From Lacrimispora indolis DSM 755 (GTDB lineage: Bacteria; Bacillota; Clostridia; Lachnospirales; Lachnospiraceae): a stretch of DNA of 64,000 nucleotides. Made by a program: the position numbers and the translations under genes. Shown piece by piece: positions 1 through 64,000 of this stretch (positions are counted from its first letter, which is position 1; every line of letters begins with the position of its first letter). The DNA lies in contig NZ_AZUI01000001.1 in assembly GCF_000526995.1 (NCBI RefSeq), positions 2,294,001 through 2,358,000 of the forward strand. Direction: 5' to 3'. The notes beneath the pieces are model-generated. The model saw only the letters and a program-made list of their open reading frames with translations. It searched no databases and had not been told where the DNA came from.

Positions 1-693
1 AAGATTGAAAACTATGAACAGAGAATCTCAGCCCAAAATGACAGGCTCCTGGCACAGCAGTCAGAAATGAATGCCCAGAAAGCGGAGCTGGCCGCATTGA
101 GGATGCAGATTCATCCTCACTTTTATCTCAATTGCCTGAAAAATATTTACGGAATGGCCCAGGCCGGTTCCTTTCAGGATATACAGGGGATGATTCTGCT
201 TCTTTCCAGTCATCTCCGTTATACGTTCACAATAAGCAGTGATCTGGTGCCCTTAAGCCGGGAGCTGCAGATGTGCGAAAACTATATTCAGCTTCAGGCC
301 GTCGGGCAGGAAGAAAAGCCTCAGTGCTTATTAAATATTGACCCGGATCTGCTGGATTTTAAGGTGCCTCCCATCAGCCTGCTGACCCTGGTGGAAAATT
401 GTGTAAAGCATGGAACCGTACAGGACCGCGCCCTGTCCGTAAAAATCACTGCCGTAAAAAAGACCATAGAAAATGGTTTTTTGGTGGATATTATCATCCA
501 GGACAATGGAGCGGGCTTTGCCGGTGAAATCATGGATGAATTGAACCGGAACGGGGACGGAGAATTCAATGAAGTACATGTGGGGCTGTTCAATGTAATC
601 CGGAGGTTCCGGCTTTTATACGGAGAAAATTTTGCGGTCAGCTGCTGGAATAAGGAGGGGGCCGCAATTGAGCTTTTGTTTTATCTGGCTTAA
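1..693 (+). CDS. Sensor histidine kinase, YesM type (5' end outside window)
   Basis: The reading frame is open from the first base, so the gene begins upstream; an internal ATG at 67 is not a convincing start because coding sequence runs through it. What remains is a coiled-coil-like linker, the His_kinase domain with the phospho-acceptor motif QIHPHFYLNCLKN (His codon at 112-114), and a C-terminal HATPase domain with the N-box VENCVKHG and a DNGAGF G1 box. Family knowledge: YesM/LytS-like kinases sense extracellular sugars with a membrane-bound N-terminal part, here missing, and phosphorylate an AraC-type regulator. The partner gene starts 17 bases downstream. The pair probably controls the importer that begins at 2521. 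Confidence 0.9.
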   Translation, partial: KIENYEQRISAQNDRLLAQQSEMNAQKAELAALRMQIHPHFYLNCLKNIYGMAQAGSFQDIQGMILLLSSHLRYTFTISSDLVPLSRELQMCENYIQLQAVGQEEKPQCLLNIDPDLLDFKVPPISLLTLVENCVKHGTVQDRALSVKITAVKKTIENGFLVDIIIQDNGAGFAGEIMDELNRNGDGEFNEVHVGLFNVIRRFRLLYGENFAVSCWNKEGAAIELLFYLA

Positions 694-710
694 GTGAAAG
701 GAGAAGAGGT

Positions 711-2303
711 ATGAGACTGTTGATCGTTGATGATCAGCCGGGAGTCCTGCATGGTCTCTTAAATGGGATCGACTGGAAAAAGGAAGGTTTTGAAACCGTA
801 AAAACAGCCCAGAATGCTATGAAGGCAAAAGAAGTATTCCGGGAGCAGGCCCCGGATGTCATGCTGTGTGATATTGAAATGCCTGAAGAAAACGGACTTT
901 TGCTGTTTCAGTGGGTATGCAGTGAAAAATATGACACGTATTGTATCTTTCTGACCAGCCATGCGGAATTTGCATATGCCCAGAGAGCGCTTCATCTGGG
1001 CGCATTTGATTATATTCTTCAGCCGGCACCCTATGAAGAGATCGTCCGGGCTGTCAGAAAAGCGGTTCAGAATGTGGAAAAGAGAAATGAAAAACGGCTG
1101 GTATATGATATGGGACAGGCATTTCAGGAGCAGGAGATCAGCATTGCTGCCAACGTCCAGAGGGATTATCTGCTTGGTATCAATAACCAGAACTATTTTG
1201 AGACTCTTGCAGGGCTGGGCTGCCTTCCGGTGAAGGGGCGTCCCTGCCATCTGGTATTGATCCAGATCGTGCGGTGGTATTCCCTCTCTGTAAAATGGAA
1301 CGGCCCATCCCTGGCAGAGGAGCTAAGTAGGCTGGTAAATGGAATTTTTATTACAAACAGCTGCCCCATCGTAGTCTGCTTTATGGAAGAAAATATGTTC
1401 GCCATGGTTTTGCAGGACAGTGAAAGCATGGAAGTGAGGAAGGAAGAGCTGAAGTGCCAGCTTCTGTATTTCAGCAGCGTCTGTGAACAATCCTTAAAAT
1501 GCGGAATAGCCTGTTATCTGGAAGGTCCTTTGTACATGAAGGAGATACCGTCGGTGTGGCCCCTTCTGGTGAAGCAGAAGCAGGAAAATGTGATATTGAA
1601 AGGCGGGATATTTACCAGCCAAAAACAGGAGGACCGGTCCCAGAACAGGCAATATCACATGGCCGGCATCAGATACTGGGGAAAGCTGTTAATGGACGGG
1701 TATCCCCAAGTCATGGAAGAGGAAGCGTTTCACATGCTGGACCAGATGGTTGAGGATGGAACCATGGATGCACAGACACTGCTCCATTTTTACCAGGATT
1801 TCCTTTCCATGCTTTACGGCGCTATTGATGATTCAAAAGAACTGCTCTATAAGCTGTTCTCTGCCCAGGATGAGCTCAGTCTTTACCAGAATGGAATGAA
1901 ATCTGTGAGCCAGATGAAGGAACTGGTACACCATGTGGCCGTTAATTACCTTTCGGAGACAGAAAACGTGGACAGCAAGACCGCAGTTTTTCAGCTGATC
2001 CAGTACGTGAATGATCATTTGGACTGTGAGCTGAAGCGGGAAGAGCTGGCGGAGCATGTCCATCTGAATCCGGATTATATGACCAGAATCTTTAAGAAGG
2101 AGATGGGAGTCACTGTAAAGGAATACATTATACAGCGAAAAATGAGAGAAGCCAAGAGCCTGCTTAAAACTACCTCCCTTCCGGTGAGCTTTATTGCAGC
2201 AAAGCTGGCTTACTGCAATTTCAGCCATTTTACCCAGGCTTATAAAAAGGTGATGGGAATTACTCCTCAGGAAGAGCGGAATCTTCCTGAGGAATCAAAA
2301 TAA
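711..2303 (+). CDS. Response regulator, YesN type (REC plus AraC DNA-binding domain)
   Basis: The 530-residue protein starts with a receiver domain: acidic pair DD near residues 7-8, phospho-acceptor D54 in MLCDIEMPEENG, and the conserved Lys/Thr positions further on. It ends with an AraC-type double helix-turn-helix at about residues 425-525 (MTRIFKKEMGVTVKEYI, FSHFTQAYKKVMGITPQE). The roughly 280-residue middle is typical of YesN proteins and has no assigned function. An AAGGAGAAG ribosome binding site precedes the ATG. It is the partner of the kinase just upstream and likely activates the sugar importer and sulfatase genes that follow. A terminator closes the unit at 2343. Confidence 0.92.
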   Translation: MRLLIVDDQPGVLHGLLNGIDWKKEGFETVKTAQNAMKAKEVFREQAPDVMLCDIEMPEENGLLLFQWVCSEKYDTYCIFLTSHAEFAYAQRALHLGAFDYILQPAPYEEIVRAVRKAVQNVEKRNEKRLVYDMGQAFQEQEISIAANVQRDYLLGINNQNYFETLAGLGCLPVKGRPCHLVLIQIVRWYSLSVKWNGPSLAEELSRLVNGIFITNSCPIVVCFMEENMFAMVLQDSESMEVRKEELKCQLLYFSSVCEQSLKCGIACYLEGPLYMKEIPSVWPLLVKQKQENVILKGGIFTSQKQEDRSQNRQYHMAGIRYWGKLLMDGYPQVMEEEAFHMLDQMVEDGTMDAQTLLHFYQDFLSMLYGAIDDSKELLYKLFSAQDELSLYQNGMKSVSQMKELVHHVAVNYLSETENVDSKTAVFQLIQYVNDHLDCELKREELAEHVHLNPDYMTRIFKKEMGVTVKEYIIQRKMREAKSLLKTTSLPVSFIAAKLAYCNFSHFTQAYKKVMGITPQEERNLPEESK

Positions 2304-2342
2304 TGGGACCTGGTCCCAGCTGTACTGAAGTTTCCCTGGAGG

Positions 2343-2372
2343 AAAGCAGGTTCTTTGGAGCCTGCTTTTTTT
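2343..2372 (+). terminator. Rho-independent terminator after the two-component pair
   Basis: AAAGCAGG (2343-2350) pairs with CCTGCTTT (2361-2368) around a 10-base loop, and the 3' arm runs into a T tract. Confidence 0.85.
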
Positions 2373-2520
2373 GAACGGACAAAAACAAGTCGGAAAAACA
2401 ATGGAGAATGGTAGCATTATTTACAGCGCAATTCATGGCGGGATTCTATAATAGCAGTATGCCAATAAAAATCCCATTGGGGGACAAAGGCTGAACAAAC
2501 AAAAGGGAGGAGGGGGTGTC

Positions 2521-4029
2521 ATGCCGGAAAAAGGAGAGGTTCTGGTAGAAGTAAAGGACATGTGCAAAAATTTTGGTGTGACGGTTGCGCTGAACCACGT
2601 AAATATCCAGTTCCGCCGCGGGGAAATCCGGGGACTGATCGGTGAAAACGGTTCTGGAAAATCCACAGTTTCTTCCATAATTGCAGGGATACAGCCGGCT
2701 ACCAGCGGAGAGATGATCTATAAAGGAACGGCCTGGAAGCCGGCCAATACCTTAGAGGCGGCCTTAAATGGAATTGGAATGATCGTACAGGAGGCAGGAA
2801 CGATTCCCGGTATCACGGTGGCAGAGAATATTTTTCTGGGAAATTACGGAACATTCAAAAAAGGACCGCTCATTGACCGTGCCAGGATGAATGGTGCAGC
2901 CGCAGAAGCCATGGAACGCGTGGGAATCACAACGATTGATCCTTCCCAGCCGGCGTTCCGCTATGATATGCAGGAAAGAAAGCTCATAGAAATTGCCAGG
3001 GTGATGGCAGGGGAGCCGGAGCTGTTCATTGTGGATGAAACCACCACCGCTCTTTCTCACAGCGGCAGAGCACTGCTGTATCAGATCATGCATGATGCCG
3101 CAGCCAGAAACAAAGCGGTTATCTTTATCAGTCATGACCTTCATGAGCTGATGGAGCATTGTGATACACTTACGATCCTGCGGGATGGTGTCATCATTGA
3201 CAACCTGGAGAAAGCGGATTTTGAGCCGGGGAATATCAAACGCAAGATGGTGGGCCGGGAGGTCAGGGAAGACTATTACCGGAATGATATGGACGGATAC
3301 GGCAGCCAGGTCGTGCTGAAGGCGGACTGCATCACGACCATGAAGGATCTTCTCTGCTTTGATCTGGAACTGCACAAGGGAGAGATCCTTGGGATCGGAG
3401 GTCTGTCTGCCTGCGGGATGCACGGCCTGGGCCGGGCTCTTTACGGTCTTGATGAGGTTGTGGATGGCAAAGTCGTGCTGACAGAAAAAGATGTGGTTGT
3501 CAGGAATGCGGAGGTCGCATTTAACAACGGTATGGGATATGTATCCAAGAACCGTGACCAGGAATCCCTGGAGCTGAATGCGTCCATCGGAGCGAATATC
3601 CAGAGCGTGGGTTATAAGAAGAACCGTCTGTTGGGACCGTTTATATCCGGAAAGAAAGAGCAGAAGTATGTGCAGCTGGTGGTGGATGAGCTGGCTATCA
3701 AGTGCGTAAATATCTGGCAGCCGGTCCGGGCCATGTCCGGCGGAAATAAGCAAAAGGTCGTGTTCGGAAAATGGATCGCGGACGATGCGGATGTACTGAT
3801 CCTGGACTGCCCCACAAGAGGGGTGGACATCGGGGTTAAGGCCTCCATGTACCAGCTGATTTATGACATGAAAAAGAAGGGGAAATCCATTGTCATGATT
3901 TCCGAGGAAATGCCGGAGCTGATCGGTATGGCAGACCGCCTGCTGATTATGAAGGACGGGATGGTGAACGGTGAATTTTTCCGCAGGGATGGATTCCAGG
4001 AACACCAGCTGATCGAATGCATGATTTAA
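2521..4029 (+). CDS. Sugar ABC transporter ATP-binding protein, RbsA/MglA type, with degenerate sites
   Basis: The 502-residue protein has two ATPase domains as in RbsA. Domain 1 has a good Walker A (GENGSGKST, residues 41-49) and Walker B with its glutamate (VDE, D172-E173), but the ABC signature is replaced by a DMQERKLIEIA stretch. Domain 2 has the degenerate P-loop region usual in this family, an intact signature MSGGNKQKV, and a Walker B LILDCPTRG in which the expected catalytic Glu is Cys430. Family role: powers uptake of a monosaccharide or small oligosaccharide through the permeases at 4043 and 6428. A GGGAGGAGG ribosome binding site lies before the ATG. The gene opens an operon continuing to the sulfatase at 7499. 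Confidence 0.9.
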   Translation: MPEKGEVLVEVKDMCKNFGVTVALNHVNIQFRRGEIRGLIGENGSGKSTVSSIIAGIQPATSGEMIYKGTAWKPANTLEAALNGIGMIVQEAGTIPGITVAENIFLGNYGTFKKGPLIDRARMNGAAAEAMERVGITTIDPSQPAFRYDMQERKLIEIARVMAGEPELFIVDETTTALSHSGRALLYQIMHDAAARNKAVIFISHDLHELMEHCDTLTILRDGVIIDNLEKADFEPGNIKRKMVGREVREDYYRNDMDGYGSQVVLKADCITTMKDLLCFDLELHKGEILGIGGLSACGMHGLGRALYGLDEVVDGKVVLTEKDVVVRNAEVAFNNGMGYVSKNRDQESLELNASIGANIQSVGYKKNRLLGPFISGKKEQKYVQLVVDELAIKCVNIWQPVRAMSGGNKQKVVFGKWIADDADVLILDCPTRGVDIGVKASMYQLIYDMKKKGKSIVMISEEMPELIGMADRLLIMKDGMVNGEFFRRDGFQEHQLIECMI

Positions 4030-4042
4030 GGAGGAGAGTAAA

Positions 4043-5047
4043 ATGACTGACATGGCAGCTGTAAAAGAGGCACCCCGGCTACATTTTAATGACCGCATTG
4101 ATATGATTAAGAATAAACGCATGTTCACTCTGGTATTTCCGCTTACCATTCTGCTCCTGATTGTCTTTGCATTTGAAATGGCGACCGAAGGCCAGTTTGT
4201 GAAAGGAAGCGTGCTCAAAGGGGTGTTTGACCAGGCGCTGATCATTGGCACCATGGCAACCGCGGTTTCCTTTATTTATACGACCGGAAATCTGGATATC
4301 TCGGTGGGGTCCGTCATGGGGCTTGGAGCCGTGGCAGGCGCCCTGGTTTACGGCGTCACGGCAAGTGTTGTCCTTATGATCGCTGCTGCGGTCATCGTCT
4401 GTGTATTTCTGATGATGTTTAACTGTACCTTAAGCGTGGTCTTTCATATCAAGACAACCATGGTGGCAATTGTGGTGATGCAGCTTTATAACGCCATCAT
4501 CAGTGAGGTGGTGGGAGCCGATACCCTGAAGGTGGATTTTAAGGTATGCAAGGTTCTGGAAACCGGAGGCTTCCGCTATGGGGCTTTTCTGACCTATTTT
4601 GTGGTTTGCCTGCTGGTTTTCCATTATACGAAGATCGGCCGGCAGCTTCGGTTCATCGGCGGAAATGAAAAATGTGCGGAGCAAACCGGCATGAACCCCA
4701 CCCGCGCCACCTACGTCAGCTTTCTGATGGCAGGGATCGGAGTGGGAATCGCGGCGGTATTTACCATTATCAGAACCGGGAGCGTGGGCAATTCAACTGG
4801 AAACGGCATGGGGATGGATGTAATGCTTGCAACGGTTCTTGGCGGAATGTCCATTTTCGGAGGCGCGAAATCAAACAGCTATTCCGGAATTATCGGTGCG
4901 TTGACGGTTTCCGCCTTAAACAAGGGGCTTTTGATGCTGGGGGTCTCCAGCACCGTAATACAGGGAGTAAGAGGTCTTATATTCCTGCTTCTGGTATTTT
5001 TAAACAGTGAGCGGCCGGCAACCTTACCGTCCCGCCAGCAGTTTTGA
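4043..5047 (+). CDS. Sugar ABC transporter permease, RbsC type
   Basis: The 334-residue hydrophobic protein has about eight to ten membrane segments and the features of the BPD_transp_2 family, including the motif TTGNLDISVGSVMGLGA near residue 75 and a cytoplasmic loop around GNEKCAEQTGMNP that contacts the ATPase. It starts 13 bases after the ATPase gene behind GGAGGAG. It is one of two different permeases of this importer; the other lies after the binding protein at 6428. Together they may form a heterodimeric channel. Confidence 0.9.
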   Translation: MTDMAAVKEAPRLHFNDRIDMIKNKRMFTLVFPLTILLLIVFAFEMATEGQFVKGSVLKGVFDQALIIGTMATAVSFIYTTGNLDISVGSVMGLGAVAGALVYGVTASVVLMIAAAVIVCVFLMMFNCTLSVVFHIKTTMVAIVVMQLYNAIISEVVGADTLKVDFKVCKVLETGGFRYGAFLTYFVVCLLVFHYTKIGRQLRFIGGNEKCAEQTGMNPTRATYVSFLMAGIGVGIAAVFTIIRTGSVGNSTGNGMGMDVMLATVLGGMSIFGGAKSNSYSGIIGALTVSALNKGLLMLGVSSTVIQGVRGLIFLLLVFLNSERPATLPSRQQF

Positions 5048-5075
5048 TTCATAAATAAAAATGGAGGAAAAAATT

Positions 5076-6395
5076 ATGAAAAAATTTTTTGCAGCGTTAC
5101 TGGCGTGCGGCCTTGCATTCGGCCTGACAGCATGCAGCGGGGGAACCCCTAAAAATGAACCGGCGGCAGAATCCCAGGCTGCCACACAGAAAGGGGAAGG
5201 CAATGAAGCTTCAGAAGCAGCGGGAAAGACGCCCCAGGATTTTAAGAAGTTTAAAATCGGTGTTGCAGAGGTTCAGGCCAATGATGAAAGCATTCAGAGA
5301 CGTTCCTATTTTGAAGACTATGTGGCACCCCGGTATAATGTGGAATTTGTGTTCTCCGAACAGGTCTCTGATACGGAAAAGCTTTTGACGTTTATCGAAA
5401 ACTGTGCAGATGCCGGTTGTGATGCGGTGATCAGCTATAACAATGATGATATTGAACAGATGACTCAGGTGTGTCAGGAATACGGAATGAAATATATCGT
5501 GAATACGGTACGCATTAATCCGAAAACTGAGGCGGCTTTTGCAGGCGGTTATGATAATTTTGCGGCCTTTGGCTCCAACCAGACTGCCATCGCGGAAGTG
5601 TTCAGCGACTGGCTGAAGGAAAATGCCAGTGAGGATGGCAGCGAAGGCTTTTTAATATGCAGCGGTCTGGCGTATACCGGAAACCTGCAGCAGACGGAAA
5701 TCACCCAGGCCTGTTTAAAGTCCCTTTCGGAACTGTATGGCCTGACCTATGAAGAGGACTTTGATGCTCTGGTCACCTCAAGTGCCCCCATTGAGGCCGT
5801 CAATGACAAAGGAATCAATATATATGTTTATCCCGGCCATGTGACACGTGTGGAAGGCTATCTCCAGGGGCTGACGGCAGCTCTTCAGACGGGTAAATAC
5901 GGCGTTATGCTGCAGTCCGTCCAGTTATATGACCAGACCGGCGTCATCGTTCAGGAAACAGAAGCAGCCATTGGAAAAGATATCAAGGTGGCAGGCGTGG
6001 CAACCATTGCGGAATCTTTGCATACCGCATTCAAAACAAAGGATCAGTTTGGAAACCCGACCATCAACATGGCAACCGTGAAACCGGTAAGCCTTCTGTG
6101 TGCGGCCGGATTCAGCCAGGCGTATAACCTTCTCACCGGATACGAGAGCGCAACTCTTGCGCCCAACGGAGATGCCGGTATGTTAAATTCCAGCTTATGG
6201 CCTATTACAAAACTGGAAGACCTGGATATTGCAAGCAAATGGGATGTTCCAAAGGGAGACAAGTGGATTGTGGGATATAACATCATCGACAGCATGCTGG
6301 GAATTTACCATCCGGACATTACCAATGGTGATATCCAGTCCATCGTGGATTCCATTACTTACGAATCCACACTGATAAGACTTGGAGACAAATAG
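5076..6395 (+). CDS. Sugar-binding lipoprotein of the Rbs-type importer
   Basis: The start is taken at ATG 5076 because GGAGG at 5063-5067 lies eight bases before it; the in-frame ATG at 5061 lies upstream of that ribosome binding site. The 439-residue product begins with a lipoprotein signal (MKKFFAALLACGLAFGLTAC, lipobox LTAC), then a low-complexity Glu/Ala linker, then a domain with the look of type 1 periplasmic binding proteins (FKIGVAEVQANDES, CDAVISYNNDD). It would sit outside the membrane and deliver substrate to the permeases on either side. The sequence is divergent from ribose or galactose binding proteins, so the ligand cannot be named. Co-transcription with a sulfatase suggests a sulfated or desulfated sugar. 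Confidence 0.85.
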   Translation: MKKFFAALLACGLAFGLTACSGGTPKNEPAAESQAATQKGEGNEASEAAGKTPQDFKKFKIGVAEVQANDESIQRRSYFEDYVAPRYNVEFVFSEQVSDTEKLLTFIENCADAGCDAVISYNNDDIEQMTQVCQEYGMKYIVNTVRINPKTEAAFAGGYDNFAAFGSNQTAIAEVFSDWLKENASEDGSEGFLICSGLAYTGNLQQTEITQACLKSLSELYGLTYEEDFDALVTSSAPIEAVNDKGINIYVYPGHVTRVEGYLQGLTAALQTGKYGVMLQSVQLYDQTGVIVQETEAAIGKDIKVAGVATIAESLHTAFKTKDQFGNPTINMATVKPVSLLCAAGFSQAYNLLTGYESATLAPNGDAGMLNSSLWPITKLEDLDIASKWDVPKGDKWIVGYNIIDSMLGIYHPDITNGDIQSIVDSITYESTLIRLGDK

Positions 6396-6427
6396 GAAAT
6401 GCCTTTCTGGCAAAAGGAGAGGAAACC

Positions 6428-7468
6428 ATGAAAAGCAACATCAGATCATTAAAAATGATACCCTTATTAAAAACCCTGGCAATTCCGTTTATAACATGGC
6501 TGGTCTGCGAGCTGATCGACCGGGCGGCGGCAGGCACGGGAGTTGTTTCCAATATTGCGGATGTAAAGGCGCTGCTGCGTACCCTGCTGACCTCCTTCAG
6601 CTTTGCCCTTGCCATTAACTGCAACTTAACCAGCGGGCGGATGGATTTATCCGCCGGGGCACAGATGTACATGGGCTGTATATTTGGAGGAAATATGGCG
6701 CTCAGCCTGGGGTTTGGAGGCGTGGGGGTCCTGATTCTCAGCATGCTCACCGGTGCACTTTGCGGTTTGCTTGTAGGCGTGCTTTTCGTTCATTTGCGCA
6801 TACTGCCCATGGTGCTTGGACTAGGCGTCAGCCTGGTATTTGAATGCCTTTCCTTCGGCGCATACTCCCAGCAGGGACTGAAGCTGTTTGCAAAGCCGGG
6901 TGTGGAGATATTATCTAATATAGGATTTATCCTGGTGGTTGCCCTCGCATTGGTGGGAGGTGTCACATACCTGTTCCAATACAGCGGATTTGGATATAAG
7001 CGCCGTGCCATCCAGGGAAACCAGAAGCTGGCGGCGGACAGCGGGATAAATATTTATACAAACTGTATTTTATGCTATGTGCTGGCCGGCGCCCTGGTCG
7101 CATGCGCGGGAGTGTTTGACACTGCGTATACCGGCGGGCTCACACCGGTCATGGGCATGACCAGCAATACCCAGGTATTCAAAAACATGTTTCCCATGGC
7201 GCTGGGCTTATTGATCGGTTCCTATTGCCAGAGACCGGTGGTAGGGATACTTCTTGGATCCTTAAGCGTCAAGATACTGACCATGTGTTTATCCAAGCTT
7301 GCAATGGACAGCAGTATGCAGAACATCATTATTTACAGCTTATTTCTGCTGTTAAACGTTTACCGTATGAATGCCTACCGGTTTGATTATGCCAGAGAAA
7401 AGCGGGCGAGGATCCATCTGGCGCAGAATACCCGCAGAGAACGTACGGTGCTTCAGGAATCAGCATAA
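6428..7468 (+). CDS. Second sugar ABC transporter permease, RbsC-like
   Basis: The 346-residue protein is strongly hydrophobic with about eight membrane segments and a family-typical stretch CNLTSGRMDLSAGAQMYMG near residue 60, equivalent to the ISVG motif of RbsC. The cytoplasmic loop has KRRAIQGNQKLAADSGIN, which resembles the ATPase-contacting segment. It follows the binding protein after 32 bases with an AAAGGAGAGG ribosome binding site. It is not a copy of the 4043 permease; the pair probably forms a heterodimer. The C-terminus is basic and cytoplasmic. Confidence 0.85.
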   Translation: MKSNIRSLKMIPLLKTLAIPFITWLVCELIDRAAAGTGVVSNIADVKALLRTLLTSFSFALAINCNLTSGRMDLSAGAQMYMGCIFGGNMALSLGFGGVGVLILSMLTGALCGLLVGVLFVHLRILPMVLGLGVSLVFECLSFGAYSQQGLKLFAKPGVEILSNIGFILVVALALVGGVTYLFQYSGFGYKRRAIQGNQKLAADSGINIYTNCILCYVLAGALVACAGVFDTAYTGGLTPVMGMTSNTQVFKNMFPMALGLLIGSYCQRPVVGILLGSLSVKILTMCLSKLAMDSSMQNIIIYSLFLLLNVYRMNAYRFDYAREKRARIHLAQNTRRERTVLQESA

Positions 7469-7498
7469 GAGACCGGAGAGAGAAAGGAGAGAATCAAA

Positions 7499-9010
7499 AT
7501 GAAAGCGATTATGGTTATGTATGATTCCCTGCGCCGGGATCTGCTTCCCTGCTACGAGGGGCCTGATCCCATGGATCTGCCGAATTTTAAGCGGCTGGCC
7601 GGGCATACGGTTACCTTTGATAAAAGCTATGTCTGCAGCCTTCCGTGCATGCCTGCGCGGAGAGAGCTGCATACCGGCAGAGCAAATTTTCTGCACAGAA
7701 GCTGGGGACCGGTAGAACCTTTTGACGACTCCATGCCGGAGCTGCTTCAAAAGGCGGGGATCCATTCTCATTTAGCCACGGACCATTACCATTACATACA
7801 GGATGGAGGAGCGACTTACTGCGGACGCTATTCCTCCTGGGCCTGTTACCGGGGGCAGGAAAGCGATGCGTGGATCGGGGACTGCACGCCGAGAGGAGAG
7901 GAACAGTCTCCCTATGTGCTCTTAAATGAGAATACACCGGAAATGATAAAAAGGCGGCGCCAAAGGGGCGGATGGAGAAACTTTGCAAACCGTTCCGTGT
8001 TAAAGGATGAAAGCCATTACCCCCAGGCACAGACATTTGCCGACGGAATTGATTTCATAAAGCGCAATGGAAAACACGGCAACTGGTTTTTGCAGATAGA
8101 GACCTTTGATCCCCATGAGCCATTTACATCGCCAAAGGATTTTGAAGGAAAATGGTTTGATCCGGATCAGCCATTCCTGCCGGACTGGCCGCCCTATTCT
8201 CCCGTATCTGAGGATGAAGAAACCGTTGAAAATATGAGGAAAAAGTATTTCTCACTGGCAGAATACTGTGACCACTGCCTTGGGCTGGTTCTGGATGAAA
8301 TAGACAGACAGGACCTCTGGGCGGATACCATGCTGATCGTAAACACGGATCACGGTTTTCTGTTAAATGACCACGGATGGTGGGGGAAGGGCAGCATGCC
8401 CGACTTTGAAGAACTGGTCCACACGCCCCTGTTCATCTGGGATCCGGGAAGCAAAAAGAGAGGGGAGCGGCGCCAGGCCCTGGTTCAGACCATTGACATT
8501 GCCCCCACACTTCTGGATTTCTTTGGATTGGAGATCCCGAAGGATATGACCGGTAGATCACTGCGCCGAACAGTGGCTGAGGACCGGAAGGTGCGCAGCT
8601 ATGGAATATTTGGCTATCACGGAGGGCCTGTGAATATCACGGACGGACAGTATGTGTATATGCGTGCCGTGCAGAACGAGAATATCTGCATGAATGAATA
8701 TACACTGATGCCAACTCATATGGATTCCCTGTTTTCGCCGGAAGAGATGGAGAAGGCAGAGCTGGCTCCGCCCTTTGGGTTCACGAAAAAATGTCCGCTC
8801 CTGAAGATACCCGCCGGCAATACCTTAAGACTTCTGGGAAAGCTGAAAGAAGATGTTCTGTATGATCTTGCAGTAGATGAAGAACAGGAGCACCCGATTC
8901 AGGAGGATGCGGTAAAGAGCCGGATGCTTGGTGCCATGGCACAGCTGTTCAAGGAGAATGAGGCGCCGGACGAGGTGTATGAGCGTTACGGGCTGAAAGC
9001 GGATATGTAA
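7499..9010 (+). CDS. Sulfatase, Cys-type (formylglycine-dependent)
   Basis: The 503-residue enzyme shows the S1 sulfatase signature CMPARRELHTGR, with Cys50 the residue to be oxidised to formylglycine. Metal-ligand motifs include D9 near the N-terminus and NTDHG (D284, H285). A short C-terminal domain follows, as in other S1 sulfatases. No signal peptide is seen, so it should act in the cytoplasm on an imported sulfated sugar. It is the last gene of the Rbs-type importer operon, 30 bases after the second permease. Cys-type sulfatases in anaerobes need a radical SAM maturase (anSME), which is not in this window. The substrate is not predictable from sequence alone. Confidence 0.92.
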   Translation: MKAIMVMYDSLRRDLLPCYEGPDPMDLPNFKRLAGHTVTFDKSYVCSLPCMPARRELHTGRANFLHRSWGPVEPFDDSMPELLQKAGIHSHLATDHYHYIQDGGATYCGRYSSWACYRGQESDAWIGDCTPRGEEQSPYVLLNENTPEMIKRRRQRGGWRNFANRSVLKDESHYPQAQTFADGIDFIKRNGKHGNWFLQIETFDPHEPFTSPKDFEGKWFDPDQPFLPDWPPYSPVSEDEETVENMRKKYFSLAEYCDHCLGLVLDEIDRQDLWADTMLIVNTDHGFLLNDHGWWGKGSMPDFEELVHTPLFIWDPGSKKRGERRQALVQTIDIAPTLLDFFGLEIPKDMTGRSLRRTVAEDRKVRSYGIFGYHGGPVNITDGQYVYMRAVQNENICMNEYTLMPTHMDSLFSPEEMEKAELAPPFGFTKKCPLLKIPAGNTLRLLGKLKEDVLYDLAVDEEQEHPIQEDAVKSRMLGAMAQLFKENEAPDEVYERYGLKADM

Positions 9011-9095
9011 ATCAAACGCGGGAGGGATGCTGAGCATATCGGCATCCTTGCTGCTGCATTTTTGAAGATCATTACGGAAAAATAAGAAGAAATAA

Positions 9096-9122
9096 TTGAC
9101 ATTTGAAGAGCCGGAATATAAT
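9096..9122 (+). promoter_or_regulatory. Sigma-A-type promoter of the isomerase/sulfatase operon
   Basis: TTGACA (9096-9101) and TATAAT (9117-9122) are both perfect but 15 bases apart; a TAATAT at 9119-9124 would give 17. It lies in the 153-base gap after the first sulfatase, directly before the AT-rich motif at 9127. Confidence 0.7.
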
Positions 9123-9126
9123 ATAT

Positions 9127-9148
9127 AATTAATTAAAATAATTAAATA
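9127..9148 (+). promoter_or_regulatory. Candidate ROK-family operator, copy 1
   Basis: A 22-base AT-only motif that matches the motif at 16818-16839 in 19 of 22 positions without gaps. It contains the inverted pair TTAATT-N5-AATTAA. It lies just after the -10 box, where a repressor would block transcription. Assignment to the ROK protein encoded at 20381 is an inference from proximity. Confidence 0.55.
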
Positions 9149-9163
9149 AGTAGGAGGGAAGAA

Positions 9164-10033
9164 ATGAAGCTGGGTTTTATGACCAATGTTCTGGTGAAAC
9201 AGGGAATGAAGCATTTGGATGAAATTGCTGCCTGGGCAGAAGCCCGTGGATTTCAGGATCTGGAAGTAGGGCCTACGGTGCCCATGGAACGGGATAAATT
9301 TGAACAGGTAATGGAAAAGGGAGCTGTAGGAATTACTTCTCTTACCTATTGCAGAAATTTTTTAAGCACGGATGAGGAAGAGGCAGGCGCGCATCTTGCA
9401 GAACTGAAAAAAAGGATCGAGTTTGCGGGAGCTTTGGGAATTGAAAAGATCGTTACGTCTACCGGAATTGACAAAACCCTGGAAGAGGGAATTTATGATA
9501 AGGCGGATTCCATTCGAAGAACCCCCATCAGAAGCCTGGAGCGTTTTGTAAAGACCTTTGACCCGATTGTGGATCTTGCGGAAAAAAGAAAGGTGAAACT
9601 GGCATTTGAAAACTGTCCCCTCATGGGAAATATTGCCATATCCCCTGTGATGTGGCGTGAAATATTTAAAAAACTGGACAGCCAAAAGGTGGGATTGGCC
9701 TATGATCCTTCCCATCTGGTATGGCAGTTTATTGATCCCTATGCTCCGATTCAGGAATTTGGCAGCAAAATATTCCATGTTCATGCAAAGGATACGGAGA
9801 TTGATGAAGAACGATTAAAAGAGTGCGGCATTCTCACTGACTTCAGCTGGTGGTGTTACCGGATCCCCGGCCATGGGCAGCTTGACTGGAAGCGGCTCAT
9901 AAATGCCTTAAAGGAAGCTGGATATGAAAAGACCATAAGCCTGGAACATGAGGATCCGTCCTATGAGGGGAGTCTGGAGGAAGTACTTAACGGGCTGGTT
10001 TTGGGAGCCGGCTGTTTAAAACAATATTTATAA
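9164..10033 (+). CDS. Sugar phosphate isomerase/epimerase, xylose isomerase-like TIM barrel
   Basis: The 289-residue protein belongs to the AP endonuclease 2/xylose isomerase-like barrel family. Expected metal ligands are visible in order: Glu in LAFENCP, Asp and His in YDPSH, the HVHAKD motif, and the final Glu in SLEHEDP. Members isomerise or epimerise sugars and keto sugars, and some act as lyases on 3-keto glycosides. AGGAGGG precedes the ATG. It is the first gene of an operon with a Gfo/Idh/MocA dehydrogenase and a second barrel enzyme, a grouping known from pathways that use keto-sugar intermediates. The exact reaction is not predictable. Confidence 0.85.
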   Translation: MKLGFMTNVLVKQGMKHLDEIAAWAEARGFQDLEVGPTVPMERDKFEQVMEKGAVGITSLTYCRNFLSTDEEEAGAHLAELKKRIEFAGALGIEKIVTSTGIDKTLEEGIYDKADSIRRTPIRSLERFVKTFDPIVDLAEKRKVKLAFENCPLMGNIAISPVMWREIFKKLDSQKVGLAYDPSHLVWQFIDPYAPIQEFGSKIFHVHAKDTEIDEERLKECGILTDFSWWCYRIPGHGQLDWKRLINALKEAGYEKTISLEHEDPSYEGSLEEVLNGLVLGAGCLKQYL

Positions 10034-10047
10034 GGAGGAAATGATTT

Positions 10048-11148
10048 ATGGTGCGTGTAGGAATTGTTGGGGCAGGAAATACCATTGGAATCGCGGGAAT
10101 GCATATTCAGGGATATCTGCGGATACCGGAAGCGAAAATTACCGCTGTATACGATATTATACAGGAGCGTTCACAGGAATATACAGACAAGTTTCAGCTG
10201 GAAGAGGCAAAAGCCTGCAGAAGCTATGAAGAGCTTCTTTCAGAGGTGGATGCAGTCAGTCTCTGCACCCCCAATGCATATCATGTGGAACTGGCCATCC
10301 AGGCGTTAAAGGCGGGGAAGCATGTATTGTGTGAAAAACCCTTCGGCACCAATGCCAGGGAATGTGAGCCGGCACTTTCCTATGCGGAAAGCTCAGGGAA
10401 GGTTTGCATGATCGGGCTCTGTTACCGGGGAATTCCCGCCTATATGTATTTAAAGCAGCTGATTGACGAGGGGGCGCTGGGAGATATCTTCTATGTCCGG
10501 CAGTCACTGGGAGGCAGCAGGATCGCCGATCCCAGGGTAAAGCTGGAATGGAGGATGCAGAAGGCACTGTCAGGGCCGGGAGCCATGGCAGATTTCGGAA
10601 GTCATATGCTGGATATCGGAGATATGCTGCTCCGTGATACGGCCGGGCCGATTACGGAGCTGCAGTGCATGAGTGTCACGTGCTTAAAGGAAAGGGACCG
10701 CGTAAACGGCAATGGAACCGGAATCGTTGATAACGACGATATTGCATCTTTTTCCGCAAAGACTGAAAAAGGGGTGCTGCTTTCCTATACGGCAAGCCGG
10801 GTCGGAAGCAGACATACAACAGAAGTATACGGAAGCGGCGGCAGCGCGTTTTTTGACGGAAGTGACCCTTTTTCCCTGCGGATTCAGAAGAAGGACCCGG
10901 ATGGAGGCTATAGGGAATCGCCGGAAACCGTTAAAGTACCGGAAGGACTGTATCTGATAAATGATTACGTTCCCAAAGAAGGATTTGCTGTTAATTTTTA
11001 TTTTGAAATGCGGAACTTTATTGACGCAATTGAAAAAGGAGTTCCGGCTGCCACTGATTTTTCCCGGGGGATTTATATCCAGAGACTGATCGATGCGCTT
11101 TGGGAATCCTCAAAAACAGGCTGCAGTGTGCCCATTGATTTTCAGTGA
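10048..11148 (+). CDS. Gfo/Idh/MocA family NAD(P)-dependent oxidoreductase
   Basis: The 366-residue protein starts with a Rossmann fold (VGIVGAGNTIG, residues 3-13) and has the family motif CEKPFG near residue 100 and a C-terminal alpha/beta substrate domain. Family members oxidise or reduce a sugar hydroxyl or keto group with NAD(P). AAGGAGGAA stands seven bases before the ATG. It lies between two TIM-barrel isomerase genes; the following gene starts 14 bases downstream. The context suggests it makes or consumes a keto-sugar during breakdown of the imported glycan. Confidence 0.88.
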   Translation: MVRVGIVGAGNTIGIAGMHIQGYLRIPEAKITAVYDIIQERSQEYTDKFQLEEAKACRSYEELLSEVDAVSLCTPNAYHVELAIQALKAGKHVLCEKPFGTNARECEPALSYAESSGKVCMIGLCYRGIPAYMYLKQLIDEGALGDIFYVRQSLGGSRIADPRVKLEWRMQKALSGPGAMADFGSHMLDIGDMLLRDTAGPITELQCMSVTCLKERDRVNGNGTGIVDNDDIASFSAKTEKGVLLSYTASRVGSRHTTEVYGSGGSAFFDGSDPFSLRIQKKDPDGGYRESPETVKVPEGLYLINDYVPKEGFAVNFYFEMRNFIDAIEKGVPAATDFSRGIYIQRLIDALWESSKTGCSVPIDFQ

Positions 11149-11162
11149 AAGGAGCAGAAAAA

Positions 11163-12008
11163 ATGAAAATAGGATGCCATGCGGTATTATTTACCGACCG
11201 GATCGCCAATGATACGGAAACCGTTTTATCAGGCCTTAAATCAACCGGATGTCAGGGAATTGAAGTCGGTTCACGCTTTTTTGGAGTTGACAGAAGCCGG
11301 GAATTAAAGCAGCAGCTCGAAATCCATGAGCTGGAGCTTTCGGGCCTTCATGCAGTATGCCTTTTAACGGATCTGCTGGACCGGCCGGAGGAAGTGTGGG
11401 TTAATATTCAGAAAGCTGTAAATTTTCTCCGGATCATGCCCAACAGGAATATCATACTGACCGGAGTAAAGAGTATGCCGGGAGAAACAGGAGCCGGGAA
11501 AGAGGCTGACAGCCGGCTGTCGGATCCGGAATTGGGGAAGAAAATGGCCTGCAAGCTCAATGAGCTGGCCCGCAGGGCAAAGGAGCAGGGCGTGCAGATC
11601 CACTACCATAACCATGACTGGGAATTTGAAAACGACGGCCTTTTGTATCGGTCATTCCTTGCACATGCTCCGGAAATGAAGCTTGCCCTGGATACCGGCT
11701 GGGCATTATCCGCCGGCTGGCAGCCGGTTTCCATGATAAAGGATCATCCCTCCCGCTATTCTTACGTCCATATCAGGGACTTTAAACGGCCGGAGATGGA
11801 AAAGTGCTCTACCCATGAGGAAAAACAGAACAGCTACGCGGACCTTGGAACAGGTGACGTAAATTTAAAGGAGCTTATGGAAACACTGAAGGCCAGCATG
11901 CCGGATGACGGCTGGGCAGTGATTGAATATGAAAAGGGCGAGGTGAGCTTTGAACGCTACACAAATGCGGTCAGCTATTTAAAACAGCTTTGCTGCCCGG
12001 CTGTTTGA
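11163..12008 (+). CDS. Second sugar isomerase/epimerase, TIM barrel (IolE-like family)
   Basis: The start is placed at ATG 11163 because AAAGGAG at 11148-11154 is well placed before it; an in-frame ATG at 11145 overlaps the previous stop but lacks a ribosome binding site. The 281-residue protein has the barrel metal-site motifs HYHNHDWEFE, LALDTGW, YVHIRDF and VIEYEKG. It is clearly different from the barrel enzyme at 9164. Members include inosose dehydratase and hydroxypyruvate or keto-sugar isomerases. The context with Gfo/Idh/MocA enzymes suggests keto-sugar chemistry, perhaps cleavage after C3 oxidation. Confidence 0.85.
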   Translation: MKIGCHAVLFTDRIANDTETVLSGLKSTGCQGIEVGSRFFGVDRSRELKQQLEIHELELSGLHAVCLLTDLLDRPEEVWVNIQKAVNFLRIMPNRNIILTGVKSMPGETGAGKEADSRLSDPELGKKMACKLNELARRAKEQGVQIHYHNHDWEFENDGLLYRSFLAHAPEMKLALDTGWALSAGWQPVSMIKDHPSRYSYVHIRDFKRPEMEKCSTHEEKQNSYADLGTGDVNLKELMETLKASMPDDGWAVIEYEKGEVSFERYTNAVSYLKQLCCPAV

Positions 12009-12035
12009 TACGTTGGCGGAAGAAAGGACATACAT

Positions 12036-13757
12036 ATGGTCGATATAAAAGCAAATCCCTTTTACCTGGATGAAGAAGGTGCGTGCTGGGTAGAAGATAC
12101 GATAAATTCCATGAGCATGCACGAAAAGATCTGTCAGCTGTTTGCAGATCCCCTCATGGGAAAAAGCAGGGAAGAGCTGGCTGCATTTCTCAGACAGTAT
12201 CCCATTGCAGGAATTCCCTTCCGGGCTGCGCTGTTTGGCAATGAGGAAGCCCAGGACATTATGGCTGAGCTGCAGGAAAGCTCCAGGATCCCTTATCTTT
12301 ATGCGGGAAACTGTGAATCAGGACCTAACGGAGTCTTAAGAGGCGGCACCCTTGTCGCTTCCGGGGCCCAGGTCAGGGCTTTAAGAGACCCGGAAGCTGC
12401 CTACGAAGTGGGGCGCATTACGGGAAAAGAAACTGCTGCAGTAGGCTATAACTGGACCTTTGGCCCGGTGGGGGATGTTCTGATGAACTGGAGGAACAGC
12501 CTGATCAATACAAGGGCATTCGGCAGCGACGCGGACTTTGTCAGCCAGTGTGTGGAGGCCTACAACAAAGGCTGCATGGAATACGGAGTCATTCCATGCC
12601 TGAAGCATTTTCCAGGAGACGGCTGGGAGGAGCGGGACCAGCATCTGGCTGTGGGCAATAACGGATTATCCTGTAAAGAGTGGGATGAAACCTTTGGAAA
12701 GATTTATCAGACCTCCATTGACAATGGCCTTCTCAGCATTATGGTGGCCCATTTTACACTGCCGGCTTATGAAAAAGGGCTGAATCCGGATCTTGAGGAA
12801 AAGGATATGCAGCCTGCCTGCCTTTCCAAGGAACTGGTGGACGGACTGCTCCGGCAGAAGCTGGGATTCAACGGTCTGGCGGTGACGGACCAGACAAAAA
12901 TGATGGGATTTTACGGTATGAGCCGCATGAAAGCCATCCCATGGACCATAGCCTGCGGCTGTGATATGGTACTGGGCATTAACGATATGGAAGAAGATTA
13001 CAGTGCCATGGAGGAAGGAATCCGTTCAGGAATTATTACGGAAGAACGGCTGAAGGATGCTTTATACCGGATTCTCGCCTGTAAGGCGGCCATCGGACTG
13101 CATAAGAGGAAAGCCGGGGAAGGTTTCCGGCCGGGAAAAGAAGCTTTATCCTACATTGCATGTGAGGAACATACTGCCATAGCCAGAAAGGCGGCGGCAA
13201 AGGCGGTCACACTGGTCAAGAACACAAAGGGACAGCTGCCTTTTAAGCCTGATATCTATAAAAAGATCGGAGTATTCGTGCTGTCAGGGAATGTGGGACA
13301 CCAGAAGAGCATTTATGGTCAGGGAGTCCAGTCCGGCGGAAGTGAAGACACCGCCTCCCATGTTCTGGAAACATTGGTGCGGTACGGATATGAACCGGAG
13401 CTGATGGAATCTTCCATGGAAAAGGGGAAGATCAGGGATTTTAAGGCGAGATATGACGCAGTGATGCTGTTTGCCGATATCAGCGGCTTTGCACAGACGA
13501 ATTCAGTCCGTCTCATGTGGCCGGATCCCATGTCCAGCTGTTACCCCTGGTACATACACGATGTTCCCACTGTATTTGTATCCTTTAACTATACCAACCA
13601 TTTAATCGATGTTTCCAGAGTGCCGGGCTTTATCAATGCTTATAACAACCGCCCGGAGACCATTGATGAAACCATCAGGCGCATTGCAGGACTGGCGGAG
13701 TTTGAAGGCCGGTACGATGATGACGTCTGGTGCGGAACCTGGGACACCCGATTTTAA
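12036..13757 (+). CDS. Glycoside hydrolase family 3, beta-N-acetylhexosaminidase-like
   Basis: The 573-residue protein has the GH3 barrel with the motif KHFPGDG at about residue 189, followed by the loop EERDQH whose His matches the catalytic His of the NagZ-type branch, and the nucleophile Asp285 in AVTDQTKMMG. A C-terminal alpha/beta domain of about 170 residues follows. NagZ-type GH3 enzymes act on beta-linked N-acetylhexosaminides, some by phosphorolysis. No signal peptide is seen, so it probably works in the cytoplasm on imported di- or oligosaccharides. It sits between the barrel isomerase and the sugar phosphate isomerase. A specificity for amino sugars is inferred from the motif only. 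Confidence 0.85.
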   Translation: MVDIKANPFYLDEEGACWVEDTINSMSMHEKICQLFADPLMGKSREELAAFLRQYPIAGIPFRAALFGNEEAQDIMAELQESSRIPYLYAGNCESGPNGVLRGGTLVASGAQVRALRDPEAAYEVGRITGKETAAVGYNWTFGPVGDVLMNWRNSLINTRAFGSDADFVSQCVEAYNKGCMEYGVIPCLKHFPGDGWEERDQHLAVGNNGLSCKEWDETFGKIYQTSIDNGLLSIMVAHFTLPAYEKGLNPDLEEKDMQPACLSKELVDGLLRQKLGFNGLAVTDQTKMMGFYGMSRMKAIPWTIACGCDMVLGINDMEEDYSAMEEGIRSGIITEERLKDALYRILACKAAIGLHKRKAGEGFRPGKEALSYIACEEHTAIARKAAAKAVTLVKNTKGQLPFKPDIYKKIGVFVLSGNVGHQKSIYGQGVQSGGSEDTASHVLETLVRYGYEPELMESSMEKGKIRDFKARYDAVMLFADISGFAQTNSVRLMWPDPMSSCYPWYIHDVPTVFVSFNYTNHLIDVSRVPGFINAYNNRPETIDETIRRIAGLAEFEGRYDDDVWCGTWDTRF

Positions 13758-13778
13758 GAGCAGCACAGGAGGCCGGAA

Positions 13779-15050
13779 ATGAGCATTGGAATCGAGATAA
13801 ACCACATAACGGATTACGTTTCAAAAAACGCATGGGAGGAGAATGAGCGCATTGCTTCAGAAATTTTAAGCCGGCTTCTTGAAAAGGAAGACAGGGAACA
13901 GGTGCTGGGCTGGCGGACTCTGGAAACCTCGGCTGTTCAGCTGGATGTGCTGAAGGCGAAGGCAGAAGAAGTCAGAAACCACGGGGATGTATTTGTCATT
14001 GTCGGGGTAGGAGGCTCCAATCAGGCGGCGAGAGCCATGATCGAGGCGGTGGCCGGCCGGAAGGGACCGGAGATCATTTATCTTGGAAATACTCTGTCCC
14101 CCTGTTACATCAGCCATATGCTGGAGCGGATGGAAGGGAAGAGCGTCTACATAAATGTGATAGCAAAGAATTTTGAAACCCTGGAACCGGGAAGCCATTT
14201 CCGGATTCTGCGCCAATGGATGAAAAAACGGTATTCAAAGGCGGAAATGGCAGAACGGATCATACTGACGGGAACGCCGGGATCCAGGCTGGAAGAGATT
14301 GCAGAGGAGAACGGATATCTGTTTTTGCAGTTTCCGGCTTCCGTCGGCGGAAGATATTCCGCATTCTCCCCGGTTTGTCTCTTCCCCATTACGGCAGCCG
14401 GTCTTGACGTAGATGCTTTTCTGGCAGGGGTGAGATATGCCATGGAAGACTGCAGAAACAATCCCGCTACCAACCCGGCGGTAAAATATGGGGCAGCCAG
14501 AAACATCCTGTACCAGAATGGCTATGACATTGAAATGCTGGTTTCCTTTGAACCCCAGTATGCATTTTTAACCAAGTGGTGGGTACAGCTTTTCGGAGAA
14601 AGCGAAGGAAAGGAGAAAAAGGGAATATTCCCGGCCGCGGCGATCTATTCCGAGGATCTTCATTCCATGGGTCAATACATGCAGGAGGGAAGGCGGAACC
14701 TTCTGGAAACCTTTTTGTCGGTCAAGGATCCGAAAGCCAGTGCGGTCATCGAACCGGACCGGGAATTTGGAGATGCATTTGACTATCTGGATGGCATGGA
14801 CTTTGACCAGATCAACAAGGCGGCTGAAAAAGCGACCTGGGAAGCTCATGGGGACGGCGGAGTGCCCTGCATCCGTCTGATAGTAAATGAAATATCGGAA
14901 GAAAGCTTTGGAGAACTGTTTTATTACTTTATGGCGGCATGCGCGGTGTCCGGTACCCTGATGGGTGTCAATCCCTTTGATCAGGAAGGGGTGGAGGAGT
15001 ATAAACGAAGCATGTTTGCAGCATTGGGAAAAGGAAAACAGCAGGGTTGA
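13779..15050 (+). CDS. Glucose-6-phosphate isomerase family protein
   Basis: The 423-residue protein has the full set of phosphoglucose isomerase marks: VGVGGSNQAARAM in the SIS fold, the signature GGRYSAFSPVCLFP, catalytic Glu and Lys region GESEGKEKKG, catalytic His in DLHSMGQYMQEG, and the second signature GVNPFDQEGVEEYK. The length is slightly shorter than the 450-residue Bacillus type. It should interconvert an aldose and a ketose 6-phosphate. Placed between a GH3 hydrolase and a sulfatase, it may be specialised for a sugar phosphate from this pathway rather than being the cell's main Pgi; that is an inference. A well-placed AGGAGG precedes the ATG. Confidence 0.88.
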   Translation: MSIGIEINHITDYVSKNAWEENERIASEILSRLLEKEDREQVLGWRTLETSAVQLDVLKAKAEEVRNHGDVFVIVGVGGSNQAARAMIEAVAGRKGPEIIYLGNTLSPCYISHMLERMEGKSVYINVIAKNFETLEPGSHFRILRQWMKKRYSKAEMAERIILTGTPGSRLEEIAEENGYLFLQFPASVGGRYSAFSPVCLFPITAAGLDVDAFLAGVRYAMEDCRNNPATNPAVKYGAARNILYQNGYDIEMLVSFEPQYAFLTKWWVQLFGESEGKEKKGIFPAAAIYSEDLHSMGQYMQEGRRNLLETFLSVKDPKASAVIEPDREFGDAFDYLDGMDFDQINKAAEKATWEAHGDGGVPCIRLIVNEISEESFGELFYYFMAACAVSGTLMGVNPFDQEGVEEYKRSMFAALGKGKQQG

Positions 15051-15068
15051 CCGGGAAGGAGATGCTTT

Positions 15069-16655
15069 ATGGAAAAAAGGCCGCATATCATTATATTTAA
15101 TCCCGATGAGATGCGCTATGACGGGATGGGGCATATGGGAAATCCTGCAGCGGTGACTCCGTTTCTGGATCGGTTTGCAAAAGAGGAGGCAGTGTCTTTC
15201 CGTTATGCCTTCTGCCAGAATCCGGTGTGCGTGCCCAGCCGATGCAGCTTTTTTACAGGGCTGTATCCTCATGTCCACGGACACCGGACGATGAGTTATT
15301 TACTCCATCCGGGGGAAGAGAATCTGTTTTCCGAATTAAAGGAAGCCGGATATCATATCTGGATGAACGCGAGAAATGATTTGTTTGCAGGCCAGGTCCC
15401 GGGCTGGGCGGAGTCAAATGCAGATGAAATTTTTTACGGCGGAGATATTCCGGCGCCCCCTGGCCCGGAGTGTGACAAAAAAGGGGAGAAAGATAAGTAC
15501 TCCCATTTTGAGGGGCGTTTAAAGCTGGCTGAGGATGGCAGAAATTATAATGGGGACGATGAAGGGGTGGACGCGGCAATCCGGCATTTAAACGCATATG
15601 GCGGAGAAAAGCCTGTCTGCATGTTTTTGGGCCTTAATTTTCCCCATACGCCGTATCAGGTGGAAGAACCTTATTATTCGGCAGTTGACCGGAGTAAGCT
15701 GCCGGAAAGGATCCGGCCGGAGGATTGTACCGGCAAATCCAGAATGGCAGATTTAATCCGTGGGTACCAGCGGATGGATGAATATACGGAAGAGGACTGG
15801 CAGGAGCTTAGAGCGGTATATCTGGGAATGTGCATGAAGGTTGACGCACAATTTCACCGATTATGTGACGGGCTGAAAGAAAAAGGAATTTATGACGACT
15901 GTCTGATCTTCTTTTTCAGTGATCACGGAGATTTTGAGGGAGATTACGGACTGACGGAAAAGGCGCAGAGCTGCTTTGAAGATTGCCTGACCAGGGTCCC
16001 TCTTCTGGTAAAGCCCCCAAAAGGCGGGGTGGACCCCGGTGTCACGGAGTCAATGGCCGAACTGATTGATTTCTATGGGACTGCCATGGACTATGCTGGG
16101 GTGAAGCCGGAACGTACACAGTTTGGCAGGAGCTTACGGCCGGTCCTGGAAAACCGCGGCGTGAAAAACCGGGAGTATGTCTTTTGTGAAGGAGGAAGGC
16201 TGCCGGGGGAATTCCATTGTGACGAATATCATGCCTCCGGCCCGGAAGGTCCGCCCCGGGATTTTGTATACTGGCCCAAAATGATGGCGCAGACAGATGA
16301 TGACGCCCATGCCAAGGGAACCATGATCCGGAGTGAGAAGTACAAATACATCAGCAGGATCACAGGGGAGGATGAGTTCTATGATCTGGAAGCAGATCCG
16401 GGAGAAACCTCCAATCAGATACATAACCCGGACTACTCCCCGCAAATTTCCAGGCTCCGGCTTGAACTGATGCGGTGGTATCAGCGGACCTGCGATGTGG
16501 TGCCTCACAAGCCGGATGACCGGTTTACCCATGAAATGCTCTGGGCAAAGGTGAAGAATATCTGTCCCAAAGACCACGAAAAGGATGTAAAAGAAAAAAT
16601 AAGAGGCGGCATCAAACAGGGACTTCTGTTTCAGTATGTGCGCGGCCTTAAGTAG
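15069..16655 (+). CDS. Second sulfatase, Cys-type
   Basis: The 528-residue enzyme has the textbook sulfatase signature CVPSRCSFFTG with Cys54 as the formylglycine precursor, and the metal motif FFSDHGDFEGDYG (D285, H286). The N-terminal strand IIIFNPDEMRYDGMG carries the first metal-site acidic residues. It lacks a signal peptide and should be cytoplasmic. It differs clearly from the sulfatase at 7499, so two sulfate positions or two substrates may be handled. It is the last gene of the operon; a strong terminator follows at 16699. Maturation needs an anSME encoded elsewhere. Confidence 0.92.
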   Translation: MEKRPHIIIFNPDEMRYDGMGHMGNPAAVTPFLDRFAKEEAVSFRYAFCQNPVCVPSRCSFFTGLYPHVHGHRTMSYLLHPGEENLFSELKEAGYHIWMNARNDLFAGQVPGWAESNADEIFYGGDIPAPPGPECDKKGEKDKYSHFEGRLKLAEDGRNYNGDDEGVDAAIRHLNAYGGEKPVCMFLGLNFPHTPYQVEEPYYSAVDRSKLPERIRPEDCTGKSRMADLIRGYQRMDEYTEEDWQELRAVYLGMCMKVDAQFHRLCDGLKEKGIYDDCLIFFFSDHGDFEGDYGLTEKAQSCFEDCLTRVPLLVKPPKGGVDPGVTESMAELIDFYGTAMDYAGVKPERTQFGRSLRPVLENRGVKNREYVFCEGGRLPGEFHCDEYHASGPEGPPRDFVYWPKMMAQTDDDAHAKGTMIRSEKYKYISRITGEDEFYDLEADPGETSNQIHNPDYSPQISRLRLELMRWYQRTCDVVPHKPDDRFTHEMLWAKVKNICPKDHEKDVKEKIRGGIKQGLLFQYVRGLK

Positions 16656-16698
16656 ACCTCATACTATACCATGATTGGAGTGACCAATCAGCTGGAAG

Positions 16699-16742
16699 AA
16701 ATCCTGCAGAATCATCATGAGTAATGATTCTGCAGGATTTTT
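16699..16742 (+). terminator. Strong Rho-independent terminator
   Basis: A perfect 17-bp stem (16699-16715 with 16724-16740) and an 8-base loop; the 3' arm ends in a short T run. It closes the isomerase/sulfatase operon. Confidence 0.88.
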
Positions 16743-16785
16743 CACGTTAAGGATTTGTGAAAAAAGCACAAAAAAAAGAAATATA

Positions 16786-16814
16786 TTGACAATAATTATA
16801 CACATAGATATAAT
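16786..16814 (+). promoter_or_regulatory. Consensus sigma-A promoter of the MalFGE-type importer operon
   Basis: TTGACA (16786-16791), a 17-base spacer and TATAAT (16809-16814) match the consensus perfectly. So strong a core promoter, followed directly by an operator-like motif, points to repressor control. Confidence 0.88.
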
Positions 16815-16817
16815 ATT

Positions 16818-16839
16818 AATTAAATTAAAAAATTAAATA
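16818..16839 (+). promoter_or_regulatory. Candidate ROK-family operator, copy 2
   Basis: A 22-base AT-only motif, 19 of 22 identical to 9127-9148 and in the same place relative to the -10 box. The nearest regulator gene is the ROK protein at 20381 in the same operon region. Confidence 0.55.
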
Positions 16840-16870
16840 CAACTATAAATTTGGGGAAAAGAGGTGCCTT

Positions 16871-17827
16871 ATGGAAAAGAATGCGGGGGGAAGGGAAGTG
16901 TCTGCGGTCAGGAAAAGAAATAAGCGGAAAGAAGCAATTATTCTGAATGGATGGTGCTGGCTGTTTATGTCCCTGTCATTGATTTTTTATATCCTGTTCC
17001 AGGGATATCCCATTATCTGCAGCATACAGTATTCATTTCTCGACTGGTCAGGATTGACCCATAACGCGGTGTTTATCGGCCTTCAGAATTATGTGGAACT
17101 GATCCATGACAAACTGTTCTGGAATGCATTTTTTAACAGTTTCAAGTATACGGCCATGATCGTGCCGCTGGAGCTGGCAGTTTCCCTGTTTCTCGCTTAC
17201 ATGCTGAACAACGAACGGTTAAGGGGGCGTACGGTTTACCGGACCATGTATTTTATTCCTGTGGTCACCACTGCTTCCGTTGTTGGAATTATTATGATAT
17301 TCCTGCTAGGCGTCCAGGGGCCTGTGAACCATCTGCTGGTGGCATTACATATAAGCAGGACACCGGTCAATTTCCTGGGAAATGCGAAGTTCGCAATGCC
17401 GGCACTGGTGGTCATCTCGCTTTGGAAGGACTGCGGAACATACATGATATACTGGCTGGCCGGTCTGCAGGGAGTCCCGAAAGATGTGTATGAGGCTGCA
17501 ACCGTGGATGGCGCGGGCAGAGGGCAGGTTTTTTTCCATATTGTCCTTCCAATGATCGCACCGGTGGGAGGCGTGATAGCAATCCTCTGTGCCATCAATT
17601 CCCTGAAGGTATTTGATATGATAAAGACGATGACAGAGGGAGGACCGTTTTATGCAACGGATGTAATAGCAACCTACGTTTACCGTATGGCTTTTTCCAG
17701 CGAAGTGGGAATGCCCAGGCTGGGATATTCCAGCGCGGCGGCCCTGCTCTTCGGCGGGGCGGTCATTGCCATCGGTACGGTGTCTAATGTGATCAAAGAC
17801 CGGCTGAACCAAAGACGGATGCAGTGA
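16871..17827 (+). CDS. Sugar ABC transporter permease, MalF/UgpA type
   Basis: The 318-residue protein has six predicted membrane segments, the first at about residues 28-50, and the EAA loop EAATVDGAGRGQVFFHIVLP near residue 212, which docks to an ATPase. It is of the carbohydrate uptake transporter 1 family and forms a heterodimer with the next gene product. No ATP-binding gene is in this operon; as is common in Firmicutes, a shared MsmK-type ATPase elsewhere probably powers it. Confidence 0.92.
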   Translation: MEKNAGGREVSAVRKRNKRKEAIILNGWCWLFMSLSLIFYILFQGYPIICSIQYSFLDWSGLTHNAVFIGLQNYVELIHDKLFWNAFFNSFKYTAMIVPLELAVSLFLAYMLNNERLRGRTVYRTMYFIPVVTTASVVGIIMIFLLGVQGPVNHLLVALHISRTPVNFLGNAKFAMPALVVISLWKDCGTYMIYWLAGLQGVPKDVYEAATVDGAGRGQVFFHIVLPMIAPVGGVIAILCAINSLKVFDMIKTMTEGGPFYATDVIATYVYRMAFSSEVGMPRLGYSSAAALLFGGAVIAIGTVSNVIKDRLNQRRMQ

Positions 17828-17844
17828 ATCGGGAGGTGGTAAAG

Positions 17845-18687
17845 ATGAGCAGAGAGAGAAGGATCCGCAATGGAAAGACGTTGCTTACACATGTAATATT
17901 ACTGGTGATTGGGCTGGCCTGGATTTATCCGTTTTTATGGATGATTTCAGCCTCCTTTAAAAGTCAGAAGGAATTCTTTGACAACAGGCTGGGACTGATT
18001 CCCAAGGAGCCCACCTTTGACAACGTGCTGAGGATCTGGGAGAAAGCCAATTTCGAAACTTATTTTTTCAATACGGTGACTGTTACGGTCTTTGTGGTAT
18101 TGCTGGTGCTGGTCATGACCATGCTTTCCGGATATGCCCTGGGAAGATATGATTTTATCGGGAAAAAGGTGATCATGGCCGTATTTTTAAGCAGCATTGC
18201 CATTCCCATAGTCAGTACCATTATACCTACCTATGAAGTTGTCAAAAGCCTGAATCTGGTAGGCACAAGGCTGGGGCTGATTCTGGCACAGGCAGGCGGC
18301 GCCCACGTTATTTTTCTGCTTCTGTTCTCCAGCTTTTTCAAACAGGTTCCGGGGGAGCTGGAAGATGCCGCAAGGGCGGATGGATGTAATTTTTTTGAAA
18401 CGTTCTTCCACATTATGATGCCCCTGTCCCGTCCGATTGCAACGACGGTCGTCATCATGGAGACCATATGGACCTGGAACGCATTTATGCTTCCTCTGGT
18501 ACTGACCTTAAACAATCCTGCTTCCCGTACATTGGCGGTGGGACTGTATGCCTTCCGGGGAGAAAATACGGTGGACTGGACCGGCATTGCTGCGGGAGGA
18601 ACCATTGCGGTCATACCGATTATTGTATTATTTATTTTTTTACAGCGTTATTTTGTAGAAGGAATTGCCGGAGCGGTAAAAAGTTAG
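17845..18687 (+). CDS. Sugar ABC transporter permease, MalG/UgpE type
   Basis: The start is taken at ATG 17845, behind GGGAGGTGG at 17831-17839; a GTG at 17824 overlapping the previous gene is in frame but lies before that ribosome binding site. The 280-residue protein has six membrane segments and the EAA-type loop EDAARADGCNFFETFFHIMM. It is the partner of the permease just upstream and works with the lipoprotein encoded at 18755. Confidence 0.92.
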   Translation: MSRERRIRNGKTLLTHVILLVIGLAWIYPFLWMISASFKSQKEFFDNRLGLIPKEPTFDNVLRIWEKANFETYFFNTVTVTVFVVLLVLVMTMLSGYALGRYDFIGKKVIMAVFLSSIAIPIVSTIIPTYEVVKSLNLVGTRLGLILAQAGGAHVIFLLLFSSFFKQVPGELEDAARADGCNFFETFFHIMMPLSRPIATTVVIMETIWTWNAFMLPLVLTLNNPASRTLAVGLYAFRGENTVDWTGIAAGGTIAVIPIIVLFIFLQRYFVEGIAGAVKS

Positions 18688-18754
18688 GCGGCGGTAAAAA
18701 GGGAAAAGGCAGCAGCATTCCCTGAAAATATAATAAATAAAGGAGGAGTGGTTT

Positions 18755-20260
18755 ATGAAATTAAAAAAGGCAGGGGCCCTTTCGCTGGCCCTGGTCATGA
18801 CAGCACATGTTTTGACCGGATGTGCAATGCCAAAAACGGGAGGAGGGGGGACAACCGCGGCGTCAAAGGAAGAGACAGCTGCACAGGCGGAGGAAGCCGG
18901 AGAGAAAGCGGGGAAAGAACAGATCACCATAAGAGTTGTGGACTGGAGTGACAGCTCTTTAAAGCGAAGGGAAGAATTTAACAAAAAGTACATGGAGGAA
19001 CATCCTGACATTCAGATCGAATATACGATGCTGACCGTAGACCAGTTTAAAAATACGATTGTGACAATGATAAAATCAGGGGATGGGCCGGATCTGTTTC
19101 CTATTCCGGCAGGCATGACCTTAAGCACGGCCTTAAAGGAAGAATGGTATCAGCCCATGGACGATTACATAACCCAGGAATTCAAGGACAGTGTCGACCC
19201 TGCTGCAGTCAAGGAAGGCATTACCATAAAGGGGGACCAGTGGTATACCATTTCAGAAATCATGCCGGTTGTAAACTGTCTGTTTTTCTACAATAAAGAT
19301 GTGCTGAAAAATGCCGGGGTGAATAAAGTTCCGGAGACCTATGGGGAATTTATTGAGGCATGCAAAAAGATAACGGAAACCGGCGGCGGCCAGGTCTATG
19401 GGCTGGTCGAAGGCGGAAAGCAGCTGAACCGGCTGGATACGCTGGTCCGTTCCTTCGCAGCGGTTGGAGGCGGTAAGATCGCTCCATATTCCAAGGTGCT
19501 TACGGTTGACGGAAAGGCGCCCTATGACAGCGAGGCAGTGATCTCCGCCATGGCCCTGCTGGAACAGCTGGTGGCGGATGGAAGCGTTCATCCGGATACC
19601 GTAAATATCAGTGCGCCGGAAGCGAGGGAATTGTTCGCACAGGGGCAGGCGGGCTTTATCTGCCAGGGAATGTGGTGCATCCCGCCCTGGGAACAGGCGT
19701 ATCCGGATTTGAATTACGGTGTTATGGCGGTTCCCGTGCCTGACGGCGGAGCAAAAGGCGGAGTTCAGCAGGTTGAGCTGGCTCCATGGATGGGAATTTA
19801 TAAGCAGTCAAAACATCCAAAGGAAGCGGCTGAATATCTGATGGCATTGTTCAGTGAGGGAGGCGGTTATCAGTCCGGCTGTGTTTCAGACGGCAATTAC
19901 GTTTCCGTCATTCCCAGCGTGAACGAAAAGCATATGTCTAACGAAGTGATGAAGGAGTATTACGAAGTCGCTTCCGCCCAGGCCAAAGACGTGCCGGAAG
20001 CCACCGCGCGGGATGAGAAGGTCTATGATTTCTATACGGAGGTAAAGGATGTGCAGCCCAGTCTGGGCGCAATCACCCAGGGTGTTCTGGCTCAGAGCAT
20101 CACGGATTATACCGCCGAATTGAAACAGCTGTCTGAAAGATCCACCGCTGAGTGGAAGAGAGCTTCCCAGGCAATCGGCCTTGACTTTGGCGTATTTGAT
20201 TTCCCCAACTGGGATCCGTTAAAAGATTACACGGAAGCGGATTATAAAGAACTGAAGTAA
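18755..20260 (+). CDS. Extracellular sugar-binding lipoprotein, family 1
   Basis: The 501-residue protein begins with a lipoprotein signal (lipobox LTGC at about residues 20-23), a Glu/Ala-rich linker, and then a family 1 solute-binding fold (ITIRVVDWSDSS, NKKYMEEHPDIQIEY, GDGPDLFPIPAG). It is anchored outside the cell and hands an oligosaccharide to the two permeases just upstream. AAAGGAGGAG precedes the ATG. It is the third gene of the operon driven from 16786. The ligand is unknown; the neighbours suggest a modified or sulfated glycan fragment. Confidence 0.92.
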   Translation: MKLKKAGALSLALVMTAHVLTGCAMPKTGGGGTTAASKEETAAQAEEAGEKAGKEQITIRVVDWSDSSLKRREEFNKKYMEEHPDIQIEYTMLTVDQFKNTIVTMIKSGDGPDLFPIPAGMTLSTALKEEWYQPMDDYITQEFKDSVDPAAVKEGITIKGDQWYTISEIMPVVNCLFFYNKDVLKNAGVNKVPETYGEFIEACKKITETGGGQVYGLVEGGKQLNRLDTLVRSFAAVGGGKIAPYSKVLTVDGKAPYDSEAVISAMALLEQLVADGSVHPDTVNISAPEARELFAQGQAGFICQGMWCIPPWEQAYPDLNYGVMAVPVPDGGAKGGVQQVELAPWMGIYKQSKHPKEAAEYLMALFSEGGGYQSGCVSDGNYVSVIPSVNEKHMSNEVMKEYYEVASAQAKDVPEATARDEKVYDFYTEVKDVQPSLGAITQGVLAQSITDYTAELKQLSERSTAEWKRASQAIGLDFGVFDFPNWDPLKDYTEADYKELK

Positions 20261-20284
20261 AACAGAAGAAAATACAGGAAAAAG

Positions 20285-20316
20285 GCAGAGGGTGCAGAGA
20301 AAACGGCATCCTCTGC
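20285..20316 (+). terminator. Hairpin after the binding protein gene
   Basis: GCAGAGGGTGC (20285-20295) pairs with GCATCCTCTGC (20306-20316) with one G-T pair. No T tract follows, so it may be an mRNA-stabilising or attenuating hairpin rather than a full terminator. Confidence 0.4.
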
Positions 20317-20325
20317 TGGTAATAT

Positions 20326-20345
20326 GCGGACTTTTCCGCTATAAT
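20326..20345 (+). promoter_or_regulatory. Possible promoter -10 with overlapping palindrome before the ROK gene
   Basis: TATAAT at 20340-20345 is preceded by the inverted repeat GCGGA-CTTT-TCCGC (20326-20339). No good -35 box is seen. The palindrome does not resemble the AT-rich motif at 9127 and 16818. Confidence 0.35.
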
Positions 20346-20380
20346 AGAAGATACATAAAAGCAGAGTGGAGGAGAGAATC

Positions 20381-21598
20381 GTGGCTGTCCGTGGAAATAA
20401 TCTTCCTAGAGTTAAAAAACAAAATGAAACGCTTATAAAGGAAATCATCTATAAATATGGCCCCATATCCAGAAGCAGGATCGCGGAAATGCTGTCTCTG
20501 ACTCCGCCGACCATAACCACCAATGTTGCATCCCTCATTGAACAGGGGCTGATTCACGAATTTTCTGCGGAAGATTCCGAATGTGAGGAAAGACCCCTGG
20601 GCCGCCGCCCGGTGAAGATCGATTTTATTCAAACCTCCAGATATGCCATTGGGGTAGAGACAAACCCCTATCATACGGCCATCTGCATGCTGGATCTGCG
20701 GGGAAATGAAATCTGCAGCGCCCGCTATGAGCCGCGCAAAGCCGGCTATGAGACAGAGCTGGATTTGCTGGCGAAGAGGATTCATAAGCTCATCCATGAA
20801 AGCGGAGTGGACACTGACCGCATTTTGGGAATCGGGATCGGACTGCCGGGTTTCGTGGAATACCATGCAGGCGTTTTGAGGGAGAGCTTTAACATAGAAT
20901 GGAACAACAAAAATATTGTGCGTGACTTATCCAAAAGAATGGAAATCCCTGTTCTGATCGAAAACAATGCCAGGGTACGGGTGATCGGGGAGGAACTGCT
21001 GAGCAAGACCCTGCGGCCGGAAAGCTTTGCCTATTATCTGATTTCTTATGGAATTGCGTGCCCCATGTTTGTAAAAAGCCGTATGATCACCGGTTCCAAT
21101 TCCATGGCAGGCGAGGCAGGGCATATGGTAGTGAATATGAACGGGCCCAAATGCGATACCTGCGGGCATTACGGGTGTCTGGAAGAGGTGGCAAGTGAGA
21201 GGGCCATAATAAAGCGGTGCAAGGCAGATATAAAAGCGGGCACAGCCTCCATGCTGGCGGAGCTTTGCCCGGATATTGACCTCCTGACCATGAAAGAGGT
21301 CCTGACCGCCCAGGAATGCTTTGATGAGTATGTGATTAAGGTAATGGAGGAGGCAATTGTATATCTTGGAATCGCGCTGGCCAATATCATCAATCTCATC
21401 AGTCCTCCCCTTGTCATCATTGACGGCTATATTATGAAGCTTAACAGGAACAGGCGCCAGCTTCTGGAAGAAACGAGAAAACACATTTTTGCACTGAATG
21501 AGCAGGAAATTGACTTTGAATTTATTGATTTTGATCCGTTTATAGGCGCAAGGGGCGGTGCCGCTTTAGCAATCAAGGAATTGTTTATTAAGGGGTGA
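20381..21598 (+). CDS. ROK family transcriptional regulator
   Basis: The start is put at GTG 20381, behind GGAGGAG at 20368-20374; an in-frame GTG at 20366 would place the ribosome binding site inside the gene. The 405-residue protein has an N-terminal winged helix (residues about 10-65, ISRSRIAEMLSLTPPTITTN) and a C-terminal ROK sugar-binding domain with LGIGIGLPG and the zinc motif CDTCGHYGCLEE. The cysteine spacing is CxxCGxxGC, one residue longer than the usual CxCGxxGC. ROK regulators such as XylR and NagC are repressors relieved by a sugar or sugar phosphate. It likely binds the shared sites at 9127 and 16818. The next gene starts four bases after its stop. Confidence 0.9.
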   Translation: MAVRGNNLPRVKKQNETLIKEIIYKYGPISRSRIAEMLSLTPPTITTNVASLIEQGLIHEFSAEDSECEERPLGRRPVKIDFIQTSRYAIGVETNPYHTAICMLDLRGNEICSARYEPRKAGYETELDLLAKRIHKLIHESGVDTDRILGIGIGLPGFVEYHAGVLRESFNIEWNNKNIVRDLSKRMEIPVLIENNARVRVIGEELLSKTLRPESFAYYLISYGIACPMFVKSRMITGSNSMAGEAGHMVVNMNGPKCDTCGHYGCLEEVASERAIIKRCKADIKAGTASMLAELCPDIDLLTMKEVLTAQECFDEYVIKVMEEAIVYLGIALANIINLISPPLVIIDGYIMKLNRNRRQLLEETRKHIFALNEQEIDFEFIDFDPFIGARGGAALAIKELFIKG

Positions 21599-21602
21599 CA
21601 AA

Positions 21603-22610
21603 ATGAAGACATGGAGAATCGGGGTAATCGGCTGCGGCAGAATCTCTTCTGTTTATACTGCGGCATTTAAAAATATGGAAGAGATAGAAGTCTGCTTTGC
21701 GGTGGATAAAGAATTGGAGCGGGCAAAGAACTTTGCCGGAAGATTTCCGGGATGCGGTTTTTCGGACAGGCTGGAGGACTTACTGGAGCAGGAGCTGGAT
21801 GCGGTCCATGTTCTGACGCCCCATTACCTGCATAAGGAACATGCAATTGCCTGCTTAAATGCAGGCTTTCACGTGCTTACGGAAAAACCCATTGCCATCC
21901 ATTTAGGGGATGCGGACCTTATGACAGAGGCAGCAAAAAGGAATCATAAGCAGCTGGGGGTCATATTCCAGAACCGGTATATTGAAGGGATACGGGAAGT
22001 AAAACGCCTGATAGAGGCGGGGGAATTCGGCAGACTGACCGGCGCCTTTTCCACGTTGAACTGGTGGCGGCCGCCGTCCTATTACGATTGCGACTGGAAA
22101 GGAAGCTGGGAAAGAGAAGGCGGCGGCGTTGTTATTGATCAGGCCATTCACAGCCTGGATCTGGTCCGTTATCTCATGGGATGCGAGCCCGTAAAGGTGA
22201 ATGCAAGCATCGACCGCCGGGTTCTGACAAATATTGAGGTGGAAGATGTGGCGGATGCAGCCATTGTCTTTGAAAATGGCGCCGTATATTCTTTTTTTGC
22301 ATGCAATTATTACACAAGCAACAGTGCCATCCGTGTGGAGATCAGCGGTGAAAACGGTACCGCACTGCTGACCCAGAATGAAGTCCTCATTAAGCTGAAG
22401 GGGAGACCGGAAAGGACTGTGTATCCGGCGGCCGGACCGGATGTTCAGGGCGAGGCTTACTGGGGAAATTATCATGAAGTCCAGCTTCGTGATTTTTACC
22501 GGTGTCTGGAAGAGGGAAGAAAGGTCCCCACGGATCCGGAAGACGCAAAGAAAACCTTGAAGCTGGTTTTGGATATTTACCGCTCTGGAAAAGAAAAGAA
22601 TGCATTGTGA
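21603..22610 (+). CDS. Gfo/Idh/MocA family oxidoreductase, second copy in the locus
   Basis: The 335-residue protein has the N-terminal dinucleotide fold (IGVIGCGRISSVY), the EKP motif in HVLTEKPIA near residue 98 and the C-terminal substrate domain with GGGVVIDQAIHSLDL, where Asp and His are the usual catalytic pair. It is only distantly like the enzyme at 10048. It is translationally coupled to the ROK gene, so it is probably induced by the same sugar. A reaction on a sugar hydroxyl with NAD(P) is expected. Confidence 0.88.
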   Translation: MKTWRIGVIGCGRISSVYTAAFKNMEEIEVCFAVDKELERAKNFAGRFPGCGFSDRLEDLLEQELDAVHVLTPHYLHKEHAIACLNAGFHVLTEKPIAIHLGDADLMTEAAKRNHKQLGVIFQNRYIEGIREVKRLIEAGEFGRLTGAFSTLNWWRPPSYYDCDWKGSWEREGGGVVIDQAIHSLDLVRYLMGCEPVKVNASIDRRVLTNIEVEDVADAAIVFENGAVYSFFACNYYTSNSAIRVEISGENGTALLTQNEVLIKLKGRPERTVYPAAGPDVQGEAYWGNYHEVQLRDFYRCLEEGRKVPTDPEDAKKTLKLVLDIYRSGKEKNAL

Positions 22611-22694
22611 CTTTTAGCGTACTTGTTTTTTTGTTAATTTTTTGTGCATCTGTAAAAGTTTGAACAAGTTATTGTAAAATATTGGTAAAATGCA

Positions 22695-22721
22695 TATAGT
22701 TATCTAAATATTGGCCGATAT
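22695..22721 (+). promoter_or_regulatory. Possible sigma-D (sigma-28) promoter of the chemoreceptor
   Basis: GCCGATAT at 22714-22721 matches the motility sigma factor -10 consensus (GCCGATAA) in 7 of 8 bases. A TATA at 22695-22698, 15 bases upstream, fits the TAAA -35 in 3 of 4. The position before a chemoreceptor gene supports the call. Confidence 0.45.
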
Positions 22722-22730
22722 ACACATTGA

Positions 22731-22757
22731 GCCTCCGTAAAGTCTGACAACGGAGGC
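22731..22757 (+). other. Hairpin in the 5' leader of the chemoreceptor mRNA
   Basis: GCCTCCGT (22731-22738) pairs with ACGGAGGC (22750-22757) over an 11-base loop. It lies about 10 bases after the possible sigma-D -10 box and 29 bases before the start codon, with no T tract. Confidence 0.55.
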
Positions 22758-22786
22758 GTAAACTGGATATCGGAGGATAACGAAAT

Positions 22787-24787
22787 ATGAAAGGGAAACA
22801 CAAGGGAATAAAAAAGGAATTGGTGACATTCACAATGGCGTGTATCATTTCCATTGTATTCGTGCTGTCCGCAGGCTCCATTTATCTGACTTATGATACG
22901 ACACAAAAGTCCCTGGCAAAAAGCTTAAAGGAAACTTCAGAGCTGGTTTCTGAGAAAATAACCCAGCAGCTAAAGGAGTATTCCATCATATCCGAGGCAA
23001 TTGCCCTGTATATGAAAGGAAATGTGCAAAAAGGGGGCAACATCAATATATTCCTGCGAATCGCATGTTCCCAGTATGGTCTTAAAAATATCGATATCAT
23101 TTCGTCTGACGGGTTGTCTGCTGTCAACGGAAAGTCCTATGAACAGGACATTGCATACTTGCAGGCAAAAAACGGAACCCCTTTTTTGTCAGACCCTGTG
23201 ATCCATAAAGAGTCCGTGTCCTTTGAATATGCGTATCCCTATGACGACCTGATCATTATGCTGGAATTTCCTTATTCTGTTTTTGAAACAATTATCGCGG
23301 ATACAAAGCTTGGGGATACGGGAAGCACCTATATCCTGAACCGGGAAGGCACGAAAGTGGCTCACGAGGACTTTTCTCTGGTGCTGGCGCAGCAAAATGA
23401 TATGGAGGCAGCAAAAACAGATCAGGCTGTATATGGAGAGATCGCAAAGCTGGAAACTGCAATGGTAAAGGGAGAAACCGGCTTTGATTTCTATGATTGG
23501 AACGGGGAAAGTAAGTTTGGCTCCTATACTCCTGTGAAAGATACCAATGGCTGGTCGGTAAATGTGACGGCCTCGGAATCGGAATTCATGTCCGGGGTCA
23601 AAGCCTCCATGCTAAGCTCCGTTATTTTGGGGCTTGTCTCTATGATCATCGCGGTTTTCATCATGCTTCGGATCACCAACCGGATCACAAAACCCATCGG
23701 GCAGGTGGTGGATTCTATTGATAAGTTATCTGCCGGTGATCTGGGCATAGAGCTTCACATGGAGCGTCGGGATGAAATCGGGGGAATCGGGGAAAAGGTC
23801 AATGAAATGGCGGGAAAATACAGGGATATCATCAGCGATATTTCCCGGTTTCTCCAGGAGGTTTCCTGCGGAAACTTAGTGGTCCAAAGCGATTGCCAAT
23901 ATCCTGGTGAATTTGACGGCATTCGCAGTTCCATGGAAATGATCGCTTCCCGCTTAAATGATACCATACTAAACATCAGTGCCTCCGCCCAGGAAGTGGA
24001 TTACGGTGCCGGACAGGTTTCCAGCGTTTCCCAGGCTCTTGCCTCAGGAGCAGCCTTGCAGGCAGAAACCGTGGAAGAATTGAATATTTCCATTGCAAAT
24101 GTTTCAGAAAAGGCTGTAAAAAATACGGAGCATGTGAAAAGGGCTTCGGATTATGTAAATCAGTCCGGGGCAAGGGTCAATGATGGTAACCGGCATATGG
24201 AAAGTTTGAATGAGGCCATGAATGAGGTAAGCATGTTTTCTGAAAAGATATCCGGGATCACAAAGATGATCGAAGATATTGCGTTTCAGACCAATATTCT
24301 GGCTTTAAACGCTGCCGTGGAGGCTGCCCGTGCAGGGGATGCAGGCAGGGGATTTGCGGTTGTGGCCGGAGAGGTGAGGAACTTGTCGGCGAAATCTGCG
24401 GAGGCGGCAAAACAGACGGCTCAGCTGATCGGGCATACGGTAAAGGCGGTTTCAGAGGGAAAGAAGCAGACTGATGAGACGGCAGAGATCCTTATGGAGG
24501 TATCTGAAAAATCACTCCTTTTGGAGCAGGTGATCGAGGAAATTCAATCGGCCTCCCTGGATCAGGCGCAGGCCATGGAACAGATCAGAGAAGGATTGTC
24601 CCAGGTATCGGCTGTGGTTCAAGCCAATGCCGCAACAGCCCAGGAAAGCTCCTCCTCCAGTGAAGAACTGGCTGCCCAGGCCAGGATCTTAAATCAGGAG
24701 GTTTCAAAATTCAAATTGATTGAAGAATATGCTCCTCCAGAAGATAATGATAATGAGGAACAGCCGGAGGATCCGGAAGAATGTTAA
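22787..24787 (+). CDS. Methyl-accepting chemotaxis protein
   Basis: The 666-residue receptor has a first membrane segment at about residues 13-34, an extracellular sensor of about 240 residues (dCache-like), a second membrane segment near 275-297, a HAMP domain ([20 protein letters not shown]) and a signalling domain whose hairpin tip [20 protein letters not shown] lies near residue 497. It clusters with other receptors and passes ligand information to CheA/CheW. The C-terminus is acidic and has no CheR-tethering motif. It stands alone between the glycan locus and the alpha-xyloside locus, so it may sense one of their sugars. A terminator follows directly. Confidence 0.93.
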
Positions 24788-24792
24788 AACGG

Positions 24793-24820
24793 CCTATCCC
24801 GACACGGGATGGGTTTTTTT
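24793..24820 (+). terminator. Rho-independent terminator after the chemoreceptor
   Basis: CCTATCCCG (24793-24801) pairs with CGGGATGGG (24805-24813) with one wobble, then seven T. Confidence 0.88.
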
Positions 24821-24979
24821 GATTCATGGAAAAATTTCATCCTGTGAATCAAAAAACTTCCGCCAGAGTGCTCGGCCCGGCAATCAGAATTTTAATATAA
24901 ATGCTGTATTTATCAATCAGTTATGATATATTTGTAAAGAATAGCCAATCAGAAGACCAATGAAAGGTATTACATAGGT

Positions 24980-26800
24980 ATGAAAGTCCATATGGAGCGT
25001 TTTCTTGGAAAAAAATCAAGCATACAAAGAAAGGTTGTTGTAGCATACCTTTTAATTGCAGTTCTTCCCCTTCTCATCATTACCCTGTCAGCCAGTATCC
25101 TTTACTACAGAAGCTTTTTAAAGGAAGCCTATGGCCTGGTGGAACAAAATGCGCGATTGCATGAAATCGTTGTACAGGAGAGGATGAATGCTTATGAAAA
25201 TGTTTTATATGAACTCATTACTAAAAAAGAATATATTGAATTATCAAAAGACATTAATACAAAGGATGAAAATTCCCTGCTGATAGACAGTGCCCATATG
25301 GAGACGCTGCTTCGTAGCTGTGTTTACACATATGACGGGATCAGGAGCATTACGTTTCTGGCGGACAGCGGCAGATATGTGACATATTCCAAATGGTATG
25401 GAAGCATGAATGAAAATATCTGGTCAGAGCCGGAGCAGAGAAAGAAGATCCATGATGAAATTGAGAAACGCCAGAAGCTGACGTTTATAGCGACGGTGAA
25501 CTTAAGCAACTCCCCTCAGAAAGATGATTTTGTCATTCTCATGGGATATCCGGTAAAGAACTTAAGGACAAAGGAACAAAGCGGTGTCCTGGTGGTAGCC
25601 TTGGAAGACAATGTTCTGTTATTTGATAACGGCAGACAGGATCAAAAAGGAAAAGGGGGCGACAGCGGTGTCACCACGGTAATTGTGGATGGCAGTGATA
25701 AGATTCTTGCAGGAATTGGACCGGCCTATGTAAATGGCAGATATGAGGATTACCTGGATAAAGAGTTTGGCGGTATGAGGGGGATTTCAGAGAACCGGAG
25801 AAAAATAGAGGGCACAGAATGGACGATTGTGAATATTATTGATGCAGCAGTCTATCAAAAGGAGATCTATCATTTTATCCGCATTGTTCTGGTGTTAATG
25901 GTGGCAATTACCTTCCTCTTTTTTGTTATATTGTTTTTTATATCAAAAAGGTATCTTGGAGCCATTCAGAAGATCGCCCAGAATATCCATGACTTTAAGG
26001 GAACAGATGCGGATCAGATCATAACGGATTTGAATGAAGAAGATGAATTGTACGTAATCGTCAGGCAGTTTAACAAGATGACTGCCCGGGTGAATTCCCT
26101 TGTAGAGACCTTGAGACAGAGAAATGAAGAGATAAAAGCCGCTGCCATCAGCCAGAAGCATGCGGAAATCAAGGCTCTGGAAGCCCAGATAAACCCTCAT
26201 TTTTTATATAATATTCTGGATTCCATTAATTGGAGAGCTGTTGAACATGACGAAGAGGAAATCAGCAATATGCTTGGTACATTGGGGAGTCTTTTACGGT
26301 ACAGCGTATCCAATATTGATATGATGGTGATGCTGGAGGCGGAAATCAGCTGGCTGGAAAAATATATATTTCTTCAAAGAGACCGTTTCCAGAATTCTTT
26401 TGATTGTCAATATGATATTACAAATGAGGCAATGGTGTTTCCCATCTATAAGATGCTTTTGCAGCCGATCATAGAGAATATAATCCTGCATGCCTTTGAA
26501 GAAGTGAAGGAAGGCGGCATGATTGATGTGAAAGCATTTATCCGGGAAGACGGAAAGCTGGAAATCAGAGTAAAAGATAATGGATGCGGCATGGCAGACG
26601 AGACTCTTGCGGAAATTAAAAAAGAGATATCGGAAGAAGGAGCCTTAAACGGCAGAAGCATCGGCATCAGCAATGTGGTCCACAGGCTTCGCATTTATTA
26701 TCAGGATGAAGCAGATATTGTTGTGAAGAGCAAACCAGGAGAAGGAACGGAGTTTATTTTAATCATACCGGACAAACAGGAAGGAAAGCTTTACGGATAG
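24980..26800 (+). CDS. Sensor histidine kinase, YesM type
   Basis: The 606-residue protein has membrane segments at about residues 19-42 and 295-320, an extracellular sensor between them, a HAMP-like linker, the His_kinase motif EAQINPHFLYNILDSINW near residue 398, and an HATPase domain with IENIILHAFEE and KDNGCGM. It forms a two-component pair with the gene at 26821. The ribosome binding site (AAAGG at about 24962) is weak for ATG 24980; an in-frame ATG at 24992 is an alternative. The context indicates sensing of an alpha-xyloside or related oligosaccharide. Confidence 0.92.
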   Translation: MKVHMERFLGKKSSIQRKVVVAYLLIAVLPLLIITLSASILYYRSFLKEAYGLVEQNARLHEIVVQERMNAYENVLYELITKKEYIELSKDINTKDENSLLIDSAHMETLLRSCVYTYDGIRSITFLADSGRYVTYSKWYGSMNENIWSEPEQRKKIHDEIEKRQKLTFIATVNLSNSPQKDDFVILMGYPVKNLRTKEQSGVLVVALEDNVLLFDNGRQDQKGKGGDSGVTTVIVDGSDKILAGIGPAYVNGRYEDYLDKEFGGMRGISENRRKIEGTEWTIVNIIDAAVYQKEIYHFIRIVLVLMVAITFLFFVILFFISKRYLGAIQKIAQNIHDFKGTDADQIITDLNEEDELYVIVRQFNKMTARVNSLVETLRQRNEEIKAAAISQKHAEIKALEAQINPHFLYNILDSINWRAVEHDEEEISNMLGTLGSLLRYSVSNIDMMVMLEAEISWLEKYIFLQRDRFQNSFDCQYDITNEAMVFPIYKMLLQPIIENIILHAFEEVKEGGMIDVKAFIREDGKLEIRVKDNGCGMADETLAEIKKEISEEGALNGRSIGISNVVHRLRIYYQDEADIVVKSKPGEGTEFILIIPDKQEGKLYG

Positions 26801-26820
26801 AAAGGAAGCGAAGACGGGAA

Positions 26821-27573
26821 ATGAAAACGGTCATTATCGTGGAAGACGAGTTTCGGATCAGGCATGGGCTCAGCAATCTGATTAATAAAGTCAACATGGG
26901 CTGCCGGGTGATAGGGGAAGCGGAAAACGGATATGAGGGGCTTAAAATGATTCAGGATATGGAATGCGATATCGTAATCACTGATATCCGCATGCCGAAA
27001 ATGGACGGGCTGGAGATGATTGAAAAGGCGAGAAACATAGGTGCATCATGTACCTTTGTAATCCTGAGCGGTTATGCTGAATTTGAATATGCCAGGAGAG
27101 GAATGCGCCTTGGAGTAAAGGATTATTTGCTGAAGCCGGTTATGATATCCGATGTGAAGGAGTTATTGGTGAAATTAGGGGACAGGAAAGAAGAAAGTCC
27201 GCCCCGTAATTTTGAAACAGGGCAGTATTCCAGGGTGGTGAGGGAAATGGTCACCACAATGGAGGAGAATTATGGAATGCGCATTGGCTTAGATACTTTT
27301 TCCGAGAAGTTCCGGTTAACGCCGGAATACATCAGTAATCTTTTCGGCAGAGAAACCGGCATGACCTTCTCCAATTACATAAAAAGAATCAGGATCGAAA
27401 AGGCAAAAGAGCTTATATTGGCTACAGATATGAAAATCTATGAAATTGCATGCAGAGTCGGATACCCGGATCAAAAGTATTTTTCAAAGGTTTTCAAGGA
27501 ATATACGGGAGTCTCGGCAAAGCAGTTTGCAATAGACAGCCGAAAAGAGGAACGCCGGCCGGCAGGAGAATAA
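26821..27573 (+). CDS. Response regulator, YesN type (short form)
   Basis: The 250-residue protein consists of a receiver domain with acidic residues near 8-10 and phospho-acceptor D55 (IVITDIRMPKMDG), and an AraC-type DNA-binding domain (residues about 145-245, YISNLFGRETGMTFSNYIKR, YPDQKYFSKVFKEYTGVS). The long middle part of other YesN proteins is absent. It follows its kinase by 20 bases. It probably activates the importer and GH31 genes from 27688 onward. Confidence 0.92.
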   Translation: MKTVIIVEDEFRIRHGLSNLINKVNMGCRVIGEAENGYEGLKMIQDMECDIVITDIRMPKMDGLEMIEKARNIGASCTFVILSGYAEFEYARRGMRLGVKDYLLKPVMISDVKELLVKLGDRKEESPPRNFETGQYSRVVREMVTTMEENYGMRIGLDTFSEKFRLTPEYISNLFGRETGMTFSNYIKRIRIEKAKELILATDMKIYEIACRVGYPDQKYFSKVFKEYTGVSAKQFAIDSRKEERRPAGE

Positions 27574-27594
27574 TTCCTGTTGCCCGGCGTTACT
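27551..27594 (+). terminator. Hairpin overlapping the end of the response regulator gene
   Basis: AACGCCGG (27551-27558) pairs with CCGGCGTT (27584-27591), with an inner CAGGA/TCCTG stem. The T run is short. It separates the regulators from the importer operon. Confidence 0.5.
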
Positions 27595-27687
27595 TTAACT
27601 TTCTACACTTTTCTTAAGATAATGATATTTTTTTAGGATTACAGGAAGATTATACTAAACACATAAAGAATACAGGAGGGGTAATCA

Positions 27688-28998
27688 ATGAAAAAAAGAT
27701 TGGCTGTATTTACAGCACTTGCTATGGCAATGGGGACGCTTGCTGCTTGTGCAAACAAGGCGGAAGCACCTGTGCCGACTGAAACCACGTCTGCCGCGGC
27801 AAGCAGCGGGGCTTTAGAAACCACGGGAAGTCCAGGCACCGGAAAAGCTTCTAAAGAGGGCAGGCAGGAAATCACGTTCTGGCACTATATGTCGGAGGAT
27901 AAAGAAGGAAAATATGTGGTTCAGGCTGTGGAGGAGTTTAACAATTCTCAGGATGAGATTTATGTAACGGCCCAATATCTTCCAAGAGAAGAGCTTATGA
28001 AGCAGTATACCATCGGCGTCGTATCAGGGGAGCTGCCGGATTGCGGTATGGTGGACAATCCGGACCACAATTCATATGCTTCCATGGGAGTTTTTGAGGA
28101 CATAACCGACCTTTACAAGTCATGGCCAGAGGCGAATTTCATGGAAGGTTCCATTAATTCCTGTTATTACGAGGGGAAACTCTACGGTCTTCCATGGGGG
28201 AACAACTGTCTGGGGCTTTTTTATAACAGAGAGATGTTAAAGGCCGCAGGCGTAGAGGTGCCGGCTACATGGTCAGAATTGGAAGCGGCCTGCGAAAAGC
28301 TGACAACGGATAAGGTAAAAGGGCTGGCGATCTCAGCCATCGGAAATGAGGAAGGCACCTTCCAGTATATGCCGTGGCTCTTGTCTTCCGGCGGAAGTGT
28401 TACAGACCTTACTTCAGAAGGTTCCAGGAAATCCATGACATTTTTACAGGGCCTGATCGAAAAGGGTTACATAAGCAGAGAGTGTGTGAACTGGACCCAG
28501 GCAGATGCGGAGAAGCAGTTTGCATCAGGCCAGGCAGCGATGATGATCAACGGACCGTGGCAGTTTTCCAGTCTGGAACAGGATGCCCCCGGACTTGATT
28601 ACAGGGTATCAAAGGTTCCTAAAGCAGATGACGGTGTTTATGCCTCCGTGCTGGGAGGAGAAAATTTAGCCATCTGCAAGGATGCCAATGTAGAGGCATC
28701 CTGGAAGTTCCTGACCTGGATGTCAAGCAAAGAGAAATCTCAGGAAATCTGTAAGGCAATGGGCCGGTTTTCTCCAAGAGCTGACGTGGATATCCAGGTG
28801 ATGTTTGCCGATGATCCTTTAAATTCCGTATTTGCAGAAGTTATGCCGGATGCCCAGTCAAGAGGACCGTCACCGGACTGGCCGGAAATGTCTGCAGCGA
28901 TTTATACGGCCCAGCAGGAAGTCTTTACCGGTCAGAAGGATGTGGATACGGCAATGGCTGATGCCCAGGCAAAAATTGATAAAATAAAGGCTCAGTAA
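27688..28998 (+). CDS. Sugar-binding lipoprotein, family 1 (alpha-xyloside locus)
   Basis: The 436-residue protein has a lipoprotein signal with Cys in LGTLAAC near residue 20, a Thr/Ser/Ala linker and a family 1 solute-binding fold (ITFWHYMSEDKEGK, FASGQAAMMINGPWQFSS). It should bind an oligosaccharide outside the cell and feed the permeases at 29093 and 30036. ACAGGAGGGG precedes the ATG. A hairpin with T run at 29013 separates it from the permeases and would raise its level relative to them. The neighbouring GH31 enzymes suggest alpha-xylose- or alpha-glucose-containing ligands. Confidence 0.92.
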   Translation: MKKRLAVFTALAMAMGTLAACANKAEAPVPTETTSAAASSGALETTGSPGTGKASKEGRQEITFWHYMSEDKEGKYVVQAVEEFNNSQDEIYVTAQYLPREELMKQYTIGVVSGELPDCGMVDNPDHNSYASMGVFEDITDLYKSWPEANFMEGSINSCYYEGKLYGLPWGNNCLGLFYNREMLKAAGVEVPATWSELEAACEKLTTDKVKGLAISAIGNEEGTFQYMPWLLSSGGSVTDLTSEGSRKSMTFLQGLIEKGYISRECVNWTQADAEKQFASGQAAMMINGPWQFSSLEQDAPGLDYRVSKVPKADDGVYASVLGGENLAICKDANVEASWKFLTWMSSKEKSQEICKAMGRFSPRADVDIQVMFADDPLNSVFAEVMPDAQSRGPSPDWPEMSAAIYTAQQEVFTGQKDVDTAMADAQAKIDKIKAQ

Positions 28999-29012
28999 GA
29001 CATAAGCGGAAT

Positions 29013-29060
29013 GGTCTCATCCCATGTACAATGCTCCATTGTGATGTGGTGAGACCTTTT
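29013..29060 (+). terminator. Intra-operon attenuating terminator
   Basis: A long imperfect stem beginning GGTCTCA (29013) and ending TGAGACC (to 29056), then TTTT. Its place between binding protein and permease genes fits partial termination that favours the binding protein. Confidence 0.7.
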
Positions 29061-29092
29061 CTACATAAAAGTAAGGGAAGGAGAAGTCGCGG

Positions 29093-29992
29093 ATGAAATT
29101 GACCAGAAGGGAGAGACAGGAGCTGCTGTTTGGATACTGCCTGATATTGCCTGCTGTTATTTACATGCTGATTTTTATCGGGTATCCCATTGTTTATAAC
29201 TGGATCATCAGTTTTCAGGATGTGACTGCAAAAACCTTGGGAAGTAAAATGAGGGAATTTATTGGTCTTAAAAATTATAAGGCCGTTTTTGCAGAAGCAA
29301 CATTCCGGCAATCATTATTGCACACACTGGTCTATACGGTTGGCTGCCTGGTGATACAATTTTCATTTGGTTTTCTGTTTGCTGTTTTTTTTGCCAGGAA
29401 GTTTACGCTTTCAAAATATATCAGAGGATTTATCGTGATCAGCTGGATGCTTCCGGTTACAGTCACAGCCCTGGTCTTTAAGTTCATGTTTGCAGAGGGG
29501 AACGGCATCATCAATAAGGTTTTGATGAGCCTGCATATCATTAAAAGGCCCATTGGATGGCTTCTTAGGGGGAATACTGCAATGCTTGGACTGATCATTG
29601 CCAATTCATGGGTGGGGATTCCTTTCAACATGCTTTTGCTCACTACGGGGCTTAATAATATTCCCGGGGATATTTATGAGGCAGCGTCCATTGACGGGGC
29701 CAGCGGGATCCAGAGGTTTTTTCGGATAACCATACCGCTGTTAAAGCCTACCATCATGTCGGTTCTGGTCCTGGGATTTGTGCTGACCTTTAAAGTATTT
29801 GACCTGGTATATGTGATGACCGGCGGAGGACCTGTCACAGCGACAGAGGTTTTGTCTACTTATTCCTATAAACTGTCCTTTCAGCTGTTTCACTTTGGGG
29901 AAGGCGCTGCTGTTGCCAATGTGCTGTTCCTTTGCCTGTTCCTTGTTGCGCTGGTTTATTTAAGAACCATTTCCAGGGAAGAAGTTATGTAA
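29093..29992 (+). CDS. Sugar ABC transporter permease, MalF type
   Basis: The 299-residue protein has six membrane segments, starting at about residues 12-35, and the EAA loop EAASIDGASGIQRFFRITIP near residue 200. GGAAGGAG precedes the ATG. It pairs with the permease at 30036. No dedicated ATPase gene is present, so a shared MsmK-like ATPase is likely. Confidence 0.92.
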   Translation: MKLTRRERQELLFGYCLILPAVIYMLIFIGYPIVYNWIISFQDVTAKTLGSKMREFIGLKNYKAVFAEATFRQSLLHTLVYTVGCLVIQFSFGFLFAVFFARKFTLSKYIRGFIVISWMLPVTVTALVFKFMFAEGNGIINKVLMSLHIIKRPIGWLLRGNTAMLGLIIANSWVGIPFNMLLLTTGLNNIPGDIYEAASIDGASGIQRFFRITIPLLKPTIMSVLVLGFVLTFKVFDLVYVMTGGGPVTATEVLSTYSYKLSFQLFHFGEGAAVANVLFLCLFLVALVYLRTISREEVM

Positions 29993-30035
29993 ATTAAATA
30001 AACGTGTAAAACCGCGCAGAAAGGAGAGAAACGTA

Positions 30036-30872
30036 TTGAAGAAAATCCATGTTACATATAAGCAGAAGAATATACTTTTATGCCTGACGGCCATATTGAT
30101 CGCCTGCGTATTTTTATTTCCCCTTTACTGGATCGTTGTGAATTCCTTTAAGCTGGACAGTGAAATCTTTGCAGGCACTCCCACCTTGTGGCCCAGGGAA
30201 TTTACCTTAAGGGCTTATGAGGATCAGCTGGGGAATCTGCAGACAACAATGAAAAATTCCGTGATCATTGCCTGCGGTTCCATGATATTGTCCCTGTGCC
30301 TTGCGGTGCCCGCCGCATATGGTCTGGCCAGGTTCCGGGTAAAAGGGATGAAATTATTTGTTCTGGTGTTTTTGCTCACACAGATGCTGCCTGCCTCCCT
30401 GGTTCTTACTCCGTTATTTTTGATCTTTTCAAAGCTTGGGATATTAAATTCCTATTTAGCTCCCATATTGTCCACTGCTACCATATCCATACCGTTTATC
30501 GTGCTGATGCTCCGCCCTGGTTTTTTAAGCATTCCGGCGGAGTTGGAGGATGCTGCTAAAATCGATGGCTGCAGCGGGGCCGGTGCTTTTTTTCGCATAG
30601 CGATCCCTATTTCCAAACCAACTGTGATTACGGCGGCATGCTTCAGCTTTGTTTTTGCATGGAACGATCTGGCATACTCCATGACCTTTAATACAAAGGA
30701 AACCATGCGGCCCATGACATCGGCCATCTATACGTTTATGAACCAGTATGGCACAAAGTGGAACAGCATTATGGCATATGGAGTGCTTCTTATTTTGCCA
30801 AGCTGCCTGATTTTTGTCACCATGCAGAGATATATTGTAGAGGGCATGACAAGCGGTTCCGTAAAGGGATAG
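30036..30872 (+). CDS. Sugar ABC transporter permease, MalG type
   Basis: The 278-residue protein starts with TTG at 30036, nine bases after GGAG in AAGGAGAG; no in-frame ATG lies nearby, so the rare start is likely. It has six membrane segments and the loop EDAAKIDGCSGAGAFFRIAI. It is the heterodimer partner of the 29093 permease and is followed after 23 bases by the first GH31 gene. Confidence 0.9.
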   Translation: MKKIHVTYKQKNILLCLTAILIACVFLFPLYWIVVNSFKLDSEIFAGTPTLWPREFTLRAYEDQLGNLQTTMKNSVIIACGSMILSLCLAVPAAYGLARFRVKGMKLFVLVFLLTQMLPASLVLTPLFLIFSKLGILNSYLAPILSTATISIPFIVLMLRPGFLSIPAELEDAAKIDGCSGAGAFFRIAIPISKPTVITAACFSFVFAWNDLAYSMTFNTKETMRPMTSAIYTFMNQYGTKWNSIMAYGVLLILPSCLIFVTMQRYIVEGMTSGSVKG

Positions 30873-30895
30873 CTGATTAAAAGGAGAAAAAGAAA

Positions 30896-32890
30896 ATGAA
30901 TGTTTTCAGAAAAGAAAATAACTGCCTGAAATACCATTACGATGCGGAAGAGCTTTGGATCGAGCCATGGGGAGATAACAGCTTTCGCGTGAGAGCCACG
31001 AAAATGGCTGAAATGCCAAAAGAAAACTGGGCATTGTCCGTAGAAACAGAGGCCATCATGCCTGAGATCAAAATAGAAAAGGACTATGCCGGCATTAAGA
31101 ACGGAAAAATTGAGGCCAGAATCTCCCGGTATGGAAAATTGACTTTTTACAATCAGAGAGGCGAGGTGCTGCTTGACGAATATTTAAGGAACCGGCTGGA
31201 TGTGTTTGCCGGCTACTGCAGTGCCCTGGAGGTAGAGGCAAGAGAATTAAAACCCATTCCCGGAGGAGATTATCATTTATCCATGCGTTTTGTATCCGAG
31301 CCGGAAGAAAAAATATACGGCATGGGCCAGTATCAACAGCCTTATCTGAATTTGAAAGGCACGGACTTAGAGCTGGCACAGCGAAACTCCCAGGCAAGTG
31401 TGCCCTTTGCCATATCCTCTCTGGGTTATGGCTTCCTTTGGAACAATCCGGCAGTGGGAAGAGCCATTTTCGGCAAAAATATCACAACCTGGGAAGCCTA
31501 TTCTGCCAAGGGGCTGGATTACTGGATCACGGCGGAGGATACACCTGCAAAAATAGAAGAGTCCTATGCAAAAGTTACGGGGACGGTTCCCATGATGCCG
31601 GATTATGCCATGGGGTTCTGGCAGTGCAAGCTGCGATATCAGACCCAGGATGAGCTTTTGGAGGTTGCAAGGGAGTATAAAAGGAGAGAGCTTCCCATAT
31701 CCGTGATCGTGATTGATTATTTCCATTGGCCATTGCAGGGAGATTGGAAGTTCGATTTAAATTACTGGCCGGACCCGGATGCCATGATAAAGGAATTGGA
31801 GGAGATGGGGATCCGGCTTATGGTATCCATATGGCCCACCGTAGATTACCGCAGTGAAAACTTTCAGGAAATGAAAGAAAAGGGATACCTGATCCGGACG
31901 GACAAAGGATTCCGGATCGCAATGGATTTCCAGGGAAATACAGTCCATTTCGACGCCACGAATCCAAAGGCAAGGGAATTTGTGTGGGAAAAGGCAAAGA
32001 AAAACTATTTTGAAAAAGGTATCCGTATATTCTGGCTTGATGAAGCAGAACCGGAATACAGCGTTTACGATTTTGATAATTACCGTTATTATTTGGGGCC
32101 TAATGTGCAGATCGGAAATATTTATCCGGCAATGTATGCCAAGACCTTTTTTGATGGAATGAAAGCGGAGGGGCAGGAGAATATCATTAATCTGCTTCGC
32201 TGCGCATGGGCAGGTTCTCAGAAATACGGCGCTCTTGTCTGGTCCGGGGACATCCATTCCAGCTTTGGAAGCCTTAAGAATCAGCTGGCAGCAGGGCTTA
32301 ACATGGGGATCGCAGGAATTCCCTGGTGGACTACGGATATCGGCGGATTTCATGGAGGAAATCCAAAGGATCCGGCGTTTCAGGAACTTTTGATCCGCTG
32401 GTTTGAATACGGTACGTTTTGTCCGGTTATGCGTCTTCACGGCTACCGGGAGCCATTAAAAGAGCCAATGGGAACAAAAGGCGGTGCTGCTTGTGTTTCC
32501 GGCGCTGATAATGAGGTATGGTCTTTCGGGGAGGAAGCCTATGAGATCTGCAGGACGTATTTGCAGTTAAGGAATCGTATGAAACCATATATTGCGGAAT
32601 TGATGGAGGCAGCCCACCGGAAAGGCACTCCTGTCATGCGCCCTCTCTTTTATGATTTCCCGGAAGATCAACAGTCCTGGGAGGTGGAAGATGAGTATCT
32701 GTTTGGCCCGGATGTTCTTGTAGCTCCCATCCTTTATGCAGATATGAGAAATAGAAAGGTGTATCTGCCAAAGGGGAGTATATGGAAGGACTATTGGACG
32801 GGAGAAACAATGGAAGGCGGCAGAACAATCGAAGCTGATGCTCCTCTTCACAGGCTTCCGGTATTTACAAGAAATAACCGCAGTTTTTAA
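30896..32890 (+). CDS. Glycoside hydrolase family 31, alpha-xylosidase/alpha-glucosidase
   Basis: The 664-residue enzyme has the GH31 barrel with nucleophile Asp382 in FWLDEAEPE and acid/base Asp452 in VWSGDIHSS. Upstream is the N-terminal beta-sandwich (EEKIYGMGQYQQPY) and downstream the C-terminal beta domain (FGPDVLVAPILY). It lacks a signal peptide, so it works on imported substrate. GH31 enzymes release alpha-linked xylose or glucose from the non-reducing end. It differs strongly from the second GH31 at 32956, so the two probably cut different linkages. AAAGGAG precedes the ATG. Confidence 0.9.
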   Translation: MNVFRKENNCLKYHYDAEELWIEPWGDNSFRVRATKMAEMPKENWALSVETEAIMPEIKIEKDYAGIKNGKIEARISRYGKLTFYNQRGEVLLDEYLRNRLDVFAGYCSALEVEARELKPIPGGDYHLSMRFVSEPEEKIYGMGQYQQPYLNLKGTDLELAQRNSQASVPFAISSLGYGFLWNNPAVGRAIFGKNITTWEAYSAKGLDYWITAEDTPAKIEESYAKVTGTVPMMPDYAMGFWQCKLRYQTQDELLEVAREYKRRELPISVIVIDYFHWPLQGDWKFDLNYWPDPDAMIKELEEMGIRLMVSIWPTVDYRSENFQEMKEKGYLIRTDKGFRIAMDFQGNTVHFDATNPKAREFVWEKAKKNYFEKGIRIFWLDEAEPEYSVYDFDNYRYYLGPNVQIGNIYPAMYAKTFFDGMKAEGQENIINLLRCAWAGSQKYGALVWSGDIHSSFGSLKNQLAAGLNMGIAGIPWWTTDIGGFHGGNPKDPAFQELLIRWFEYGTFCPVMRLHGYREPLKEPMGTKGGAACVSGADNEVWSFGEEAYEICRTYLQLRNRMKPYIAELMEAAHRKGTPVMRPLFYDFPEDQQSWEVEDEYLFGPDVLVAPILYADMRNRKVYLPKGSIWKDYWTGETMEGGRTIEADAPLHRLPVFTRNNRSF

Positions 32891-32902
32891 CCGAATCAAG
32901 TG

Positions 32903-32923
32903 GCGAAGCGGATTGCGAATATC
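32903..32923 (+). repeat. 21-bp dispersed repeat, copy 1
   Basis: The 21 bases at 32903-32923 (beginning GCGAAGCGGATTG) recur exactly at 36104-36124, both between genes. Further TTGAC follows each copy at the same offset. Confidence 0.7.
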
Positions 32924-32955
32924 CGCTTGACCGGGCAGGAAAAGGGGGATAAGAA

Positions 32956-35262
32956 GTGAAGTTTACAAATGGCTACTGGCGGATCAGGGAAGAAATAGAT
33001 CCGGTCTATGCAGTGGAATGTTATGAGTGGGAACGGAATTGTGATCAGCTGACAGTATATGCTGCAACAAAGCATATGGGGGACCGTGGGGATACCCTGA
33101 ATCAGCCGCTGCTCACCGTGACGTTTTCAAGTCCCATGGAAAATGTCATTAAAGTATCTGCCGTGCATTTTAAGGGAGCAGCTTATAAAGGACCCCATTA
33201 TGAGGTGGCGGAACAAAAGGGTGATTTTATATCCATAACTGAGGATAATGAAAAAATCACATATACATCAGGAAGAACCAGTGCAGTCATATATAAATCT
33301 GCAAACGGCTGGAAGGTGGAATTCAAAGAAGGAGACCGGCTGCTGACGGAAAGCGGTTACCGCAATTTTGCTTATATGCAGAACCGGGAGACAAAGAAGA
33401 ACTACATGGTGGAACAGCTGCTTCTGGATGTGGGAGAATATGTTTACGGCCTGGGAGAACGGTATACTCCGTTTATTAAGAACGGCCAGACAGTTGAAAT
33501 CTGGAATGAGGATGGAGGAACGGCTTCGGAACAAACTTATAAAAACGTTCCCTTTTATATCACCAATAAAGGCTATGGGTTGTTTGTGGGACATCCTGGA
33601 GACGTGCATTTTGAAGTGGGAAGCGAGAAGGTAGAACGGGTGCAGTTCAGTGTACAGACAGAGAGACTGGATTATTATATTCTCAATGGACAGACGCCTA
33701 AGGGAACCGTGCAGCTGTATACGGAGCTTACGGGAAAACCGGCATTGCCCCCGGCCTGGTCATTCGGACTGTGGCTGACAACATCTTTTACAACAAGCTA
33801 TGATGAAGCAACCGTCACCGGCTTTATCCAGGGCATGGCAGACAGGGATATCCCTCTTCATACTTTCCATTTTGACTGCTTCTGGATGAAAGGGTATGAA
33901 TGGTGCAGCTTTGAGTGGGATAAGGATACATTCCCTGATCCGGAAGGAATGTTAAGGCGTTTCAAAGAGCGGGGGCTGCATATCTGCGTCTGGATCAACA
34001 GCTATATCGCCCAGAAATCAGTATTATTTGAGGAAGGGCTGGAAAAGGGATATTTCGTAAAAACCCTTGATGATGATATATGGCAGTGTGACCGGTGGCA
34101 GGCAGGTATGGCTTTAATCGATTTTACCAACCCAAGGGCCTGCAAATGGTATCAGGATAAGCTGGAAAGGCTCATTGACATGGGTGTGGACTGCTTTAAA
34201 ACTGATTTTGGGGAAAGGATACCGGTTACGGGCGTGAAATATTACGATGGTTCAGATACGGTTAAAATGCATAATTATTATACCTATCTTTATAATAAGA
34301 CTGTTTTTGAACTTCTGGAAAGAAAGCTGGGAAAAGATAAGGCTCTGGTTTTTGCAAGATCAACGGCAGCAGGAGGACAGAAGTTTCCTGTTCACTGGGG
34401 CGGTGACTGCACCGCCACCTATCCGTCCATGGCAGAAGATTTAAGGGGAGGCTTGTCCTTATCTCTTGGAGGATATGGCTATTGGAGCCATGATATCGGC
34501 GGGTTTGAACAAACTGCTTCCGCTGACGTATATAAGCGGTGGTGTGCGTTTGGCCTTTTAAGTTCTCACAGCAGACTGCATGGTTCCTCATCTTACCGGG
34601 TTCCGTGGCTGTTTGATGAAGAGGCCAGTGATGTATTGAGGAGGTTTGTAAAGCTGAAGTGTTCCCTGATGCCTTATCTTTACAGCCAGGCAGTAAAAGC
34701 GCATAAAGAAGGAATCCCGATGATGCGCCCCATGTTTCTTGAGTTTCCGGAAGACCTCACATGTGAAACCCTGGATAAGCAGTATATGCTGGGGGATTCC
34801 CTGCTGGTGGCGCCGGTGTTGAAAGGAAATGGAGAAGTTTCCTATTATTTGCCGGAAGGAACATGGACCAATTATCTGACAGGAGAGGTGAAAGCAGGAG
34901 GAAAATGGCATAAGGAAATCTTTGACTATTTCCATCTTCCCCTCATGGTAAGGGAAAACACGGTTTTGGCAGCAGGAAATTGTGAAGAAAAGCCGGATTA
35001 TGATTATACGGATGGGACATTATTAAAGCTGTTTCAGATCAGGGAAGGGGCTGAGTTCCAAACGGTAATACCAGATGAGAATGGCAGGGAAGCCATAAAG
35101 GTGGAGGTTTTAAAAAAGACTGAAAGGATTTCGGTCAACGTTAACGGCGGAAGAGGCTGGAAAATAGAAGTGCCCGGATATCCGGAGGCAAAGATACGAT
35201 ACCATGAGAATGGCGCGGAAATCATTTTACAGGGTTCGCCCGACCGCGATGTAAAAAACTGA
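32956..35262 (+). CDS. yicI: Alpha-xylosidase, GH31, YicI-like
   Basis: The 768-residue protein is nearly the length of E. coli YicI (772). The nucleophile motif CFKTDFGERIP places Asp417, and the acid/base motif HWGGDCTATYPSMAEDLRGG places Asp484, both within two residues of the YicI positions. The YicI-type N-terminal sandwich (YVYGLGERYTPFIKNGQ) and two C-terminal beta domains are present. The enzyme releases alpha-1,6-linked xylose, for example from isoprimeverose or xyloglucan fragments. The start is GTG with AAAGGGGGA upstream. It ends the operon; a terminator follows at 35306. Confidence 0.93.
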   Translation: MKFTNGYWRIREEIDPVYAVECYEWERNCDQLTVYAATKHMGDRGDTLNQPLLTVTFSSPMENVIKVSAVHFKGAAYKGPHYEVAEQKGDFISITEDNEKITYTSGRTSAVIYKSANGWKVEFKEGDRLLTESGYRNFAYMQNRETKKNYMVEQLLLDVGEYVYGLGERYTPFIKNGQTVEIWNEDGGTASEQTYKNVPFYITNKGYGLFVGHPGDVHFEVGSEKVERVQFSVQTERLDYYILNGQTPKGTVQLYTELTGKPALPPAWSFGLWLTTSFTTSYDEATVTGFIQGMADRDIPLHTFHFDCFWMKGYEWCSFEWDKDTFPDPEGMLRRFKERGLHICVWINSYIAQKSVLFEEGLEKGYFVKTLDDDIWQCDRWQAGMALIDFTNPRACKWYQDKLERLIDMGVDCFKTDFGERIPVTGVKYYDGSDTVKMHNYYTYLYNKTVFELLERKLGKDKALVFARSTAAGGQKFPVHWGGDCTATYPSMAEDLRGGLSLSLGGYGYWSHDIGGFEQTASADVYKRWCAFGLLSSHSRLHGSSSYRVPWLFDEEASDVLRRFVKLKCSLMPYLYSQAVKAHKEGIPMMRPMFLEFPEDLTCETLDKQYMLGDSLLVAPVLKGNGEVSYYLPEGTWTNYLTGEVKAGGKWHKEIFDYFHLPLMVRENTVLAAGNCEEKPDYDYTDGTLLKLFQIREGAEFQTVIPDENGREAIKVEVLKKTERISVNVNGGRGWKIEVPGYPEAKIRYHENGAEIILQGSPDRDVKN

Positions 35263-35305
35263 CTGAATCATTGTGAAACAATAAAAGCATTGCTTAAGGG
35301 AAATT

Positions 35306-35339
35306 AAAAAAGCCATCCCTGATTTGGGAAGGCTTTTTT
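35306..35339. terminator. Bidirectional terminator between convergent genes
   Basis: AAAAAAGCC (35306-35314) pairs with GGCTTTTTT (35331-35339), with an inner TCCC/GGGA stem. The A and T runs let it serve both the GH31 operon and the minus-strand gene that ends at 35341. Confidence 0.88.
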
Positions 35340-35340
35340 G

Positions 35341-35733
35341 TTATGCTTCTGTTTTCCAAAATCCATGGAGATTGCAGTAGGCGAAAGCGGTTTTTGGAGA
35401 ATCTCCTTTTTCCAGTGTAAAATACGCCACCGGCTCGCAGTCCGGGCTTAAAGGCACTCTGGTGATGCTTCCTGCCGTTGACTGTAAACAGACCCAGGCA
35501 ATGTTGTGATCCTCGGTCATGGGATGGAATGCGCTGCCCACCTTTACGGTCACATGATTTCCGTTTGTTTCAATGACCGGCACGTGTTTTTCTGCGGCCC
35601 CGTCTGAAGTATTGGGCTCCAATATTTCAAAAGGTTTTAAGCTGTCGGGAAGTGCGGCATTGGGCGTTCCGGTGATGGCTTCCAGAATGACGTTATGGTT
35701 TTTGTCGGTTAAAAATACGGGTTCGTTCTTCAT
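35341..35733 (-). CDS. Superoxide reductase (desulfoferrodoxin centre II type)
   Basis: The start is at 35733 because TTGGAGGA stands just upstream on the minus strand; in-frame ATGs further upstream lack one. The 130-residue protein has the iron-site motifs of superoxide reductase: Glu-Lys-His in EKHVPVIE, the His pair in FHPMTEDHNIAWV, and Cys plus His in YCNLHGFW. The short N-terminal desulforedoxin domain with its four cysteines (centre I) is absent: that region has no cysteine. The enzyme reduces superoxide to peroxide in anaerobes. It is monocistronic and convergent with the GH31 operon. Confidence 0.88.
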   Translation of the reverse strand: MKNEPVFLTDKNHNVILEAITGTPNAALPDSLKPFEILEPNTSDGAAEKHVPVIETNGNHVTVKVGSAFHPMTEDHNIAWVCLQSTAGSITRVPLSPDCEPVAYFTLEKGDSPKTAFAYCNLHGFWKTEA

Positions 35734-36213
35734 GGGAATCCTCCAATCATTAATTCTGCTTTTCTGTCTCATGTAAATATGGGATGAAGTATTATTGCGG
35801 GCACTGATGTAAAGCTGCTTCATTTCATTTATCAGAATTCCCAGATGGGGGATGAAACATTATGCCAAGTTATTCCAGCCTGTTACATGTTTTTCTAAAC
35901 TTTTAATATTTTCCGCGTCAATACAGATTAAAAGATTTCTAAATAATTACTAAATTTGCGAAAATTTATTAATTACTAAATATTTATGAAATTATGAATA
36001 TATATAAAGATGTGATAATATTTGATGTTCTGCCTTTTGTACTTTATAAATAACTTGTTTCCGTCCAGGCGAAGTATTTTCTGGAGTTTAACCTCATTAA
36101 GCAGCGAAGCGGATTGCGAATATCTGATTGACAGAATATAATTCACGGCGGTTGAAGTCAGTCCTTTGGCGTAGTATAATGGTTTTACTAAGAAGAGTCA
36201 GGAGCGGAATGAG
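35734..36213. other. Intergenic region, AT-rich, no gene seen
   Basis: This 480-base stretch lies between divergent genes and must hold both promoters. It is very AT-rich at about 35930-36010, where two similar segments containing AATTACTAAAT occur about 30 bases apart. It also holds the second copy of the 21-bp repeat at 36104. No convincing promoter pair or RNA was identified. Confidence 0.5.
36104..36124 (+). repeat. 21-bp dispersed repeat, copy 2
   Basis: Exact match to 32903-32923. The flanks differ apart from a shared TTGAC shortly after. Confidence 0.7.
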
Positions 36214-37149
36214 ATGATACTCAGTGTCAGCAGGCGGACGGATATTCCTCAGTTTTATCCGGACTGGTTTTTTAACAGATTAAAAGAAGGGTTTCTTTAC
36301 GTGAAAAACCCCATGAACAGCCGCCAGATCAGCCGGATCGACCTTTCTCCCGCGCAGGTGGAGCTGATTGTATTCTGGACGAAAAACCCGGAGCCAATGA
36401 TGGAACGGATCCGGGAATTGGGAGATATCCCGTATTATATCCAGTTCACCCTGACCGGATATGGGGCAGATGTGGAGCCTGGACTGCCGGATAAAAAGCA
36501 TATGATCGATGTTTTCAAAAAAACGGCGGAACAGGTAGGAAGGGAACGCATGGTCTGGAGGTATGATCCCATATTCCTTAACAGCCGGTACAGGGAGGAA
36601 TACCATCTGCGGGCCTTTGAGGAGATAGCAAACGGCGTGTGCGGCAGCGGGGAAAAGGTTGTCATCAGCTTTCTGGATAAGTATGGTAAAACGGAACGCA
36701 ACATGAAGGGAATCCCGGCAGAAGAACTGGATGAAGAAGGGATGAAGAAACTGGGCGGAAAGCTGGCCGCCATTGCAGGAACTTTCGGGCTCAGGATCGA
36801 AGCATGTGCGGAAAAAACAGATTTAAGCTCTGTGGGAGTTGCCAGGGGAAGCTGCATTGATCCCGTTATGGCGGAACAGTTACTGGGCGGCCCGGTATGC
36901 AGGAGAAAGGATAAAAACCAGAGAATGGAATGCGGCTGCTTGGAAAGCGTTGAGGTGGGAACTTATGACACCTGTCTGGCCGGGTGCAAGTATTGTTATG
37001 CCAATGACAGCGTGGAGGCAGTAAAGAGAAAGTCCGCTTTATATGATGTGAACAGTCCTCTGCTCTGCGGAAAGGTGGAGGAAGGAGATAAGATCTCGCT
37101 GCGGAAAGGAAGGCCTGTCCGGGAGTATCCCATACTCCCCTTCCTGTAA
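36214..37149 (+). CDS. DUF1848 family protein with C-terminal CxxxCxxC motif
   Basis: The 311-residue protein starts with the family hallmark ILSVSRRTDIPQFYPDWF and continues with VFWTKNPEPM and WRYDPIFL. Near the C-terminus is CLAGCKYCYAND: Cys254, Cys258 and Cys261 have the C-x3-C-x2-C spacing of radical SAM enzymes, but at the end of the protein rather than the beginning. Two more cysteines (CGC) lie about 14 residues before. Its function is unknown; iron-sulfur binding is an inference from the motif. It is monocistronic, with a hairpin after the stop. Confidence 0.85.
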   Translation: MILSVSRRTDIPQFYPDWFFNRLKEGFLYVKNPMNSRQISRIDLSPAQVELIVFWTKNPEPMMERIRELGDIPYYIQFTLTGYGADVEPGLPDKKHMIDVFKKTAEQVGRERMVWRYDPIFLNSRYREEYHLRAFEEIANGVCGSGEKVVISFLDKYGKTERNMKGIPAEELDEEGMKKLGGKLAAIAGTFGLRIEACAEKTDLSSVGVARGSCIDPVMAEQLLGGPVCRRKDKNQRMECGCLESVEVGTYDTCLAGCKYCYANDSVEAVKRKSALYDVNSPLLCGKVEEGDKISLRKGRPVREYPILPFL

Positions 37150-37169
37150 CCGGGCTGATGCCCTCGGTC

Positions 37170-37191
37170 GTTACCCGCAAAGGGTAACTTT
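37170..37191 (+). terminator. Weak terminator-like hairpin
   Basis: GTTACCC (37170-37176) and GGGTAAC (37182-37188) form a stem over a 5-base loop, followed by TTT only. Confidence 0.4.
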
Positions 37192-37231
37192 CTGGGGCAG
37201 AACCTTTCTCATTCTGTTTGTGTTTCTTTTG

Positions 37232-37260
37232 TTGCCAAAGAGGCTAAAGCCGGTTATACT
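37232..37260 (+). promoter_or_regulatory. Promoter of the MBL-fold gene
   Basis: TTGCCA (37232-37237), 17-base spacer, TATACT (37255-37260). A second TATAAT-like box lies about 25 bases later, so the exact start is uncertain. Confidence 0.5.
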
Positions 37261-37364
37261 GCTATGGATGGCATGGTATAATTCTTTGATATCAATGGAA
37301 GTTGATAAAAGGGGATTTATACAATTCATCATAACAGAATTTTTACTGATTGGAGGTTTCTCAG

Positions 37365-38246
37365 ATGTACGAGCTGAATCAGGTTAGCGCAAATAGTTAT
37401 TATGTTCAAAGTCCTGCAAAGATCGGCATTGTTAAGCTTAACGATACAGATGTCTGCCTTATTGACAGTGGGAGTGATAAGGATGCAGGGCGAAAAGTCC
37501 GGCAGATTCTGGACGCCAATGGCTGGCGGCTGACAGCAATCTATAATACTCATTCCAATGCTGATCATATTGGCGGCAATAAGTATTTGCAGAATCAAAC
37601 GGGATGCAAAATTTATGCTCCGGGTATTGAATGTGACTTTACAAATCATACGCTCCTTGAGCCCTCTTTTTTATATGGCGGGTGTCCTCCAAAGGACTTG
37701 CGGCACAAATTCCTCATGGCGCAGGAAAGCAATTCAGAATATCTTACTGAAACTGTTCTTCCAAAGTGCATGAGCATTATTCGCCTTCCTGGTCATTTCT
37801 TTGATATGGTAGGCTTTCGGAATATGGATGACGTGGTTTATTTGGCAGACTGCCTATCAAGCAAGGAAACACTGGAAAAATACCAGATCGGATTTATCTA
37901 TGATGTATCCGCTTATCTTGACACCCTGGAAATGGTGAAGACATTAAAAGCAAAGGTTTTCGTACCTGCTCACGCAGAAGTAACGGACAACATTGCCCCG
38001 CTGGCTCAGATTAACATTGACAAGGTTCATGAAATAGCGGATCAGATCCTTGAGATCTGTAAAGAGCCGGTTATCTTTGAAAAGGTCTTGCAGCAGCTTT
38101 TCAATACCTATTGTCTGGAAATGACCTTTGAGCAATATGTACTTGTGGGGAGCACTGTCCGTTCCTATCTTTCCTGGCTAAAGGATACGGGGCGGATAGG
38201 AGTGATTTTTGAAAACGGACAGCTGCTGTGGAACGGAATCCCATAA
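37365..38246 (+). CDS. MBL-fold metallo-hydrolase
   Basis: ATG 37365 is chosen because TTGGAGG ends nine bases before it; an upstream in-frame TTG at 37350 would include that site. The 293-residue protein has the beta-lactamase-type fold with the metal motif THSNADHIGG near residue 64, where the canonical HxHxDH has Asn in place of the second His, and later LPGHFFDM and LADC motifs. A winged-helix-like tail of about 80 residues ends the protein. Such proteins include glyoxalase II-like thioesterases; no specific substrate can be named. Confidence 0.82.
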   Translation: MYELNQVSANSYYVQSPAKIGIVKLNDTDVCLIDSGSDKDAGRKVRQILDANGWRLTAIYNTHSNADHIGGNKYLQNQTGCKIYAPGIECDFTNHTLLEPSFLYGGCPPKDLRHKFLMAQESNSEYLTETVLPKCMSIIRLPGHFFDMVGFRNMDDVVYLADCLSSKETLEKYQIGFIYDVSAYLDTLEMVKTLKAKVFVPAHAEVTDNIAPLAQINIDKVHEIADQILEICKEPVIFEKVLQQLFNTYCLEMTFEQYVLVGSTVRSYLSWLKDTGRIGVIFENGQLLWNGIP

Positions 38247-38334
38247 GCTGCCCAGCTGATTTACTGCCCGTCATGAGTATTGGAAAGATCTCATTAAGAA
38301 TTATGATTTTTTGACATAATTTAGAAAACTTAGC

Positions 38335-38363
38335 TTGACAAGAGGAAAGAAATCTTGTAAAAT
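38335..38363 (+). promoter_or_regulatory. Promoter of the tRNA pair
   Basis: TTGACA (38335-38340), exact 17-base spacer, TAAAAT (38358-38363), 22 bases before tRNA-Phe. Confidence 0.8.
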
Positions 38364-38385
38364 CATCTGTGTTGCAGATGATTAG

Positions 38386-38458
<73 letters not shown>

Positions 38459-38502
38459 TTGTGCTTTTCAAAGCACTTTTGAAATCTTTTCGAAAATTCC
38501 TT

Positions 38503-38573
38503 GCGGGTGTAGTTCAATGGTAGAACACCAGCCTTCCAAGCTGGATACGTGGGTTCGATTCCCATCACCCGCT
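38503..38573 (+). tRNA. tRNA-Gly (TCC)
   Basis: Acceptor GCGGGTG pairs with CACCCGC, anticodon stem CCAGC/GCTGG with loop CTTCCAA (anticodon TCC), and T-loop GGTTCGATTCC. CCA is not encoded. It is cotranscribed with tRNA-Phe, 44 bases upstream. Confidence 0.95.
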
Positions 38574-38578
38574 TTCAT

Positions 38579-38621
38579 AAAAAAGACTCATTTTTAACAT
38601 CAGTTAAAAATGGGTCTTTTT
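38579..38621 (+). terminator. Terminator of the tRNA operon
   Basis: AAAAAGACTCATTTTTAAC pairs with GTTAAAAATGGGTCTTTTT over a short ATCA loop, ending in T5. Confidence 0.9.
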
Positions 38622-38955
38622 GTTTGCAGTTAGAAAAAGAACGTATAAACCGCAACACGCAGGTTTTATGGGCAAAGGCTCATTATTCAGGACATTAAAA
38701 AGCCTATTTGTAACGTTTTATCCTTAAATAAAAGGAAGATATTATAAAATGAAAAAAATGTCCTTTTCCCTACAGAGAAATCATGCCATCATCTGTGCCT
38801 GCTGAAAGCCGACAGGGAATTACGTGTTTTTTCTTAAAGAAGTTTTCTCAGAACCGGTAATGGCTTCGTGGAAATACTGGTCTGCAAGTTTTAAGCATAC
38901 CGGGAAGATAGCGGGTGAGCGTTTCTGTCATATAACATTTAAAGGAGGAATTTTT
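38622..38955. other. Intergenic leader before the V4R gene, with a possible tiny ORF
   Basis: 334 bases without an established gene. A possible 18-codon peptide (MKKMSFSLQRNHAIICAC, 38749-38805) has AAAGGAAG ten bases upstream, but nothing else supports it. No known riboswitch, including the c-di-GMP type, was recognised. Confidence 0.4.
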
Positions 38956-39480
38956 ATGCGTTATGAAAGTAAACCGTCTCATTTCACCTGGAAGAGCCTT
39001 GGCAATGTTGATGAAGGAAGGAAAAATCTGGGCTCCGATATGCCGGTAATTGTCTACCGTCTGCTGCAATATACCTTAAAAGACGTTTTGGCTCGTGAAT
39101 ATGACGAAGAGACCGCCAGCCGCCTGTATTGGGCTGCCGGGCATCTGGCCGGCAAGGAGCTGGCAAAAAACGTGCTGGATCTTTCCGGCGATTTTGATTT
39201 CTTCATCGCCAACTTAACGAATAAGCTGAAGGAGCTGAAAATCGGTATCCTGCGCATTGAAAAGGTGGATATGGACTCCCTTTCATTCACTTTGACAGTA
39301 TCAGAAGACTTAGACTGCTCCGGCCTCCCAATTTCCGGAAAGACCGTATGTGACTATGACGAGGGTTTTATTGCGGGCATTCTGGAGACCTACAGCGGAT
39401 ACCAGTTTGAAGTCAAAGAGATTGACTGCTGGTCTACCGGGGACAGGACCTGCCGGTTTGTGGCTGAAAGCCGGAGATAA
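38956..39480 (+). CDS. V4R-domain protein
   Basis: ATG 38956 follows AGGAGG by seven bases; an in-frame ATG at 38824 has no ribosome binding site. The 174-residue protein ends with a V4R (4-vinyl reductase) domain at about residues 110-172, with GFIAGILETYSGYQFEV and the cysteine-bearing end WSTGDRTCRF. V4R domains bind small hydrophobic molecules or metals and serve as sensors. The gene directly precedes a diguanylate cyclase gene (46 bases), so it may deliver the signal for that enzyme. No membrane segment or signal peptide is seen. Confidence 0.8.
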   Translation: MRYESKPSHFTWKSLGNVDEGRKNLGSDMPVIVYRLLQYTLKDVLAREYDEETASRLYWAAGHLAGKELAKNVLDLSGDFDFFIANLTNKLKELKIGILRIEKVDMDSLSFTLTVSEDLDCSGLPISGKTVCDYDEGFIAGILETYSGYQFEVKEIDCWSTGDRTCRFVAESRR

Positions 39481-39525
39481 GGAAAAGAGGGAAGCAGGAG
39501 ATGGGCAGAGACAAGGAGACAGGGT

Positions 39526-40809
39526 ATGAACCATGAAGACCATACAATGCTTGAGGCAGTGGAGGATTTGTTTGAGAAGCTGCTGTCGGGAGAGCAGTGC
39601 GATAGAATGAAAGAAGATGCCTTTGCGCCGGAATGGCAGAAGTTTATTGGAAGGATCAATCAATTGATTCCAAATATCAATGAAATGAACCGCCTGGCGG
39701 TTGATTTATCGAAGGGCAAGCTGGATGGGCCCCTTCCGTCCCGGTACAATTACTTATCTGCTCCCCTTAAGCAGCTCCACTCCCAGCTCTCTGTTTTGAC
39801 CCAGAGCGTGAAACAGCTGAAAGAAGGTTATGTAGTCAGCAAACTGGAATATTCCGGAGAATTGTTTGATACGTTTAATGATTTGATCGACCGGGTGGCG
39901 TCCGCTTCTGTAAAAGACAGAGGGGATAATACCTGGGACATTCCTGCGCCTGTCAGCAGCTGGCGCTATCATCAGATTCTTCAGGCCCTTGATCTCCTCC
40001 ATATTTTAGTGCTGGAGGTAGATTTTAATGGGAAAGTGGTATATGCCAACCGTCCTGCAAGACAGACCTTAGGTGATGTTGAGTATATATCCTCCCGGCA
40101 GGAGCAGAGCAGCCTCCTGTTGGAGATGATGGCGGAGCTTGGCAAGCAGGACATTTTTCCGGCTTTCCGTGAAGTTTTTGATAGCAGCAATAACATATGG
40201 TACCGGATCATGTCCAGCAGGTGTTTGCTGCCCAATGGACAGGTCCTGTTCCTCTATGTGATTGAGGATGTCAGTGACTGGAAAACGAGAGAGCATCGGC
40301 TATGGCTGACTGCGGCTACCGATCTTATGACGGGAGCCTATAACCGGGAGGCTGGGTTGAAGGAGTTGGAAAAGACCCTGCTTTATAACGATACGCCAAC
40401 CTGTCTGACATTTATAGATATTGACGATTTGAAAGCGATCAATGATACATATGGACATGATGAGGGGGACTTTACCATTAAGAGCATCGCAGGAGTGATC
40501 CTCAGTTCGATCCGAAGTTCGGATGTTGTCTGCCGGTATGGAGGGGATGAATTTTTCATTATATTTAGGAATTGCAGGGAAGATATTGCTGAAAAGATCA
40601 TTGTAAGAATGTGCAGTGAGTTGAAAAAGCTGGAATGCTCGTCATCAAAGCCTTATCCGCTGTCATTCAGCCACGGCACTTTTTCCTTTAGCTCCGGCAC
40701 TGCCTATCGCTTGGCAGATATACTCCAGGAAGCGGACCGCAGAATGTATGCATGCAAAAAGTACAAAAAGAAAGAGCGGAAGCCAGGCGGTATAAACGGG
40801 GAATCCTAA
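39526..40809 (+). CDS. Diguanylate cyclase with PAS-like sensor
   Basis: The 427-residue soluble protein has an N-terminal helical part of about 130 residues, a PAS-like domain at about residues 155-260 (LDLLHILVLEVDFNGKVVYAN) and a GGDEF domain with the intact active motif GGDEF at 339-343. The DLMTGAYNREAG segment opens the GGDEF domain. It should make cyclic di-GMP from GTP. No clear RxxD inhibitory site was noted at the expected place before GGDEF. It is in an operon with the V4R protein. Confidence 0.9.
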   Translation: MNHEDHTMLEAVEDLFEKLLSGEQCDRMKEDAFAPEWQKFIGRINQLIPNINEMNRLAVDLSKGKLDGPLPSRYNYLSAPLKQLHSQLSVLTQSVKQLKEGYVVSKLEYSGELFDTFNDLIDRVASASVKDRGDNTWDIPAPVSSWRYHQILQALDLLHILVLEVDFNGKVVYANRPARQTLGDVEYISSRQEQSSLLLEMMAELGKQDIFPAFREVFDSSNNIWYRIMSSRCLLPNGQVLFLYVIEDVSDWKTREHRLWLTAATDLMTGAYNREAGLKELEKTLLYNDTPTCLTFIDIDDLKAINDTYGHDEGDFTIKSIAGVILSSIRSSDVVCRYGGDEFFIIFRNCREDIAEKIIVRMCSELKKLECSSSKPYPLSFSHGTFSFSSGTAYRLADILQEADRRMYACKKYKKKERKPGGINGES

Positions 40810-40888
40810 AACGGAAAAGGAAATCCGGAGAATAACAAATGGCTGTAAAAAAATAGAAGATACGCGGAATAATATGGGGGGAATGATT

Positions 40889-41308
40889 ATGATTATGCCA
40901 TATCTTAATTTTACCGGGGACTGCGAAGAAGCATTTCGGCTGTACCAACGGGCTTTTGACGGACAGGAGCCGCTTTTAGCCCGGTATGGAGAGATGCCGG
41001 AGGATCCGGACCGGCCTATGGATGAAATACAAAAAAGGAAGATCATGCACGGGCATGTCATGTTGACTGAAACTTACGGTGTCAGCGGTGCAGATGCAAT
41101 GTGGCCGGTGGAGAAAGGTTCGGCAATCAGTATCCATGTTTATTGTGATTCGGTTGAGAAGGCAGAACAGGCCCTTAATATTCTTGCAGAAGAAGGAGCC
41201 GGAGTTCATAAATTGCAGCAAAACCCGCCTCCTCACGATCATGGAATGAGTGGCTGCGTTACGGATAAATATGGTTTTACATGGGTGCTCTCTGCACAAC
41301 TGGATTAG
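40889..41308 (+). CDS. VOC/PhnB-like glyoxalase-fold protein
   Basis: A GGGGGGA site at about 40876-40882 favours a start at ATG 40889; in-frame ATGs at 40874, 40883 and 40895 are alternatives. The protein of about 140 residues has the PhnB-type pattern: MPYLNFTGDCEEAFRLYQRAF at the start, a GHVMLTE strand, a region VYCDSVEKAEQALNILAEEG, and the final DKYGFTWVLSAQ. Members are small dimers with unclear substrates, often annotated as 3-demethylubiquinone methyltransferase-like. It is monocistronic. Confidence 0.82.
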   Translation: MIMPYLNFTGDCEEAFRLYQRAFDGQEPLLARYGEMPEDPDRPMDEIQKRKIMHGHVMLTETYGVSGADAMWPVEKGSAISIHVYCDSVEKAEQALNILAEEGAGVHKLQQNPPPHDHGMSGCVTDKYGFTWVLSAQLD

Positions 41309-41380
41309 AAGATGAAATAAATGCGACCTGATCCTGGCCTTGCGGAAACTGATTTGTGATTTCTTGTTTTTATTATAGTC

Positions 41381-41408
41381 AATGCCCCGGCAAATTGCCG
41401 GGGCATTT
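41381..41408 (+). terminator. GC-rich terminator hairpin
   Basis: AATGCCCCGGCAA (41381-41393) pairs with TTGCCGGGGCATT (41395-41407). The T run is short. It lies between a plus-strand gene and a convergent minus-strand pair. Confidence 0.7.
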
Positions 41409-41493
41409 GAAATTATAATTGGAGCATATCAACTTCCTGAGGTTCTTTTACAACCTAAGCTTTGTCCTGATAAAAATATGAAAGCTGATCAAC

Positions 41494-42855
41494 TTATAAA
41501 GACTGTTTTTCGCTTAACCGGGGGATATGGATCCTTACCAGGAATATCTTGGTTTCAGGATCCGTTTCATACATCATAAATCCGCCTAAATCTTCTGCGA
41601 TTTGCGCTACGATTCTAAGACCCAGTCCATGATTGTGCTTATCCGGTTTGGTTGTAAGGAGTTTCCCGTTTTCCACGCGTGTTTGACCATCATAGGAATT
41701 GATTGCCTGAAGCGTGACCCACTGCTGTTCGCTGGTAGTGGCAACATCGATAAAACGCTCTGAAACCGGAACTTTCAGACAGGCTTCCACGGCATTGTTG
41801 GTAAAATTCGAAAAAATACGGATGGCGTCAATGACCGACAGTCCTGTGTCGCGGGGAACGAATACGCTTGACGAAAACCGTATCTGATTTTCTGAGCAGA
41901 TATTTGCAAGATCCTGCAGCATGGCATCCAATATGACGTTGTCGGAATATTTTTTGTGGACCTGTACCTTTTTTTGCATCTCGTCAAATATGTCATCGAT
42001 CAGCTGAAGAGCTTTTTCATTTTCGTTTGTCCGGATCAATGATTTTAATGATACCATCATGGATTTATAATCATGCTTGAATGCCTGGAAGCTTTCCGTG
42101 TATTTCTGATATGATTTATAATGCCGCATCTGCCGTTCATACTGCCCTTCCAGCATTTCTGTTCTCCACTGGTATTCCAGCAGCTCCGTGCTCTGGATGG
42201 ACTGGTATATGGCATATATCAGCATGCCGATAGTGAGGACATAAGCTCCTAAACCTACTTCCACATACCATATGCCGTAAGGAGATAAAAGATTGCCTGA
42301 AAACAATAAGTCAAAAGGGAACAGGTCGCGTCCTGAATTTATGACAGTCAGATTGAGTGCAGCTGTAATCTCATATACCACGACATATTTAAGCTGATTG
42401 CGGTTAAATAAAAAGAGCTTAAGCTTGTCGTCAGGAAGGATGGTTTTGTACAGAATTACAAAGAATACAAGTGCTAAGGGAAGGATCATGACGGTGCTTC
42501 CATAGTAAATCTCTATATTGGTCCAATCATAGTTGCGGAAAGCAAAGGCGCTGAATACCGCAAATATGCCCCGGAAGCAGTATGCGCTTAACACGGAGCA
42601 GCTTCCCCCGTAGACAGACTGAAGCCAGTCCATTCCGGTGGAAAAACGGATCCCCAGGATCATGGAGAACATGATGATCGGAATCCTTAACCAGCGCATT
42701 TCCGAGGGGTCTAGGAAGACATATGATGCGGCAATGGCCATCAGAGGCAGCAGGGTCTGGATAAATCGTCTCCCCTGTACAGGAAAGAGCTTACGGTAAT
42801 AATACAGAAAAGAATAGTAGTACAGGAGAACTACCGGGACAACAATGTAAAACAT
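41494..42855 (-). CDS. GHKL sensor histidine kinase, AgrC/LytTR-partner type
   Basis: The 453-residue protein has about six N-terminal membrane segments (residues 1-210), a dimerisation helix with FKHDYKSMMVSLKSLI (putative phospho-His in KHDYK) near residue 260, and a C-terminal HATPase_c_5 domain with FSNFTNNAVEAC and HGLGLRIV. Such kinases sense peptides or membrane signals and pass phosphate to a LytTR regulator, encoded 14 bases upstream on the minus strand. No precursor peptide gene of the AgrD type or AgrB-like protease was recognised nearby. Confidence 0.9.
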   Translation of the reverse strand: MFYIVVPVVLLYYYSFLYYYRKLFPVQGRRFIQTLLPLMAIAASYVFLDPSEMRWLRIPIIMFSMILGIRFSTGMDWLQSVYGGSCSVLSAYCFRGIFAVFSAFAFRNYDWTNIEIYYGSTVMILPLALVFFVILYKTILPDDKLKLFLFNRNQLKYVVVYEITAALNLTVINSGRDLFPFDLLFSGNLLSPYGIWYVEVGLGAYVLTIGMLIYAIYQSIQSTELLEYQWRTEMLEGQYERQMRHYKSYQKYTESFQAFKHDYKSMMVSLKSLIRTNENEKALQLIDDIFDEMQKKVQVHKKYSDNVILDAMLQDLANICSENQIRFSSSVFVPRDTGLSVIDAIRIFSNFTNNAVEACLKVPVSERFIDVATTSEQQWVTLQAINSYDGQTRVENGKLLTTKPDKHNHGLGLRIVAQIAEDLGGFMMYETDPETKIFLVRIHIPRLSEKQSL

Positions 42856-42869
42856 GGCCTCTCCTTTTT

Positions 42870-43619
42870 CTAATTTGAATTTTTGGAATTATAAATGTGA
42901 AAACGTGAAATATAATCAGAAAATGCCCTTTTCAGGGATTGTGCATATGTGACTCCTACGGGAACTGTCTCTCCGGTTTTTAACTGCACGGTCTGCTGCT
43001 TAAACGTCACGATGTAGGGAAGATGGACCAGGTAGGAACGATGGGACCGTACAAAGTCCTTTCCGGAAAGCTTATTTTCTATGTGCTCCATACTGTCATA
43101 GAATTTTGCTGTCTTCCCATCGCTGTAATGAACCGTTACGATTCGCTGCCAAATTTCAAAATAGGAGATTTGATTAACAGGAACCGCACTGGTTTTGCCG
43201 TCAAACTCAAAGGTAAATAATTCATCATCTTTTTTCGAGGCGAGTTCAACTGCCTTTAAGAAAACTTCCTCAAATTTTTCGGGGCTTGTGTTTTCCTTTA
43301 ACAGATATTGAAGTGCACTTACATCAAAGGCCTCATAAACATAATCCTCATAACTGGTCAAAAAAACGATTTGGGCTTTGCAGTCACAGTCACGCAGCCT
43401 CCGGGCCGTCTCCATCCCATCTGTTTTTCCCATCAAGATATCTAAATATATAATATCTGTTTGTTCAGGTGCTTCAGAATAATGAAAAAGCAGGGATTCT
43501 CCGCTATAAAAATAGGAAAGCTCGATATTTATCTGATGCTTTTCCGCGATTTGGGAAATTAACTCCGCATATCTCTTGATCGCGCTGCGGTTATCGTCAC
43601 ATAATGCTATTTTTAGCAT
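42870..43619 (-). CDS. LytTR response regulator, AgrA type
   Basis: The start at 43619 (MLKIALCDDNRSA) is chosen because the receiver domain begins there and AAGGGAG lies upstream; an in-frame ATG at 43730 would add 37 residues with no domain. The 249-residue protein has a receiver domain with phospho-acceptor D60 (IIYLDILMGKTDG) and a LytTR DNA-binding domain (residues about 140-240, FVRSHRSYLVHLPYI). It is the partner of the GHKL kinase downstream. The target genes are not evident in the window. Confidence 0.9.
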   Translation of the reverse strand: MLKIALCDDNRSAIKRYAELISQIAEKHQINIELSYFYSGESLLFHYSEAPEQTDIIYLDILMGKTDGMETARRLRDCDCKAQIVFLTSYEDYVYEAFDVSALQYLLKENTSPEKFEEVFLKAVELASKKDDELFTFEFDGKTSAVPVNQISYFEIWQRIVTVHYSDGKTAKFYDSMEHIENKLSGKDFVRSHRSYLVHLPYIVTFKQQTVQLKTGETVPVGVTYAQSLKRAFSDYISRFHIYNSKNSN

Positions 43620-44279
43620 AACTTGTTTAGCTCCCTTCTTTATGAAAAACTGTTTTACAGATTTTCTTTTTAATCCTCTCCTCCCATTGCTGTATACACT
43701 ATTTTGATTGGCTGTCCTGTTTTCTCTCATGATGGAAAGATGCCGGATCAGGATTTTCCGTGTTTTCCTTAGCGTCTCAAAAGATGATACATCGTCAAAA
43801 GGTATTTGTGGCAGGTTTAAACCTCACGTTTATATGATAAAGGCAAGGACTAAAAACGTCAAGCCTTTCAGCTTTAACACCAATAGGAAGCCTTAGGTTT
43901 AATTGTTAACTATTGTTTTTTTCATGTAAACCCTGCAGTCAGAAAAGGTAATAATGGATTATAAGCTTGTAAATAATATTATGTTCCTATTGCGGATACA
44001 ATATGAATTAAATAAATTGAATAAATAAAATAGCCAAGGGTTGTCAGGCTTATGTAATTATCGATACTGCCGGAAGAGATGTCTTATCCTTTGGCGAGGA
44101 AATTCATGTATCTCCGGTCCCTATTCCTAGGGGGGCAATGCAGGGAACAGGAACTGAGGCTGTCCTTGTCAGGCATGGACATATCATATAAAGCTGTGAT
44201 ATAGTAGCTGGGAAGAAGTGAATAGGATCTATATTTTTATATAAGCAATAAGATCAGATGAAGTATGGAGGTAAACCCT
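43620..44279. other. Intergenic region between divergent genes
   Basis: 660 bases without an intact gene. It should hold the promoters for the LytTR regulator (minus) and the exonuclease (plus). It is AT-rich around 43960-44030. A possible coding remnant lies at 44021-44191. Confidence 0.5.
44021..44191 (+). pseudogene. Possible coding remnant
   Basis: An open frame from 44021 to the stop at 44189-44191 reads like real protein (VIIDTAGRDVLSFGEEIHVS, then PVPIPRGAMQGTGTEAVLV) with good codon use, but it has no proper start or ribosome binding site and a stop just upstream. It may be the 3' end of a decayed gene. No family was recognised. Confidence 0.35.
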
Positions 44280-45122
44280 ATGGAAAAACTATTGATCGTC
44301 GATGGATGTAATTTGCTGTTTCAGATGTTCTTCGGCATGTCATCAAGAATCGTAAATAAAGATGGAAAGGCCATTCAAGGGGTACTGGGCTTTGTGGGTG
44401 CGTTTATTAAAATAATTAAAATGACAAGCCCTACACATCTTATTATATTATTTGACGGTGAACATGAAAACAGCCGTACCAAATTACTTGCAGACTATAA
44501 AGCAAATCGTATAGACTACTCCACAGTTCCGGATGAAAACAATCCCTTTTCGCAGATTAAAGACATATATCATGCTCTTGATTTTTTAGATGTTAAGTAC
44601 ACAGAGATTGCTGAACATGAAGCAGATGATGTTATTTCAAGCTATGTCTTAAAATATGAAAAGAAAATGGAGATCATTATTTCATCCTTTGACAGTGACT
44701 TTTTTCAGCTTATTAACGACAGTGTTTCGATTCTAAGATACCGGGGTGATCATACCATACTCTGTGATCCGTCATATATCCGGAATAAATATGGAATTTC
44801 ACCTGGTCAGTATGCAGATTTCAAAGCATTGACGGGTGATCCTTCAGATAATATCAAAGGAGCTGAAAAAGTTGGGCCGAAAACTGCGGCGGCACTGATT
44901 AATCAATTTGGAAGTTTACATAATGTGGTAACTAATGCGGGTGAGATAACCAAGCCATCTATTCGGGAATCCATATTGCGTAACACGGAACGTTTGCATA
45001 ACAACTATAAACTTATTAAGCTTGATGATAAAGCGGGCATTCCTTTTGACATAAATGAGCTTATTTATAATTATAACGGTATTACCACCAATGAGGTTCT
45101 GGCAGGAATAAATTTGAAGTGA
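44280..45122 (+). CDS. Stand-alone 5'-3' exonuclease (DNA polymerase I 5' nuclease family)
   Basis: ATG 44280 follows GGAGG (44267-44271); the in-frame ATG at 44265 overlaps that site. The 280-residue protein has the PIN-like nuclease domain with acidic residues in LLIVDGCNLLF, LIILFDGEHENSR, EHEADDVISSY and SSFDSDFFQL, and the helix-hairpin-helix region LTGDPSDNIKGAEKVGPKTA. It lacks the polymerase domain. Such proteins process flap or gapped DNA, like E. coli Xni/ExoIX or B. subtilis YpcP. It is monocistronic with a terminator after it. Confidence 0.9.
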   Translation: MEKLLIVDGCNLLFQMFFGMSSRIVNKDGKAIQGVLGFVGAFIKIIKMTSPTHLIILFDGEHENSRTKLLADYKANRIDYSTVPDENNPFSQIKDIYHALDFLDVKYTEIAEHEADDVISSYVLKYEKKMEIIISSFDSDFFQLINDSVSILRYRGDHTILCDPSYIRNKYGISPGQYADFKALTGDPSDNIKGAEKVGPKTAAALINQFGSLHNVVTNAGEITKPSIRESILRNTERLHNNYKLIKLDDKAGIPFDINELIYNYNGITTNEVLAGINLK

Positions 45123-45153
45123 TGAAATGTACGGTATAAGCATAATGTGCAGG

Positions 45154-45186
45154 CGGTGAGGCAAAACTCCTCACCGTTCTTTTTTA
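45154..45186 (+). terminator. Rho-independent terminator after the exonuclease
   Basis: CGGTGAGG (45154-45161) pairs with CCTCACCG (45169-45176) over CAAAACT, then TTCTTTTTT. Confidence 0.9.
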
Positions 45187-45231
45187 TTTTCTTATGTCAG
45201 TGCCCGGCTGAGCGGATGACTCCGATTCTTA

Positions 45232-45260
45232 TTGAAAAACCCCAATACACCTCTTATAAT
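45232..45260 (+). promoter_or_regulatory. Promoter of the third YesM/YesN pair
   Basis: TTGAAA (45232-45237), exact 17-base spacer, TATAAT (45255-45260), about 145 bases before the kinase start. Confidence 0.75.
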
Positions 45261-45406
45261 AGAATTATTAATAAAAAATGGCTGTTCAGCGATGCCTTTA
45301 TTGTTAAAATTTATAAAACCGGGACAAATGATAAAGTGAAAGAAAAAATCATGGTTATGACAAATAGGGGTGGAATTGATGAAAATGGGAAAGGACTGTG
45401 AATACT

Positions 45407-47119
45407 ATGGGATTTGTTTTACATCCTTCCAATAAAAACGGAGTTCCGGAAGAGGGACGGTTTCAAAAAAACTTACAGAAGTCGGTAACCAGGAAGATTG
45501 TTCTGCTGATGATAATCAGCGTTTTCTTCTTTTGGGCAGGACAATCGATCATTACTCTGACGGAAAATGAGCTGAACGCGGTTTCCCATCTGGAACGCCT
45601 GAAAGAAACATTTTTTGATCTTGATCTTCAGAATAGAAAATTCCTGCTGAATGACCGGATCAATGATATTGTGAGGAGGATGCTTTCACAGCCGGATTCC
45701 GGTGCAGCAGATGAATTTAAAAATCTTTTCCGCCAGTTTAATGAGGAATGTAAGGTTCACAATGAGGTTCTGCTTGTAGATAAAGGCGGCAAGGTGGTAT
45801 TTACTTCTTTCAATGAGAACCGGGTTTCCTCCTATTTGCTGAATTATAATAATGCAATCTGCTATAATGCAAGAAATCATAAAGAGGGAGAAATTTACCG
45901 GGCCATTTATTATGACAGAGGAAATTATGCGGATTCCCTTTTTGTAAAGCCGATTTTTGAAGAAGGAAGCATTCAGGGGTACCTGACCTTATTCCTGTCC
46001 GGCAGCGAGTGGAATTTTTATCTCTCTGAGAGCAGTTTTGACGGTGTAATCACAGATATGAGACAGAATGTGATGTACATAAGTAAACCGGGGCTGGCTG
46101 ACAGCAATAATAAGTTTTATGGAGTGGGGCATGGAATCTGGGAAAGTAAAGGGGACCGGTATTGGAGTGTTTCAAAAGAGCTGCCGGAATACTCAGCCGT
46201 AATCTATTCCCTGGTACATTATCCCCGGAACCAGGCGGTATCCATAGGGCTTTTAATTCTTTTGTCAGTGGGAGTGTGCTGGTATACGGTTGCATGCTGG
46301 ATGTCAAGGACCATGGCTGCCAACAATGCCGCATCCATCGAAAAACTTGTGAAAGAGATCCGCATGATCCAGAAAGGGGATCACAAACACCGGATTCAGC
46401 TTGGAACGGATGATGAGTTCGGGGAGGTGGGGCATCAGGTGAACCGAATGCTGGATAACATACAGAATTTAAATGAACGAAACACAGAGCTGCTTAAGCT
46501 CAACAGCCGTATTGAGATGGAACAGCTGACCCAGCAGATGAATCCCCATTTTCTCTATAATACCTTGGAAATTATCCGGAATCTGGTAATATTTGATGCG
46601 CCGAAAGCGGAAGAGCTGATCGTAAAGCTGACGGAGGTTTTGCGCTACAGCGTGAATACGATCCGAAAAGAAATGACTCTGGAAGAAGATATGCAGTTTA
46701 TTGATGCATACCTGGAGATACAGAATTGCCGCTTTGGTGACCGTTTCCACTGTGAAATCCATATTGAGACAGAATGCAGCCAGTGTATTGTGCCTAAAAT
46801 GCTGCTTCAGCCCATGATTGAAAACAGCATCAAATATGGTTTTCAAAAGAAAATGGAATTAAATATCCTGATTCACGGTTATATGGATGGACATACATTG
46901 GTCATCCATGTCCTGGATGATGGATTGGGCATGGAACCTCAGAAAGCAAAGGAGCTGGAGCGGCAGTTAAAGGAGCATGACAACAGTTCTTCCTCCATTG
47001 GGCTGTGCAATCTGTCCCGCAGGCTTTATCTTCAATATGGAGAGAACAGCGGGATTTTAATCAGAAACAGAGAAGGTATTGGTTTTGAGGTAACGGTTCG
47101 GATTGAGCAGAAGGGGTGA
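45407..47119 (+). CDS. Sensor histidine kinase, YesM type
   Basis: ATG 45407 is preferred since AAAGGA lies about 11 bases before it; a GTG at 45398 is too close to that site. The 570-residue protein has membrane segments at about residues 32-52 and 282-305, an extracellular sensor between them, a HAMP domain, the phospho-acceptor motif QMNPHFLYNTLEIIRNLV, and an HATPase domain with IENSIKYGFQK and DDGLGM. It is paired with the regulator at 47124 and probably controls the FbpABC-like operon that follows. Confidence 0.92.
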   Translation: MGFVLHPSNKNGVPEEGRFQKNLQKSVTRKIVLLMIISVFFFWAGQSIITLTENELNAVSHLERLKETFFDLDLQNRKFLLNDRINDIVRRMLSQPDSGAADEFKNLFRQFNEECKVHNEVLLVDKGGKVVFTSFNENRVSSYLLNYNNAICYNARNHKEGEIYRAIYYDRGNYADSLFVKPIFEEGSIQGYLTLFLSGSEWNFYLSESSFDGVITDMRQNVMYISKPGLADSNNKFYGVGHGIWESKGDRYWSVSKELPEYSAVIYSLVHYPRNQAVSIGLLILLSVGVCWYTVACWMSRTMAANNAASIEKLVKEIRMIQKGDHKHRIQLGTDDEFGEVGHQVNRMLDNIQNLNERNTELLKLNSRIEMEQLTQQMNPHFLYNTLEIIRNLVIFDAPKAEELIVKLTEVLRYSVNTIRKEMTLEEDMQFIDAYLEIQNCRFGDRFHCEIHIETECSQCIVPKMLLQPMIENSIKYGFQKKMELNILIHGYMDGHTLVIHVLDDGLGMEPQKAKELERQLKEHDNSSSSIGLCNLSRRLYLQYGENSGILIRNREGIGFEVTVRIEQKG

Positions 47120-47123
47120 TGAA

Positions 47124-47912
47124 ATGTACCGTGTTTTAATAGCAGAAGATGAGGATATTATCAGGAAGGGGCTGATGTATTCGGTCCATTGGGCAGAGCT
47201 GGACTGCACCATAGTCGGTGAGGCCCGCAATGGAATAGAGGGAATGGAGCTGATTGAAAGGATGAGACCGGATATCCTGATTGTGGACATCAATATGCCC
47301 ATGATGGATGGAATCGAAATGATCCGGCAGACGAATGAGGAATACAGTTATTCCGCCATAATTCTGTCAGGATACTCAAATTTTGAATATGCAAAAAGTG
47401 CCATCCACTACGGAGTGACGGATTACCTCTTAAAGCCGCTGAAGCGGGAGGAGTTAGTAAAGGCAATTGAGAATGCAAAAGAAAAACGCTGGATCTATCA
47501 GACCTGGCTTGCCCAGCAGCAGGAGGCGGAAGAACTGAAAAAGGTAAGGCTGGTTTCCAGAGCAGAGGAAAACGGGGAACATGATGATATTGTAAAAGAA
47601 TTGCTGAAGTTCATCGAAGATCATTATCAGGAAAAAATGGGCTGGCAGGATGTGGTGGAGGCCATGAATTACAGCGAGACTTTTTTAAACCGGAAGTTCA
47701 AAAACCAGATGGGAACCACGTTCATCGAATATTTAAACCGCTTTCGCATTCAAAAGGCGGTGGAGCTCTTGAAGCAGGAAAATATAACCATTCAGGATGT
47801 TTCCTGGATGTGCGGAATCGGTGATTACAAATATTTTAATATGGTATTTAAAAAGTACATAGGGTGCAGTCCGAAAGAGTATTCGTGGAAAGTAAAAGAG
47901 CAGCTGAAATAA
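47124..47912 (+). CDS. Response regulator, YesN type
   Basis: ATG 47124 lies four bases after the kinase stop behind AAGGGGTGAT. The 262-residue protein has a receiver domain with phospho-acceptor D55 (ILIVDINMPMMDG) and an AraC-type DNA-binding domain at about residues 155-258 (FLNRKFKNQMGTTFIEYLNR, YKYFNMVFKKYIGCSPKEYS). It is translationally close to its kinase. Likely target is the transporter operon beginning at 48060. Confidence 0.92.
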   Translation: MYRVLIAEDEDIIRKGLMYSVHWAELDCTIVGEARNGIEGMELIERMRPDILIVDINMPMMDGIEMIRQTNEEYSYSAIILSGYSNFEYAKSAIHYGVTDYLLKPLKREELVKAIENAKEKRWIYQTWLAQQQEAEELKKVRLVSRAEENGEHDDIVKELLKFIEDHYQEKMGWQDVVEAMNYSETFLNRKFKNQMGTTFIEYLNRFRIQKAVELLKQENITIQDVSWMCGIGDYKYFNMVFKKYIGCSPKEYSWKVKEQLK

Positions 47913-47927
47913 AAGCTGCTTTTTTTC
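47899..47927 (+). terminator. Terminator overlapping the regulator's stop codon
   Basis: AGCAGCT (47899-47905) pairs with AGCTGCT (47914-47920), then seven T. The 5' arm is in the coding sequence. Confidence 0.85.
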
Positions 47928-48059
47928 TTGCTATGAGCATTTGTTTGGTATTTTTTCCATTAAGACTGTATTTTGGGTAGAAAACAATCATGAAAATGTA
48001 TAAAATACTAATTGTTGAGTGATAAAAATATACAATATATCCAAAAGGCGGTAGGAAAA

Positions 48060-49217
48060 GTGAGTGTAACGATTTCGATTAGCAACGCGGTGAAAAAGTA
48101 TGGAACAGTGACAGTGATACCGGATTTGTCGGTTACCATTGGGAATGGGGAGTTATTTACTCTTCTTGGCCCGTCTGGATGTGGAAAGACCACATTGCTG
48201 AGAATGATCGCCGGATTTAATTCCATTGAAGGAGGAAGCTTTCGGTTTAACGATAAAGTGATCAATGACATGGAGCCCGGTAAGCGGGGAATCGGTATGG
48301 TATTTCAGAATTATGCGATTTTCCCCAATATGACGGTACGCAAAAATGTGGAGTTCGGTCTGAAATACAAAAACATGTCAAAGGAGCAGATGAAAGAGGA
48401 GGCGGATAAATTCTTAAAGCTGGTCCATGTGGATCAGTATGCGGACCGAATGCCGGAACGGCTTTCCGGCGGCCAGCAGCAGAGGGTAGCTCTTGCCCGT
48501 GCCCTGGTAATCCGCCCAGATGTACTTTTGATGGATGAACCCCTTTCCAATCTGGATGCCAAGCTGCGGGTGGAGATGCGCAGTGTGATTAAGCGGATTC
48601 AGAAGGAGGTGGGAATCACCACCGTTTATGTCACCCATGATCAGGAAGAGGCAATGGCCATTTCGGACAGAATCGCAGTCATGAAAGACGGAGTGATCCG
48701 ACATATCGGGAAACCGGAAAATATTTATCAGAGGCCGGCAGATTTATTTGTGGCAACCTTTATCGGCAAATCAAACCTTTTAAATGCCAGACTGAGAAAA
48801 GAAGGGGAAAAGGCAATCGTTGTATTCCAGGACGGATATGAGATTTCTGTTGATTCCATAAGAAATAAGGAAATCAGGGACAGAGAGGTTGTGGTATCTG
48901 CAAGGCCGGAGGAGCTGATTGTCTCCAGATCAGAAAGCAAATCAAAGGGACAGGGAATCAGGGCAGTGATCCGTGACAGCGTATTTCTGGGATTGAATAC
49001 CCATTATTTTGCGGAGTTGGAAACAGGAGAAGAGGTGGAAATCATTCAGGAATCTGAGATTGATTCCATCATTTCGCCTGGAAGTGACATTGTCCTGACG
49101 ATCAATATCAATAAGGTCAATGTATTTGATTCTGAATCCACATGCAGCTTGATGAAGGGGGTAAAAAACAGCACAGTCCTGCCAACAGGTTTCGAAAGAC
49201 AGGAGGTGAAGGGATGA
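48060..49217 (+). CDS. ABC transporter ATP-binding protein, FbpC/PotA/AfuC type
   Basis: The likely start is GTG 48060 behind GGTAGGAAAA; an in-frame ATG at 48012 adds 16 unrelated residues. The 385-residue protein has Walker [11 protein letters not shown]-loop [11 protein letters not shown], signature [15 protein letters not shown], Walker [12 protein letters not shown] and switch His in VTHDQEEA, all intact, plus a C-terminal TOBE-type domain (about residues 240-360). It powers the permease encoded next, whose start overlaps its stop. The family carries ferric iron, phosphonates, polyamines or sugar phosphates. Confidence 0.92.
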
Positions 49218-50860
49218 TCCGGAAAAAACGAGGTGATTTTTGGAGTGCAGTTTCCTGGGGGCTGCTGGTAATATTTCTGGTATTCTTAATTTATCCCATT
49301 GGGAAGCTTCTCATGGAAGCGGTTCATGCAGACGGTAAATTTACCCTTGATGCCTTTCATCAGTTTTTCAGCAAATCCTATTACTACAGCTCCATTTTTC
49401 AAAGCGTCAAAATAGCGGTCTGCGTTATGTTTTCCAGTCTGCTTTTGGGAGTGCCCTTTGCCTACTTTTATTCTTTTTACAGGCTGGGGGGACGGAAGGT
49501 GCTCTTTGTGCTTTGTCTTCTCTGCACCATGTCGGCTCCATTTATCGGCGCTTATGCCTGGATTTTACTTATGGGAAATTCGGGACTGATTACAGGATTT
49601 TTAAAATCAATTGGAATTTCCGGGGTTTCCATCTATGGTTTTGGGGGAATTGTGTTTGTGCAAACCTTAAAATTGTTTCCGCTGGTGGTGATCTATATGA
49701 ACGGAGCGTTCCGGGATATAGATAATTCCCTGCTGGAAGCAGCGGAAAGCATGGGCTGTAAAGGAATTGACCGCTTTAAACGGGTAATCATGGCCCTGAC
49801 CATGCCCACCATTCTGGCGGCGGCCCTGCTGGTTTTCATGAGATCCTTTGCGGACTTTGGAACGCCGGTGCTGATTGGACGCGGATACAGCACATTTCCC
49901 GTCCTGATTTATAACCAGTACCTTGGTGAAAATGGAACCAATTATCATTTTGCGGCTGCAATCAGTGTGATTGCGGTGCTGGTAACCGCAGTCATATTCC
50001 TGATCCAGAAGACTGCGTCCAACCGGTTTAAGTTTACCATAAGCGCTCTTCACCCCATAGAACCTAAGACTGTCTCAGGGTTTGCCAATATTATCATGCA
50101 TGCTTACTGTTATCTTCTTGTGGGCATTTCATTGCTGCCGCAGATTTATATAGTGAACATGTCTTTCCGGAATTATAAGAACAGTATTTTAAAACCAGGC
50201 TATTCCCTGGTCAATTATCAGAAAGCAATGGAAAAAATGCTGTTCCGTTCTATTGGAAACACCATGATTGTCAGCATTGTGACTTTGGCGGTCATTATCG
50301 TCATTGCAGTTTTGATTGCTTATCTGGTGGTGAGGCGCAGTAATTTCTTAAACAATGCCATTGATACCATCTCCATGCTGCCTTATATCATGCCTGGAGC
50401 AGTGATTGGTATTGCCATGGTTGTGGCATTTTCCAGAAAGCCGTTTACGCTTACCGGAACGCTGGTCATCATGATCATTGCCCTTGCCATACGGAGAATG
50501 CCTTTTACCAGCCGTTCCGCGACGGCGGCCATGATGAAGATTCCGGTGAGCATGGAAGAAGCAGCCCTGAATTTAGGTGCTCCCAAGGTGTCCGCATTCA
50601 TAAAGATCACAGTGCCGTTAATGTCCAGCGGAATCATATCAGGAGCAGTTTTAAGCTTTGTGTCAATTATTACGGAGATGTCCTCCGGGGTAATTCTGTA
50701 TAACAATAAAACAATTACTCTGACAATCAGCACCTATTCCGCAATCAGCAGCGGTATTTACGGGGTAGCAGCAGTATTTGCAACAATTACAATGGTGCTG
50801 ACAGTACTTTGTCTGGCAATTTATTTAATATGTACCAAGATGGAGGATGTGCGCCTGTAA
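49214..50860 (+). CDS. ABC transporter permease, FbpB/AfuB type, fused double permease
   Basis: ATG 49214 overlaps the ATPase stop (ATGA) with AGGAGGTGAAG just before. The 548-residue protein has about twelve membrane segments in two halves, each with an EAA loop: EAAESMGCKGIDRFKRVIM near residue 177 and EAALNLGAPKVSAFIKITVP near residue 450. One chain thus forms the whole channel, as in FbpB and AfuB. It works with the ATPase at 48060 and the lipoprotein at 50905. Confidence 0.92.
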   Translation: MIRKKRGDFWSAVSWGLLVIFLVFLIYPIGKLLMEAVHADGKFTLDAFHQFFSKSYYYSSIFQSVKIAVCVMFSSLLLGVPFAYFYSFYRLGGRKVLFVLCLLCTMSAPFIGAYAWILLMGNSGLITGFLKSIGISGVSIYGFGGIVFVQTLKLFPLVVIYMNGAFRDIDNSLLEAAESMGCKGIDRFKRVIMALTMPTILAAALLVFMRSFADFGTPVLIGRGYSTFPVLIYNQYLGENGTNYHFAAAISVIAVLVTAVIFLIQKTASNRFKFTISALHPIEPKTVSGFANIIMHAYCYLLVGISLLPQIYIVNMSFRNYKNSILKPGYSLVNYQKAMEKMLFRSIGNTMIVSIVTLAVIIVIAVLIAYLVVRRSNFLNNAIDTISMLPYIMPGAVIGIAMVVAFSRKPFTLTGTLVIMIIALAIRRMPFTSRSATAAMMKIPVSMEEAALNLGAPKVSAFIKITVPLMSSGIISGAVLSFVSIITEMSSGVILYNNKTITLTISTYSAISSGIYGVAAVFATITMVLTVLCLAIYLICTKMEDVRL

Positions 50861-50904
50861 AAATGGTTATGAAACCAAAATTTATAGAGAGAAGGGAAGA
50901 AATT

Positions 50905-52035
50905 ATGATGAAAAGAAGGTTATTGGCAGCAGGTCTTGCAGCGGTGATGGTTTTGTCCGTGACTGCATGCAGCACGAAAAAGGAACCGGAGACAAAAGCA
51001 GAAACAACTGCACAGGATTCAAAAACAGAAGCTCAATCAGCAGATACGAAGGCTGCAGAAACAACTGCTTCCGGATTGCCCTATTATGTGAAACCGGCGG
51101 GTGAGGTGACCGGGAAGATCACGGTTTACACCACAATGGAAGAGACCCAGCAGCAGGTTTTAAGTGATATGTGGAAAAAATATTATCCTGACTGTGAACT
51201 GGAAATCCAGGCGGACTCCGTGGGAACACTGGCAACCAGAATCAGAAGTGACGAGTCCTGTGATGCAGATGTGGTAATAGGCGGCATGTTCGCTGCTGAC
51301 GGTGAAACCTATCACGATATCCTTCAGCCTTATACAGCAGCGTGTGACAAAGAGCAGGGGTACCATGACGATTCCGGATATTATACCTTCTATGATGTAC
51401 AGGTAATGTGTCTTGTTGTAAATCCTGCCTTAAGGGATGAGCTTGGAATTGAGATCAAGGGTTATAAGGATTTACTGAATCCTGCTTTGAAAGGGAAGAT
51501 CATTCTTGCTGCTCCGGATTCCACATCTTCCGGATGGCGTCAGCTGCAGACCATTCTGGCGGTTATGGGCGATGAATTTAACGATGAAAAATCCTGGGAT
51601 TACATTAAGCAGCTGATTCCGGCAAGCTTTTCCACCACATCATCAAAGGATGTTTATAACCTTGTCAGCAATGGTGAATATGTGGCAGGTCTTTCCTATG
51701 AATCAAGTGTAGCAGCCTTGATCAATGACGGAGCTCCCGTTGAGTGTGTTTATATGGAAGAGGGAAATACGGCAATGGCAGGAGGCGCCGCAATCGTGAA
51801 GAGTGCACCAAACCTTCCGGCAGCCCAGGCCATGATGGATCTTTTGTCCTCTGCGGAATTCCAGGATGCCCGCGCAGTTGCCTCTGCAGGACGAGGCTCC
51901 AATGGACTGTGCAATTTAAGCGGTCTGCCAGACGAGGAAACATTATATATCAGGGATCTTGACTTTGCTTATTTAGCGGAGCACAAAGATGAAATCCTTA
52001 ACAAGTGGAATGAACTGTATGCAGAATTAAACTAA
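50905..52035 (+). CDS. Substrate-binding lipoprotein, FbpA/AfuA type
   Basis: The start is ATG 50905 (or 50908) behind GAAGGGA; longer in-frame starts run back into the permease gene. The protein of about 376 residues has a lipoprotein signal (lipobox VTAC near residue 22), an acidic Thr/Ala linker and a family 1-like fold (GKITVYTTMEETQQQV, ADVVIGGMFAADGE). The tandem Tyr pair that binds iron in FbpA is not obvious at the expected C-terminal place (AGLSYESSVAALI is found instead). A ligand other than ferric iron, such as a sugar phosphate as in AfuA, is therefore plausible but unproven. Confidence 0.88.
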   Translation: MMKRRLLAAGLAAVMVLSVTACSTKKEPETKAETTAQDSKTEAQSADTKAAETTASGLPYYVKPAGEVTGKITVYTTMEETQQQVLSDMWKKYYPDCELEIQADSVGTLATRIRSDESCDADVVIGGMFAADGETYHDILQPYTAACDKEQGYHDDSGYYTFYDVQVMCLVVNPALRDELGIEIKGYKDLLNPALKGKIILAAPDSTSSGWRQLQTILAVMGDEFNDEKSWDYIKQLIPASFSTTSSKDVYNLVSNGEYVAGLSYESSVAALINDGAPVECVYMEEGNTAMAGGAAIVKSAPNLPAAQAMMDLLSSAEFQDARAVASAGRGSNGLCNLSGLPDEETLYIRDLDFAYLAEHKDEILNKWNELYAELN

Positions 52036-52043
52036 AATGATGG

Positions 52044-52107
52044 TGTCCCAAAGGTCATGGTCCGAAAAAAGATATCAGTTCGGCAATGGACCTTTGGGAC
52101 ATTTTTT
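52044..52107 (+). terminator. Terminator of the FbpABC-like operon
   Basis: TGTCCCAAAGGTC (52044-52056) pairs with GACCTTTGGGACA (52089-52101), followed by six T. The loop is 32 bases. Confidence 0.85.
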
Positions 52108-52200
52108 CCAGAAACCCGTGAAGGGACGCTCCAGGATTGGAGTTAATGGAAGCTTAAAAGACAGATGCAATGATAAAAGAGTTGAAAGGAAAAGAAAAAA

Positions 52201-53466
52201 ATGAAAACGAAAGCAGTAAGAATGTATGGTGAACGGGATTTAAGGCTGGAAGAGTTTGAGCTGCCCCCCATTAAGGAGGATGAGATCCTTGTCAAAGTCA
52301 TGAGTGACAGCATCTGCATGTCCACCTATAAGCTGGTGGAACAGGGAAAGAAACATAAAAGAGCGCCCCAGAATATCGATACCAATCCGGTGATTATCGG
52401 CCATGAATTCGCGGGTGTGATCGTAGAGGTTGGAGATAAATGGAAAGACCAGTTTAAGCCGGGAATGAAGTTTGCCCAGCAGCCCGCTTTAAATTACAAG
52501 GGAAGCCTGGCCTCTCCCGGTTATTCCTATGAGTTTTTCGGAGGGGCCTGCACCTACTGCATTTTTCCACATGAAGTTATGGAGCTGGGATGCCTGATGC
52601 CCTTTGAGGGGGAAAGTTTTTTTGAGGCTTCCCTGGGAGAGCCCATGAGCTGTATCATCGGAGGGTATCATGGAAATTATCACACCAATAAGAGAAACCA
52701 TGATCATGCTATCGGCACAAAGGAGGATGGGGACATCATTATCCTGGGAGGCTGCGGTCCCATGGGATTGGGGGCCGTAAGCTACGGAATCCAGTACCGG
52801 AACAAACCAAGGAGAATCGTTGTGACGGATATCGATGACGCAAAGATTGAACGGGCCAGGGAAGTCATACCGGAAGAATTTGCCGCCGAAAACGGAGTGG
52901 AGCTTCAATACATCAATACCGGGAAAATGGCTGATCCGGTGGCGGAGCTTCGGGCGGTCACCGGAGGAAAGGGCTATGACGATGTGTTTGTTTATATTCC
53001 CAACCGCAAAGTGGCGGAAATGGGAGATCAGCTTCTGGCATTTGACGGCTGCTTAAACTTTTTTGCCGGCCCCACAGATAATCAGTTTAAATCTGAGATC
53101 AATCTCTATAATGTCCATTATATCAGCGCCCATGTTATGGGGACAACGGGAGGGAATAATGATGACTTAATCGAAGCAAATGAACTGGCGGCAAAGGGAA
53201 AGATCGAACCGGCAGTTATGGTGACCCATGTAGGCGGCATTGACAGCATTGCAGAAGCGACTTTGAACCTTCCCAGGATTCCGGGAGGAAAGAAGCTGAC
53301 CTATACGCAGTTTGATATGCCTCTGACGGCCATTGAGGACTTTGGAGAATTGGGAAAAACGGATCCTTTATTTAAAAAGCTGGATGAAGTATGCAGGGAG
53401 AACCGCGGACTTTGGTGTGCAAAAGCCGAGAAAATCCTTTTTGAGCATTTTGGAGTGGAAGCATAG
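52201..53466 (+). CDS. Zinc-type alcohol dehydrogenase, L-sorbose-1-phosphate reductase-like
   Basis: The 421-residue protein is a medium-chain dehydrogenase: N-terminal GroES-like domain with DSICMSTYKL and GHEFAG (zinc ligand positions Cys and His-Glu), and a Rossmann domain with ILGGCGPMGLGAVSYG near residue 185. The start and length resemble SorE-type L-sorbose-1-phosphate reductases, which reduce a ketose phosphate to a hexitol phosphate. That match is from memory of the family and not certain. AAAGGA precedes the ATG. It lies after the FbpABC-like importer but behind a terminator, so it may have its own promoter. Confidence 0.75.
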   Translation: MKTKAVRMYGERDLRLEEFELPPIKEDEILVKVMSDSICMSTYKLVEQGKKHKRAPQNIDTNPVIIGHEFAGVIVEVGDKWKDQFKPGMKFAQQPALNYKGSLASPGYSYEFFGGACTYCIFPHEVMELGCLMPFEGESFFEASLGEPMSCIIGGYHGNYHTNKRNHDHAIGTKEDGDIIILGGCGPMGLGAVSYGIQYRNKPRRIVVTDIDDAKIERAREVIPEEFAAENGVELQYINTGKMADPVAELRAVTGGKGYDDVFVYIPNRKVAEMGDQLLAFDGCLNFFAGPTDNQFKSEINLYNVHYISAHVMGTTGGNNDDLIEANELAAKGKIEPAVMVTHVGGIDSIAEATLNLPRIPGGKKLTYTQFDMPLTAIEDFGELGKTDPLFKKLDEVCRENRGLWCAKAEKILFEHFGVEA

Positions 53467-53557
53467 AAATGAGGATTTTATCTGCCCTTTTTGATTTTTC
53501 TTTTATTGCGTCTTGTGTTCTGTTATAATAATATGTGGAGTAAATTACGCTCTGTTT

Positions 53558-53590
53558 AAGACTTCCGGTCATACTATGACAGGAAGTCTT
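53558..53590 (+). promoter_or_regulatory. Long inverted repeat before the flavodoxin-fold reductase gene
   Basis: AAGACTTCC (53558-53566) pairs with GGAAGTCTT (53582-53590), and the inner GTCATA-C-TATGAC (53568-53580) is also palindromic, so 33 bases are almost fully symmetrical. A TATAAT lies about 30 bases upstream (53523-53528). No long T run follows. It could be an operator or a leader hairpin. Confidence 0.6.
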
Positions 53591-53642
53591 GTGCCTTTCC
53601 ATTCCTTTGTCTTTTTTGAGAATTCTCTTGCAGGAGGATTGA

Positions 53643-54344
53643 ATGATGAAAATTACGGTGATTTATGCAACTCAGCGAAAATCAAAATCCAGCACATACA
53701 ACATTGCCCAGCGGTTTATACGGAACTTATCGGAACAGAATGAAGTAAGAGAGTTTTTCCTTCCGAAAGATATGCCTGAATTCTGCAAAGGGTGCTGGAA
53801 CTGTTTTACCGATTACAGGAAATGCCCGGATTATGGCTATTTAAAGCCGATTCTGGAAGCCATGCTTGAGGCTGATCTGCTGGTTTTTACAGCGCCGGTC
53901 TATGTCTATCACGTTCCGGGGCAGGTGAAGGCATTTCTTGACCATTTTGGATATCAATGGATGGCTCATCAGCCAAGAAAGGAAATGTTTCACAAGCAGG
54001 CTCTTCTCATTTCTACGGCCGCAGGCGCAGGAACAAGATCAGCTATCCGGGATATAAAAGACAGCATGACCTTCTGGGGAATTTCCCGTATCCATACTTT
54101 CGGCAGGAACGTTTATGGAAGTGACTGGGATACTGTTGATGAGAAAAGAAAGTTAAAGCTTCAAAAGGAAATTGACAGACTTTCCGCCGGGATAAAAGAA
54201 ACGGACAAACATGTGACCCCTTCCATGAAGACCAAAGCTTTATTTTACGTTATGAGGTTTATGCAGCAGAAATTTAAGTTCAATCCGGCAGATGTGCATT
54301 ACTGGGAATCCCTTGGCTGGTTTGAAAAAGAAAGGCCGTGGTGA
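53643..54344 (+). CDS. Flavodoxin-fold NAD(P)H-dependent oxidoreductase
   Basis: Two adjacent ATGs (53643 and 53646) follow GGAGG at 53633-53637. The 233-residue protein has an FMN-binding flavodoxin-like fold (KITVIYATQRKSKSSTYN), a CKGCWNCFTDYRKCPDYG cysteine cluster typical of iron-sulfur flavoprotein relatives, and LVFTAPVYVYHVPGQVKAFLDH. Family members are NAD(P)H-dependent FMN reductases or quinone reductases. The cysteine-rich segment near residue 50 might bind a metal, but that is not shown. The gene is monocistronic. Confidence 0.85.
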   Translation: MMKITVIYATQRKSKSSTYNIAQRFIRNLSEQNEVREFFLPKDMPEFCKGCWNCFTDYRKCPDYGYLKPILEAMLEADLLVFTAPVYVYHVPGQVKAFLDHFGYQWMAHQPRKEMFHKQALLISTAAGAGTRSAIRDIKDSMTFWGISRIHTFGRNVYGSDWDTVDEKRKLKLQKEIDRLSAGIKETDKHVTPSMKTKALFYVMRFMQQKFKFNPADVHYWESLGWFEKERPW

Positions 54345-54516
54345 TGCATATCCCCCATTTGGAGGTTTGTTTTCGATCATAGGCCATGACCTGCCCTCGC
54401 ATTCTGATTTTTGGAAATATATTTACAATATGAAGCTTTTCAGATACAAAAGCGGATTGCTGTTTGCTGATTTTTCAAGTATAATCGGGAGGGGAAGCGT
54501 TTGGGGAGGTGTAATT

Positions 54517-55662
54517 ATGCCTATGGATCAGGATTTAGAGTTTAATGAGGCGGGTGCCGTTATCAGGCCCATAAAATGGTGCCGCTATCTTGTAAAAGCC
54601 GGTTATGCCACTGTGGCTATGATCACATTGGCACATATCATCTGGTACTTTGCAGCGCAAAGCATTCTTGCCTCGACGCCGGAAGTTTATATGCGCCGTT
54701 ATATTGTGCTGCCTGCTATCGGCCTTCTGGCTTTGAATCTGTTAGCAGACTTTCTTGTCCGTTTGCCCAATATTCCTCTTTTGGTAAAGGAATACCTGGT
54801 GCTGATGCTTTTTACGGCCCTTTCCTTTTACCTTTCATCCACTCACAAGATGGCTACTGTTTTGCTTGGAACATTTACCATGTCTGTATTTGCTTCTACT
54901 ATTTTTGCAAATATGAAGATGACAAGGCGGATCTTTCTGGTAAACAGCGCTGCCCTTGCTGCCAGCGGGATCATACTGCTCAAAGGCGGGGACAGTGACG
55001 GCGGTGTGCTCATGGCAATATTTGTTGCGTGGGATATTCTTTTATGCTCATATCTGTTAGCTAAGGTTATGATCTTAAATGGTCATAATAATCTTATGTC
55101 GTTAATGCATTTATATTATATGAAGGAAAATATGCAGGAACAGCTAAAGCTCGATCCGTTTACAGGACTGTATAACCGGGGAACCTTTGACACCTGTTTA
55201 TCCGAAACAGTGGAAGAATGCAGAAGCGCCAATATATGTCTTTCCCTCGCAATCATTGATGTAGATAAATTCAAACGGGTAAATGATGAGTACGGTCATG
55301 CCGCAGGAGACCGGGTATTGCTCCATCTGGCCCAGATTCTCAAAAGCAATGGGGCTGAGAACATCAACGCATTTCGAATAGGCGGCGAAGAGTTTGCAAT
55401 CCTTTTCAAAGGTTATTATGAAAAGGAGGCGTATAAGATCTGTGAAGGAATGCGGTCAGTTATGGAAGCCTCCTCTTTAAACCAGATCGATAAAAACAAC
55501 ATCACCTTCAGCTGCGGGCTGGCTTGCCTGGATCTTCAGCGCACCAGTCATGAAGAGCTGTTAAGGGCCGCTGATGTGGCGCTGTATGCGGCTAAAAATA
55601 ACGGCAGGAACCGAATCGTGATATATGACAGTCCTGCTGGGCGCAGGAATCAGAAAGACTGA
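54517..55662 (+). CDS. Membrane-bound diguanylate cyclase
   Basis: ATG 54517 is chosen because TTGGGGAGGTG stands just upstream; the frame is open back to 54292 and overlaps the previous gene. The 381-residue protein has about six membrane segments (residues 28-190), then a GGDEF domain starting at LDPFTGLYNRGTF with the active variant GGEEF at 289-293. It should make cyclic di-GMP at the membrane. No separate input domain besides the membrane part is visible. It is the second diguanylate cyclase in the window. Confidence 0.9.
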   Translation: MPMDQDLEFNEAGAVIRPIKWCRYLVKAGYATVAMITLAHIIWYFAAQSILASTPEVYMRRYIVLPAIGLLALNLLADFLVRLPNIPLLVKEYLVLMLFTALSFYLSSTHKMATVLLGTFTMSVFASTIFANMKMTRRIFLVNSAALAASGIILLKGGDSDGGVLMAIFVAWDILLCSYLLAKVMILNGHNNLMSLMHLYYMKENMQEQLKLDPFTGLYNRGTFDTCLSETVEECRSANICLSLAIIDVDKFKRVNDEYGHAAGDRVLLHLAQILKSNGAENINAFRIGGEEFAILFKGYYEKEAYKICEGMRSVMEASSLNQIDKNNITFSCGLACLDLQRTSHEELLRAADVALYAAKNNGRNRIVIYDSPAGRRNQKD

Positions 55663-55801
55663 CAGTAACTCCTGTATGTGTAACAATGTCACTGAGAGAT
55701 ATTCATAAACCAGGTATACTGAAAACATGGCATAAGCGTTGATGTTGCGTCTGTTTCTTTCTCAGATGTAAAATCAAAGAGAATGGAAAGGAGATGGTGA
55801 A

Positions 55802-56116
55802 ATGGGTATATTCAGTTTTTTTTCAAACCGTACGGATTTTGCTGCGGGAATTGAACAGGCAAGAAACACGCCAAATGCAGTGCTGCTGGATGTTCGTACA
55901 GCACAGGAATATTCAGGCGGCCATGTTTCCGGCAGCATTAACCTGCCCCTTGACCGGCTGGAATCCATGAAGCTTGATAAAAGCAATCCTGTTTTTGTTT
56001 ACTGTCAAAGCGGAGCGCGCAGCGGACAGGCCTGCCGTTATCTTCGGGCCAATGGCTATTCTGTTACGGATATTGGCGGGATATCCGCATACCGGGGTAT
56101 ACTGGAAAAGGGATAA
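55802..56116 (+). CDS. Rhodanese-like domain protein
   Basis: The 104-residue protein is a single rhodanese domain: NAVLLDVRTAQEYSGGHVSG, then the active-site loop VYCQSGARSG with the catalytic Cys, and GYSVTDIGGI at the end. Such proteins move sulfur from thiosulfate or persulfides. GAAAGGAGATG precedes the ATG. The next gene, a membrane protein, starts 16 bases downstream and is probably cotranscribed. Confidence 0.92.
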   Translation: MGIFSFFSNRTDFAAGIEQARNTPNAVLLDVRTAQEYSGGHVSGSINLPLDRLESMKLDKSNPVFVYCQSGARSGQACRYLRANGYSVTDIGGISAYRGILEKG

Positions 56117-56131
56117 AAGGGAGATGAAACG

Positions 56132-56605
56132 ATGGGGCACTTGGGTTTTTCCTATTTAGGGTTGATTTTCTTACTAATGTTAGTAATTCCTAATGTGATA
56201 TGGACGAAATATCAGCCAGAAGGGTATGACTTTCATGGTGAGAATAAGGTCTTATTGATCTTTGAACGTGTAGGCCAGGTTCTTGTCACCTGCACGTCTC
56301 TCATTTTTTCTGATCTTAATCTTTATAAGTGGTCCTTATGGTCGTTATGGCTCCTTGCAGCAGTGGTATTAATGATCCTGTATGAAGGGTGGTGGATCAG
56401 ATATTTTAAAAGCAGGAAGACATTGCCGGACTTTTACAGCAGTTTTTTGGGAATCCCTGTGGCCGGCGCATCATTGCCTGTTGCCGCATTTTTTCTTCTG
56501 GGCGTCTATGGGAACGTGGTATGGCTTATGATCTCCGCAGTGATTCTGGGGATTGGACATATTGGCATTCATTTGCAGCGCCGAAAGGAAATAAGAGGAG
56601 GATGA
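56132..56605 (+). CDS. Small membrane protein of unknown function
   Basis: The 157-residue protein has about four to five membrane segments (near residues 8-25, 45-65, 70-88, 107-125 and 128-147) and short polar loops. No family was recognised beyond a general hypothetical membrane protein. It is in an operon with the rhodanese gene and is followed by a large hairpin. AAAAGGGAG precedes the ATG. Confidence 0.75.
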   Translation: MGHLGFSYLGLIFLLMLVIPNVIWTKYQPEGYDFHGENKVLLIFERVGQVLVTCTSLIFSDLNLYKWSLWSLWLLAAVVLMILYEGWWIRYFKSRKTLPDFYSSFLGIPVAGASLPVAAFFLLGVYGNVVWLMISAVILGIGHIGIHLQRRKEIRGG

Positions 56606-56643
56606 CTGTAACGGAAAACATCTGCAGACCACCATTCATCCTT

Positions 56644-56705
56644 TACAAAGGGAGCCTCGTTCCATGACCGTGATTCGGTCATGGAACGAGGCTCCCTTTG
56701 TATTT
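56644..56705. terminator. Very long perfect hairpin, probable terminator
   Basis: A perfect 27-bp stem (56644-56670 with 56676-56702) and a 5-base TGATT loop, followed by a short T run. The A and T near the base could let it work on both strands. Confidence 0.75.
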
Positions 56706-56888
56706 GGAAAAAGAATTGTCTGTCTGATTCTTCCCTGCGGTATGTCAAAAGGCTTTTAACCGTTAAAAACAAACTTGTATGCAATCTTGGAACGGCAATT
56801 TCCTGGAAAAATTCGGGGATTATTTGTAAAAAAAACAATAAGATTAAAATTTGGTAAAAAAATAATGTAAAAAATGCTAATAAAATGA

Positions 56889-56917
56889 TTGATTTTAAAG
56901 AGTGGATATGATATATT
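56889..56917 (+). promoter_or_regulatory. Promoter of the GntR gene
   Basis: TTGATT (56889-56894), 17-base spacer, TATATT (56912-56917), within a very AT-rich stretch. Confidence 0.55.
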
Positions 56918-56965
56918 TTACAAAGTGAACAACAAGAGAAGAAAGACAGAAGGACGTATTTTGGG

Positions 56966-56999
56966 TACTGATATGCATTTGGCGGGATACTGATATGCA
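56966..56999 (+). repeat. Direct repeat TACTGATATGCA before the GntR gene
   Basis: TACTGATATGCA occurs at 56966-56977 and 56988-56999, 22 bases apart (two helical turns). The placing in the leader fits an autoregulatory binding site of the GntR protein. Confidence 0.5.
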
Positions 57000-57059
57000 A
57001 TCTTGATAAATGCTTGTGTGCACTGGGATACCGGCTGTTTTTACAGGGAGGCAGAAGAA

Positions 57060-57773
57060 GTGACAGAAGTGGAAGTAGGAAAAGGGGACCAGAGAAGCGA
57101 CATTTATAATCAGCTGCGCATGCAGATACTGAACCTGGATATTCGGCCGGGAGAGCGGCTGAGTGAAAATATTTTGTCCAGCCAGATGAATGCAAGCCGG
57201 ACCATGGTGAGGGATGCCCTTTCCCGCCTGGTGGAAGAAGGATACATAGTTGTATATCCACAGAGGGGAACCGAGGTGACTCTGCTTGACAGCGAGCGGA
57301 TCAGACAGGCCGTTTTTTCCCATAACGTGCTGGAACAGGCAATGATTGAGGAAATTTGCCGTCAGGGGCTTACAAAGTCTCAGCTTGAACAGCTGGAAGA
57401 GGTCCTTAATTATCAGAAGAACGAGGCAAATAAGGAAAATCCCATTGATTTTCTGATCGTGGAGCAGCAGCTTCATTATCTGCTTTCTTCCTTTTGCGGC
57501 CGCGAGTATGTCTGGGAGGTCTTCCGGACCATGGACTGCGATCTGCTGCGTTTGAATTATCTTCAGTATACGACGTTTAACTATAAGACAGATATGTCTT
57601 CTCTGACGAGTCTGGAACATGTTCAGGTGGAGGGCCGCCTTTTGCTCGATAATTTAAGGCGCCGGGATGCGGAAGCCGCATGCCTGATCTGCGCCAACCA
57701 CTTTAATTCGGTTCTCTGGAATGCGGGAACGCTTCGGGGAATTTACCCACAGTTCTTTTCCGGCCAGGCTTAA
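57060..57773 (+). CDS. GntR family transcriptional regulator (FadR/FCD subfamily)
   Basis: GTG 57060 follows GGGAGG at 57044-57049; an in-frame TTG at 57003 is less likely. The 237-residue protein has an N-terminal winged helix (SDIYNQLRMQILNLDIRPGE, MVRDALSRLVEEGYIVVYPQ; residues about 10-75) and an all-helical FCD ligand domain with ICANHF near the C-terminus carrying a typical metal-ligand His. Such regulators respond to organic acids or sugar acids. The catabolic genes from 57987 onward are the likely targets. Confidence 0.9.
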   Translation: MTEVEVGKGDQRSDIYNQLRMQILNLDIRPGERLSENILSSQMNASRTMVRDALSRLVEEGYIVVYPQRGTEVTLLDSERIRQAVFSHNVLEQAMIEEICRQGLTKSQLEQLEEVLNYQKNEANKENPIDFLIVEQQLHYLLSSFCGREYVWEVFRTMDCDLLRLNYLQYTTFNYKTDMSSLTSLEHVQVEGRLLLDNLRRRDAEAACLICANHFNSVLWNAGTLRGIYPQFFSGQA

Positions 57774-57816
57774 AAGCCGGTCCGGATGGAAATAAATTTT
57801 TATTATTATGATGAAC

Positions 57817-57840
57817 GCCCTGCGGGTATCCCTTTACGCC
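57817..57840 (+). repeat. Diverged copy of the repeat found before the hydantoinase-like gene
   Basis: The stretch from 57817 contains CCCTGCGGGTAT and then CCTTTA, as does the unit at 59711. It lies in the leader of the permease gene at 57987. The rest of the 51-bp unit is not preserved. Confidence 0.5.
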
Positions 57841-57986
57841 CGATAAAGCGGAGCGGACCCGGCAAAAAAGCATGGGCAGAAAAAAGGAAAGGAGTTTGGG
57901 GGCAAGGTTTGAGAGAGAAGCCGTTTTAATGAACGGCAGGAGTAGTTGCAATGAGTGGAGAATAAAAAGTCATAGGAGGTATTACT

Positions 57987-59378
57987 TTGGAGTACATTAT
58001 TGGTATTATTTTATTAATTTCTTTCTTTGGCCTGGCGTATTACTGTATCAAGGGTCATAACCTGATGATCGGCTTCCTGCTGATTACGCTTCTTTGGACC
58101 ATCCTTCCAATTGGAGGAACATTTTTTGCAAGCGAGGCATTTCTGACATCCAATCCGATTCTGCAGTTTGGAAAAGACAATACACTGATCGCTGCCTTAA
58201 ACAAGATTTACCAGTCTGCTCCTGAAGGCTGGGGAACCACTCTGGTAAACGTCTGTTGGGGTGCATGGTTTGGCCGCGTGCTTATGGATACCGGAATTGC
58301 TTCCACGTTGATCCGTAAGACTGTTGAATTAGGCGGAGATAAGCCATTTGTTACTGTAGCACTGTTAAACATCGTTACGGCGCTGATCTTTACCGCCATG
58401 ACAGGAGCCGGCCCGGTTATCGCAATCGGAGTTATCGTGCTTCCCATCCTTATGTCTTTAGGTATTCCCAAGTCTGTTGCCCTGTTCACCTTCATGGGCT
58501 CTGTTGCAGCAGGCATTTACTTAAATCCTGTAAACTTTGCACAGTACCGTGCATTCTTCATTAAACCTGAGCAGATGCCGGAGTTTACTCTTGGCTGGTA
58601 TGCATCACACTGGGGTTATGCTGCCCTGATCATCATGCTGGTTGCAACAACGGTACTGGCCGCATTCTACTTAAAGCGTGCAAAAACTGTTCATGCCTGG
58701 GCTGCACAGACCCGCAGCGGCGCAGCTGAACAGAAAAATGCTCCTTTCTACACCTTGATCCTTCCGATCGTTCCTGTTGTTCTTAAGATCTGGCTGGATT
58801 TCTCCGTAATCGGAGGCTTTGTGATCGCAGGATTCCTGGCTCTGTTCCTTTGCGGAAGAATGAATGGAACCTTCAAAGAGAACTGCCAGCTTGTGAATAA
58901 GCTGTATTATGACGGTGTGGTTGATACTGCTCCGCTTGTAGGCTTCCTTCTTACCCTGCCTATGTTTAACCAGGTGGCAGCTTATGCTTCTCCTTATTTT
59001 AAGGTGATTCTGGGCAACGTAATGCCAAGAAGTGAAATCGTGGTATGTATCGTATTCGCTGTTCTGCTTTGCATGGGATTGTTCCGCGGACCAATGACCC
59101 TGGTTGGCTGTGGGGCCGCAACCCTTGGCGTATTGTCCAATGTTGCTTCCTTCTCTGTTCCGTTCTTATATGCGGTATTTGCCATTCCGACAATTACGGT
59201 AAATATCGGAAGCTGTATCACTCAGTCATGGGTTGCATGGGGACTTGCTTATACAAAAGTGGAGTCCAGAGAGTTCTTAAAGCTATCCATCCCCAATGCA
59301 TATCTTACCGGTGTACTGCAGTATGTTGCAACCTTTATTATGCTGGGCGGACTTGGAGCCGCGTGGTTCCTTTCATAG
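57987..59378 (+). CDS. Organic acid permease of the GntP/CitMHS-like ion transporter superfamily
   Basis: The start is TTG 57987 behind AGGAGG. The 463-residue protein has about eleven to twelve membrane segments in two similar halves, with AMTGAGPVIAIGVIVLPI in the first half and the related CMGLFRGPMTLVGCGAATLG in the second, as in ion-coupled gluconate and dicarboxylate permeases. It probably brings in a sugar acid or cyclic amide acid for the enzymes downstream. It is followed by a terminator-like hairpin at 59516. The exact family and substrate are uncertain. Confidence 0.75.
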   Translation: MEYIIGIILLISFFGLAYYCIKGHNLMIGFLLITLLWTILPIGGTFFASEAFLTSNPILQFGKDNTLIAALNKIYQSAPEGWGTTLVNVCWGAWFGRVLMDTGIASTLIRKTVELGGDKPFVTVALLNIVTALIFTAMTGAGPVIAIGVIVLPILMSLGIPKSVALFTFMGSVAAGIYLNPVNFAQYRAFFIKPEQMPEFTLGWYASHWGYAALIIMLVATTVLAAFYLKRAKTVHAWAAQTRSGAAEQKNAPFYTLILPIVPVVLKIWLDFSVIGGFVIAGFLALFLCGRMNGTFKENCQLVNKLYYDGVVDTAPLVGFLLTLPMFNQVAAYASPYFKVILGNVMPRSEIVVCIVFAVLLCMGLFRGPMTLVGCGAATLGVLSNVASFSVPFLYAVFAIPTITVNIGSCITQSWVAWGLAYTKVESREFLKLSIPNAYLTGVLQYVATFIMLGGLGAAWFLS

Positions 59379-59515
59379 GCATATTTTTCTTAATGAAGAA
59401 AGGCGCAAGTGCAGTCTGAATTAGAAAAATAGCATTCGGTGAGCAGCAGGCAAATGGAACTTCTTTAAAAATAAGTAAAATCACTCTCTCCAAACCTGAG
59501 ATAGATCACCCATAG

Positions 59516-59549
59516 GTCCGGGCGCGCCCTTGCGCACCCGGACGCTTTT
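59516..59549 (+). terminator. GC-rich terminator after the permease
   Basis: GTCCGGG (59516-59522) pairs with CCCGGAC (59537-59543), and GCGC with GCGC inside, over a CCTT loop; GCTTTTC follows. Confidence 0.75.
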
Positions 59550-59629
59550 CACCATTTATCTGAATGAGAGATTAAATATTGTAAAAACTAAGGTGCAAGA
59601 TCATAGATTTTTCAAATAAAAAATATTTA

Positions 59630-59761
59630 TGCCAGATAACTGGCAGTAAATGTGGAAATACCCTCCAGGTATACCTCTATGCCAGAATTCATGGCAATAA
59701 AATAGGAAACACCCTGCGGGTATACCTTTATGCCAGAATTCATGGCAATAAAATAGGAAAG
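59630..59761 (+). repeat. Tandem palindromic repeats before the hydantoinase-like gene
   Basis: Three inverted repeats of the form TGCCA-N-TGGCA lie at 59630-59645, 59680-59696 and 59731-59747, spaced 50 and 51 bases. The last two are within near-identical 51-bp units (59660-59710 and 59711-59761) that each also hold the palindrome GGTATACC and end in TAGGAAA. The last unit ends 12 bases before the start codon and supplies part of its ribosome binding site. Confidence 0.8.
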
Positions 59762-59773
59762 GAATGGAAAATA

Positions 59774-61912
59774 ATGGCAGAACGAGTACACAGATCGGTT
59801 CGTATGGGAATCGACGTAGGCGGTACCTATACCAAATGTGTTGCAATGGATAACGATACCCATGAAATTATCGGAAAAAATGAGGTAAAGACGACACATG
59901 ACCATAAAGACGGCGTTGCTGCCGGTGTTGTGCAGAGTTTTAGAAACTGCATGAACGAAAGCAATATCTCCCCGGATGATGTGGTTTTCGTGGCTCACTC
60001 CACCACCCAGGCTACCAATGCCTTTATTGAGGGTGATGTGGCAAGTGTGGGAGTTGTAGGAGTAGCAGGGGGCGGATTGGAAGGCTTTCTGGCAAAACGC
60101 CAGTTGGCTTTAAAGGACATTGTGCTGGATGAAAAAGTTGGCCGTATGATCAAGGTGTATAATACTTTTATTAAGAAGAAAATGCTGACAGAGGAGGTCA
60201 TCAACAAGAATATCGATGATCTGCTGGCCCAGGGCGCCCAGGTAGCGGTAGCTTCCATGGCGTTTGGCGTAGACAGCATGGGAGAAGAGCAGCTGATCCA
60301 TGACTGTGCAAAGAGGAAAAATGTGCCGGTAACAATGGCTTCTGATATTACGAAACTTTACGGACTCACCCGCCGGACCCGTACGGCGGCAATCAATGCC
60401 TCCATTCTGCCCAAAATGATGATGACTGCAAACGCTACGGAATCTTCCGTAAAATCTGCTGGAATCAACGTGCCCTTAATGATCATGAGAGGCGACGGCG
60501 GTGTTATGGAGATCAACGAAATGAGAAAACGTCCGATTCTGACGGCCCTCTCCGGTCCGGCAGCCTCCGTTATGGGCTCTCTCATGTATCTTCGTGCTTC
60601 CAATGCCATTTATTTTGAGGTTGGAGGAACCACCACCAACATCGGTGTTATAAAGAACGGCCGTCCCGGCGTGGATTATGCCAGGATCGGAGGCCACGAC
60701 ACCTACATCAACTCCCTGGATGTGCGGATTTTAGGCTGTGCAGGCGGTTCCATGGTCCGTGTCAACGACAAATGTGTGGTAGACGTTGGTCCCCGTTCCG
60801 CTCATATCGCGGGCTGTGAATATGCCTGCTTTATGCCGGAAGAAGAGATCGTCGATCCACAGATCGAAATGGTCAGCCCTAAACCGGGAGATCCCGGCGA
60901 CTATGTGACCCTGCGGTTAAAAAATGGAAAGCGCATTTGCTTTACCAATACGGATGCGGCAAACGTGCTGGGCCTTATTGATGAACAATACTTTGCTCAC
61001 GGCAATGCCAATTCCGCCAGAAAGGCCATGAAGCCGGTTGCCGATAAGCTTGGCATTACTATAGAAGAGCTGGCTACCCAGATTCTTGACAAGGACTTTG
61101 AAAAGATCAATGCCTGTATCAACTCCCTGGCTGAAAAGTACAAGCTGGATCATGACAGCATGAGGCTGGTGGGCTGCGGCGGCGGCGCTGCTTCTCTGGT
61201 CCCTTACTGTGCAGGAAAGATGGGATTGCAGTACAGTATACCGGAAAATGCGGAAGTGATCTCCTCCATCGGCGTGGCTCTGTCCATGGTCCGCGACGTG
61301 GTAGAGCGCGTGATTCCAAACCCCACCCAGGAAGACATTAAGGAATTGAAAAAGGAGGCAGCGGACCTGGCGGTCAGCTCCGGCGCATCTCCTGACACCG
61401 TGGAGATCCACATTGAGATCGACAGTCAGACGGGCAAGGTAACGGCCATAGCCACAGGATCCACAGAGGTGAAGACCACAGACCTTTTAAAGGCCTGCGA
61501 GGAGCCGGAGGCCTGCGAGCTTGCATTACAGGATTTCGGTCCAAAGATTTCCAACGTGGTACTGGCAGAGAAGACAGACAAGTTCTTTGTTTATAAAGGA
61601 GAAAAAGACAGCAAAACACCGCTGCGGATCGTAGACAGCAAGGGGTTCATTAAAGTACAGTGTTCAGACGGCGTTGTGGAGAAATGCAAGGTAAAGGATT
61701 ACGAAGCAGTCGTAGAAAAGCTTTGGAAGGAAAACGCCGTATTTAAGACGGATACGGTACTGCGTCCTGACTTCTTCGTATGTTTCGGACCAAGGGTATG
61801 CGACTACAGTGCGGTGGACTTAGAACAGATTCTGCTTCTTATGAATCTGGATCTGGGAGACCGGGAACCAGAGGAGGAGGTCCTTATCATAGCTTCCGTC
61901 CAGGAGATCTAA
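59774..61912 (+). CDS. Hydantoinase/oxoprolinase family protein (HyuA-like)
   Basis: The 712-residue protein has the hydantoinase A N-terminal domain (MGIDVGGTYTKCV, AHSTTQATNAFIEGD) and the central HyuA domain (ILTALSGPAASVMGSLMYL, YFEVGGTTTNIGVIKNGRP, GCAGGSMVRV) with an actin-like ATPase fold. Family enzymes open five-membered lactams or hydantoins with ATP, or act as subunits of acetone or acetophenone carboxylases. No HyuB-type partner gene is adjacent, which argues for a stand-alone variant. AAAGGAATGG precedes the ATG. It is followed after six bases by the zincin-like gene. Confidence 0.88.
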   Translation: MAERVHRSVRMGIDVGGTYTKCVAMDNDTHEIIGKNEVKTTHDHKDGVAAGVVQSFRNCMNESNISPDDVVFVAHSTTQATNAFIEGDVASVGVVGVAGGGLEGFLAKRQLALKDIVLDEKVGRMIKVYNTFIKKKMLTEEVINKNIDDLLAQGAQVAVASMAFGVDSMGEEQLIHDCAKRKNVPVTMASDITKLYGLTRRTRTAAINASILPKMMMTANATESSVKSAGINVPLMIMRGDGGVMEINEMRKRPILTALSGPAASVMGSLMYLRASNAIYFEVGGTTTNIGVIKNGRPGVDYARIGGHDTYINSLDVRILGCAGGSMVRVNDKCVVDVGPRSAHIAGCEYACFMPEEEIVDPQIEMVSPKPGDPGDYVTLRLKNGKRICFTNTDAANVLGLIDEQYFAHGNANSARKAMKPVADKLGITIEELATQILDKDFEKINACINSLAEKYKLDHDSMRLVGCGGGAASLVPYCAGKMGLQYSIPENAEVISSIGVALSMVRDVVERVIPNPTQEDIKELKKEAADLAVSSGASPDTVEIHIEIDSQTGKVTAIATGSTEVKTTDLLKACEEPEACELALQDFGPKISNVVLAEKTDKFFVYKGEKDSKTPLRIVDSKGFIKVQCSDGVVEKCKVKDYEAVVEKLWKENAVFKTDTVLRPDFFVCFGPRVCDYSAVDLEQILLLMNLDLGDREPEEEVLIIASVQEI

Positions 61913-61918
61913 ACAAAC

Positions 61919-62695
61919 ATGAAAAAGGAAGAGTTTCAGAATGCCCTAAAGCCCATTACAGACGGACTTTTTGGAAAACAGAGGACAGGCGGGTATGAAC
62001 GCCCCCACTTTGATGTGCGTCCGATTGAGTACATGGTAAAGGACTTGGCAGAAATCGAACCAGTGGAATGGTTTTCCTATGCCTTTTCCAGAGAGCCTTT
62101 AAACGGCAAATTCAACCAGGAACAGCGAAGGGAATGGATGGAGAAATGCCTGGCCTGCGGAAGAGAATATGCGGAGAAAATCTGCAGGAAATACCATACC
62201 AGGGATCCTGAGAAAATGGCGGAAGCCATGGGCATGGATATTTCCTATCCGGAATTCCCGGAAAAAACCGACCGGGTGCTTTTTGCAGAATACCGGGTGC
62301 CCAATAAAATCTGCATCTATATGGACGCGGTGAAGAAAGCGGAGAAGCTCATTGAAAGACCGGAAATTCAGGAACTGCTGGCAGGAGGGCTGGACATCAG
62401 CCGGCTTCTGCTGTCTCATGAGCTTTTTCATTGTGTGGAAGAACAGTACAAGAATGAAATTTTCACGAAAACCGAAAAGGTCAGGCTGTGGTCCCTTGGG
62501 TTCCTTCATAACGATTCCAATGTGATCGCCTTCAGTGAGATCGCGGCAATGGGGTTTGCCCAGGAGATCATGGGAATCACCTATTCCCCCTATGTAATGG
62601 ATGTATTTTTAGTCTATGGCTATTCACCGGAAGAAGCCAGCGGACTTTATGAAGAGATGATGGTTTGCGCGGGAAGAACGCCGCGGACCGCTTAA
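61919..62695 (+). CDS. Putative zinc metallopeptidase-like protein (HExxH)
   Basis: The 258-residue protein has no recognised full-length family. It carries HELFH at residues 167-171, the HExxH pattern of zincins, and Glu207 in AFSEIAAMGFAQEI, 36 residues later, at a place suited for the third zinc ligand. The N-terminal half is helical and charged. No signal peptide or membrane segment is seen, so it should be cytoplasmic. It is tightly linked to the HyuA-like gene (six bases) and followed by the YiaK-like gene after 17 bases, so it belongs to the catabolic operon. A peptidase role is an inference. Confidence 0.7.
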   Translation: MKKEEFQNALKPITDGLFGKQRTGGYERPHFDVRPIEYMVKDLAEIEPVEWFSYAFSREPLNGKFNQEQRREWMEKCLACGREYAEKICRKYHTRDPEKMAEAMGMDISYPEFPEKTDRVLFAEYRVPNKICIYMDAVKKAEKLIERPEIQELLAGGLDISRLLLSHELFHCVEEQYKNEIFTKTEKVRLWSLGFLHNDSNVIAFSEIAAMGFAQEIMGITYSPYVMDVFLVYGYSPEEASGLYEEMMVCAGRTPRTA

Positions 62696-62712
62696 AAGAA
62701 AGAGGAGAAGAT

Positions 62713-63762
62713 ATGAGTTTAAGAATTCCTTATGAAACCGTAAAAGAAACTGTAAAAAAGGCTATGTTAAATGCCGGGCTTACGGAGGAAAAGGCTGAGG
62801 TCTGTGCCACCATCCATGCCCAGTCCAGTGCTGACGGAGTGGAGAGCCACGGACTGAACCGTGTCCCCCGTTTTGTGGAATATGTGCAGAAAGGCTGGGT
62901 GGACCCCAAGGGAGAGCCGGAGCTTATTGGCGCCAGGGGAGCCGTTGAAAATTATGACGGACACTTAGGGATCGGCATTACCAATGCCCTGTTTTGTGCT
63001 GACCGGGCCATGGAGCTTGCCAAGGAACATGGGATCGGCTGCGTTGCCTTACGGAATACCACCCACTGGATGCGGGGCGGCACCTATGCATGGAAAATGG
63101 CGGAAGCCGGTTTCATGGGCATGAGCTGGATCAATACGGAAAGCTGTATGCCTTTATGGGGCAGCGACAAGCCGGGAGTGGGAAATAATCCGTTCTGCAT
63201 CGCCATTCCAAGAGAAGACGGCCCCATTGTCCTGGATATGGCCATGAGCCAGTATGCTTACGGAAAACTGGGGGTTTACCGTCTGGCAGGCAAAAAACTT
63301 CCATTCCCCGGGGGCTTTGACAAGGAAGGAAATTTAACGGATGATCCTGGAGCCATTGAAGAGAGCATGAGAATTCTTCCCACCGGCTACTGGAAGGGAA
63401 GCGGCATGGCCATTGCTCTGGATCTGGCGGCTGCCCTTATGGCAAACGGAAACAGCGGTTCTGATTTAGATGAGGAAGGAAGAGGAAGCTGCACTGGCTG
63501 CTGCCAGATTTTCATTGCCTATGATCCATATCTTTTCGGCACAAAAGAGGAGATCCAGGAAATGCTTAACCGCAGGGTTGCGGCAGCAGATGCCAGCCAT
63601 CCTGAGAGGGAAGGCGGCCAGGTCACCTGTCCGGGAGAACGGACCATTGCATCCAGGGAACAAAGCATGAAGGAAGGCGTATCCGTGGATGAGACTGTCT
63701 GGGCCCAGGTCGTTGCCATTTCAGAAGGCCGGCTGGATACAAAGGATGTTGCAAGCAAATAA
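62713..63762 (+). CDS. yiaK: 2,3-diketo-L-gulonate reductase-like dehydrogenase (Ldh2/MDH2 family)
   Basis: ATG 62713 follows AGAGGAG; an in-frame ATG at 62665 lies in the previous gene. The 349-residue protein has the malate/L-lactate dehydrogenase 2 fold and matches E. coli YiaK well in several segments: GVESHGLNRVPRFVEYVQ, ALRNTTHWMRGGTYAW, and ILPTGYWKGSGMAIALD. YiaK reduces 2,3-diketo-L-gulonate with NADH. A related diketo or keto acid is the likely substrate here. The next gene is a YiaL homologue, as in E. coli, which supports the call. Confidence 0.85.
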   Translation: MSLRIPYETVKETVKKAMLNAGLTEEKAEVCATIHAQSSADGVESHGLNRVPRFVEYVQKGWVDPKGEPELIGARGAVENYDGHLGIGITNALFCADRAMELAKEHGIGCVALRNTTHWMRGGTYAWKMAEAGFMGMSWINTESCMPLWGSDKPGVGNNPFCIAIPREDGPIVLDMAMSQYAYGKLGVYRLAGKKLPFPGGFDKEGNLTDDPGAIEESMRILPTGYWKGSGMAIALDLAAALMANGNSGSDLDEEGRGSCTGCCQIFIAYDPYLFGTKEEIQEMLNRRVAAADASHPEREGGQVTCPGERTIASREQSMKEGVSVDETVWAQVVAISEGRLDTKDVASK

Positions 63763-63802
63763 AAGGAACTGCTCTTCGTGGGGAGCAGAAGGGAGAAAAC
63801 TT

Positions 63803-64000
63803 ATGCTTTTTTCTAATATTTCAGTTGCAGAAAAATACGATTATCTGGAAGATAAATTCCGGGCAGCCTATGAGTGGCTGAAAGAGACGGATATCCGTTC
63901 TTTACCGGCAGGAAGCTATCCGGTCAAAGAAAATATTGTGGTGGCAAATGTACAGGAGTACACCACATTTCCGGCAGACCAGGGTTCTTTTGAGACCCAT
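63803..64000 (+). CDS. YhcH/YiaL/EbgC family protein (3' end outside window)
   Basis: From ATG 63803, behind GAAGGGAG, the frame is open to the window end (66 codons). The visible part, with MLFSNISVAEKYDYLEDKF, VVANVQEYTTFPADQG and SFETH at the very end, fits the start of the YhcH/YiaL (DUF386) cupin-like family, whose next expected residues after FE.H lie beyond the window. Members are thought to be sugar isomerases or mutarotases. It follows the YiaK-like gene by 40 bases. Confidence 0.82.
   Translation, partial: MLFSNISVAEKYDYLEDKFRAAYEWLKETDIRSLPAGSYPVKENIVVANVQEYTTFPADQGSFETH

Follow-up and report, generated by a model that had tools for sequence, protein, structure and literature searches.

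A sulfatase-containing gene cluster of Lacrimispora indolis as a candidate front end of a parallel glycolysis for sugars with a non-phosphate C6 anion

Sulfate groups are regarded as shielding mucin and other host glycans, since the sugar can be used only once a sulfatase has acted. In canonical glycolysis, GlcNAc and glucose are processed as 6-phosphates by NagA, NagB, PGI, PFK, FBA, and TIM. The sulfur-sugar pathways sulfo-EMP and sulfo-EMP2 employ YihS, YihV, and YihT, and SqvD, SqiK, and SqiA, respectively; according to the available part of the source, an isomerase, a kinase, and an aldolase yield DHAP and a sulfur-bearing C3 aldehyde, with sulfur-type transporters encoded nearby (PMC12890257). 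Glycosides are opened by oxidation-elimination-hydration-reduction operons, the GlycDH/AtOGE/AtHYD/Gfo set of A. tumefaciens and the strain PUE and B. smithii levoglucosan operons, which combine two oxidoreductases with two sugar-phosphate-isomerase-like barrels (PMC10628242, available part). Our literature search, covering few subscription papers, found no report of GlcNAc-6-sulfate or sulfate-ester glycolysis, or of its enzyme set.

We analyzed a 64,000-nucleotide stretch of the L. indolis DSM 755 genome (the window). Judging from its sequence, we lean towards the view that the window cluster serves uptake and deglycosylation at the front end of a parallel glycolysis for sugars carrying a non-phosphate anion at C6, most likely an O-sulfate; we infer the C6 sulfate itself.

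Layout of the cluster and its sulfatases

The genes named in the sequence-only reading are co-directional at 2521–22610 of the window sequence, and two different importers (ribose-type and CUT1-type), two Gfo/Idh/MocA enzymes, two barrel isomerases, and a ROK regulator were all found there. The left edge drawn by that reading has to be moved: orthologues of the upstream histidine kinase and response regulator (53% and 56%) adjoin the sulfatase-1 orthologue in the relative G217, so the cluster begins left of 2521 and includes both genes. The features are as follows.

1..693, + strand: sensor histidine kinase, 3' part, start outside the window; its G217 orthologue (53%) adjoins sulfatase 1
711..2303, + strand: response regulator, AraC-type output domain; its G217 orthologue (56%) adjoins sulfatase 1
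2521..4029, + strand: RbsA/XylG-type sugar ABC importer ATPase (NCBIfam match)
4043..5047, + strand: importer permease 1, RbsC/AraH type (NCBIfam match); orthologue (82%) in G217
5061..6395, + strand: substrate-binding lipoprotein of the importer, lipobox-containing signal peptide recognized by eye; orthologue (72–73%) in G217
6428..7468, + strand: importer permease 2; orthologue (84%) in G217
7499..9010, + strand: sulfatase 1, Cys type C-M-P-A-R, without signal peptide (PF00884)
9164..10033, + strand: barA, TIM-barrel metalloenzyme with a fold like that of AtHYD, a 2-hydroxy-3-keto-glucal hydratase (PF01261, fold)
10048..11148, + strand: gfo1, Gfo/Idh dehydrogenase, predicted C3 oxidation (nearest: levoglucosan dehydrogenase)
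11145..12008, likely start 11163, + strand: barB, TIM barrel, candidate 3-keto-glycoside β-eliminase (H-N-H at strand 5)
12036..13757, + strand: GH3 enzyme with Asp/His dyad, full-length relative of β-glucoside phosphorylase BglX/BglP (5VQD)
13779..15050, + strand: PGI2, phosphoglucose-isomerase paralogue with replaced phosphate loop (PGI family matches, alignment)
15069..16655, + strand: sulfatase 2, Cys type C-V-P-S-R, without signal peptide (PF00884)
16871..17827, + strand: CUT1-type importer permease 1 (NCBIfam match)
17824..18687, + strand: CUT1-type importer permease 2; orthologue (63%) in G149
18755..20260, + strand: CUT1-type substrate-binding lipoprotein (weak NgcE-type and CPR_0540-type matches)
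20366..21598, + strand: ROK-family regulator, NagC-like, under the NagC cut-off; orthologue (74%) in the fused G046 locus
21603..22610, + strand: gfo2, Gfo/Idh oxidoreductase, predicted 3-keto-sugar reductase; orthologue (76–77%) in G046

The ribose-type importer is composed of an ATPase, two different permeases, and a binding protein. Its binding protein (5061..6395) and permease 2 (6428..7468) have no NCBIfam match at 1e-10. The substrate had been read as a large sulfated glycan; ABC importers and intracellular enzymes suggest mono- or short oligosaccharides instead.

The two sulfatases are indeed distinct Cys-type enzymes. Sulfatase 1 matches PF00884 with E 5e-37 and has the site C-M-P-A-R, and sulfatase 2 matches with E 1.4e-32 and has C-V-P-S-R. 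Each protein starts directly with the first catalytic-domain strand, and no signal peptide is discernible by eye. Phosphonate monoester hydrolases and a GlcNAc-6-sulfatase head the solved entries for sulfatase 1, and the nearest solved entries of the two enzymes are mixed. The L. indolis genome holds 16 PF00884 matches, the weakest one marginal, and two anSME-type maturase genes over the cut-off, which would allow maturation of the Cys-type sulfatases. The PF00884 domain, the C-x-P-x-R site, and a maturase in the genome place both among S1 formylglycine sulfatases, which could hydrolyze sulfate esters as predicted. Because two importers accompany two signal-less, maturable sulfatases, sulfated sugars would be handled in the cytoplasm.

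Deglycosylation enzymes

The gfo1, barB, barA, and gfo2 products, two oxidoreductases and two isomerase-type barrels, resemble an oxidation-elimination-hydration-reduction deglycosylation cassette. The earlier statement that no described pathway has exactly this gene set does not extend to this subset, which matches the known four-enzyme cassette in composition. The window set differs from the operons in the available part of PMC10628242 in that it adjoins sulfatases, a GH3 phosphorylase-like enzyme, and PGI2. A levoglucosan dehydrogenase ranks first among the best 50 structural matches of gfo1, and AtHYD is the third-ranked chain, and second distinct protein, for barA by fold. The metal site of AtOGE is formed by His132, His134, Asp163, His189, and Glu233 (PMC10628242, available part); in a match to AtOGE made by eye only, all three barB sequences carry H-N-H, along with D, H, and E columns. 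Two other assignments were rejected. The GH188-type NAD-dependent sulfoquinovosidases 8QC5, 8QC2, and 8QC6 appear only at ranks 38, 49, and 50 of the best 50 matches of gfo1, and matches of the Gfo and barrel proteins to the inositol catabolism enzymes IolE and IolG are all far under the cut-off.

The GH3 enzyme was confirmed as such, and it is closer to a phosphorylase than to NagZ. Its best solved match is the β-glucoside phosphorylase 5VQD, over the full length and with E 4e-99; YbbD lipoprotein and NagZ entries rank far behind with E 4e-41, and a NagZ-type role was dropped. The Asp/His dyad reported for GH3 phosphorylases in the available part of PMC8950772 is present as D-Q-H within K-H-F-P-G-D-G-W-E-E-R-D-Q-H. 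The enzyme thus resembles phosphorylases and may act by phosphorolysis rather than hydrolysis; it differs from BglX/BglP in adjoining sulfatases and PGI2.

PGI2 and the parallel set of glycolytic paralogs

The PGI homologue of the sequence-only reading turned out to be a specialised paralogue, associated with a parallel glycolysis that is encoded at another genomic site. PGI2 belongs to the PGI family by sequence (PF00342, 61 bits against a cut-off of 22; NCBIfam PRK14097, 427 bits, just under the cut-off of 443; 1b0z, E 7e-107). Columns E274, E276, H295, K409, and R192 are invariant across the PGI alignment, including the housekeeping copy, and we assign catalytic roles to the Glu (ESEGK), His, Lys, and Arg columns. 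The loop that we take to bind the 6-phosphate is SKSGTTTEP in 18 of 18 housekeeping PGIs (PGI1), which are the best-scoring relatives rather than a random draw, and AKNF(E/Q/S)TL(E/G)P in 12 of 12 PGI2 sequences. Two further housekeeping loci, L036 and L047, left out of an initial 20, both keep SKSGTTTEP. Because this loop is replaced, we do not file PGI2 as a glucose-6-phosphate isomerase. The PGI2 clade comprises 12 genes in 11 of the 299 genomes of the window's family, plus one in Enorma massiliensis, the loop of which is likewise replaced. With five of 26 falling in the loop, the fixed PGI1/PGI2 differences show just a mild concentration there (p = 0.075 in a crude test that takes all 11 loop sites as conserved). 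A Glu gained in the loop of 10 of the 12 genes is odd beside an anion.

PGI2 genes neighbor paralogs of PFK, class II aldolase, NagA, and NagB, as well as genes for a LarA homologue, an SsuA-type importer, and TauE. In L. indolis, this set, including TIM, lies 0.9 Mb from the window cluster. The paralogs share with canonical glycolysis the expected reaction order and, in the four that were checked (PGI2, TIM2, NagA2, and FBA2), the motifs of the catalytic or metal site; they differ in the presumed 6-phosphate ligands and in their dedicated clusters with SsuA-type and TauE transporters. At the sites that we take to be phosphate ligands, HHREPG is replaced by HQH-x-P in NagA2 (HQHFP in the L. 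indolis copy), PTGGTP by PVGP in NagB2, QCSR by QGA(D/E) in FBA2, and YGGS by YGGG in TIM2, in which the loop after DGGLI becomes ALTRF. The catalytic region of the L. indolis NagB2 is also altered, from GNDGH to GINGH. Since basic residues are kept or gained in FBA2 (Arg of INVDTD-x-R, 14 of 14), NagA2 (DGRH, 8 of 11), and TIM2 (loop Arg, 14 of 15), an anion at C6 is still expected. Motif patterns for PFK2 were incomplete, the first missing 11 of 18 rows and the second L072 and L084, and those for GI-N-GH and LarA were uninformative across the clade rows. The L. indolis SsuA-type binding protein reaches 173 against an SsuA cut-off of 163.5; SsuA is the sole family at E 1e-30 for the binding proteins of six relatives, all of which score under the cut-off (120–145). 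TauE of all five relatives tested matches PF01925. The mild loop concentration, the loop Glu, the GINGH of NagB2, the sub-cut-off SsuA scores, and the unlinked L. indolis clusters speak against the front-end reading, as do, in the genomes described below, sulfatase-1 and TIM2 genes lacking the expected partners, the isolated PGI2 genes of L050 and L052, and the absence of barB from the fused G046 locus.

TIM2 is present in 23 of the 299 genomes and tracks the other paralogs, occurring in 11 of 11 PGI2 genomes versus 12 of 288 others (p = 3.8e-14) and in 17 of 21 NagB2 genomes versus 6 of 278 others (p = 2.6e-19), with p values that ignore kinship and genome size. Twelve of the 23 TIM2 genomes lack PGI2, and six lack a NagB2 match at E 1e-60. 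Among 80 loci listed from a contig search with the TIM2 alignment, five are TIM2 (L086–L090, 58–70%); the other 75 are at most 37% identical, the search pattern being one that ordinary TIM shares.

The window gene set is conserved in one 20-kb stretch of G253 (L051), with identities of 60% for sulfatase 1, 73% for sulfatase 2, 68% for PGI2, 53% for gfo1, 54% for gfo2, 59% for barA, 38% for barB, 39% for GH3, and 36% for ROK. In G046 and G217, parallel-glycolysis genes are joined to window genes in one locus. The order in G046, on one strand, is TauE-NagA2-LarA-TIM2-PFK2-gfo2-ROK-CUT1-type importer-barA-gfo1-PGI2-FBA2-NagB2; this importer is only 30–36% identical to that of the window, and the fused locus has no barB. 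The order in G217, also on one strand, is rbsC1-SBP1-rbsC2-sulfatase1-HK-RR-ROK-PFK2-TIM2-LarA-NagA2. About 13 kb of E. massiliensis holds NagA2, NagB2, an SsuABC-type importer, FBA2, PFK2, TIM2, LarA, and PGI2. PGI2, PFK2, and FBA2 are all found in L055–L058, L060, and L090, and two of the three in L053 and L054; PGI2 has no partners nearby in L050 and only an SsuABC-type importer in L052. For this survey of neighbors, we chose the identity thresholds family by family.

Desulfation in the cell after import, as first proposed, is the natural reading of the window. The parallel route, however, can do without sulfatases: G062 (97% complete, with PGI2 and TIM2) has no PF00884 match at E 1e-5, and 10 of the 23 TIM2 genomes lack an anSME match at E 1e-60. 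Removal of sulfate at entry is therefore probably not central to the pathway. Sulfatase-1 matches at E ≤ 1e-100 occur in 20 of the 299 genomes, 12 of which are without TIM2.

Proposed route and alternatives

We tentatively propose an O-sulfate glycolysis, in which GlcNAc-6-sulfate and hexose-6-sulfates would be burned with the sulfate on, replacing the 6-phosphate through deacetylation, deamination, isomerisation, C1 phosphorylation, and aldol cleavage, and the sulfate would be lost at the triose stage or exported. Short 6-sulfated glycosides would be imported, and the 6-sulfo-hexose freed by GH3 or gfo1-barB-barA-gfo2. As a sulfate carried through leaves the two sulfatases in need of another target, their role may be to cleave other sulfates or to process small products. 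PGI2 would convert glucose-6-sulfate to fructose-6-sulfate, the point that GlcNAc-6-sulfate would reach through NagA2 and NagB2. PFK2 would phosphorylate C1, and FBA2 would release glyceraldehyde-3-sulfate and DHAP, the latter entering glycolysis. The triose sulfate may be processed by TIM2 and the LarA homologue and the sulfur product exported by TauE; sulfate could be lost through TIM2, by elimination to methylglyoxal, or with the LarA homologue, and would otherwise be exported. The proposal is weakest on what becomes of the sulfate.

Sulfoglycolysis brings together an isomerase, a C1 kinase, and an aldolase; a corresponding gene set is found here by analogy only, and the L. indolis PGI2 is unlinked to the other two. 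Judged by the enzyme names in the available part of PMC12890257, the route is set apart from sulfo-EMP and sulfo-EMP2 by PGI, PFK, and NagA/NagB/TIM paralogs, hexosamine entry, and sulfatases. It probably acts on a sulfate ester rather than on a sulfonate. It is unlikely that the parallel route instead handles C6-sulfonated sugars such as sulfoquinovose, as an unrecognised sulfoglycolysis with PGI, PFK, aldolase, and TIM paralogs. The SsuA-type importer and TauE would suit such sugars, and isomerase, kinase, and aldolase also occur in the known sulfo-EMP pathways (PMC12890257, available part). However, NagA2 (nagA, 314 bits against a cut-off of 226) and NagB2 imply an N-acetylhexosamine, and the window holds two O-sulfatase-family enzymes. 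O-sulfatases have nothing to act on in a sulfonate, and we know of no natural 6-sulfonated GlcNAc. Sulfoquinovose was rejected as the substrate of the window PGI2, as NagA2, NagB2, and the sulfatases do not fit it, and is kept as a rival.

Lost phosphate ligands do not by themselves tell which group has taken the place of phosphate, and the C6 group might be a carboxylate (uronate), neutral, or absent, in a glycolysis for unphosphorylated or uronate-type sugars. The loop Glu, odd for an anion, would agree with this; the basic residues of FBA2, NagA2, and TIM2 and the sulfatases and sulfur-type transporters sharing the loci make it improbable. Diverged, condition-specific isoenzymes still acting on 6-phosphates, beside a plain sulfated-oligosaccharide locus in which the sulfatases act first, would explain the intact catalytic residues of PGI2 and TIM2, the two maturable sulfatases, and a loop that is no significant hot spot by the crude count, but are quite improbable given the clade-wide alteration of the presumed 6-phosphate site in five enzymes, the route in sulfatase-free G062, and the restriction of TIM2 to 23 of the 299 genomes, in which it tracks the other paralogs.

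If, as in the O-sulfate glycolysis tentatively proposed here, a C6 sulfate passes through glycolysis, the sulfation barrier would be bypassed. Sulfatase-free gut bacteria could then use GlcNAc-6-sulfate, host sulfated sugars would be open to species lacking sulfatases, and several central-metabolism enzymes would have been adapted in parallel at one and the same functional site.

Gene content and the PGI paralog of the cluster

Every gene that the sequence-only reading had listed for a sulfated-glycan utilisation locus was found; all are on the + strand, in a run that opens with the kinase at the left edge of the window and reaches position 22610. Both sulfatases contain a Cys motif (C-M-P-A-R; C-V-P-S-R), and neither has a signal peptide, as judged by eye from the N-termini. 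The genome of L. indolis (6.38 Mb, a single contig, completeness 99.99%) has 16 PF00884 matches, two anSME-type maturases above cut-off, and two PGI genes; the window copy, PGI2, is the weaker match (42 vs 80 bits).

Features of the window
13779-15050, + strand: PGI2
22787-24787, directly after the oxidoreductase gene gfo2: chemoreceptor, an MCP with HAMP and a weak Cache match, which may sense the sugars of the cluster
24980-35262: probably a locus for xylosides or xyloglucan oligosaccharides, since the second of its two GH31 enzymes is a clear YicI-type alpha-xylosidase (1222 bits, cut-off 606); it also encodes a sensor kinase, a MalE-type binding protein, and likely permeases

PGI2 was compared with the Geobacillus PGI 1b0z (E 7e-107). 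The alignment of the two shows that PGI2 retains ESEGK and the catalytic His, Lys, and Arg, and that one loop is replaced, from INVISKSGTTTEP to INVIAKNFETLEP. PGI matches at E 1e-70 occur in 215 of the 299 genomes of the family. PGI2 is a distinct group of 12 genes from 11 genomes with 48-100% identity to the window copy, the rest reaching at most 45% among the matches listed. The motifs (V/C)IAKNF(E/Q/S)TL(E/G)PG and GGSN(Q/N)AAR are present in all 12 PGI2 genes, and ISKSGTTTEP and GGSYLGAR in all 18 housekeeping PGIs compared. A PGI2 copy in Enorma massiliensis has this altered loop as well. Sites conserved at 90% in both PGI groups number 113, and 26 differ between the groups. Five of the 26 fixed differences lie within the 11-residue loop, which by this crude count does not stand out significantly (p 0.075). 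It is notable because of the identity of the changed residues (S129A, S131N, G132F, T135L), in the segment of PGI that binds the 6-phosphate.

Partner paralogs and their loci

The neighbors of PGI2 in relatives include paralogs of PFK (PF00365), class II aldolase (PF01116), and TIM (PF00121). An NMT1/SsuA-type ABC importer and a protein of the LarA type (PF09861) are also encoded there. The TIM paralog, TIM2, was found at E 1e-40 in 23 of the 299 genomes, including all 11 with PGI2. In L. indolis it belongs to a cluster, L085, that also encodes paralogs of GlcNAc enzymes (NagA2, NagB2).

Parts of the L. indolis cluster L085 (genome positions 1383001-1401000)
TauE
NagA2: NCBIfam nagA, 314 bits (cut-off 226)
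Kinase/regulator pair
SsuA, ATPase, and permease: SsuA 173 (cut-off 163.5)
FBA2
NagB2: nagB 103, under the cut-off of 237
LarAH-type protein: 195, under the cut-off of 740
TIM2: 1394815-1395384
PFK2: PPi-PFK subfamily PRK14072, 422, above the cut-off of 273
LacI

The region adjoining this cluster (L070, G000:C1:1375001-1382925, 1-7925) encodes a class II aldolase, a CUT1-type importer, a distant sulfatase-like gene, LacI, and a fucose-isomerase-like protein; at locus L054, the PGI2 neighbors include aldolase and isomerase genes similar to those of L070.

Thirty loci chosen for holding PGI2 or TIM2, some of which share a genome, were searched with tblastn and contain PFK2 (23), TIM2 (23), LarA (22), FBA2 (18), NagB2 (16), the SsuABC-type importer (15), NagA2 (14), PGI2 (12), and TauE (10). 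Carriers among the matches listed are Lachnospiraceae bacterium 28-4, Pseudoflavonifractor phocaeensis An507, and Enorma massiliensis, with eight kinds of part in ~13 kb on both strands, as well as one Oscillospiraceae and one Spirochaetales assembly (short contigs, fewer parts visible). Twelve genomes have TIM2 without PGI2 (e.g. G184, G198, and G244, loci L078-L080), and most of the NagA2/NagB2/PFK2/FBA2/TIM2/LarA set was found in such genomes, a pattern to be expected of a route with GlcNAc derivatives as its main substrate, if PGI2 is an additional entry.

In two relatives, genes of the window cluster are joined to the paralog set. G046 encodes, on one strand, TauE-NagA2-LarA-TIM2-PFK2-gfo2(76%)-ROK(74%)-importer-barA(49%)-gfo1(43%)-PGI2-FBA2-NagB2. 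An SsuA-type importer adjoins this fused locus, the CUT1-type importer is only 30-36% identical to that of the window, and barB was not found there. The order in G217, also on one strand, is rbsC1(82%)-SBP1(72%)-rbsC2(84%)-sulfatase1(70%)-HK-RR-ROK(53%)-PFK2-TIM2-LarA-NagA2. G149 has relatives of the window CUT1 importer (56%, 57%, 47%) 3.5 kb past PFK2-TIM2-LarA-NagB2, and at another site a second CUT1 set (61%, 63%, 42%) with barA, gfo1, barB, and PGI2. G253 groups GH3, both sulfatases, PGI2, both Gfo enzymes, both barrels, and ROK. A second PGI2 copy of G253 (L050, 9299-10558; 71% to the window) is solitary, lying a few kb from CRISPR genes (Cas3-like, Cas5d, Csd1); the same contig carries TIM2 and its partners at a distance of ~30 kb.

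Co-occurrence in 299 genomes (Fisher tests uncorrected for kinship and genome size; both/first only/second only/neither)
PGI2 and TIM2: 11/0/12/276, p 3.8e-14
NagB2 and TIM2: 17/4/6/272, p 2.6e-19
PGI2 and NagB2: 10/1/11/277, p 2.8e-12
Sulfatase 1 and PGI2: 7/13/4/275, p 5.5e-7
Sulfatase 1 and TIM2: 8/12/15/264, p 2.4e-5

Genome size may well contribute to this co-occurrence. The evidence is solid for a conserved, co-occurring, and partly fused set of glycolysis paralogs in which the phosphate sites are replaced, and whose PGI member lies in the window cluster. No description of such a parallel route was found in the literature searched; one may exist elsewhere.

Altered motifs and the group at C6

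The sequence changes observed in the partner paralogs concern the 6-phosphate sites. TIM2 retains the catalytic N, K, H, and E; it has YGGG in place of YGGS and DGGLIALTRF in place of DGGLIGGAS in 15 of 16 ORFs (the 15 long enough), His replacing Arg in one. The PTGGTP loop of NagB2 is PVGP in 12/12, and GNDGH is GINGH in the L. indolis copy. NagA2 retains the metal motif HLEGP, and its HHREPG is HQH-x-P in 11/11 (the L. indolis copy and ten others), with DG-x-H containing Arg in eight, Lys in one, and another residue in two. In FBA2, QCSR is QGA(D/E) and the Arg of INVDTD-x-R is retained (both 14/14). PFK2, the least relied-on of the altered sites, is changed around MGR and KYHW...LQR, and has K-x-R-x-EKPG-xx-GRAS in 16 of 18. 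L087, L088, and L090 are further loci with the changed motifs in NagA2, NagB2, FBA2, and TIM2.

Phosphate ligands are lost, and basic residues are retained or acquired; this combination suggests that the C6 group is an anion other than phosphate. The Glu in the loop of 10 of the 12 PGI2 genes is a point against an anion at C6, and we have no explanation for it. The SsuA-type importer, TauE, and the sulfatases favor sulfate or sulfonate; the SsuA-type binding protein is above cut-off in L. indolis and below it in all six relatives. NagA2 and NagB2 favor sulfate over sulfonate. Sulfate at C6 is likely.

Front end and role of the sulfatases

The best profile for gfo1 is levoglucosan dehydrogenase (143 bits, far under the cut-off of 650), which also ranks first by fold (24% identity), with DgpA at rank 40 (model pLDDT 82, four sequences). 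The closest fold to barA is an uncharacterised Streptomyces protein, with AtHYD third (pLDDT 80, four sequences). The H-N-H at strand 5 of barB resembles the His132/His134 pair reported for AtOGE (PMC10628242). In the operons described in that paper, two oxidoreductases and two barrels of this type break down glycosides through oxidation, elimination, hydration, and reduction. We hypothesize that gfo1-barB-barA-gfo2 are a cassette of this kind and that gfo2 is its reductase. Galactose-6-sulfate is a possible entry sugar, because C3-keto intermediates could permit C4 epimerisation. The GH3 enzyme is a phosphorylase relative along its full length and carries the dyad that a review links to phosphorolysis (PMC8950772).

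An anSME match at E 1e-60 is absent from 10 of the 23 TIM2 genomes. PF00884 was counted in 12 of the 23, with L. indolis, among the other 11, counted separately. G062, with PGI2 and TIM2 present and 97% complete, has no match; the remaining 11 have 1-9 each, part of which may be lipoteichoic-type enzymes. The core route does not require sulfatases, and the window sulfatases therefore look like add-ons to it, which may strip other sulfates ahead of cleavage or desulfate a small product.
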